A DNA stretch of 29,638 nucleotides, taken from IMG/VR virus record IMGVR_UViG_3300025162_000962, positions 1 to 29,638 of that record; one strand, given 5' to 3'. The notes under the pieces are model-generated. The model saw only the letters and a list, made by a program, of their open reading frames with translations, made no database searches and was not told where the DNA came from. Both the position numbers and the translations under genes were made by a program. This DNA comes from a virus. The first letter of the stretch is position 1, and each line of letters starts with the position of its first letter. Positions 1 to 29,638 of the stretch are shown piece after piece.

Positions 1-948
1 TGTGAATGTCCCGAATGTGCCAATGAAATAAATCCAAATATAAAAATGGATGCAAAAACGTTTATCGAAAAAGCACGGCTAGTTCATGGAGATAAGTATG
101 ACTATTCTTTGATTAAATATATTAAATCGGATGAAAATGTGGTTATTGTTTGTCCTAAACATGGTGAATATTTACAGAAGCCGAAAAACCATTTGTGCGG
201 GTATGGTTGTCAAAAATGTGCGGGTAAGAATAGGTCAACTGATGATTATATTTATGAAGCCAAATTAGTACATGGTGATAAATATGATTATTCTTTGGTT
301 AACTATAAAGATACGATAACAAAAATAAAAATCGTTTGTTGTGATCATGGAATGTTTACAATAAGACCTAGCGAACATTTATTTGGTTATAAATGTCCTA
401 AATGTAACAAAATGTTTGTTAACACCAAAAGTTTTATTAAAAGAGCCAAATTGGTTCATGATGATAAATATGATTATTCTTTGGTTGATTATGTTAATGC
501 CGTGACAAAAATAAAAATTATTTGTCCAAAACACGGTACTTTTATGCAAAGGAGTGGCGATCATTTAGTTGGAAGAGGTTGCCCACATTGTAACGAATCT
601 AAAGGCGAATTGGTAATTACAAACTATTTAAAAACAAAAGGCTTTGAGTTTATTAGGGAGAAAAAGTATGATAATTGTAGAGGGTATAAAAGGACACTGC
701 CTTTTGATTTTTATTTGCCTGATTATAATGCATTGGTTGAATATGATGGCGAACAACATTTTAAACCATTGAAATATTGGGGAGGTGAAGAAGGTTTCAA
801 TAGACAACAAATTAACGATAATATTAAAAATGAATACGCAAAAAATAACAATATTAATCTTTTGAGAATTAGATTTGATGAATATAAAAATATAAACGAA
901 ATTTTAGATAAAAACATAAAAACATGGCAGACACAACTACAAATGTAA
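1..948 (+). CDS. Zinc-ribbon homing endonuclease, 5' truncated by window edge
   Basis: The frame is open from base 1, and the residues before the ATG at 46 include a CxxC pair that looks like the end of another zinc-ribbon unit. The gene therefore almost certainly starts upstream, and 315 codons are visible. It has three tandem units of about 60 residues, each with a KYDYSL-type segment, a C..HG pair and a GCPKC-type pair (resembling Pfam DUF723 from memory). A C-terminal nuclease domain follows, with KGE, LPFDFYLPDYN and VEYDGEQHF motifs, typical of PD-(D/E)XK/Vsr-like (EDxHD-type) homing nucleases. The expected role is site-specific DNA cleavage that spreads the gene between phages. Its last codons overlap the start of the baseplate gene by 25 nt, so it is free-standing and not in an intron. 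Related copies lie at 22270-23382 and 25227-26339. Family call is strong; target unknown. Confidence 0.85.
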   Translation, partial: CECPECANEINPNIKMDAKTFIEKARLVHGDKYDYSLIKYIKSDENVVIVCPKHGEYLQKPKNHLCGYGCQKCAGKNRSTDDYIYEAKLVHGDKYDYSLVNYKDTITKIKIVCCDHGMFTIRPSEHLFGYKCPKCNKMFVNTKSFIKRAKLVHDDKYDYSLVDYVNAVTKIKIICPKHGTFMQRSGDHLVGRGCPHCNESKGELVITNYLKTKGFEFIREKKYDNCRGYKRTLPFDFYLPDYNALVEYDGEQHFKPLKYWGGEEGFNRQQINDNIKNEYAKNNNINLLRIRFDEYKNINEILDKNIKTWQTQLQM

Positions 949-2771
949 TAAGATATGGTTCAAGAACCTTTGGCGAAATAAGGGTTGATCTTATAACAAT
1001 GATAAGACAAACTTATCCGGAGATTTTGAGCGATTTCACCGATTCATCCATTGGGGCAATCATGATTGACCTTAATGCAGGGGTTGCTAACAATTTGGCA
1101 ATTAATACTGATCGTGTTTATATGGAGACGCAACTGGAATATGCTCAACAACGAACATCCATATTAAATATTGCAAAGAATATGGGATTTAATATTCCAG
1201 CTAAAAGACCATCAGTTACTGTTGTGGATTTTACTGTTTTTATCCCAGTGCTAGGTGATAAGCCCGACGCTTCCTATTATCCAGTTTTAAATGCTGGTGC
1301 ACAGGTCATAGGTGGTGGTAAAATATTTGAAACACAGAGTGTTATTGATTGGAATTCGCCAGTAAGTAATTTAGGTGATCCAAATCGCTCAATTATACCT
1401 AATTTAGATTCGAATGGTATTGTGGTAAGTTATAGTGTTACGAAGAGGGAAGTTGTTATTAATGGTTCGTCAAGTATTTTTAAAAGGGTAATAACAACGA
1501 ATGATGTTGTATCGTTTTTTAGTTTTAATTTACCTGACTCAGATGTGCTTGAGATAGATAGTGTTATTTTGATGGAGGGTACTAATTATATTTCAAACCC
1601 AACGGACAGCGATTTTAATAATTCAGCATATAAGTATTATGAAGTAGATTATCTTGCACAACAAAGAGTTTTTATTGAAAATTATAATAGTTCTTCAGGA
1701 AACACAAATTCAAACGGACTTAAATCAGCACAATGGATTGATGTAACAAAAAAATTTATAAAAGAATTTACATCTAATGGTTACTGTAAAATAACATTTG
1801 GTTCTGGTGATCCTGATGTAAATGCATTTAAAAATGGTTTTCTTAAGGAAGGGGTTAACAATAAATATTTTCTTGAAAATTTCTTGAATAACACTTCTTT
1901 GGGTGAAAAATTGAAAGCAAATTATACGCTTTTTATTAAATATAGAACTGGTGGTGGTAGTAATTCAAATGTTGGTGCAGCAATATTGACACAAATTGGA
2001 AATTATAGTATTACTTCAAACGGTTCTCGTCAAGATTTTAAACAATCTGTTGAAAGAAGTTTAAAAGTATCTAACCCAATACCTGCTATTGGTGGTAATG
2101 ATGGACTAAGTGTTGAACAAATTAGAAGTTTAATTAAATATAATTTTTCTTCACAACAAAGAGACGTTAGTTTAACCGATTATTTGTTGCAAATATATAA
2201 GATGCCCGGGCAGTTTGGTTCACCGTTTCGTGCAAATGCATTTAAAATTAATAATAAGGTTGTTATCTCAATACTTAATATTGGGTCTGATGGTACTTTA
2301 TCGAACACAAGCAATACCTTATTGAAAAATAATATTACAGAATATTTAAGTCAATTCAGAATGGTAAATGATTACGTTGAAGTTAAGGACGGTAAAATAT
2401 TTAATTTGGCTTTTGATATTGATGTGTATGTCGAAAATATATCAGATAATCAAATTGCAAATAGTATTATAACAATTGTAAGAGATTATTTTAATATTAA
2501 TAATTATGAAATGAATCAAGATATTTTTCTTGGAAAACTACAAAAAGAAATTCTTAATGCAAACGGTGTGATTAATATTGTTGGAATTAAAGTTTATAAT
2601 AGGGTTGGAGGAAATTATTCTAATAATACAATATCACAAGCAATTACTGATACAACTACTGGGGAAATTACGGTTATAAATAATACAATATATTCTACAG
2701 AAGATTCAATGTTTGAAATTAAATATCCAGCTAAGGACATAAAAGTTTTGTTGCGTAAAAAAAATGTATAA
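924..2771 (+). CDS. Baseplate wedge protein, T4 gp6 / P2 gpJ-like
   Basis: A protein of 615 residues. The N-terminal 100 residues match the gp6/J pattern: a TYPEILSDF segment, then DSSIGAIMIDLNAGVANNLA, then a DRVYMETQLEYA..RTS segment leading to NMGFNIPAKR. The C-terminal part has the usual alternating beta-strand segments and a QISLTDYLLQI-like region (DVSLTDYLLQIY). In contractile-tailed phages this protein forms the inner wedge ring of the baseplate and joins the wedges around the hub. The ATG at 924 lies inside the 3' end of the upstream endonuclease gene, in an A-rich leader (ataaaaacATG) with no clear Shine-Dalgarno site. It is followed after 9 nt by the next tail gene. The distant family assignment rests on motif pattern and position. 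Confidence 0.75.
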   Translation: MADTTTNVIRYGSRTFGEIRVDLITMIRQTYPEILSDFTDSSIGAIMIDLNAGVANNLAINTDRVYMETQLEYAQQRTSILNIAKNMGFNIPAKRPSVTVVDFTVFIPVLGDKPDASYYPVLNAGAQVIGGGKIFETQSVIDWNSPVSNLGDPNRSIIPNLDSNGIVVSYSVTKREVVINGSSSIFKRVITTNDVVSFFSFNLPDSDVLEIDSVILMEGTNYISNPTDSDFNNSAYKYYEVDYLAQQRVFIENYNSSSGNTNSNGLKSAQWIDVTKKFIKEFTSNGYCKITFGSGDPDVNAFKNGFLKEGVNNKYFLENFLNNTSLGEKLKANYTLFIKYRTGGGSNSNVGAAILTQIGNYSITSNGSRQDFKQSVERSLKVSNPIPAIGGNDGLSVEQIRSLIKYNFSSQQRDVSLTDYLLQIYKMPGQFGSPFRANAFKINNKVVISILNIGSDGTLSNTSNTLLKNNITEYLSQFRMVNDYVEVKDGKIFNLAFDIDVYVENISDNQIANSIITIVRDYFNINNYEMNQDIFLGKLQKEILNANGVINIVGIKVYNRVGGNYSNNTISQAITDTTTGEITVINNTIYSTEDSMFEIKYPAKDIKVLLRKKNV

Positions 2772-2780
2772 CATAAATTA

Positions 2781-4214
2781 ATGGAAATAATCAAAAAATC
2801 AATATTACAGATAGTAACCACTGGAAAAACATCTGGTGGGGATACTGTTATTGTTCCAGATTTAACCAAAATTTATCACATGAAATTTGGACTAGTATCT
2901 GAAGATAAAGATATTGGTTTTTTTGATGCATACGAGGGGAGTTTATGTTCAACAGATTGTTATTTTAGTGGAACTGCTATATATGCTTCAGCAACACCTA
3001 CTACAACAAGCACAAGCACGTCTACTTTAGAAATAATGTACGTTTTATTAAAAATAGATAATTGGGGGTCAAAAGTTGGAAATAATTTTACAATTGTACC
3101 CAACGTTGGCATAGCAATTCCATCTATTTCAACAAAAGTTGAACTATATAATGGAATATACATTATTGTTGATAATAATGCCACATATCTTAAATTAACT
3201 TCTAATGGTGAGTGTAGTAATTGTCCACAAATAATACAAATAAGTGGAATGCCTGTATCAACCACCACAACTTCTACAAGTACTAGTACAACCACAAGTA
3301 CTTCTACTAGCACATCTACAAGTACATCTACGTCCACAAGTACTAGCACGTCTACAAGCACGTCCACAAGTACTAGCACATCTACTAGCACGTCCACAAG
3401 TACTAGCACATCTACAAGTACTAGCACATCTACAAGTACTAGCACATCTACTAGCACGTCTACAAGTACTAGCACATCTACTAGCACATCTACTAGCACG
3501 TCCACAAGCACGTCTACAAGTACGTCTACGTCCACAAGTACTAGCACATCTACTAGCACGTCCACAAGCACGTCTACAAGTACTAGCACGTCTACTACCA
3601 CTACCACAACATTATCACCTATTGTTGTTACATATGGATATTCATATAATCATATGGTTGTTCCTAATATAGCTGGAAGTGGGTGGCATGTGCCAACGAC
3701 AAGCGAGGTCAATTCGTTAATTACTTTCTTAGGTGGCACTTCTGTTGCGGGAGGAAAATTGAAAGAAATTGGATATTCGCATTGGCTAACGCCCAATACT
3801 GGTGCTATTGATAGTTACGGGTTTGGGGGTGTGCCATCCCCATCAAGATCATACCCAGACTCAACGTTTGCTGGTGAAGGAAGTCAAGGTCCGTTATGGA
3901 CATCAACATCTAGTGTTGGAGATTATTATGACGTTTTTGTGACGGGGTTGTTTAATACCCCATCTGCATATGTCGGTACTTATCATAAAAACGGGGGATT
4001 TTCAATAAGACTTATTAAAGATGATGGTATTGATACAGGAAATTATGTTGGAAACGATGGAAAAGTTTACCCAACGGTGGTAATAAACGGACAGGTTTGG
4101 TTAGCTAAAAATTTGCGAGAGACTCAATATAATGATCACAGTAATATTCCAGAAGTACAAAATAATAGTACGTGGGCTGGTCTTTTTACTGGGGCAAGAT
4201 GTTATCAATCATAA
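2781..4214 (+). CDS. Tail/baseplate-associated protein with Thr-Ser linker and FISUMP tip
   Basis: A protein of 477 residues in three parts. The N-terminal 155 residues are a unique beta-rich domain with two CxxC-like pairs (CSTDC, CSNC) and a short TSTSTS patch near residue 75. Residues about 160-277 are a nearly perfect Thr-Ser dipeptide repeat. Residues about 283-477 are a FISUMP (Fibrobacter succinogenes major paralogous, TIGR02145-like) domain with GWHVPTTSEVN, GGKLKEIGYSHW, GGFSIRLIK, GNDGKVYPTVVINGQVWLAKNL and GARCY motifs. The second group of motifs normally precedes the first, so the domain looks circularly permuted. It is probably a virion surface protein whose tip binds the host, with the linker acting as a flexible or glycosylated stalk. 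It lies between baseplate genes. Receptor binding is inferred. Confidence 0.7.
   Translation: MEIIKKSILQIVTTGKTSGGDTVIVPDLTKIYHMKFGLVSEDKDIGFFDAYEGSLCSTDCYFSGTAIYASATPTTTSTSTSTLEIMYVLLKIDNWGSKVGNNFTIVPNVGIAIPSISTKVELYNGIYIIVDNNATYLKLTSNGECSNCPQIIQISGMPVSTTTTSTSTSTTTSTSTSTSTSTSTSTSTSTSTSTSTSTSTSTSTSTSTSTSTSTSTSTSTSTSTSTSTSTSTSTSTSTSTSTSTSTSTSTSTSTSTSTSTSTSTSTSTSTSTTTTTTLSPIVVTYGYSYNHMVVPNIAGSGWHVPTTSEVNSLITFLGGTSVAGGKLKEIGYSHWLTPNTGAIDSYGFGGVPSPSRSYPDSTFAGEGSQGPLWTSTSSVGDYYDVFVTGLFNTPSAYVGTYHKNGGFSIRLIKDDGIDTGNYVGNDGKVYPTVVINGQVWLAKNLRETQYNDHSNIPEVQNNSTWAGLFTGARCYQS
3258..3612 (+). repeat. Thr-Ser codon repeat tract 1
   Basis: About 118 codons of alternating Thr and Ser (some Thr-only at both ends) inside the tail gene 2781-4214. 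The DNA period is 6 nt with mixed codons: aca, acg, act for Thr, and agt, agc, tct, tcc for Ser. The protein pattern is kept while synonymous positions vary. Larger units such as acaagtactagcacatctac recur several times. The long open frames seen on the other strand and in the +1 frame here are by-products of the repeat. Confidence 0.95.
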
Positions 4215-4243
4215 TTCAGTCATAATACATAAAATATAATAAC

Positions 4244-4690
4244 ATGATAATAACAGGAACATCGAGTAGCAGATTAAGTGAGTTACGTAAATATACAGTA
4301 ACAAATGATTTTACGAAACAATATGTCATTGGGGGATCAATTAATACAGATGGCATTGATTTGTCTAGTTCGAATCCTTTGGATAAAATTGTTTATTATA
4401 TTGGTGGAATTAAATACGTTGATATAATTACTGGCAGTACGTCTGGAACTACATTAAATATATATACACCACAGGGCACTGCGAGTGCAAATTTTATAAA
4501 TGTTCCATATTTTAAAGACCCAAATAAAAATAATATAATTAGTAACCCAAAAATTATTGATGATGTATTTATATTAAGACAACAATTATCAGCATTTGAT
4601 AAAAATTATAGATTGGAATACATTGGTAATCTAGGTGATTTAGAAACATATGCGGGAGGTAATTTTTTTGTTATTGTAAATAATACTTAA
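4244..4690 (+). CDS. Hypothetical virion structural protein
   Basis: A protein of 148 residues that I do not recognise. It is rich in Asn, Ile, Thr and Tyr, with predicted short beta segments and no membrane segment, signal peptide or catalytic motif. It starts at an ATG in an A-rich leader (aatataataacATG) 29 nt after the FISUMP gene and is followed 21 nt later by another unknown structural gene. Its place between the gp6-like and gpI-like baseplate genes suggests a baseplate or tail-completion component; this comes from position alone. Confidence 0.5.
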   Translation: MIITGTSSSRLSELRKYTVTNDFTKQYVIGGSINTDGIDLSSSNPLDKIVYYIGGIKYVDIITGSTSGTTLNIYTPQGTASANFINVPYFKDPNKNNIISNPKIIDDVFILRQQLSAFDKNYRLEYIGNLGDLETYAGGNFFVIVNNT

Positions 4691-4711
4691 AATGACTAAA
4701 ATTTTTATAAA

Positions 4712-5608
4712 ATGAGCGTTGGAATTATTGGAACTACTCGTCCTGCAGATGTTAATATTTCAGATGTTGATATGTATTATGATTATACTCCGAATAGGCA
4801 AACACCTGCGGGGGCTATTATTAAGGTTACAAATAGTTCAGACTTTTTATCAACAACAACCTATGATGAAGGAATTGTCGGGTATTCTGAAAATCTTTTA
4901 GAAGGATTATATGATTTAAAATTACCTGCCTCAGTTTTCAGTCAATTAGGAATATATACAATATATTTTAAACCCAAATTAATCTCAACTGTGGTTGTTG
5001 ACTGTAGTGTTTTATCTGCATTACCAACAATTAAAGGAATTGTTATTGATATGAATTCATTACCCGAAAACTTAAAAGCAAACAACTCGCTACAGGGATA
5101 TAGAATTGAATATATTAATAGTGATGGAACTAAATTAAGAAATGTTGTTAGGTATGTGGTAACATCTAATAAAGTTTCAGCAATAAATGAAAATGTTGGT
5201 AATACAACACAAAAAGCAATTAGATATCGTTTTGATGATGCAGGCACACTAATATTTTTACAGGTTACCCCTTCTTCAGCTTCCAATGTCAAACCTAATG
5301 CATTACCTTTTATTGGAAATATTGGTCAAACAATATTAATGTCAAATACATATTTTTCACCATTGGTGGTTGAGATTGAAATGGTTGAAAACACAATCGA
5401 TACTCTTGCTTCGTTTGTAGCTGGGGAACAAATTAAAAGTGTTCAAGATGGTATATTGACCTATTATGATACTAATAGGGTGATTACTAAACAGTTTAAT
5501 TTGTTTGAGATTAAGGATAATATTACCAACGAGTTTTTATACGAGGTGAAGGAAAAAAGGACAACAATTGATGAGTCCCAGAATTTTGACACTGTTGTTA
5601 ATTTTTAA
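4712..5608 (+). CDS. Hypothetical virion structural protein
   Basis: A protein of 298 residues, not recognised. The N-terminus contains a repeated pattern of beta strands, and residues 20-90 (YYDYTPNRQTPAG, TTYDEGIVGYSENL, GLYDLKLP) look like an immunoglobulin-like or baseplate wedge fold. The C-terminus ends in a charged segment (LYEVKEKRTTIDESQ). There is no catalytic motif. It is the last gene of the 924-5608 block: a decayed endonuclease fragment and a hairpin terminator follow before the next promoter. It is probably a baseplate component by context. A seven-codon ORF at 4692-4715 overlaps its start as ATGA, which may be chance. Confidence 0.5.
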   Translation: MSVGIIGTTRPADVNISDVDMYYDYTPNRQTPAGAIIKVTNSSDFLSTTTYDEGIVGYSENLLEGLYDLKLPASVFSQLGIYTIYFKPKLISTVVVDCSVLSALPTIKGIVIDMNSLPENLKANNSLQGYRIEYINSDGTKLRNVVRYVVTSNKVSAINENVGNTTQKAIRYRFDDAGTLIFLQVTPSSASNVKPNALPFIGNIGQTILMSNTYFSPLVVEIEMVENTIDTLASFVAGEQIKSVQDGILTYYDTNRVITKQFNLFEIKDNITNEFLYEVKEKRTTIDESQNFDTVVNF

Positions 5609-5622
5609 TTTTTTATATATAA

Positions 5623-5769
5623 AAAAGATTTGATTGTTGTGAATATAAATATGCACTTCCTTTCGATTTTTATCTTCCTGATTATATTATCTCGAATGGT
5701 ATTAGGGTTAAATATAGCACGAAAATCTGGCAGTTAAGTTTATTACTTTTTATAAAATCCTATTCGTAA
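5623..5769 (+). pseudogene. Relic of a zinc-ribbon homing endonuclease
   Basis: The 208-base gap between two structural genes contains an open frame without a start codon. It reads KRFDCCEYKYALPFDFYLPDY from 5623, followed by unrelated residues to a TAA at 5767-5769. This matches the nuclease core of the three intact endonucleases here (KKYDNC..LPFDFYLPDYN, KKYDDC..LPFDFYLIDYN, KRFDDC..LPFDFYLSD). The catalytic EYDG.QHF that should follow is missing, and so is everything upstream. The tail KIWQLS weakly resembles the last residues of the copy at 1-948 (IKTWQTQL), so an internal deletion is possible. It is non-functional and marks a former homing insertion. Confidence 0.8.
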
Positions 5770-5790
5770 GTTTAGGATTTTTCTTTTTAC
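5754..5790 (+). terminator. Intrinsic terminator
   Basis: AAAATCCTA (5754-5762) pairs perfectly with TAGGATTTT (5773-5781) around a 10-nt loop and is followed by a T-rich run. It would end transcription of the 924-5608 block just before the GTATTTAT box of the next gene. Confidence 0.7.
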
Positions 5791-5791
5791 T

Positions 5792-5799
5792 GTATTTAT
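5792..5799 (+). promoter_or_regulatory. GTATTTAT box, putative phage late promoter 1
   Basis: GTATTTAT lies 17 nt before the GTG start of the 1449-residue baseplate gene and directly after a terminator hairpin. The same box with the same 17 nt spacing precedes 11685 and 14545. Confidence 0.6.
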
Positions 5800-5816
5800 G
5801 TTAAAATATAAAGTTC

Positions 5817-8800
5817 GTGGCAAAAGTAAAAGTAGTAAATAATAATCTTGACCAGAATTTAAACGGTAGCAATTTTAATAATACTGCTTCCGAAACAATA
5901 TTTTCGTTTGGCAGTTTTGCTGTAACATCAAATTTTGATGGTAGAAAATATATCGATTATACAAATTCTTTAAGTTCGTTTGTTCGTCCCGTCACATTGG
6001 AAACAATTGGAGTTTCTGATGTTCAATCCAGTATAATATATCAATATGCAACAAATGCAGTTCTAAATCTAGATAAATCAGACTTAAACACGTTTATTAG
6101 ATTTGGTTCTGCATATGAATTTTTAAGAGTTGCTGTTGAGAATATTATAACTTCGTACCCGGGCTCACTTTTCATGAACTCACAATCATCTAGAGGTGGT
6201 AATATAACTTATTTTGATTACGCCTATGATTTGATAACAAATACGTCAACATTTAAAATTCCAACCGTTTGTACCGTCAATACGTTTGGATTGGTATATA
6301 ATTATGGCAATGTTAGTTTGCCGAATAATAATGAATTAAAAAATATTAATATCTCATATAACAAATATGTTATATGGACATCTCAAGCACCTGATAATAA
6401 CGCTTATAATATTATTGAATTTGTTGGAAATGCTTCTGGTCGCAATTATTTGACGTTGAAAGTAGAAGGGAATCCGTTCTCGATGATTAGTGGAAGTACT
6501 TCATCAAATGTTGATTTTCACATAAAACCGAATAATTTTATTTTTGAAGAATTTAGAGCATTATTAAATGAATATGAAAAATATATAGTTTCAACTAGAG
6601 ACGGAATAAAAGGATTTAAATTTACACTTAAAGACCCCACATTACTTGATAATGGAAGTATTGTATATACCGACACCACATTAGTTTGGATAACAAGTGA
6701 TAATTATAATATTGATGTAAGTTCGCCAAGCTATCAAAAATTTTTAGAAATCCTATTGACTATTGGGAGTAAATATGATAGAATTAAAACAGACTTAATT
6801 GCAAGATTTTTAACACCGTCTTCGCTGAAGGCGTATGACCTTACTGAAGAGGGTAAAATGACCAAATTATTAAGAATTTATGGTAGAGAGTTTGACCAAT
6901 TAAGAGAATTTATCGATTCTTTGGTTTATATTAATAGAGTATCATATAATAAGGTTAATAATATTCCAGATCAATTGATTAAGAATATGTCAAATACTTT
7001 TGGTTGGGATTATTTTTCATTGGTTAATGAAGGTGAATTGGTTACCAGTTTTTTAACTATTGATGAGAATGAAAGAGATTTAAACGCTGACTTACTTCCA
7101 GCAGAAATTGATATTGAACTTTGGAGAAGAATATTAATGAACACAAATTATTTTTGGAAATCTAAAGGAACTAGGGATGCTATTAAATCAATGTTTCTTT
7201 TAATTGGTATTCCCGAACCATTTATTGATATTACTGAGTATGTGTATACTGTTGACGGTAAAATTAACCCCAATACTGTTGGATTATCGATAAATGATTT
7301 TCCCTCAAATTCGTTACCATATGACACCAATGGTTATCCTTCAGCACCATTAGAAACGAATAACTTCTTTTTTCAAATATCTGGTGATACGGATAGCGGT
7401 CAAGCGTATTTGGATGTGTTTCGCATGGCTGGTTTCAATTTAACAAGAACTATTGATAATAAAAAATCGTGGTCACAAAGTGGTGCAACATATAGGGCTG
7501 ATGATACTATGCCTCAATACTATCAAGAAGACAGTAAATTGGTTATAAACACAAAAGAGGTTGATGTTACGCTTGATACTTCACGTGGTATAGAATATGA
7601 CGTATATGATTATATTCAAAAAGATTTTGCAATTAATTCGAGTGGATACACATTACCGTTTTCATATGTAAATATATCTTTGAATTATGATGGTATACAA
7701 AATACTTTTACGTTGCCATATAATGTTGATAAAACATTGGGAGATTTTGAGGTTAGATATAATGGAATATTATTAAATGCACCAAAAAGCGGAACGACTA
7801 CGGGTATTACATATCAATCAGATTATACTATTAATTATGATACTAATACATTTACATTGATTAGCGGAACTGCGATTAATTCTGGAAATAGAAGAGATGT
7901 AATTCAAGCAACATTTGTTTATAGTGGTGGGACTCATTCAATTAGTGGGGTAACTGTTGATTATGTTGTAACAAGAATTAAGGCAGATGCAACTGGAACA
8001 ATTATTCCTTTGCCAAGTTATCCACGTGGAGATGTTCAGCTTACAATAAATGGAATTGCTTTGACCAAAGGTACATCACAATTTAACGCTGATTATATTG
8101 TTGATCCAAATAATACTGTGGGTGGAACGAATAATCTTATAATACAAAATCCAGAAGTGATATCGTACTTACAAACAAATTCCAGTGTTCAAATCGCATA
8201 TGTTGAAGTTGTGGGAAGTAATGATATTTCTGCTAGAAGTGAAGTTGTTAGAGTTGATAGTATTAATGCCAATAAAATATATTTTAATCAATTGGCGAAT
8301 AAATTTGTATATAAACTTAATTATAAAGCAAATAATGCAAAAGACGTTAAAATATTGATAGATGGAATTGCATTAGAACCCAATAAAGATTATAGTCTTA
8401 ATGCATTGAATCCATATGAAATATATTTACCAAATGGTATTAGATATGGTACAATTATTAGTGTATATTATCTTGTTGGAGGTAACGCTGCTTTTAAACC
8501 TGTTATTCATGACACTTTTGGTGTTGGGGACATTAGTAAATTATCGTTTCTTGAATTTATAGATTTAATTCAAAGAAAAATGGTAAATGCTAGAAACAGA
8601 AAAACAATAAGCGATTTTAAGGGTGGGTGGTATCCTGCATTGTTAAAAATTTATGTTGAATATTTAAAAAGAGCAAATCTTCCAAATGGTGATCCATTAA
8701 AATCTAATGGTTATACATTCCATAATTTATATTCGTTTTTAAGTAAATATAATTCTTTGTTTCAAAGATTTGTAGATCAATTATTACCCGCAACAATTAT

Positions 8801-10166
8801 TTTAAGAAGAAGCGGATTGTTGGTTAGAAATACTATTTTTAGTAAACAAAAATTCATGTATAGGAGAGGAGTTAATATATATTCGGAATCATCAACTAAA
8901 ATCGATAAGAGAGGTAACCCAATTATTCAATACTATGGAAATGATGGTGCATTGTTCTCAATTGCCCAAACAACACCACCACCACCTCCACCTCCACCTA
9001 CGTTGTATGTGGAAACAAATCTTGGGTCATCATTTAATGGATCAATAAGCGGTAAGTTCTATACTGGTGGTAAGTTTATTCAAGGCTATAGTGTTCTTAC
9101 TGAATATGGTATTGAATATAGAAAATTAGGTGGTGATTGGATAAAAGTGTCTCAATATGGTTCATTATTGGTTGATAATTATTCAGAACAAATAATTGGA
9201 TTGGCGTTTGATACCATATATGAATATAGAGCATATATCATATCAGGTGTTTATGGTTATACTGGTAATACTTTGCAAATAACAATTCCTGCACCAGCAG
9301 TTACCCCATCTATTCACACGTGTCAAGGAACTGCGAACGTATTTTCAATTGATAATACTGGTGGAAAGAATATTGTTCGTTATGCAGATGCACAATATTA
9401 TGGAATGCAATATAGAGAAGTAGGTTCTAGTACTGAAGATATTCAAATATCTCCAACTGTGTTGAATGTGCCAGCAACCATTACTTTTTCTGATATTAGT
9501 GTGATTGGTAGTTCGTTAAATACATATACAATTACGAAAGCACCCACTCTTACATGGATAGTGACCGATGCACCAATACCGCCATCACCAACTGGAACAA
9601 TAAACCAAATTACTGTTGCTTCAAATAGTGGTGCTGCAAGATCAGGTATTGTATGTTATACCCCAACGATTGGTACAACAAAACAAGTATCTATTTGTCA
9701 AGCATCTGGTTTACCAACATTAAATTATGTGTCAATGGAATGTGTTGCAGGTGGTGACAAACAGCCGTTATCCGAATTGGCGTGTGGTGAAATTACGTCA
9801 GTTATACCTGTTGGTGTTAGTGAATGTTATTCGATAACACTTAATTGGGGTGGAACAAATCCCGCTGCGGGATTTCCAATAAGTCATCGAATGAACCTAT
9901 ACTGTAATGGAAATAACATTTGTTCATTTGCTTATAGTACTAAATTGGCAAAAATTTGTGGTGGAACGTGGAATCCAATCCTTGTTAAACACGGTGATGT
10001 CATTGGGGTTGATGTTTATTCTGACGCACAAACAATTTTGGGGTTGCCTAGTACTACATCAATTGGAATTTCAAATGTGGTAAATGGTATTGGTAATTTT
10101 GCAATAGGTACTACACCAACATACATGTTATCAATAACAGCCCAAACCGATAGTTCAGTTCTTTAA
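5817..10166 (+). CDS. Large baseplate protein, gpI/gp7-like core with Pro8 linker and FN3 domains
   Basis: A protein of 1449 residues from a GTG start; no ATG fits the N-terminus better, and the box-to-start distance matches two other genes. Residues about 320-470 hold a tail-protein-I-like region: a helical stretch with REFDQLREFIDSLVYINRV, then WRRILMNTNYFWKSKGTRDA and a LLIGIPEP segment. This KGT..AI..L...G pattern is typical of P2 gpI and related wedge proteins. The middle is beta-rich. A run of eight prolines (8976-8999, residues 1054-1061) leads to an FN3-like domain (GIEYRKLGGDW, FDTIYEYRAYI). About 290 further residues form an Ig-like/adhesin-like end. The protein probably links the baseplate wedge to peripheral fibres. 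The gpI relation is a weak-homology call. Confidence 0.65.
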   Translation: MAKVKVVNNNLDQNLNGSNFNNTASETIFSFGSFAVTSNFDGRKYIDYTNSLSSFVRPVTLETIGVSDVQSSIIYQYATNAVLNLDKSDLNTFIRFGSAYEFLRVAVENIITSYPGSLFMNSQSSRGGNITYFDYAYDLITNTSTFKIPTVCTVNTFGLVYNYGNVSLPNNNELKNINISYNKYVIWTSQAPDNNAYNIIEFVGNASGRNYLTLKVEGNPFSMISGSTSSNVDFHIKPNNFIFEEFRALLNEYEKYIVSTRDGIKGFKFTLKDPTLLDNGSIVYTDTTLVWITSDNYNIDVSSPSYQKFLEILLTIGSKYDRIKTDLIARFLTPSSLKAYDLTEEGKMTKLLRIYGREFDQLREFIDSLVYINRVSYNKVNNIPDQLIKNMSNTFGWDYFSLVNEGELVTSFLTIDENERDLNADLLPAEIDIELWRRILMNTNYFWKSKGTRDAIKSMFLLIGIPEPFIDITEYVYTVDGKINPNTVGLSINDFPSNSLPYDTNGYPSAPLETNNFFFQISGDTDSGQAYLDVFRMAGFNLTRTIDNKKSWSQSGATYRADDTMPQYYQEDSKLVINTKEVDVTLDTSRGIEYDVYDYIQKDFAINSSGYTLPFSYVNISLNYDGIQNTFTLPYNVDKTLGDFEVRYNGILLNAPKSGTTTGITYQSDYTINYDTNTFTLISGTAINSGNRRDVIQATFVYSGGTHSISGVTVDYVVTRIKADATGTIIPLPSYPRGDVQLTINGIALTKGTSQFNADYIVDPNNTVGGTNNLIIQNPEVISYLQTNSSVQIAYVEVVGSNDISARSEVVRVDSINANKIYFNQLANKFVYKLNYKANNAKDVKILIDGIALEPNKDYSLNALNPYEIYLPNGIRYGTIISVYYLVGGNAAFKPVIHDTFGVGDISKLSFLEFIDLIQRKMVNARNRKTISDFKGGWYPALLKIYVEYLKRANLPNGDPLKSNGYTFHNLYSFLSKYNSLFQRFVDQLLPATIILRRSGLLVRNTIFSKQKFMYRRGVNIYSESSTKIDKRGNPIIQYYGNDGALFSIAQTTPPPPPPPPTLYVETNLGSSFNGSISGKFYTGGKFIQGYSVLTEYGIEYRKLGGDWIKVSQYGSLLVDNYSEQIIGLAFDTIYEYRAYIISGVYGYTGNTLQITIPAPAVTPSIHTCQGTANVFSIDNTGGKNIVRYADAQYYGMQYREVGSSTEDIQISPTVLNVPATITFSDISVIGSSLNTYTITKAPTLTWIVTDAPIPPSPTGTINQITVASNSGAARSGIVCYTPTIGTTKQVSICQASGLPTLNYVSMECVAGGDKQPLSELACGEITSVIPVGVSECYSITLNWGGTNPAAGFPISHRMNLYCNGNNICSFAYSTKLAKICGGTWNPILVKHGDVIGVDVYSDAQTILGLPSTTSIGISNVVNGIGNFAIGTTPTYMLSITAQTDSSVL

Positions 10167-10195
10167 ATAATTAATAAAAATAAAATAATAAAACT

Positions 10196-11635
10196 ATGTC
10201 AGCACCTTGGATAATAACACCATTAAAAACTGGAGCAATTCCTGCAAACAACTATACTTGCACAATTTCGGGTTTGTTGCCTGCTACTGTATATGAATAT
10301 CGTGCATATATGCTTGTTGATGGTGTGCCATATTACGGTGAAATATGCCAAATAACGACATTACCAATTCCAACGCAATCTCCAATATTAACAACTGGAA
10401 TTGCATACGACATTACAAATATTAGTATGGGAATTTGTAATAATGTTGTTAACTATAATGGTAATTTGCCAATTACTGAATATGGTGTATTATATACACA
10501 ATTGGGTGCTTATGGTAATGAATCACAATTAACAATTGATAAATACCCATCGCTTGTTTGTAAACAATCAATATCTGCTGATATTGCTATTGGTGTTAAT
10601 TATTTTACTGGCAGCGGAAATTTATTAACAAGTCTCTCTTGTAATACTGAGACCTTTTATAGAGCATTTGCTATAAATGCGCATGGTGTTGGATATGGTA
10701 ATATTAAATCGCAAATAGTTATTCCGTCTACAAGCACTAGCACGTCTACAAGCACATCTACAAGTACTTCCACTAGCACAAGTACTTCCACTAGCACATC
10801 TACAAGTAGCACGTCTACAAGCACATCTACAAGTACTTCCACTAGCACAAGTACTTCCACTAGCACATCTACAAGTAGCACGTCTACTAGTACATCTACA
10901 AGCACTAGCACATCTACAAGTACTTCCACTAGCACGTCTACAAGCACATCTACAAGTACTTCCACTAGCACAAGTACTTCCACTAGCACTAGCACGTCTA
11001 CTAGTACATCTACAAGTACTTCCACTAGCACAAGTACTTCCACTAGCACTAGCACGTCTACTAGTACATCTACAAGCACATCTACAAGCACTAGCACATC
11101 TACAAGTACTTCCACTAGCACATCTACAAGTACTTCCACTAGCACTAGCACATCTACAAGTACTTCCACTAGCACTAGCACGTCTACTAGTACATCTACA
11201 AGCACATCTACAAGCACTAGCACATCTACAAGTACTTCCACTAGCACTAGCACATCTACAAGCACGTCTACTAGTACAACAACTAGCACCACTACGTCAT
11301 CTCCAATATATGTAAATGTTACTAATGGAACAACGTCACCATTTACTTCAACAATATTGAGTGTTGCAGTGAATGGATATAATATAGTGGGAGGTTCATT
11401 TCCATTAACAATGGGAAATTCTACAAATGGGACTACTGATCAGATTGGTACTTATGATTTAACTGTTGTAGTTTTCTCGACATATAGTGGAAATGGTGCT
11501 ATTATTGTATCTGACTCAAATGGTACTCCATATTGTGTTGAAGTGAGTGGAAATACAACAATAACATTCCCGAATATTGTTGTAAGTAATAGCGGTAATA
11601 TTGATGTTGCAATTAGTAATGGAAATTGTGTTTAA
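10196..11635 (+). CDS. Tail protein with FN3-like domains and long Thr-Ser linker
   Basis: A protein of 479 residues. Residues 1-175 contain FN3-like segments (LLPATVYEYRAYMLVDG, ITEYGVLYT, ETFYRAFAINAHGVGYG). The TEYGV and YRA.A.N..G.GYG signatures match FN3 domains common in Bacteroidetes surface proteins. The first segment continues the style of the C-terminus of the preceding 1449-residue protein. Residues about 178-369 are the longest Thr-Ser repeat in the window. Residues 370-479 form a compact beta domain of unknown family, ending DVAISNGNCV. It is probably a peripheral fibre or spike. Start at ATG 10196 in an A-rich leader; no GTATTTAT box, so it is probably cotranscribed with the gene before it. 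Confidence 0.65.
   Translation: MSAPWIITPLKTGAIPANNYTCTISGLLPATVYEYRAYMLVDGVPYYGEICQITTLPIPTQSPILTTGIAYDITNISMGICNNVVNYNGNLPITEYGVLYTQLGAYGNESQLTIDKYPSLVCKQSISADIAIGVNYFTGSGNLLTSLSCNTETFYRAFAINAHGVGYGNIKSQIVIPSTSTSTSTSTSTSTSTSTSTSTSTSTSSTSTSTSTSTSTSTSTSTSTSTSSTSTSTSTSTSTSTSTSTSTSTSTSTSTSTSTSTSTSTSTSTSTSTSTSTSTSTSTSTSTSTSTSTSTSTSTSTSTSTSTSTSTSTSTSTSTSTSTSTSTSTSTSTSTSTSTSTSTSTSTSTSTSTSTSTSTSTTTSTTTSSPIYVNVTNGTTSPFTSTILSVAVNGYNIVGGSFPLTMGNSTNGTTDQIGTYDLTVVVFSTYSGNGAIIVSDSNGTPYCVEVSGNTTITFPNIVVSNSGNIDVAISNGNCV
10727..11302 (+). repeat. Thr-Ser codon repeat tract 2
   Basis: About 190 codons of alternating Ser and Thr, built from recombining units such as acatctacaagtacttccac and actagcacgtctactagtac. 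Two Ser-Ser doublets (acaagtagcacgtct) break the alternation. Part of the tract (10778-10848) is identical to 15889-15959 in another tail gene. Confidence 0.95.
10778..10848 (+). repeat. 71-bp exact repeat, copy 1
   Basis: Read base by base, these 71 bases match 15889-15959 exactly, including the acaagtagcacg interruption that gives a Ser-Ser doublet. Sequence on either side diverges. Confidence 0.9.
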
Positions 11636-11659
11636 TTCACGAGCTAAAATAAAAAATAA

Positions 11660-11667
11660 GTATTTAT
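11660..11667 (+). promoter_or_regulatory. GTATTTAT box, putative phage late promoter 2
   Basis: The box lies 17 nt before the ATG of the long tail gene 11685-14498, in the context aagtatttatgattaaaat. No conserved -35 element is visible. Confidence 0.65.
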
Positions 11668-11684
11668 GATTAAAATCTTTAAAA

Positions 11685-14498
11685 ATGTCGTTTATTGATA
11701 AAAAAGACCCTGTTGTTTTAAGCATAATGTTAACATCAAAAGGTAGGGAACTATTATCTACTGGAAACCTAACATTCAAATATTTCGCTGTTGGTGATAG
11801 TGAAATTGATTATGGGTTGACCAATGAAATAAATAACATTGAATCTCATTTAAATTATAAACCATATCCGCTTGATTTGAGTATTTTAAGACCCACAAAT
11901 AAAAATCCTCAAATAATTTCTTTCGTTCCACAGAACATAACAGGTAATCCGTATAATTTAATATCAAGAGTACCATCAACACCATATGAAATTGTTAACA
12001 AAACCTCAACAATAGGGTTTTTTACTAATACTGGGACAACATTTATAACGGATAGTAATCACGTTAAACAACCCGATGCAATGGTTGACGTGAATGGAGT
12101 TACTGGTGGAACAAAACTCACGTTAAAAAAAGCACCAACATACGGTGCAAATATTAACGAACCTTCGATTGGGGATTTACTTTTAGTTAAATGGTCTGTT
12201 TATTCGAATACAACAGGATATACAATAAATAAAAATATTCCAACACCATATTTAACGTATCAAATTGTTAATAAGACAGGTACGTTGAGTTCCGATAATC
12301 TTATTGTAAGTGTTGATAGAAATTTGCCTGATTTCAATGGGTATTACCCAACCGCTAAAGCAGGTGCAATGATTTATTATAATTTTATTAATTATAGTGG
12401 TGCAACATTATTTGAAAATACTACGGCTGATTATAAGATTAAAAGCGTTTCATCGTTTTTGAATAATACTGAGTGTCCCACTGTTGTATTCCCATATTGG
12501 AATATGTCAATCATATATACAGAAGAAATTGCGGGGGTTAAATTTGTTGATAGAAATTTTGGACAATTTAATAGTAGGGCATATGGTGGATTTGTTTCAT
12601 ATATACAAAATCAAGCACCTATTTATAAAAAATTAGGTGTGATACATTATACGAATAATTCTCCAGCAAATGTGTATGCAGAAGAATTATATTTAAAAAC
12701 CGCCAAATTAGAAATTCCAAACATATTGTGGCACAAATCGAGTACAATTACAATGGGCATTACACTTGTGCCAACGGGTGATAGTAAATTATTAACTGGT
12801 GAAACAAAATCATTGAATTTAAAATATTACGATTTAGCAGATTTAGATGGTAATATTGTTGGAAAAGTGCTCACAGAATTAAAAATATTCTTGATTGAAG
12901 ACCAAGAATTGTTGTTTGCAATGTCATATAAGTCAAATAGGTCTTGGACTCTTCCAGATTATCTTGTTGGTAGTATTGGTGGGGCTGGTGCAGCACCAAC
13001 ATCTACCAGTACATCAACGTCTACAAGTACGTCTACCAGTACCAGTACATCTACCAGTACCAGTACATCTACTAGTACTTCTACATCTACTACAACAGTA
13101 CAACCAATATATTATAATGTTCAAATGTCTCAAGCATTTCAGAAGAATGATTGTCCCGCAGGACCGTCCTATGGTAATTATGTTACATATACGGTGATTG
13201 CAGCAAAATATAGTTCTTTAATATCTCAGGCAGCAGCAAATGCGTTGGCACAAGCAGAAATTGACGCAAATGGTCAAACTAATGCAAATATTAATGGTGT
13301 TTGTGAAGTAGTTCCACCGACAACCACTACCAGTACATCTACAAGTACCAGTACAAGTACATCTACAAGTACCAGTACATCTACAAGTACAAGTACGTCT
13401 ACAAGTACATCTACAAGTACAAGTACATCTACAAGCACGTCTACAACAATATCACCAAACCCAATGCTGATCACTAATCCATCTTTTGATCAATCATATA
13501 CTACTGCGGGTGTGGGTGGTAATGTGTTAACTTTGGGCGGTGGTGGAAGTACAATTGATGCAATTGGAGTTGTTTATGTTACTGCTACACAATATGATAA
13601 TGGCCGTGGAATGCCACCTGAAGCTGGCACTCAAGTATTCGGCATTGGTGGTGGACTAGGTGTATTCACATTAACATTATCTAATTTAATTAATGGTACT
13701 GATTATGTTTATAAAGCATTTGCTATAAATAATTTAAATCAAACGGGTTATGCTGGCAATGTTGAAACATTTACCACATTAATATTACCCACAACTACTA
13801 CCACTACAAATGCACCAATACCACCACCTGTAGGAATACCCGGGGTTGCAACCACATCACCCAACTTAAGTAATATTACTATGTCGAGTGCAATTCTTGG
13901 CGGATATGTATATAGTGAAGGTGGGTCAGCGATTACCGAAATGGGTATTTGTTATTCCATTATTAATACTAGTCCACCCGAAGCAGGGTCATATGTACTA
14001 GATGGCAATATTGGAATTGGTCAATTTATGGTAAATTTAAATGGATTGTCACCTAATACGACATATGTTTTCAAAGCCTATGCACGTAATATTTTTGGTG
14101 GTGCATATGGTCAAGAATATACATTTACCACCAACTCTACAACACCCACCACAACAACAATTCCACCGATTAATATTTCTCGTTATACAATTGGTATTTC
14201 TCCAATTGCTCCACTGGGAAGTGTTATACATAGTGTTAAAATAAATGGAATGGAACTACTTTCTGGAGATATTGGTACTTATGAAGGTACTATTGGTGGT
14301 GATGCAACTCCTTTTTTACATGACCCAACGATAGAGGTGTTATCAACAAATATTATTCATACTGAAATGAATGTTGCTTCTGATGGAGGGGTTAATCTAG
14401 CACATCCAACATATGTGGATGGAAATGGAGTAACGCATTCGGGTTTTCATGTAACTAATTTTTCTAATTATCTGATTATCTCAATAGTTAATGGTTAA
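11685..14498 (+). CDS. Long tail fibre-like protein with DUF5977-like and two FN3 domains
   Basis: A protein of 937 residues. Residues 1 to about 430 are closely related to the N-terminus of the next gene: both begin with a K.. variant of MLTSKGRE.LSTGNLTFKY and end with RSWTLPDY. This shared part is probably the virion-attachment base. Then follow Thr-Ser linker 1 (about 439-470), a 75-residue module with QAFQKNDC, YSSLISQAAANALA and GQTNANINGVC motifs (DUF5977-like, by memory), and Thr-Ser linker 2 (about 545-588). Two FN3-like domains come next (second with AITEMGICYS, PNTTYVFKAYARNIFGGAYG), then a C-terminal beta domain ending SNYLIISIVNG. Modular architecture and position suggest a host-recognition fibre. 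Promoter box and start spacing match 5817 and 14545. Confidence 0.7.
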   Translation: MSFIDKKDPVVLSIMLTSKGRELLSTGNLTFKYFAVGDSEIDYGLTNEINNIESHLNYKPYPLDLSILRPTNKNPQIISFVPQNITGNPYNLISRVPSTPYEIVNKTSTIGFFTNTGTTFITDSNHVKQPDAMVDVNGVTGGTKLTLKKAPTYGANINEPSIGDLLLVKWSVYSNTTGYTINKNIPTPYLTYQIVNKTGTLSSDNLIVSVDRNLPDFNGYYPTAKAGAMIYYNFINYSGATLFENTTADYKIKSVSSFLNNTECPTVVFPYWNMSIIYTEEIAGVKFVDRNFGQFNSRAYGGFVSYIQNQAPIYKKLGVIHYTNNSPANVYAEELYLKTAKLEIPNILWHKSSTITMGITLVPTGDSKLLTGETKSLNLKYYDLADLDGNIVGKVLTELKIFLIEDQELLFAMSYKSNRSWTLPDYLVGSIGGAGAAPTSTSTSTSTSTSTSTSTSTSTSTSTSTSTSTTTVQPIYYNVQMSQAFQKNDCPAGPSYGNYVTYTVIAAKYSSLISQAAANALAQAEIDANGQTNANINGVCEVVPPTTTTSTSTSTSTSTSTSTSTSTSTSTSTSTSTSTSTSTSTSTTISPNPMLITNPSFDQSYTTAGVGGNVLTLGGGGSTIDAIGVVYVTATQYDNGRGMPPEAGTQVFGIGGGLGVFTLTLSNLINGTDYVYKAFAINNLNQTGYAGNVETFTTLILPTTTTTTNAPIPPPVGIPGVATTSPNLSNITMSSAILGGYVYSEGGSAITEMGICYSIINTSPPEAGSYVLDGNIGIGQFMVNLNGLSPNTTYVFKAYARNIFGGAYGQEYTFTTNSTTPTTTTIPPINISRYTIGISPIAPLGSVIHSVKINGMELLSGDIGTYEGTIGGDATPFLHDPTIEVLSTNIIHTEMNVASDGGVNLAHPTYVDGNGVTHSGFHVTNFSNYLIISIVNG
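12999..13098 (+). repeat. Thr-Ser codon repeat tract 3a
   Basis: A run of about 33 codons joining the shared N-terminal base to the DUF5977-like module. It is built mainly from agtacatctacc-type units, using acc for Thr, and differs from tracts 1 and 2. Confidence 0.9.
13319..13449 (+). repeat. Thr-Ser codon repeat tract 3b
   Basis: A second run of about 43 codons in the same gene, between the DUF5977-like module and the FN3 domains, dominated by acatctacaagtac units. Having both tracts flank one module makes that module look like an exchangeable cassette. Confidence 0.9.
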
Positions 14499-14519
14499 TT
14501 TTTAAATTTTATTTCGTTA

Positions 14520-14527
14520 GTATTTAT
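14520..14527 (+). promoter_or_regulatory. GTATTTAT box, putative phage late promoter 3
   Basis: The box lies 17 nt before the GTG start at 14545, in the context tagtatttataattaaatt. Leader and early coding sequence resemble those of 11685, so the promoter was probably duplicated with the gene. Confidence 0.65.
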
Positions 14528-14544
14528 AATTAAATTCATGAAAA

Positions 14545-16719
14545 GTGGCATTTATTAATAAAAAAGATTCTCTTGTTTTAAACATAATGTTAACATCAAA
14601 AGGTAGGGAACAATTGTCTACTGGAAATTTAACGTTCAAATATTTTGCTGTTGGTGATAGTGAAATTGATTATAATTTCATAAGAGACGTTAATTTTCCA
14701 ACAGGCGAGGCAAATTATAATGTTGCCGATTCAAGCATTTTACAACCAACTGATAAGTACCCTAAAATAATTTCTTTTATTCCGAACATAATATCTGGCG
14801 ATCCATATAATATAATATCAACAATTTCTTCAAAGTCATACGATGTTATGGATAAAGTAGAACCTCTTGGATTTTTTTCAAATGATGTGACGAAATTTAT
14901 TGTTGATGCGGATCATGTTAAACAACCAGATGCAATGGTTTATGTGAATAGTGTTGCGGGGGGGAGATTTTTAAATTTAAAAAAAGCACCTACATATGGT
15001 ACAAGTGGTCAAGAACCAGTAATTGGTGATTTACTTTTGGTTAAATGGGTGCATTATGGAAGTAGCACAGGGTATACAATAAATAAAAACATCCCCACAC
15101 CATATTTAACATATCAAATTGTTAATAAAACTGGTACATTAGGTAATAATAATTTAATCGTAACTGTTGATAGAAATTTACCTGATTTTAGTGGAAATCC
15201 GTTATATAATGGTATTGCAGGTGCAATGATTTATTATAATTTCACTAATTATATTGGTGATACTATATATAATGATTTAGAAACTGATTATATTAATGAA
15301 AGCATATTATTATTCACCCAAAATAATGAATGCCCAGTTCCTTCGTTTCCATTTTGGAATTTGTCAATTGTAAATACTGAGGAAATTGCGGGAGTTCAAT
15401 ATGTCGACAGAAAATTTACACAATCCCCAAGTAGAACATATGGTGGATTTGTTTCATATATTCAACAACAAGCACCCGTTTACAGTAAACTAGGTATTAT
15501 TCATTATAGTAACGAAGCCCCTACAAATACATATGGTGAAGAATTTTATTTAAATTCTAAATTAGAAATACCTTGGATTATGTGGCATAAATCAAATACC
15601 ACAACAATGGGCATTACACTTATGCCAATAGGTGACAGTAAAACATTAACAGGGAAAACAAAATCACTTAATACTGTATATTATGATTTGGCTGATTTAG
15701 ATGGTAATGTTGTGGGTAAAGTATTTACGGAATTGAAAATATTTTTAATTGAAGACCAAGAACTGTTATTTGCAATGTCATACAAGTCAAATAGGTCTTG
15801 GACGCTTCCAGATTATATTGTTAATGGCATCGTACCTACAACAACCACAAGTACAAGCACATCTACAAGTACATCTACAAGCACATCTACAAGTACTTCC
15901 ACTAGCACATCTACAAGTAGCACGTCTACAAGCACATCTACAAGTACTTCCACTAGCACTAGCACATCTACCACTACCAGTACATCTACCAGTACATCTA
16001 CAAGTACATCAACGAGTACAAGTACGTCTACCAGTACAAGCACAAGTACATCAACAACCACAATTCCACCAATTGTAAATAGTTATGGATATTTATATAA
16101 CTGGTATGCCACCACAAATATAAAAAAAATTGCAAATGAAGGATGGACAATTCCAGATTCCACTCAATTTGAAACATTAATGAAATATGTTGATCCTTTG
16201 GGGCATGCCCTTTCTAATACGGCAGCAAATGCACTAAAAGAAATTGGAACAACATATTGGACAGATGCACATGGAACAAATGCAACTGGATTTAATGCAC
16301 GTGGAGGTGGAATAAGAGATTATTCAACAGGCTTAGTTAGTAATATAAAATATAGTGCAACATATTGGACAAGTTTTATTTTAGATGATAGTATACATAA
16401 AGGCGTTGCTGGATTATGGACAAACTTACCGCAATTTGCAGTACCGATTTCTGGCGATGGTTTTCCAAGATACAATCCACATGAAGGTGTTTCGGTTAGA
16501 TTAATTAAAAATACAACAACATTAACAAATGGTCAATCAGGTACGTATGTTGGAAATGATGGAACTATTTATAATACAATTTGTATTGGAACTCAGGAAT
16601 GGATGTCTGAAAATTTAAAGGAAACTAGATATAATGACGGTACACTTATTCCAGAAATATTAAACAATATTGAATGGATTAATGATTCAATTGGTGCTAG
16701 ATGTTATTATATTTTATAA
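14545..16719 (+). CDS. Long tail fibre-like protein, paralogue of the preceding gene, with FISUMP tip
   Basis: A protein of 724 residues from a GTG start aligned with the ATG of the paralogue at 11685. Residues 1 to about 430 repeat that paralogue's base (KGREQLSTGNLTFKYFAVGD, NIPTPYLTYQIVNKTGTL, TKSLN..YYDLADLDGN). A Thr-Ser linker (about 432-506) leads to a FISUMP domain (about 510-724) with YGYLYNWYATTN, EGWTIPDSTQFE, ALKEIGTTYW, GVSVRLIK, then GTYVGNDGTIYNTICIGTQE, WMSENLKETRYNDGTLIP and GARCYYIL. The latter motifs normally precede YG.LYNWYA, so the domain appears circularly permuted, as in 2781-4214. It is probably an alternative or accessory adhesin carried on the same attachment base. 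Confidence 0.7.
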   Translation: MAFINKKDSLVLNIMLTSKGREQLSTGNLTFKYFAVGDSEIDYNFIRDVNFPTGEANYNVADSSILQPTDKYPKIISFIPNIISGDPYNIISTISSKSYDVMDKVEPLGFFSNDVTKFIVDADHVKQPDAMVYVNSVAGGRFLNLKKAPTYGTSGQEPVIGDLLLVKWVHYGSSTGYTINKNIPTPYLTYQIVNKTGTLGNNNLIVTVDRNLPDFSGNPLYNGIAGAMIYYNFTNYIGDTIYNDLETDYINESILLFTQNNECPVPSFPFWNLSIVNTEEIAGVQYVDRKFTQSPSRTYGGFVSYIQQQAPVYSKLGIIHYSNEAPTNTYGEEFYLNSKLEIPWIMWHKSNTTTMGITLMPIGDSKTLTGKTKSLNTVYYDLADLDGNVVGKVFTELKIFLIEDQELLFAMSYKSNRSWTLPDYIVNGIVPTTTTSTSTSTSTSTSTSTSTSTSTSTSSTSTSTSTSTSTSTSTSTTTSTSTSTSTSTSTSTSTSTSTSTSTSTTTIPPIVNSYGYLYNWYATTNIKKIANEGWTIPDSTQFETLMKYVDPLGHALSNTAANALKEIGTTYWTDAHGTNATGFNARGGGIRDYSTGLVSNIKYSATYWTSFILDDSIHKGVAGLWTNLPQFAVPISGDGFPRYNPHEGVSVRLIKNTTTLTNGQSGTYVGNDGTIYNTICIGTQEWMSENLKETRYNDGTLIPEILNNIEWINDSIGARCYYIL
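15838..16063 (+). repeat. Thr-Ser codon repeat tract 4
   Basis: About 75 codons linking the shared base to the FISUMP tip. The first half uses the same units as tract 2 (including the 71-bp exact copy), and the second half uses tract-3-like accagtacatct units. It reads as a mosaic of two repeat families. Confidence 0.95.
15889..15959 (+). repeat. 71-bp exact repeat, copy 2
   Basis: Identical to 10778-10848 in the tail gene 10196-11635, including its Ser-Ser interruption. The flanks differ. Confidence 0.9.
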
Positions 16720-16750
16720 TAATTAATAAATATTTTCCATTTTTTTAAAT

Positions 16751-16780
16751 TTATAATAATTTATAATAATTTATAAGTAT
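16751..16780 (+). repeat. AT-rich decamer tandem repeat
   Basis: Two perfect copies of ttataataat (16751-16770) and a third diverged copy (ttataagtat) that merges into the GTATTTAT box. Confidence 0.7.
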
Positions 16781-16814
16781 TTATAGTAAACAATAAAAAT
16801 TTATAAATACTTAT
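16773..16814 (+). promoter_or_regulatory. 13-bp inverted repeat spanning promoter box and start codon
   Basis: ATAAGTATTTATA (16773-16785) and TATAAATACTTAT (16802-16814) are exact reverse complements separated by 16 nt. The left arm contains the GTATTTAT box and the right arm ends on the first two bases of the ATG at 16813. In RNA it could hide the start codon; in DNA it puts the box in both orientations. Confidence 0.75.
16777..16784 (+). promoter_or_regulatory. GTATTTAT box, putative phage late promoter 4
   Basis: It lies 28 nt before the first glycosyltransferase gene, the longest spacing of the six boxes, and inside a 13-bp inverted repeat. It would drive the sugar cassette. Confidence 0.55.
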
Positions 16815-17835
16815 GAGACAATTAAGATATATTTGTGCACAGCCAGCTATTAAATATTATGCTTGGCAGGTAGAAGTAATGATAAACAATTTCATTGAGA
16901 TGGGTATTAATGCTAATAACATTGATATTATTGCGTGGAAGGAGAATGGTATAATACCTGAAGAATGGAGTAAGCTTGCAAATAGATATGCAGCAAGATT
17001 CTTTTTTTATGATGACACCAGAGAAATCAAACACTACGTTTCATCAATCAGACCTAATATTTTAAAACAACATTTTAAAGCGCATTCTTACTTAAAGAAT
17101 GATGTAATATTTTATCATGATTGTGATATTGTATTTACTAAACCGCCAAGAGAGTGGATTAGTGATGATATGTTGAATGATGAAGAGTGGTATGGTTCTG
17201 ATACTCGTTGGTATATTGCTCATTCATATATTAAGAGTAAAGGTGATGATATTATTCAGAAAATGTGCAATATTATGCAAATGGATGAGAAAGTAATTGA
17301 AGACAATGAATTAAATTGTATAGGTGCACAATATCTAATGAAAAATGTCGATTATTCTTATTGGGATAGGGTTGAAAAAGATTCGGAGAAATTATTTAAA
17401 GACGTTACAAATTTAAATAACAAAAAAATTTATTTAGATAAAATCAAATGGGAAGAAGAAAAAATTGAATGGGAGAAAAATAATGTGGAAGCAATTGCCA
17501 ATGGTGAAAAATTCTCCAAGCCACTATATCACGAGTTACAAATATGGTGCGCAGATATGTGGGCAGTCCTATGGGGTGCATGGAGATTGGGTTATAAAAC
17601 TAATATTCATCCTAATTATGAATTTAGCTGGGCAACATCAAGTGAAAATGATTATGATAGAATGAATATTATGCATAATGCTGGTATTGAATCAGCAGAT
17701 AATGGTCAATTTTATAAAGCTGCATATATGAATAGTTTTCCATATAATTTAGATTTAAAAATAAACGAATATACCACTAGTAAGAAATATTATGAGTGGG
17801 TTCAAAAGGTAGAAAAAATAACTTGTTTAATCTAA
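16813..17835 (+). CDS. Putative glycosyltransferase with DxD motif
   Basis: A protein of 340 residues. The N-terminus MRQLRYICAQPAIKYYAWQV and the following alternating strands and helices fit a GT-A nucleotide-binding fold. The FYHDCDIVFTKPP segment (DCD, residues 103-105) is a typical metal- and UDP-sugar-binding DxD. A Trp-rich C-terminal segment (WCADMWAVLWGAWRLGYKT) could line the acceptor site. A charged helical insertion lies around residues 205-235. There is no membrane segment, so it is cytoplasmic. It is the first gene of a run of three glycosyltransferases and a methyltransferase placed among tail genes, which suggests modification of virion proteins or of a host glycan. I cannot name the family; fold and class are inferred from motifs. 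Confidence 0.65.
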   Translation: MRQLRYICAQPAIKYYAWQVEVMINNFIEMGINANNIDIIAWKENGIIPEEWSKLANRYAARFFFYDDTREIKHYVSSIRPNILKQHFKAHSYLKNDVIFYHDCDIVFTKPPREWISDDMLNDEEWYGSDTRWYIAHSYIKSKGDDIIQKMCNIMQMDEKVIEDNELNCIGAQYLMKNVDYSYWDRVEKDSEKLFKDVTNLNNKKIYLDKIKWEEEKIEWEKNNVEAIANGEKFSKPLYHELQIWCADMWAVLWGAWRLGYKTNIHPNYEFSWATSSENDYDRMNIMHNAGIESADNGQFYKAAYMNSFPYNLDLKINEYTTSKKYYEWVQKVEKITCLI

Positions 17836-17853
17836 ATAAAAAAATTAATTATT

Positions 17854-18618
17854 ATGAATAAAAAAAATGTTGGAATTGTAATATTAGCAACTAATGCTTA
17901 TTTTGTACTTGGCGTAAATTTGATGAAGAAATTCATATATCATTATAAAGGCGATGCAAAAATTACTTTTTATTTTTTCTCGGATACAAACCCTAATGAA
18001 TATGTTCCAGATAATTTAGATGTTAAATATACACACCAAGTACATGATAATTGGTTGGATGGTACGAATTCTAAGTTTACAAATATATTGTCATTAGAAA
18101 ATTCGGATGCTGATTATTTAATATATATAGATGCAGACACCAGTATATCAAAGGATTTTACCGAAGAATGGTTTATTGGTGATACGGTAGGATTGGAACA
18201 TTTCGGTAACAATGGTTGGATGAAAGACGTTAAAGGTTATGATAGAAATATAAACTCAAAAGCATATGTGCCAATGGATACTCCATTATTTCAAATGTAC
18301 TATCATGGGTGCTTGTTTGGTGGAGAGAAAAATAGGCTTATGGAAGTATGTAAAATTTTGCATAATAATCAGTTGGAAGATAAAAAAATATCTTATGAAC
18401 CCGGGGTAAATGATGAAAGTTACATTAATCAATATTATCACTATAATCCCCCTACTCTTACAGTATATTTAGATAAATATATGTTTAATGTTAGTGATAA
18501 GGGAGGAATTGGGGATACTAGAGATATGAAATTAAATATAGGGTCACTAAAAGCAGAAATGTTAATTAATAAAAACAATAATTACGATATTATAAACAAC
18601 CGTATAGTAGTAAAATGA
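17854..18618 (+). CDS. GT6-family glycosyltransferase
   Basis: A protein of 254 residues, the usual size for bacterial GT6 enzymes, which lack the mammalian membrane anchor. It starts MNKKNVGIVILATNAYFVLG. DAD (residues 93-95) in LIYIDADTSI is the metal-binding site. YYHGCLFGGEKN and NDESYINQYYHYNPPTLTVY match the GT6 FFGG and DES.LN.Y...PT..L regions of the ABO blood-group transferase family. These are retaining alpha-Gal/GalNAc transferases. Many bacterial GT6 proteins have NxN in place of DxD, so the intact DAD is worth noting. It sits 18 nt after the previous transferase and overlaps the next by ATGA, so the three are probably cotranslated. Confidence 0.8.
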   Translation: MNKKNVGIVILATNAYFVLGVNLMKKFIYHYKGDAKITFYFFSDTNPNEYVPDNLDVKYTHQVHDNWLDGTNSKFTNILSLENSDADYLIYIDADTSISKDFTEEWFIGDTVGLEHFGNNGWMKDVKGYDRNINSKAYVPMDTPLFQMYYHGCLFGGEKNRLMEVCKILHNNQLEDKKISYEPGVNDESYINQYYHYNPPTLTVYLDKYMFNVSDKGGIGDTRDMKLNIGSLKAEMLINKNNNYDIINNRIVVK

Positions 18619-19934
18619 TTTCCTCATTTAAAACGATTGATAATAACACAAGTATAGAATATAAAAACATATATTCTATATTTGGCGTGTTATATTTTTT
18701 CACTATTGAAGAAATTAATTTACCTTATGTTAAAAAATTTACAACGTCTTATGACTGGAGACCACAAATCAAAAAATTTAATTCTGAAGAAGAGCTAAAT
18801 AATTACATAGAAACCCTTCAAGACATAAAAATTGTTGACTTAGCAGTATTGGCGGATAATTTGTGGTATGGAAATATTGGGCACGGATTATTTGACGGAT
18901 TATACCCAATATATCTATCATTATTAAAATTTGGATATGTTGACGAACCTTTTACGTTTTTATCTATGGATTGGTCGTTTAGGGAAAATTTTGCGTATGA
19001 TACGATTAAAGCTTTCACAAAACAGGAATTGTTAGAATATACTAATTTAGATAAAAGTGAAATATTTCACTTCAAAACGTTGATTGCTGGAACAGATCCA
19101 ACGGGAAATAGGGTTGTAAATAAAGAAATGTTTATATATGGTAAACATTGGGATGGTTTAGCACAGTTTAAAAGAAGACTTTTTGAAGTACATGGTATTA
19201 ACATTGACAAACCATTAAATCGTGTGCCCAATGTAATCATAATTAATAATAAGAGATTTAATGAACAAGATGTAATAATTCTTAAAGAGGTTGTTAATAA
19301 GGTATCTGATATTTGTAACATAAAATTTATTGATTGGTATCATGATTATAAAATTTATGGAAACAAAGCATTTATTAAACAAATGGAAGACTTTCAAGAG
19401 GTAGATATTCAGATTACTGCACCGGGTACTGGAATGATGTATCTTCCACTTCTTAAACGAGGTGCTGTTAATATTAATCTTGGATTTATCGAACACACTC
19501 AAACCAATACAGTTAGAGGTAATCTTAAAATATTGGAATCAAAGCACCCAGATCATTTAATTCCTGCATATATGGAACAGCCCATATGTGCTGGGACATA
19601 TTATGTTACTAGTTTATATTATGATAGATATAAATACAATAATTTGGAGATCGAACCATTAATTGCCATAATTAATGAGGCAATTGAACTAATAAAAAAT
19701 GGTCAAATTATTGAGGGTAATGTTAATATAGATGCTAAAGTATTTAGGGAATATTGTAAAATAGCTAAAGACGCAAATGAAATTTGTGCACATCTAACAT
19801 ACGGATCGCTACACGTAGAATTTTTTGTGAACGAACATCCATACGCATTATTACCAACAACTGATATAGAATTACTTAGAAAAATTAAAGATGAGCTTGG
19901 TTATGATAGACAATACGAAATTCGTTTGGACTAG
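18615..19934 (+). CDS. GT61-like glycosyltransferase
   Basis: A protein of 439 residues with a start that overlaps the stop of the GT6 gene (ATGA). Residues about 80-110 (LADNLWYGNIGHGLFDGLYP) recall the N..H.L.D.L.P region of GT61/DUF563 proteins. FKRRLFEVHGI and VIIINNKR follow. The segment VDIQITAPGTGMMYLPLLKRG followed by AVNINLGF corresponds to the GT61 GA...N..F...G..vvE region. GT61 includes xylosyl-, arabinosyl- and O-GlcNAc-transferring enzymes (EOGT, POMGNT2). No membrane segment is seen. The 3' end overlaps the start of the methyltransferase frame by 44 nt. Family assignment is moderate; the sugar is unknown. Confidence 0.6.
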   Translation: MISSFKTIDNNTSIEYKNIYSIFGVLYFFTIEEINLPYVKKFTTSYDWRPQIKKFNSEEELNNYIETLQDIKIVDLAVLADNLWYGNIGHGLFDGLYPIYLSLLKFGYVDEPFTFLSMDWSFRENFAYDTIKAFTKQELLEYTNLDKSEIFHFKTLIAGTDPTGNRVVNKEMFIYGKHWDGLAQFKRRLFEVHGINIDKPLNRVPNVIIINNKRFNEQDVIILKEVVNKVSDICNIKFIDWYHDYKIYGNKAFIKQMEDFQEVDIQITAPGTGMMYLPLLKRGAVNINLGFIEHTQTNTVRGNLKILESKHPDHLIPAYMEQPICAGTYYVTSLYYDRYKYNNLEIEPLIAIINEAIELIKNGQIIEGNVNIDAKVFREYCKIAKDANEICAHLTYGSLHVEFFVNEHPYALLPTTDIELLRKIKDELGYDRQYEIRLD

Positions 19935-20553
19935 AGTCATTGGTGGAATTCCCCTTCAGTTTGAAGATGTGGCAACGTCTAATACAGTGCCATTTGTATT
20001 TGGAGAATTTGAGCAAGATTACTATTGATTAGAACAAATTCAATTATCCAAAGAAGATATTGTAATTGATGTGGGTGCTAATGTTGGAATGTTTTCCATT
20101 TATATTAAAAAGAAGTTTGGGTGTAAAGTAATTGCATTTGAGCCAGTTCCAATGAACTTCAAACAATTTAAGAAAAATATTATTCTAAATGGTTTGTCTT
20201 TAGATGATTTTGAATTACATAATACTGCTGTGACTGACGTTGAAGGAGAGATTGTTAGAATTGGTACTCCGTTGGATAATACTGGAGGTTCATCCACTTA
20301 TGATTTCAACACCAATTATTCAATGTGTAAAACTGAAACGTTAGAAAAATACATAACAAAAGATTGTAAATACTTGAAAATAGATTGCGAAGGCAGTGAA
20401 TATTCAATCATTCCTTCAATACTCCATAAGATTAACCAATTTAGTTATATTGGGATTGAATACCACAAATTCAATGAGGATCAAAATCCCAAAGTATTAC
20501 ATGAAACATTGAGAATGAATTTTAATGGAGAAATGTTTCATGCAGATATTTAA
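19891..20553 (+). pseudogene. FkbM-family methyltransferase interrupted by in-frame TGA
   Basis: From ATG 19891 (or 19903) the frame encodes 45 residues ending FGEFEQDYY, meets TGA at 20026-20028, then continues in the same frame with LEQIQLSKEDIVIDVGANVG to 20553. The downstream part has the Methyltransf_21 signatures: the SAM-binding DVGANVGMFSIY, VIAFEPVPMNF, an NTAVTD..GE segment and YLKIDCEGSEYSII. A downstream GTG (20071) would start inside the SAM motif and is an unlikely true start. FkbM enzymes O-methylate sugars, which fits the neighbouring transferases. The gene is either recently inactivated, read through at TGA, or carries a sequencing error. TGA is an ordinary stop for other genes here (for example 29545), so genome-wide recoding is unlikely. 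Confidence 0.75.
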
Positions 20554-20591
20554 GACAATTAATTATTTTATTAATTAAATTTAGATTATCA

Positions 20592-20599
20592 GTATTTAT
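20592..20599 (+). promoter_or_regulatory. GTATTTAT box, putative phage late promoter 5
   Basis: It lies 14 nt before the ATG at 20614, in the context cagtatttataataaaatt. A weak all-AT hairpin (20557-20576) precedes it. Confidence 0.6.
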
Positions 20600-20613
20600 A
20601 ATAAAATTTAAAT

Positions 20614-21360
20614 ATGGCAAGCGGATATTCAATATTTACAACATATCTTTTAGTACCAACTGGAACATCTTTGGGTTATGGTTATAGTGAAGCAATTCAT
20701 TGTAATTATATTAAGAAAACTCAATCAGCAGTAACAAACCCAACAATGGGGGAAACAACCATAAATTTTCCAAATATTGCCGAATTTAAGTTTCTTAGTG
20801 ATGATCTCGTGCATAGCACTGGATATACTGTTCATAGAATATTTGCATTAATACAAATTATTGATAATGCTGGTTATACAAATATTGGGGATGTAAAAGC
20901 AATTGCTTCTGAATGGAGAATTTTTGAAATTACCAATCAGATTCTCACGCATGCTGCTGGAACACCATTAACTGCAAAACAATTAACAAGCGTTGTTTTT
21001 AGAGTACCATTTAACGACTACTATACATATCCCATATATAATTTAAGTTATCTCAATTATCCAACAAAAGAAATTGCTGATGATGATAAATTATGTCTTG
21101 GTGATGAAATATACTTTTTTGGCAACGTATCAACAGAAATAAAAGCAATTGCATATACAACCGATCTTTCAATTAATTTGCCATTAAATCAGTTTAATTC
21201 ATCCACAAATAATACTTGGACTGAAACTGATCAGGTAGCAATAAGTGAAATCGGTATATATGATGCAAACAAAAATCTAGTCGCAATTGGGAAACTTAAT
21301 AACCCGATTATTAAGGATGAAACGATTTCTAGAACAATCGTTTTTGATATAGATTTTTAA
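20614..21360 (+). CDS. Putative virion structural protein (tail/baseplate)
   Basis: A protein of 248 residues of unknown family, beta-rich and without membrane segments. The C-terminal VAISEIGIYDANKNLVAIGK segment, followed by LNNPIIKDET, is a pattern common in phage tail-fibre and baseplate proteins (an EIGIyd..g.lvaig..). The N-terminal MASGYSIFTTYLLVPTG also looks like a short virion-binding segment. It has its own GTATTTAT box, like the other virion genes, which supports late expression. Function is by resemblance and context only. Confidence 0.55.
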   Translation: MASGYSIFTTYLLVPTGTSLGYGYSEAIHCNYIKKTQSAVTNPTMGETTINFPNIAEFKFLSDDLVHSTGYTVHRIFALIQIIDNAGYTNIGDVKAIASEWRIFEITNQILTHAAGTPLTAKQLTSVVFRVPFNDYYTYPIYNLSYLNYPTKEIADDDKLCLGDEIYFFGNVSTEIKAIAYTTDLSINLPLNQFNSSTNNTWTETDQVAISEIGIYDANKNLVAIGKLNNPIIKDETISRTIVFDIDF

Positions 21361-21405
21361 TTTATAACAAAATCATAAATTTTTACATTTTTTTATAATT
21401 TCTTA

Positions 21406-21413
21406 GTATTTAT
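21406..21413 (+). promoter_or_regulatory. GTATTTAT box, putative phage late promoter 6
   Basis: It lies 19 nt before the ATG at 21433, in the context tagtatttattataaatta. It would drive the ribbon-helix-helix and resolvase genes. Confidence 0.6.
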
Positions 21414-21432
21414 TATAAATTATATAATAAAT

Positions 21433-21630
21433 ATGAAAGAGTTGCGCATAGTTGACGAAACAAAACCAAAGTCCATTATTATTGATGGAAGTCTACATAG
21501 TAGATTTAAAATGTTTTGTAAGGGAAAAAGTATGAAAATTGGTGGAGTTATTGAAGATTTAATTAGAGTATATCTTAACAATCCAAAAGTAGTACAAAAA
21601 ATGATAGACGAGCATAAAGAAAGCGTATAA
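21433..21630 (+). CDS. Small putative ribbon-helix-helix DNA-binding protein
   Basis: A protein of 65 residues. A short strand (KSIIIDGSLHSRFKMFCKGK) followed by two helices (residues about 26-36 and 38-50, IGGVIEDLIRVYLNNP) fits an Arc/MetJ-type ribbon-helix-helix domain. The basic tail suits DNA binding. It lies one base before the RuvC-like gene and shares its promoter box, so it may regulate this small operon or help the resolvase. The fold is inferred from pattern, not from recognised homology. Confidence 0.55.
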   Translation: MKELRIVDETKPKSIIIDGSLHSRFKMFCKGKSMKIGGVIEDLIRVYLNNPKVVQKMIDEHKESV

Positions 21631-21631
21631 T

Positions 21632-22297
21632 ATGGAAAAATATATATGGTCGCTTGATATTAGTACTACAAATATCGGAAGTGCTTTATGGGATTCAAAA
21701 GGAAAGTTAATTGAATTGAAACATCTGGAATTAAAAATAGATAAAAATGTTCAAGTTGGAGATAGAGATATTCATAAAGCGGAAATCTTTAGGAAATATG
21801 TGGAAGAATATAAAAATAGAATATTAACTGAACTAAACGGTGAAATTGAATATATTATAGTTGAAGAACCTTTGAACGGTAGCAACAATTCCAACACAGT
21901 TTCATTGTTATATGGTTTTAATGGAATTTGTAGATATATTCTATACACAATATTCAATATTTATCCAAAGAAAATATCTGTGCATGAGTCACGTAAATTA
22001 TTTTTGGTCGATTTGGTTCACAACGAAAAAAGAAAGGGTGAAATGGTTGAAGTATTATCTTTTCCTAAAGAATATATAAAAGAAAAGAAATTATATATAT
22101 GGGAAAAAGTATCTAAACTAGAAAAACAAATTGAATGGTTTTATGGTAAAGACGGTAAACTAAAAGACATCAACTATGATATGTCCGATTCTTTTGTTGT
22201 TGGTATTGCTGGTTTAATTACTTTAGACATTATTACAAAAGAAGATTGGAAAAAAAGATATTTATCAATATGTCCCAAAAAACATCAATTGGAATAA
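21632..22297 (+). CDS. RuvC-like Holliday junction resolvase
   Basis: A protein of 221 residues with an RNase H-like fold. WSLDISTTNIGSALW supplies the first acidic residue (D9), EYIIVEEPL the glutamate (E78 or E79), and INYDMSDSFVVGIAGL the paired aspartates (D183, D186). This D-E-D-D order is that of RuvC and related phage or poxvirus resolvases. Resolvases debranch replicating phage DNA before packaging. Expression from a late-type box fits that role, as with the late T4 gp49 resolvase, which is unrelated in fold. Residues 130-175 are a charged helical insertion. The 3' end overlaps the following endonuclease gene by 28 nt. Confidence 0.75.
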   Translation: MEKYIWSLDISTTNIGSALWDSKGKLIELKHLELKIDKNVQVGDRDIHKAEIFRKYVEEYKNRILTELNGEIEYIIVEEPLNGSNNSNTVSLLYGFNGICRYILYTIFNIYPKKISVHESRKLFLVDLVHNEKRKGEMVEVLSFPKEYIKEKKLYIWEKVSKLEKQIEWFYGKDGKLKDINYDMSDSFVVGIAGLITLDIITKEDWKKRYLSICPKKHQLE

Positions 22298-23382
22298 TTA
22301 AAGAATATGTAAAATTACTTGGCTGTTCATTAATGTCAACTAGTTATAGAAATAACAAAGAGGCGTTGAAATGGAAATGTGATTGTGGTGAGGAATGGGA
22401 ATCTTCTTGGAGTAATTTAAAAACTAAAAATGCTTTGTGCCCAAAATGTCAAAATAGAAGAACATCAAAAAATCCGAATAAATACAATATTAATGATTTT
22501 AAAATTATTGCCAATAATAAAGGGGGTGTTTGCTTATCGGACATCTATACTCATTGTAAGGTCAAATTAAAATTTCGATGTAATTTTGGTCATATTTGGG
22601 AGGCTACACCTGCAAATATAATAAATAGTAAAACATGGTGTCCAGTTTGTGGGCGCACTAGCTCAACTACCATTAATGATATACAAAAACTTGCCCATAA
22701 AAAGAATGGCATGTGTTTGTCAACAAAATATGTAAACGGCAGCACAAAACTTTTGTGGGAATGCGAAAATGGTCACGAGTGGATGGCAGTTCCTGAAAGT
22801 ATCGTGGCTGGGACTTGGTGTCCAATATGTGCAAATAGAAACATACCATCAACAATATGCGAAATGCACGAAATTGCCCATGAACGAGACGGAGAGTGTG
22901 TTAGTGAAAAATATGTTAACGCTCATTCAAAATTGAAATGGAAATGTGAGAATGGTCACGAGTGGAATGCAACGCCATCGAACATAAAGAATGGGAAATG
23001 GTGTCCATTGTGCATATCTTCTGGCGGTGAAAAATTCTTAAGGAATTTATTTATAAAAAATGGGGTTAAATTCGAACCACAAAAAAAATATGATGACTGT
23101 AGAAACGTTAAACAACTACCTTTTGATTTTTATTTAATTGATTATAATATTTTAATTGAATATGACGGTCATCATCATTTTAAACCAATTCAATTTAATG
23201 GGTGTTCAATTGAAAAAGCAAATAAAACATTTTTAGGCACAATAAAAAACGATAAAATTAAAAATGAATATTGTATGAATAATAACATTCCTTTAATACG
23301 AATACCATACACAGAAAAGAATATCGGAGAATATTTAAAAAATAAATTGATTGATTATAACGCTCTTTTCATTATTAAATGA
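22270..23382 (+). CDS. Homing endonuclease with DUF4379-type zinc ribbons
   Basis: A protein of 370 residues from ATG 22270; an in-frame TTG at 22246 would extend it by 8 residues deeper into the resolvase gene. Four tandem units carry a GHeW-type core and C..C pairs (LKWKCDCGEEWES, FRCNFGHIWEA, WECENGHEWMAV, WKCENGHEWNAT, each closed by a CPxC pair). They resemble DUF4379 zinc-ribbon repeats. The C-terminus is the same nuclease core as the copies at 1-948 and 25227-26339: GGEKFLRNLF, LPFDFYLIDYNILIEYDG, HHHF and a ND.IKNEYC segment. It is inserted without an intron between the resolvase and a GIY-YIG gene, overlapping the first by 28 nt and the second by ATGA. Confidence 0.85.
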   Translation: MSQKTSIGIIKEYVKLLGCSLMSTSYRNNKEALKWKCDCGEEWESSWSNLKTKNALCPKCQNRRTSKNPNKYNINDFKIIANNKGGVCLSDIYTHCKVKLKFRCNFGHIWEATPANIINSKTWCPVCGRTSSTTINDIQKLAHKKNGMCLSTKYVNGSTKLLWECENGHEWMAVPESIVAGTWCPICANRNIPSTICEMHEIAHERDGECVSEKYVNAHSKLKWKCENGHEWNATPSNIKNGKWCPLCISSGGEKFLRNLFIKNGVKFEPQKKYDDCRNVKQLPFDFYLIDYNILIEYDGHHHFKPIQFNGCSIEKANKTFLGTIKNDKIKNEYCMNNNIPLIRIPYTEKNIGEYLKNKLIDYNALFIIK

Positions 23383-23687
23383 GATACATATATTTAATTA
23401 AATCTGTAGAGGATAGTTGTTATAAAATTGGGATATCTAAACACCCAAACAAACGTTTGTCACAATTGCAAACGGGAAATTCTGCAGAGTTAAAACTAAT
23501 TGATGTATATCCCACTGAGTTAGCCAATCAAATTGAAGGAACATTACATAGAAAATATTCTCACATACATAAAAACGGTGAGTGGTTCGATGGGTCAATA
23601 GAAATTGAGGTTTCGTTTATAAAAGAGTGTAAACGAATTGAAGAAACTTTAAAGATGTTAAAGCAAAGCGGTAATGTATTTATCTGA
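23379..23687 (+). CDS. T5orf172/GIY-YIG-type small nuclease
   Basis: A protein of 102 residues covering one whole domain. MRYIYLIKS supplies the first Tyr motif, YKIGISKHPNKRLSQLQTGN the second motif and catalytic-type Arg, and IEGTLHRKYSHIH with GEWF the E..LH and GEWF signatures of the T5orf172 (MUG113-like) branch of GIY-YIG proteins. The start overlaps the stop of the endonuclease upstream (ATGA), so the two are probably translationally coupled. It could be an independent homing nuclease or a partner of its neighbour. It has no separate DNA-binding domain. Confidence 0.75.
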   Translation: MRYIYLIKSVEDSCYKIGISKHPNKRLSQLQTGNSAELKLIDVYPTELANQIEGTLHRKYSHIHKNGEWFDGSIEIEVSFIKECKRIEETLKMLKQSGNVFI

Positions 23688-23694
23688 AAACCCT

Positions 23695-23724
23695 TGCATT
23701 TTCAATAAAATTATTGTATGTTTG
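23695..23724 (+). promoter_or_regulatory. Bacteroidetes-type promoter before metallophosphoesterase gene
   Basis: TTG (23695-23697), 19 nt, then TATGTTTG (23717-23724) fits the Bacteroidetes primary-sigma consensus TTG / TAnnTTTG. The ATG lies 39 nt downstream of the -7 element. Confidence 0.6.
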
Positions 23725-23763
23725 GGGAAATTTTAATAAATAACATTATTTAAACCATTTAAA

Positions 23764-25230
23764 ATGAATAAAGAAAGAATCGAAAAAGCAGTTGAAGTAA
23801 TTAATTATGCAATGAAGAATCAAATATCAGTTAGAGAAGCATCGTTAAAATGTGGATATGCTGATACTTATGTAAAGAACACAAAAGCAATCCTTTATGA
23901 AAAATATGAAAATGGTATGCTTGATGATGAACTATTTACATTGTTTGATGATGCTTACAAGCAATATGCTTATTATAGGGGATTTGGAATAGTAAACGAT
24001 TACTCCCCCAAAACAGATTTATCCCAACTTAAAGTTCCGTCACAATGGAATATTACCAACACCGCTGCAGATAACGGTACTAAATTCAATCAAAAGGGTA
24101 ATGAAGCAACTGCTGAGTGGAAAAGCTCTAACTATCCCTTAAATCACATTAAAACGCTAAGTGAGCTACTTGCAGCATGTGAAGTAGATTTAGACATTTG
24201 GCAAGTAAAAGAACATACTGTTAATAAATGGGACACCACCAGTATGAAAGGTGATGCACCACAAACAATCCAAAATTTTCAAGTTAAAGCACGTTTAGAA
24301 AAAAATCTTGTTGCTTCTAAAGAAAAAGCAATTGGTGAGATTTTTATTGATATGGTGAAAAATTATATGCCATCACGCTTAGAAGTACCTATTAAACCAA
24401 AAACAACTGTTGAAAACAATCTATTTGAGATAACTCTTTTTGATCTTCACATGGGCAAGCTTTGCTGGAAAAACGAGACAGGTGAGAACTATGATCTTAA
24501 AATAGCAAGTAAACGATTCTTAACAACAATCAGAACATTAATTGATAGAGCAAAGGGATTTGAATACTCAAGAATTCTGTTTCCTATTGGTAGTGATTTT
24601 TTTAATACCGACACGATACTAAACACCACCACAGCAGGAACGCCACAGGATGAGGATGCCAGATGGAAAAAGACTTTCTCCTTGGGTATCAGGCTTGTAG
24701 TGGATGCAATTAATATGTTAAAACAAACAGGCGTTCCTGTTGATGTTATGGTAATTGCGGGTAATCATGATTTAGAAAGAAGTTATTATTTGGGTGCATG
24801 TCTTGAGGCGTGGTTTAACAATGATTCTCAAGTTCACATAAATAATGAAGCACCTTTAAGGAAATACTATCGTTTTGGTAAAGTATTGCTTGGATTAACT
24901 CATGGAAGTGAAGAGAAAGAAAGTTCATTATCAATGTTAATGGCAAATGATGTTGAATCTAAATCAATGTGGGGTGAAACATTATACCATGAATGGCACT
25001 TGGGGCACATCCATCGCAAAAGAACCGTTAAATACACTACGTTGGATGCAAGCAGAGTGACTAACGAAGAGTTGGGTGTTACTGTTAGATATTTATCAAG
25101 TTTAACTGGGACTGACGCATGGCACTTTTCTAAAGGGTTCATAGGTGCAACCAAAGCGGGTGAAGCATTCATTTGGAATGATGAAGCTGGACTTGTTGCG
25201 CATTTGAATGCAAATTTAATAATTGAATGA
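23764..25230 (+). CDS. Calcineurin-like metallophosphoesterase with N-terminal helix-turn-helix-like region
   Basis: A protein of 488 residues. The metal-binding motifs appear in order: FDLHMGK (D227, H229), IGSDFFNTD (around 276-280), AGNHDLERS (333-336), LTHG (H380) and LGHIH (414-417). This is the Mre11/SbcD/calcineurin superfamily. Residues about 10-45 (ISVREASLKCGYADTYVKNT) look like a helix-turn-helix. Proteins of this shape are common in large phages and are often annotated as phosphoesterase or exonuclease; a role in DNA processing during replication is plausible but not shown. It has its own host-type promoter, and its stop overlaps the next gene (ATGATGA). Confidence 0.8.
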   Translation: MNKERIEKAVEVINYAMKNQISVREASLKCGYADTYVKNTKAILYEKYENGMLDDELFTLFDDAYKQYAYYRGFGIVNDYSPKTDLSQLKVPSQWNITNTAADNGTKFNQKGNEATAEWKSSNYPLNHIKTLSELLAACEVDLDIWQVKEHTVNKWDTTSMKGDAPQTIQNFQVKARLEKNLVASKEKAIGEIFIDMVKNYMPSRLEVPIKPKTTVENNLFEITLFDLHMGKLCWKNETGENYDLKIASKRFLTTIRTLIDRAKGFEYSRILFPIGSDFFNTDTILNTTTAGTPQDEDARWKKTFSLGIRLVVDAINMLKQTGVPVDVMVIAGNHDLERSYYLGACLEAWFNNDSQVHINNEAPLRKYYRFGKVLLGLTHGSEEKESSLSMLMANDVESKSMWGETLYHEWHLGHIHRKRTVKYTTLDASRVTNEELGVTVRYLSSLTGTDAWHFSKGFIGATKAGEAFIWNDEAGLVAHLNANLIIE

Positions 25231-26339
25231 TGACCATTAAATCAAACACTAAGGATTTTATTTTAAAATCTACCATAGTACACAATAATAGGTATGATTA
25301 TTCTGAATCGGAATATATCACAAATTACATTAAATTAAAAATTAGATGTTTGATTCACGGTATTTTCATGCAATCACCTCATTCTCATTTAACTGGAAGA
25401 GGATGTCCAAGATGTTCAAATAAATATAAATTAACTACAGATGATTTTATAAGTAAAGCTAATTTGGTTCATTCGAATAAATATGATTATAGTGAAACTA
25501 TCTATAATAACAGTAAAGCAAGTCTCAATATAAAATGCCCAATTCATGGTATTTTTAGACAATTGGCAAATAATCATATTGTGGGATACGGCTGTCCACA
25601 GTGTGGTGGGAAAATTACGCTAACTAATGATGATTATATTAATAGGGCAGTAAAAACACATAATAACATATATGATTACGCTGAAACCATATATGTTAAT
25701 TCGAAAACCAAAGTTAAGGTAAAATGTGATATACACGGTATTTTTACACAAATGCCATTTAATCACTTAAATGGTGGTGGATGTCCAAAATGTGCTGGTA
25801 GAAATAAAACAACGGAAGAATTTGTTATTGAGGCAAATAGTATACATGAAAATATTTATGATTACACATTGTCAAAATATTTGGGAAATAAAATAAAATT
25901 AGACATAATTTGTCCGATACATGGAATTTTTTTCCAAATACCACACAGTCATTTGGTTGGTTCTGGTTGCCCAAAATGTAATAAATCAAAAGGAGAAATA
26001 ACAATTGGAAAAATATTAAACAAGCATAATATTAAATTTATTGAACAAAAAAGATTTGATGATTGTTTGGGAAATAAAAATAAACTTCCTTTTGATTTTT
26101 ATTTAAGTGATGATAATTGTGTTATTGAGTATGATGGACGACAACATTTTGAAGTCGTTAGATTTAACGGATGTTCAGAAGAAGTAGCAAAACAATGTTA
26201 TGAATCTACAATAAAAAACGATAAAATTAAAACGCAATATTGTGTAGATAATAAAATAAAATTAATTAGAATTCCATTTTATGTAAAAGATATTGAAAAC
26301 TATATAATAAATAAAATAAATGATAAATATTATGAATAA
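25227..26339 (+). CDS. Zinc-ribbon homing endonuclease (DUF723-type repeats)
   Basis: A protein of 370 residues. Four tandem units each have a YDYSE/T-type segment, C.IHGIF, an N/SHL.G.GCP.C closing pair and about 58-60 residues in all. The C-terminal nuclease core has KGEITIGKIL, KRFDDC, LPFDFYLSDDN, IEYDGRQHF and NDKIKTQYC. Architecture matches the partial copy at 1-948. The start overlaps the metallophosphoesterase stop and the end overlaps the next gene, so insertion left the neighbours intact. Zinc-ribbon arrays presumably read the target site and the EDxHD-type core cuts. Confidence 0.85.
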   Translation: MMTIKSNTKDFILKSTIVHNNRYDYSESEYITNYIKLKIRCLIHGIFMQSPHSHLTGRGCPRCSNKYKLTTDDFISKANLVHSNKYDYSETIYNNSKASLNIKCPIHGIFRQLANNHIVGYGCPQCGGKITLTNDDYINRAVKTHNNIYDYAETIYVNSKTKVKVKCDIHGIFTQMPFNHLNGGGCPKCAGRNKTTEEFVIEANSIHENIYDYTLSKYLGNKIKLDIICPIHGIFFQIPHSHLVGSGCPKCNKSKGEITIGKILNKHNIKFIEQKRFDDCLGNKNKLPFDFYLSDDNCVIEYDGRQHFEVVRFNGCSEEVAKQCYESTIKNDKIKTQYCVDNKIKLIRIPFYVKDIENYIINKINDKYYE

Positions 26340-26868
26340 TACAAATAATTTAGTAAATTTAGCAAAGGGTGGTGGAAAGAAAGTAGAGGTAAAAGTCACA
26401 AAACCAGCACCTAAAAAACCTGAAGTTAAGGTGGTTGAAAAACCAAAAACTCCAGAGGAAGAAAGAGATATTAAAGCAAAACAAAGAGTTGAAGAACTTT
26501 TAAATGGAGTTGATTTAATGCCAAAGAAGGAAGAAGAACTTTTGGAAGTAATAGAGCAACCAAAAGAAGGTTTAGAATGGCTTGAAGAACAAGTTTCGTT
26601 GTTGTCAGAGCAAAATGAAGCATTAAGAGCTGAGTTGGGAGTAGCAAAGGCAGATTATTCAAGACTTTATGAATCACAAAGAGGGGGGGGTGGGGTTAAC
26701 CCAAACGAAACATTGCATCAAAACGTTCTAATAATGTTCAACGAGCTGCAAATCAACATGTTAGGTCATAATCAAGAAAGAACTCCTTGGTCTACTGTTA
26801 ATGTGATATATTTGTTGAATCAGATGCTAAGTCTTTTTCCTTTTACCGAAAAGTATAAGAAATTTTAA
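26320..26868 (+). CDS. Hypothetical coiled-coil protein with Gly linker
   Basis: A protein of 182 residues; ATG 26332 is an alternative start that shortens the overlap with the endonuclease gene to 8 nt. Residues 15-50 are Lys/Pro/Val-rich and disordered (KPAPKKPEVKVVEKPKTP). Residues about 48-122 are acidic and helical with a heptad-like coiled coil (LEEQVSLLSEQNEALRAELG). A four-Gly linker encoded by an unusual G8 tract (26683-26690) leads to a C-terminal helical domain (NETLHQNVLIMFNELQINML). I do not recognise the family. Its place next to replication genes, and the terminator after it, suggest the end of the metallophosphoesterase operon. Confidence 0.55.
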   Translation: MINIMNNTNNLVNLAKGGGKKVEVKVTKPAPKKPEVKVVEKPKTPEEERDIKAKQRVEELLNGVDLMPKKEEELLEVIEQPKEGLEWLEEQVSLLSEQNEALRAELGVAKADYSRLYESQRGGGGVNPNETLHQNVLIMFNELQINMLGHNQERTPWSTVNVIYLLNQMLSLFPFTEKYKKF

Positions 26869-26887
26869 AAAATTGAAATTGCAATTG

Positions 26888-26927
26888 AAAATGATTACCC
26901 GATTATTCTGGTAATCATTTTTGTTTT
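26888..26927 (+). terminator. Intrinsic terminator
   Basis: AAAATGATTACC (26888-26899) pairs perfectly with GGTAATCATTTT (26910-26921) around a 10-nt loop, followed by a T-rich tail to 26927. It ends the operon that starts at 23764. Confidence 0.85.
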
Positions 26928-26941
26928 AAATAAAATTAATT

Positions 26942-27835
26942 ATGGGTAGGCAAAAGCAAACTATTGGGAGATGTGCCAAAGAAGCTTTAAAATACCAAAC
27001 AAGAAGCGATTTTAGACAAAATAGCTATTATATTTACAACATGGCATGTAGTTTTCATTGGTTGGATGAAATATGTACTCACATGATAAGAACAGGAAGC
27101 ATCATGTACAGATGTGTATATGTTTATGAATTTCCTGATAATTATGCTTATGTTGGTTTAACAAATAATATAACCAAAAGAAATTCTAAACGGAAATCAA
27201 AACTCAATGATGCTGTAACTAAATATATTAAAGAAACTAATTTAGAACCTAATCTAAAACAATTATGTGATTATGTCCATATTGATGTAGCAAGAGAATT
27301 GGAAAAAGATTTAATTAAAATATATAAATCAATGGGATGGAACATGTTAAATATTACAGATGGTGGAGAAGTTGGAGCAATTGAAAGAAAGTGGACTAAA
27401 GAAGAATGTCATAAAGAAGCATTAAGTTTTAAAACAAAAACAAAATTTAAAGAAAAGAAATGCAGTGCCTACATGTGCGCAAAAAGAAATAATTGGCTTG
27501 ATGATATTTGCATGCACATGATTCAAATAAACACTCATCGAACATCAGAAGATTGTAGGTTAATTGCATTAAAATATAAAACAAAGGTTGAATTTGAAAA
27601 ATACGATAAAGCTTCTTATGCATGGGCAAAAAGAAATGAAATTTTAGAAGAATTGTGCGCACACATGTCAAGAAAATATAAACCTCAAGGGTATTGGACT
27701 AAAGAACGTTGCCAAGAAAAAGCATTGGAATTTGATTCAAGATATAAATTTACTATAGGTGCTAGTGGTGCACATGATGCTGCAAATAGAAATGGTTGGA
27801 TTGATGAAATTTGCGTACATATGAAACGAAAATAA
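26942..27835 (+). CDS. GIY-YIG homing endonuclease flanked by WLDEIC-HM repeats
   Basis: A protein of 297 residues. The nuclease domain (about 56-142) has YRCVYVYEF and YAYVGLTNN as the two Tyr motifs, a basic KRNSKRKSK stretch, a Glu in ARELEKDLI and a WNMLNITDGG closing segment. Around it is a repeat of about 45 residues, with one copy before the domain (EALKYQTRSDF...HWLDEICTHM) and three after it (NWLDDICMHM, EILEELCAHM, GWIDEICVHM). These units look like small helical DNA-binding modules. The gene lies after a strong terminator and just before the primase promoter, as expected of a free-standing homing endonuclease in a gap. Nuclease call is firm; the repeat's role is inferred. Confidence 0.8.
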   Translation: MGRQKQTIGRCAKEALKYQTRSDFRQNSYYIYNMACSFHWLDEICTHMIRTGSIMYRCVYVYEFPDNYAYVGLTNNITKRNSKRKSKLNDAVTKYIKETNLEPNLKQLCDYVHIDVARELEKDLIKIYKSMGWNMLNITDGGEVGAIERKWTKEECHKEALSFKTKTKFKEKKCSAYMCAKRNNWLDDICMHMIQINTHRTSEDCRLIALKYKTKVEFEKYDKASYAWAKRNEILEELCAHMSRKYKPQGYWTKERCQEKALEFDSRYKFTIGASGAHDAANRNGWIDEICVHMKRK

Positions 27836-27844
27836 TTATTTTCC

Positions 27845-27875
27845 TTTGATTCCCATATAATTTTTTTTATATTTG
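27845..27875 (+). promoter_or_regulatory. Bacteroidetes-type promoter before primase gene
   Basis: TTTG (27845-27848), 19 nt, then TATATTTG (27868-27875) matches the Bacteroidetes consensus. The ATG at 27880 starts 4 nt after the -7 element, so the transcript may be leaderless or nearly so. Confidence 0.7.
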
Positions 27876-27879
27876 TATC

Positions 27880-28959
27880 ATGTTTAAAGGACAAGAATTT
27901 TATAGTATAATAAGAAACATATTCCCCAATGTAACTGGAGCAGGACCGCAGTTTCGAGTGGACTGTCCACGTTGTGCAGAATATGATGGTATTGAAAGTT
28001 CTGAAGGAAAACACAACTTAGAGATCAATACTGCAGGCTGGAAGGGCAACAGTATTCCTGTGTATCATTGCTGGCGTTGTGAGCCAAAGTTCAGTGGCTC
28101 TTTAGGTAAACTAATTCGTTTATATGGCACTCGTACAGATTATGAAATGTATAAAGCATTTGCTGGTTCATTCTCTGAATACATATCAACAGATGATGAA
28201 GAAGATGAATATGTACAAATAGAATTACCCAAAGAAATGATATTATTTTCAAATATGGAAGCAGGAAATTTACAACATTTTGAAGCATATAATTATTTGG
28301 TAAACGAAAGAAAAATAGGTAGAGATATAATATTAAAATACAAAGTGGGATTCTGTACCGTTGGAAAATATGCAAATAGAATAATCATACCGTCCTACAA
28401 TGAATCTGGTGATGTTAATTATTTTGTTGGGAGAACATATGATCCTAGAGAAAAGAAGAGAAAATATTTAAATCCAATTGCAGATAAGAATAAAATTATA
28501 TTTAATGAGGGTTATATAAATTGGGATAGTACCGTAATTCTTGTTGAGGGAGTTACTGATATGTTTTCACTACCAAACGCAATGCCGTTATTAGGGAAGA
28601 CACTCTCAACTACTTTGTATGAAAAACTAAAAGAGAGGAAGCCAGATATTATAATTTTACTTGACCCAGATGCATATAAAAACAGCATAGAATTATTCTA
28701 TCAATTACAGACTATTTATTATGACTGTGAAGAAAAAATAAAAATAGTTAAATTACCAAACAATGATGACATTGATGAAATTAGAAGAAATCAAGGCATT
28801 GATGAAGTTATTAGGTGTTTATACACTGCAAGGGGTTTAACGACTGATGATTACTTTATAAATAAATTACAAAAGCCTTATGATAATAGTAGACGACAAG
28901 AAACTTATTCAAAATATTTTGAGTGGAACAAATCGGGAAGCACAAGAAACGTTTTTTAA
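27880..28959 (+). CDS. DnaG-type DNA primase (zinc finger plus TOPRIM)
   Basis: A protein of 359 residues. The N-terminal zinc site has two pairs, DCPRC (C29, C32) and HCWRC (C64, C67). The catalytic core follows, with NRIIIPSYNESG and the TOPRIM signatures ILVEGVTDMFS (E223, D227) and IILLDPDAYK (DPD 262-264). It would make RNA primers for phage DNA replication. It is shorter than bacterial DnaG and lacks an evident C-terminal helicase-binding domain. The promoter is of host type, which fits early expression. The last 80 nt overlap the sigma-factor gene in another frame. Confidence 0.85.
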   Translation: MFKGQEFYSIIRNIFPNVTGAGPQFRVDCPRCAEYDGIESSEGKHNLEINTAGWKGNSIPVYHCWRCEPKFSGSLGKLIRLYGTRTDYEMYKAFAGSFSEYISTDDEEDEYVQIELPKEMILFSNMEAGNLQHFEAYNYLVNERKIGRDIILKYKVGFCTVGKYANRIIIPSYNESGDVNYFVGRTYDPREKKRKYLNPIADKNKIIFNEGYINWDSTVILVEGVTDMFSLPNAMPLLGKTLSTTLYEKLKERKPDIIILLDPDAYKNSIELFYQLQTIYYDCEEKIKIVKLPNNDDIDEIRRNQGIDEVIRCLYTARGLTTDDYFINKLQKPYDNSRRQETYSKYFEWNKSGSTRNVF

Positions 28960-29545
28960 TACATATCAAAAAATTATAAAGGATTACTTAAAACACAAAT
29001 ACCCAAAATACAATTCAGACGATATTGATGATTGTGTATCTGACATATTAATTAGAGTATTTTACAGCCTTAATAAATATGATTCCGAAAAATCAAATTT
29101 AAAAACATGGGTATTGGCTATTGCTAAAAATTACATGATTGATAGAAATAGAAAGAATTGTATTAATACTGGAAATACAAATACAATATCTAGCGAAATT
29201 CTATATTCAGCCAAAACTAGTGAATTAACAGGTATTTTGGCTGATTATAATGCTTCTACTACTAGTTATTGTAACAACACTTATACTGCTAATTGTAGTG
29301 GTAATCTTTCGTTTATATCCAGTGGGACTGACTGTACTGATTTTGAAAACTGTAATTCAGTTAATTACATTACCTCACAATTATCACCTTCTGATTATAC
29401 ATTATTAAATATGAAATACGTGCAAGGATATAATTATTGTGAAATTGGAAAGGAATTTCAACTTAGTAGCAGCACTGTTAGTAATAAAATTAATTATATT
29501 AAAACAAAACTGAAAAAGTGTTTGTTAGAAGAAATGTGTGATTGA
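28880..29545 (+). CDS. Sigma-70-like (ECF-type) RNA polymerase sigma factor
   Basis: A protein of 221 residues. Region 2 (about 10-95) has KLIQNILSGTNREAQETFF, DDIDDCVSDILIRVFYSL and LKTWVLAIAKNYMIDRNRK, typical of ECF sigma factors. Region 4 (about 165-220) has LSPSDYTLLNMKYVQGYNYC and a helix-turn-helix IGKEFQLSSSTVSNKINYIK. Between them is an unusually long linker of about 65 residues rich in Asn, Ser, Thr and Cys. The start inside the primase gene is supported because the sigma-like helix begins at once. It is the best candidate for recognising the GTATTTAT late boxes, a role comparable to T4 gp55. A terminator follows. Confidence 0.8.
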   Translation: MIIVDDKKLIQNILSGTNREAQETFFNTYQKIIKDYLKHKYPKYNSDDIDDCVSDILIRVFYSLNKYDSEKSNLKTWVLAIAKNYMIDRNRKNCINTGNTNTISSEILYSAKTSELTGILADYNASTTSYCNNTYTANCSGNLSFISSGTDCTDFENCNSVNYITSQLSPSDYTLLNMKYVQGYNYCEIGKEFQLSSSTVSNKINYIKTKLKKCLLEEMCD

Positions 29546-29553
29546 TTATCATT

Positions 29554-29589
29554 AAAAATGCCAGTAATATTAAAAACTGACATTTTTTT
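29554..29589 (+). terminator. Intrinsic terminator
   Basis: AAAAATGCCAGT (29554-29565) pairs with ACTGACATTTTT (29576-29587) with one C-A mismatch around a 10-nt loop, followed by a T run. It ends the primase-sigma operon. Confidence 0.75.
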
Positions 29590-29638
29590 GATTTTTACAT
29601 AATCTCAACACTTTTCTTTTTTAACAACTTTTTTGTTG

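Follow-up and report, generated by a model that had tools for sequence, protein, structure and literature searches.

A candidate phage protein O-glycosyltransferase adjoining Thr/Ser-tract tail proteins, with swappable glycan genes behind it

The window, that is, the whole stretch of 29,638 nucleotides of viral DNA that was analysed, encodes four tail proteins, T1 to T4, which together carry five tracts of Thr and Ser (Table 1). A baseplate wedge gene (positions 924–2771, phrog_219) precedes that of T1, and the gene of T4 is the direct upstream neighbour of GT1, which is followed by genes for a GT6-family glycosyltransferase, a GT61-like protein and an FkbM methyltransferase. An N-domain is common to T3 and T4, and a Pfam search with T2 returned no match. 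The host of the phage is probably a member of the Bacteroidota.

Table 1. Position and nature of the features discussed in the text.
Feature	Position	Strand	Remarks
Tail protein T1	2781..4214	+	N-domain, 118-aa Thr/Ser tract, C-terminal FISUMP domain; PF09603 E=1.2e-15, TIGR02145
Thr/Ser tract 1	3258..3611	+	118 aa; 64 T, 54 S
Tail protein T2	10196..11635	+	192-aa tract
Thr/Ser tract 2	10727..11302	+	192 aa; 96 T, 96 S
Tail protein T3	11685..14498	+	Two tracts flank DUF5977; PF19404 E=1.1e-22
Thr/Ser tract 3a	12999..13097	+	33 aa
Thr/Ser tract 3b	13320..13448	+	43 aa
Tail protein T4	14545..16719	+	N-domain, 75-aa tract, FISUMP domain; PF09603 E=9.9e-19
Thr/Ser tract 4	15838..16062	+	75 aa
GT1	16813..17835	+	phrog_4417 family, predicted GT-A fold; proposed Thr/Ser-tract O-glycosyltransferase
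GT1 DxD motif (D103-C-D105)	17119..17127	+	Both Asp invariant in 62 sequences
GT6-family glycosyltransferase (ABO-transferase-like)	17854..18618	+	Proposed glycan extension; PF03414 E=1.5e-14
GT61-like protein	18615..19934	+	Proposed glycan extension, based on weak PF04577 matches in relatives
FkbM methyltransferase gene	19903..20553	+	PF05050 E=2.4e-13 (51 bits), TIGR01444 E=1.1e-20 (74.6 bits), both above cutoffs

All five tracts, of 33 to 192 residues, were pure (100% Ser/Thr) and showed T-S alternation of 89–96%, which confirmed the five nearly perfect Thr-Ser tracts in four tail proteins described in an earlier note on this DNA. The S+T content of the rest of these proteins was 16–21%, a composition that makes a chance origin of such long runs impossible, and neither runs of 12 or more Ser/Thr residues ([ST]12+) nor GT1 were found in 36 random viral loci (297 kb). 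Because the WSN codon pattern alone gave false tracts (G001 forward, G023), it was used solely with the sequences in view. The tracts could in principle be unglycosylated linkers or repeat expansions, associated with GT1 through a shared genomic hotspot. As in simple repeats, their length differed between near-identical contigs, tract 2 having 192 residues in the window and 235 in the twin contig (L001/L033), but the codons were mixed synonymous ones (four Thr codons and three to five Ser codons per tract), indicating that the protein sequence is kept.

The GT1 product matched the profile of phrog_4417 over nearly its full length (residues 5–334, E=2.1e-56), a family annotated as "unknown function" and, in some records, as "prophage pi2 protein 34". 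It had no sequence match in the PDB and none above the curated cutoffs of Pfam or NCBIfam, and among its relatives isolated weak matches to PF04488 appeared (E=0.014). A Foldseek search of the PDB with its AlphaFold model (pLDDT 97.1, pTM 0.92) yielded 135 matches with E<0.001, the best 50 of which were all glycosyltransferases, although the TM-scores against solved glycosyltransferases were only about 0.3–0.5, which we counted against the explanation favoured here. The model confidently predicts a GT-A fold and, along with the invariant DxD motif, points to a glycosyltransferase. Kinship with GT95 and GT96 (plant hydroxyproline arabinosyl- and serine galactosyltransferases) was considered and rejected, with no support from Pfam or the PDB. 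A literature search for threonine-rich virion proteins with glycosyltransferases returned no paper on the GT1 family or on the Thr/Ser signature; both the glycosyltransferase fold of phrog_4417 and its association with Thr/Ser tracts are proposals of the present analysis.

The neighbourhood of GT1 was then surveyed in 62 viral loci, scoring [ST]12+ tracts at each ORF position. A tract was present in the ORF at position -1 in 35 of 58 cases and at -2 in 15 of 53, against 5 of the 295 ORFs at positions +1 to +6 (Fisher p=1.6e-27), and with a 12-of-16 density criterion the counts were 44/58 upstream neighbours and 7/295 downstream ORFs. The co-occurrence of tracts and transferases across phages that the earlier note had suggested looking for was thus borne out, but for GT1 instead of the GT6 and GT61 genes. 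No tract lay nearby in 15 of the 62 loci, of which three had GT1 at the start of the contig, nor beside a GT1–radical SAM/SPASM fusion (L007 contig) or most chromosomal relatives. The reverse relationship was limited: GT1 was seen in about 18% of the tract-bearing viral contigs (13 of 100 in the flanking sequence, plus 5 of 38 in whole records), so tracts also exist without it, and the many loci of this kind speak for linkers or repeats. Relatives sharing the baseplate gene but devoid of GT1 contained no S/T tracts when their whole records were scanned, and the sole WSN match among them (G023) included non-Ser/Thr codons.

Among isolated phages, GT1 was found in those of Enterococcus, Lactobacillus, Lactococcus, Staphylococcus and Chryseobacterium, with Chryseobacterium phage MA9V-3 as one example, mostly inside the capsid/tail gene block, and Thr/Ser runs on virion proteins or their neighbours were present in 10 of 11 GT1-positive isolates versus none of eight GT1-negative relatives (p=1e-4). 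In the GT1-positive Lactococcus phage CHPC836, the C-terminal ends of the capsid and tail proteins read ...TTTTTTQATTTTTSHA and ...STTTTTTTHA, whereas GT1-negative phage 4268, with a capsid protein 91.6% identical to that of CHPC836, has neither Thr tail. The same contrast was found between R3.3 and the phages Silenus, ATCC8014 and phiJL-1, and between phiFL1A and both Javan47 and 315.6; such closely related pairs, differing in GT1 and tails, constitute ready-made natural experiments. As the tails on capsid and tail proteins, encoded several genes apart, are present or absent together, a local hotspot fails to explain the association, and we regard unglycosylated linkers or repeats as a very unlikely explanation. 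An alternative raised from the start is that the cassette remodels the surface polysaccharide of the host (receptor masking, serotype conversion), the tracts being unrelated flexible linkers. Glycans are indeed the targets of GT6 and GT2 enzymes, and serotype-altering phage glycosyltransferases are well known, according to work cited in PMC12619734; however, the position of GT1 directly behind the tract genes in most loci, its location, in most cases, in the virion block of the isolates, and the joint absence of GT1 and Thr/Ser tails in close relatives make this alternative highly improbable.

The three glycosyltransferases and the FkbM methyltransferase reported in the earlier note behind the tail genes held up in their order and in the GT6 and FkbM assignments. 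The GT6 gene product scored 54 bits against PF03414 (cutoff 25) and matched ABO/GalNAc transferases in the PDB (E=2.3e-10), the window copy of this family of ABO/GalNAc and alpha-Gal transferases being phage-borne. The GT61 assignment was weaker: the protein had no family match of its own, weak PF04577 matches were obtained in five of six family members (best E=0.0083), and its predicted structure model was too poor for use. With this profile support and model, and with no homologue in INPHARED, it was discarded as the key enzyme. The FkbM gene, starting at ATG 19903, is interrupted by an in-frame TGA at 20026–20028 that was identical in two further contigs (three of three), and an uninterrupted homologue is found in contig L034. 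An ORF at 20071–20553 was rejected as a separate short gene, as it is the downstream part of the interrupted one, and recoding of TGA was not called for, since none of the window's other main ORFs is broken by an in-frame TGA. The late-type box ahead of the cassette carries no weight as evidence, since the octamer TATAAATA at 16802 is present six times in this AT-rich window.

In a 327-kb relative, GT1 is kept and the same slot is occupied by a GT32-like gene, a methyltransferase gene and a GT2-like gene; the trio that follows GT1 in the window (GT6, GT61-like, FkbM) forms an accessory set open to exchange. Of 122 ORFs lying shortly behind GT1, up to 32 belonged to glycosyltransferase families, against one of 66 neighbours of tracts without GT1, and other glycosyltransferases were therefore rejected as general partners of the tracts. 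It might be that GT1 glycosylates the tracts and the accessory genes act elsewhere, their neighbourhood being a shared insertion hotspot. The ORFs behind GT1 also include genes for APS kinase, radical SAM proteins and superoxide dismutase, which suggests a mixed hotspot. In L034 and L035 about 9 kb and a change of strand separate the GT6-GT61-FkbM set from GT1, and in L034 this set is surrounded by non-virion genes. However, GT1 was also present in 9 of 11 records with the GT6 gene, and both the enrichment of glycosyltransferases behind GT1 and the presence, in the slot of the close relative, of other genes with similar functions speak against separate targets, which seem rather unlikely to us. 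An anti-defence role was rejected, with no match in PADLOC.

We consider it quite probable that GT1 starts glycosylation of the Thr/Ser tracts and that the exchangeable genes that follow it lengthen and cap the glycan. The earlier proposal that the phage glycosylates its own stalks is retained as the best explanation, with GT1, not GT6 or GT61, as the tract-linked partner. GT1 would be a cytoplasmic protein O-glycosyltransferase of the DxD type, using a nucleotide sugar as donor to place the first sugar on Thr/Ser in dense tracts of virion proteins, which in the window would be the stalks of the four tail proteins with FISUMP and other tip domains. GT6, the GT61-like protein and, where intact, FkbM would then add to and cap this glycan, being exchanged between phages while GT1 stays. 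The glycan might serve to mimic those of the host or to stiffen the fibres, as the earlier note suggested. We infer this scheme, with its reaction, acceptor, sugar donor and sequence of events, from the tracts, from the conserved DxD motif and predicted fold class, from the tight association by position and by presence or absence across lineages, and from the downstream swap. With this reading, a widespread phage protein family annotated as unknown acquires a function that can be put to the test, a Thr/Ser tail with an adjoining phrog_4417 gene becomes a sequence signature of phages with likely glycosylated particles, and GT1 may offer a soluble enzyme that glycosylates peptides at a simple, repetitive acceptor. 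Glycan coats can influence adsorption, stability and antibody recognition, and are thus relevant to phage biology and therapy.

Glycosylation of serine-rich repeat adhesins likewise pairs a dense Ser/Thr stalk with its own linked glycosyltransferases and with extension enzymes that can be exchanged, the same arrangement as in the window cassette, although no accessory secretion genes were seen within the window. Glycans on phage virion proteins, here predicted, have precedent in mycobacteriophages, in which capsid and tail tube subunits are reported to bear glycans at their C-termini (Freeman et al. 2023, summarised in PMC12619734). Going by that summary, the acceptors there are C-terminal, whereas those proposed for the window phage are long internal stalks of tail proteins and not short C-terminal tails; no GT1 homologue was detected in Mycobacterium phage records at E<=1e-5.

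Tentatively, and with slightly more doubt than confidence, phrog_4417 could represent a hitherto unnamed family of Thr/Ser-tract peptide glycosyltransferases common to phage particles (phages of Bacteroidota and Bacillota) and to the RiPP clusters of Bacteroidota. Capsid, tail tube and fibre proteins would present pure tracts as an acceptor code, and extension modules (GT2, GT6, GT11, GT25, GT32-like, methyltransferases, and perhaps sulfation and radical-SAM chemistry) would be swapped behind GT1 to alter the glycan coat, as in capsule loci. Chromosomal relatives of GT1 in Bacteroidota were found in lanthipeptide-type clusters beside genes for LanB, LanC-like proteins, a C39 transporter and leader peptides, so that the family adjoins ribosomal peptides there too; in contrast to these relatives, the phage GT1 is devoid of a C-terminal Glyco_transf_7C-like region and adjoins virion proteins.

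The viral fragment (29.6 kb, 31% G+C), which has its main genes on the plus strand, showed the order baseplate wedge, tail proteins, GT1, GT6, GT61-like, FkbM methyltransferase gene, and a further gene after it. Judging from its relatives, which include Flavobacterium and Chryseobacterium phages, the host would be a Bacteroidota species. The Thr-Ser tracts that the earlier note had described in the tail proteins were confirmed: four proteins (T1 to T4) hold five tracts of 33 to 192 residues made solely of Thr and Ser, with 89–96% strict T-S alternation and mixed synonymous codons. Both T1 and T4 carry a C-terminal FISUMP domain after the tract, and T3 a DUF5977 domain between two tracts. The second tract measured 192 aa in the window vs. 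235 aa in the near-identical contig (L001, 10727; L033, 1984), corresponding to either length polymorphism or repeat assembly.

Coordinates of the features in the window
Feature	Position	Strand	Remark
Baseplate wedge gene	924-2771		precedes the block of tail proteins
T1	2781-4214	+	tract-bearing tail protein
T2	10196-11635	+	tract-bearing tail protein
Tract 2	10727-11302		
T3	11685-14498	+	tract-bearing tail protein
T4	14545-16719	+	tract-bearing tail protein
GT1	16813-17835	+	phrog_4417 family
GT6	17854-18618		
GT61-like	18615-19934		
FkbM	19903-20553	+	in-frame TGA at 20026-20028
Gene after FkbM	20614-21360		counterpart in same position in the 327-kb relative
Treble-clef zinc finger and GIY-YIG proteins	1-948, 22246-23382, 23379-23687, 25227-26339, 26942-27835		
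ECF-like sigma factor gene	28880-29545		at fragment end

The important gene of the cassette is GT1, the proposed O-glycosyltransferase of the tracts. Its sole match was phrog_4417, a family without function, and no sequence match was found in Pfam, NCBIfam, or PDB. Residues D103 and D105 and the motif H288-N289-x-G291 were invariant in an alignment of 62 sequences, with relatives 29–81% identical to GT1. All 50 best solved structures matching the predicted model (pLDDT 97.1) were glycosyltransferases (UGGT, glycogenin, ABO transferases, LARGE1). As the overlap was modest (TM about 0.3–0.5), the model places GT1 on a branch of its own within the GT-A fold. The closest predicted viral proteins were unnamed phage proteins, followed by GT8-type enzymes.

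Close relatives of GT1 were encoded on 344 viral contig stretches, reduced to 62 loci after removal of near-identical copies. The gene directly upstream contained a Ser/Thr run of at least 12 residues in 35/58 cases (44/58 by a density criterion), the rate dropping further upstream (15/53, 8/49, and 2/46), vs. 5/295 for the six downstream genes; thus, the co-occurrence of tracts and transferases across phage genomes, set beforehand as a check, was borne out for GT1. Random viral loci gave 0/36. As a lineage control, relatives of the phage were picked through the baseplate gene and not GT1; these lacked both GT1 and true tracts, apart from the near twin and a 327-kb relative (both present), L002, which has tracts in a stretch that stops short of where GT1 would lie, and L007, in which GT1 is joined to a radical SAM/SPASM domain and a tract is lacking. 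On the contig of L007, the gene preceding this fusion (L357:3134-5116) has no Thr/Ser tract. The reverse association was partial: among viral contigs bearing tracts, many of them short fragments, about 18 in 100 showed GT1.

Positions +1 to +3 relative to GT1 were rich in glycosyltransferases (GT2 15, GT32-like 7, Caps_synth 3, GT25 2, and others), and methyltransferases were also frequent there. Among neighbours of tracts in contigs without GT1, just 1/66 genes had a glycosyltransferase domain. In the 327-kb relative, GT1 (81% identity) and the flanking genes remain in place, with a different gene set between them. The arrangement resembles a constant first enzyme followed by interchangeable ones for extension, in which GT1 would act first and the downstream enzymes would extend. 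The FkbM methyltransferase of the earlier note is present as a gene, but it is interrupted by the same stop codon in all three near-identical contigs, so methylation may have been lost in this phage population; an uninterrupted homologue is present in L034. Behind GT1, several viral loci also had genes for APS kinase (4 ORFs) and for radical SAM/SPASM proteins (7 ORFs), which hint at sulfation or other modification.

Homologues of GT1 were detected in 72 GenBank phage records (24–34% identity among the matches listed), mainly of Enterococcus, Lactobacillus, Staphylococcus, and Lactococcus phages, plus Chryseobacterium phage MA9V-3. In ten of these phages and in phiFL2A, GT1 often came after the gene for the major capsid protein, the major tail protein, or a small protein close to them. 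Thr/Ser runs lay in this neighbourhood in nine of the ten, and also in phiFL2A; SAC12B had PTT-type repeats in their place. At least two tailed virion proteins or neighbours were found in CHPC836, R3.3, iLp84, phiFL1A, and 1706. Eight relatives found by capsid/tail protein similarity, without GT1 in the stretch, had no Thr/Ser tails, the closest pair being CHPC836 vs. 4268 (capsid proteins 91.6% identical). The Fisher value (p = 1e-4) is only indicative, because the comparisons are partly non-independent (three Coetzeeviruses). Enterococcus phage phiFL2A has a tailed major tail protein matching the one in phiFL1A, yet its GT1 homologue is split into two frames (L353:4654-5563).

Searched with the GT1 alignment, bacterial genomes yielded 36 relatives, almost all from Bacteroidota. 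Most of the chromosomal ones examined had an extra C-terminal region, in two cases weakly related to Glyco_transf_7C. Few Thr/Ser tracts were found near them, and several adjoin lantibiotic dehydratase, LanC-like, C39-transporter, or leader-peptide genes. Since chromosomal relatives also neighbour ribosomally made peptides, this supports a peptide as the probable acceptor of the family. Lanthipeptide/RiPP-type clusters of Bacteroidota with C-terminally extended relatives were L301, L303, L308, L312, L316, L319, L322, and L326.

Mycobacteriophage virions are glycosylated, with glycans at the C-termini of capsid and tail tube proteins (Freeman et al. 2023, as summarised in PMC12619734). The system described here would likewise glycosylate virion proteins; in contrast, its targets would be long stalks on adhesin-like tail proteins, and no member of the GT1 family turned up in the Mycobacterium phage records that were searched. 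Given the different enzyme family and acceptors, it would be a variant of known virion glycosylation.

Finally, the treble-clef zinc finger and GIY-YIG proteins dispersed in the window are likely mobile endonuclease-type genes, and an ECF-like sigma factor gene was also observed.

Follow-up and report, generated by a model that had tools for sequence, protein, structure and literature searches.

Apparent circular permutation of a FISUMP domain at the ends of two phage tail proteins

Order of FISUMP parts in two tail genes

The window, by which we mean the whole 29,638-nucleotide stretch of viral DNA analyzed here (IMG/VR record IMGVR_UViG_3300025162_000962), contains a tail-fibre-like open frame of 724 aa at 14545–16719 (plus strand, like its parts, the wedge gene, the paralogue and the second permuted gene described below). 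It lies downstream of, and in the same direction as, a baseplate wedge subunit gene (924–2771; phrog_219, E 4.4e-15) that marks the tail context. The protein begins with an attachment module (aa 1–429; 14545–15831), which is 67% identical over 432 columns to that of a neighboring paralogue (11685–14498) with other tips (DUF5977 and repeats), and which occurs with different tips in other viral contigs. A Thr/Ser repeat linker, read directly from the translation, follows at 15838–16062. The protein ends in two parts of a FISUMP (Fib_succ_major) domain: a body running from YGYLYNWYA to VSVRLIK (16084–16509; half-model E 1e-35, with matches to PF09603 and TIGR02145) and, at the C terminus, a head running from GNDGTIYNTICIGTQEWM to GARCYY (16546–16710; half-model E 2e-27). 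The gap between the half-model matches (16510–16545) corresponds to a new 12-residue loop from body to head, and other permuted domains have loops of the same length class. The motifs quoted in an earlier note on this DNA, including the terminal GARCYYIL, are present as cited; its statement that the protein starts at YGYLYNWYA has to be corrected, because about 512 residues (the attachment module and the linker) come before that motif.

A second gene (2781–4214), absent from the earlier note, also has a Thr/Ser linker followed by a terminal FISUMP domain in permuted order. Its body (3633–4019; half-model E 4e-35) and head (4044–4205; half-model E 8e-28) are joined by a loop of 8 residues.

Both PF09603 and TIGR02145 exceeded their curated cut-offs in the gene at 14545–16719, each in two stretches, and when the isolated domain region was tested against TIGR02145/PF09603 it scored 79.0 bits against a cut-off of 33.9 and 74.9 bits against a cut-off of 41.65. 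In a six-frame search of the window, PF09603 profile positions 22–187 matched at 16000–16509 and positions 3–70 matched from 16585 downstream; the start of the profile lies downstream of its end, which indicates that the order is reversed. The half-models, which we made from 31 aligned body sequences and 30 aligned head sequences, gave E-values that exclude chance. The profile matches and the half-models, body then head, place the domain at 16084–16710 and confirm the earlier note's report of FISUMP parts out of canonical order. The canonical order, head then body, is found in neither window gene.

In the canonical relative L155, GARCAY is followed by nine residues and then by YGYLYNWYA, whereas the permuted domain of 14545–16719 has YGYLYNWYA as its first residues and GARCYYIL as its last, so the cut lies in the CYY/YG hairpin. 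Compared with the canonical domain, the order is reversed, the old ends are fused by the new loop, the new ends lie in the hairpin, and roughly the first quarter of the canonical domain now stands at its end. The canonical CYY/YG junction had already been proposed as the break point, a proposal supported by the sequence and by two independent structure models. An assembly error is unlikely, because an identical domain (100% identity) occurs on two further contigs (L006 and L007) and because a relative, L301, whose module is 83% identical, likewise ends in body and then head. What the sequences themselves show is the order of the parts, where the cut falls, that the module is shared and that the tip diverges. 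On this evidence the window domains, in which head and body resemble those of FISUMP above both curated cut-offs, are circularly permuted relatives of FISUMP and not plain members of the family.

Long Thr/Ser repeat linkers are present in four tail genes (2781–4214, 10196–11635, 11685–14498 and 14545–16719). Extended minus-strand reading frames facing these linkers (2960–3607, 10657–11292 and 15813–16061) were ruled out as genes; their VLVDVLVD repeat is the mirror of the Thr/Ser linker repeat. Close downstream (16813–20553) are genes for a family 6 glycosyltransferase (PF03414, phrog_3317) and for an FkbM methyltransferase, and the Thr/Ser linkers may be glycosylated by the phage.

Predicted fold of the permuted domain

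AlphaFold2, run on a single chain with 64 permuted rows as input, modeled the window domain as one compact domain (pLDDT 93.4, pTM 0.90), with pLDDT values of 96–98 in the head except for its last residues. The canonical relative L155, modeled separately from 63 canonical rows, gave a pLDDT of 97.6 and a pTM of 0.92. By the earlier note's account, a C-terminal piece forming its own domain would speak against its reading; in the model that piece is part of the single domain. The window domain and L155 are 43% identical (73/169) in a common register, and their secondary-structure states are equal at 140 of the 169 aligned residues (50 of 56 in the head). When the head string was slid ungapped along the canonical one, the best placement was canonical position 1 (41/58; next best 33, median 22). 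An ungapped comparison of secondary structure over the whole domain was uninformative: it numerically favored the unrotated order (0.72 versus 0.60 for the rotated order) because indels in the body dominate it.

A sequence search found no relative among solved structures. A Foldseek search of the PDB with the permuted model found nothing significant, which is expected because the search is order dependent. With VIA-align, the canonical model aligned over residues 1–200 with the C-type-lectin folds of PvdO (Z 9.2), Lcl (7.9) and Bd2740 (7.5), and from residue 13 with InvE (Z 8.5). Alignment was full length with PvdO (3.7 Å, 159 residues aligned) and with the DGR variable proteins TaqVP (Z 6.8, 3.0 Å, 138) and Mtd (Z 6.8, 4.0 Å, 129). 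Matches of the permuted model were weak (Bd2740, Z 5.3; a mannose receptor domain, 4.0; a venom lectin, 3.8) and covered only residues ~9–156, starting 16–20 residues later in the same entries; even the best PDB match was weak (Z 5.3, rmsd 3.0, 83 residues aligned, within residues 11–156). In BFVD, the permuted model matched two proteins over 217 and 247 columns (TM 0.83 and 0.86) and a third over 142 columns (TM 0.50), whereas the canonical model matched that third protein best (179 columns, TM 0.85) and the first two over only 155 and 141 columns. This reciprocal pattern, together with the Foldseek and VIA-align results, is the behavior expected of a circular permutation, and the prediction for the rotated chain is one domain with the same fold as canonical FISUMP.

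Bdellovibrio Bd2740 (PDB 8oks) is a C-type-lectin tip that ends a chimeric fibre, as we propose for the window domain. Since it aligns to residues 1–200 of the canonical model, it is not permuted in the way of the window domain, and what links it to that domain is a structural match. According to the available text of its description, Bd2740 is a trimer and does not bind calcium (PMC10769870). Trimeric C-type-lectin tips, of which Bd2740 and Mtd are examples in the same text (PMC10769870), bear on another way of reading the permuted model. The head, being C-terminal and joined by a loop, could be donated as a strand to complete a neighboring subunit's body in a trimeric fibre, with permutation serving assembly by domain swapping; a prediction made on a single chain from permuted relatives accommodates such an arrangement. 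The joining loop is short (7–24 residues), however, and the monomer was modeled with high confidence, and we consider donor-strand assembly improbable.

Distribution and origin of the permuted order

A viral scan with the permuted alignment, which ranks by likeness to the permuted query, gave 79 loci, at which 84 of 85 ORFs begin with body then head and one has a head only. With a canonical query we found 80 loci and 97 ORFs, 63 of them in canonical phase, 26 with body-head first (of which 4 are body-head-body and ambiguous) and 8 with one half only. An order-neutral sample was drawn with a DNA pattern for YGxLYNWYA, which gave at least 80 loci and at least 86 sites in viral records. Among the matches listed (86 sites), 49 were canonical and 21 permuted, 12 were a body alone, 2 had a head on both sides and 2 were of other kinds; permuted sites therefore made up 21 of the 70 with one clear partner among those listed.

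Bacterial genome contigs, scanned with the permuted query and hence with a bias toward permuted matches, gave 80 loci and 115 ORFs, of which 106 were canonical, 3 were permuted and 6 had a body only. The ratios 21:49 (viral, among the matches listed) and 3:106 (genomes) differed in a Fisher test (p 2e-7), the two samples having been drawn differently. In a sample of one phylum, the pattern occurred in 55 of 296 genomes, and 29 of the 30 loci read there had the canonical order; the one permuted locus is the place of L140, whose genome centered the sample. The permuted gene of L140 adjoins a portal gene (phrog_11226, 1.5e-68) and so lies in an evident prophage. Near L216 there is an integrase match, weak and under the cut-off. 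All three genomes with permuted ORFs (L139, L140 and L216) also hold canonical copies. Among phage isolate records, three permuted queries matched only OP947161 over most of the query, and a canonical query matched Microcystis phage Mel-JY01, in canonical order. The earlier note had held that its reading would be refuted if the body-head order were the norm in family members. In phages that is partly so, as the 21 of 70 sites among the matches listed indicate, and in bacterial genomes it is not (3/115 ORFs; 1/30 loci). Judged from these sequence samples, the permuted FISUMP domain is a recurring phage variant and not a singular oddity.

Tandem arrays are common (19 of 426 distinct ORFs are body-head-body-head and 24 of 426 are head-body-head-body), so that the window domain might be read as what is left of such an array, in which the end of one FISUMP copy precedes an incomplete second one and the whole has no fold of its own. 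Four observations argue against such a remnant, which we regard as very improbable. The head is conserved, with a mean entropy of 1.49 compared with 3.24 in the most variable part of the body (residues 110–147) and 1.32 in the last strand. The same cut is found in many viral contigs. Stand-alone permuted ORFs with one body and one head exist (OP947161, 210 aa; L064, 214 aa; L028, 220 aa). Finally, the whole chain was modeled as one domain. In several fused permuted arrays (L008, L009, L018, L019, L029, L083 and L132), a second body without YGYLYNWYA follows close after the first head, and the pairing of heads with bodies is ambiguous.

Body-head gaps inside canonical arrays are 6–16 residues long in 6 of 24 cases, with sequences like those of permuted domains (L141, L272). 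Canonical tandems that are this tight and have the same body-head linker indicate an origin by duplication and trimming: the probable source would be tandem canonical copies from which the first head and the last body were lost. For tree building, 205 rows were reduced to 181 by length and to 146 by 62% clustering, and canonical rows were reduced from 79 to 51 at random, leaving 118. To account for the order, the tree of 118 rows takes 6 changes, at least 2 of which are imposed by branches with good support; the tree of 205 rows also takes 6, at least 1 of them imposed. None of 200 bootstrap trees of the 118 rows (0%) had a single change, and an AU test on these rows did not reject one clade (p 0.175). 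The trees of these sequences thus favor more than one origin, and the AU test leaves one origin possible.

Survey text available for 224 jumbo phages mentions C-type-lectin FGS domains and does not mention a permuted lectin (PMC7824862). No description of a permuted FISUMP domain was found in the literature searched, a scope outside which most subscription papers and preprints fall. A warning also follows: a domain of this kind shows up in profile searches as two broken matches. Most known circular permutations are single curiosities or products of engineering; in phages this lectin-like domain seems often, and naturally, to be in the permuted state, which is rare in bacterial genomes. Plausible intermediates, the tight tandems, persist, and the case as a whole makes it possible to study why permutation re-hangs a binding domain.

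Probably exchangeable tips and putative receptor binding

The attachment module carries different tips. L301 and the window gene at 14545–16719, whose modules are 83% identical, have tips that are only 39% identical, and the L301 tip is closer to the second window tip (45%) than to the first. The module occurs with unrelated tails in contigs L302 and L304–L307 (L303 ends at the contig end). A modular tip on a shared attachment module, a criterion for the receptor-binding tip of a phage protein, is what we find here. The highly variable residues 110–147 correspond roughly to the stretch between strands 3 and 5, which the available text on a CLec variable protein gives as its putative ligand site (PMC6328139). 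The FISUMP tip is most likely an exchangeable receptor-binding tip and is a candidate for that role.

An alternative is that the permuted domain is a structural or decorating tail module, or in some phages a surface lipoprotein. Two ORFs with permuted domains (L037, 3860–4621; L139, 3836–5248) start with an apparent lipoprotein signal peptide, some permuted domains sit within long proteins, and TIGR02145 in Fibrobacter was suggested, in the text available, as a possible cohesin analogue (PMC4704652). Of 76 distinct single permuted domains, 32 end more than 20 residues from the ORF end, which shows that they need not be terminal. The window domain, by contrast, closes a protein whose module is shared and whose tip is divergent, and its most variable segment corresponds to the CLec binding site noted above (PMC6328139, available text); a structural or lipoprotein role is in our judgment unlikely for it.

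We consider it quite probable that the two tail proteins carry permuted FISUMP tips that have a single fold, bind receptors and arose from tandems. In this view the hairpin that separates the CYY strand from YGYLYNWYA is where the chain was opened, and a loop of ~12 residues (8 in the second gene) connects what used to be the last strand with what used to be the first. The domain would hang from the attachment module and the flexible Thr/Ser linker, with its attachment point moved to the former hairpin and the conserved head put at the extreme C terminus, and the variable binding segment would stay in the body. We infer this effect on orientation, as we do the route of origin: the tip appears to be a receptor-binding, C-type-lectin-like domain hung from a new attachment point, and it is plausible that, as the earlier note had suggested, permutation places the putative binding loops differently.

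According to the available text of PMC6328139, in DGR variable proteins of the CLec type the two terminal strands pair with each other, and the variable region is placed at the extreme C terminus. The window domain differs from Mtd and TaqVP in that its end strands are fused and the chain is opened elsewhere. FISUMP and the related DUF1566 domains are known DGR targets, with one example at a protein end, in the available text of PMC4159848 and PMC8143477. No RVT_1 was found in the contig of L007, which has the identical domain; that record and the window may both be fragments. Of 49 viral records with permuted domains 1 had RVT_1, as did 4 of 50 that mostly bear canonical ones; these counts are too small to weigh, and the records may be fragments. 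The sole RT beside a permuted gene (L064/L313) is accompanied by a TR/VR pair of 128 nt, with 92 identical positions, 32 mismatches at TR A and 4 other mismatches, that sits at the end of another ORF, outside the permuted gene. A DGR-like pair in L314 (8950–9126 and 9633–9809; 177 nt, with 145 identical positions, 26 mismatches at TR A and 6 other mismatches) has its variable copy in a gene for a canonical FISUMP domain, at the 3' end. It is possible, though we put it forward tentatively, that phages opened the FISUMP C-type-lectin domain repeatedly at the same hairpin from tandem arrays, and that the permuted form was selected because it hangs a putative receptor-binding tip from another corner with the variable segment internal, away from the gene 3' end where DGRs diversify canonical copies.

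Elsewhere in the window, three genes with DUF723 or DUF4379 repeats (46–948, 22246–23382 and 25227–26339) have a C-terminal LPFDFYL motif in common, and a DNA fragment encoding this motif lies at 5646–5689, inside the gap 5609–5816. These genes look like mobile endonuclease genes, and the fragment looks like a remnant of one. Of two further genes, at 23379–23687 and 26942–27835, the first is of the GIY-YIG/T5orf172 kind and the other has a weak GIY-YIG match that does not reach the cut-off. A sigma-70/ECF-like factor gene (28880–29545; PF04542, PF04545) overlaps the end of a primase-like gene.
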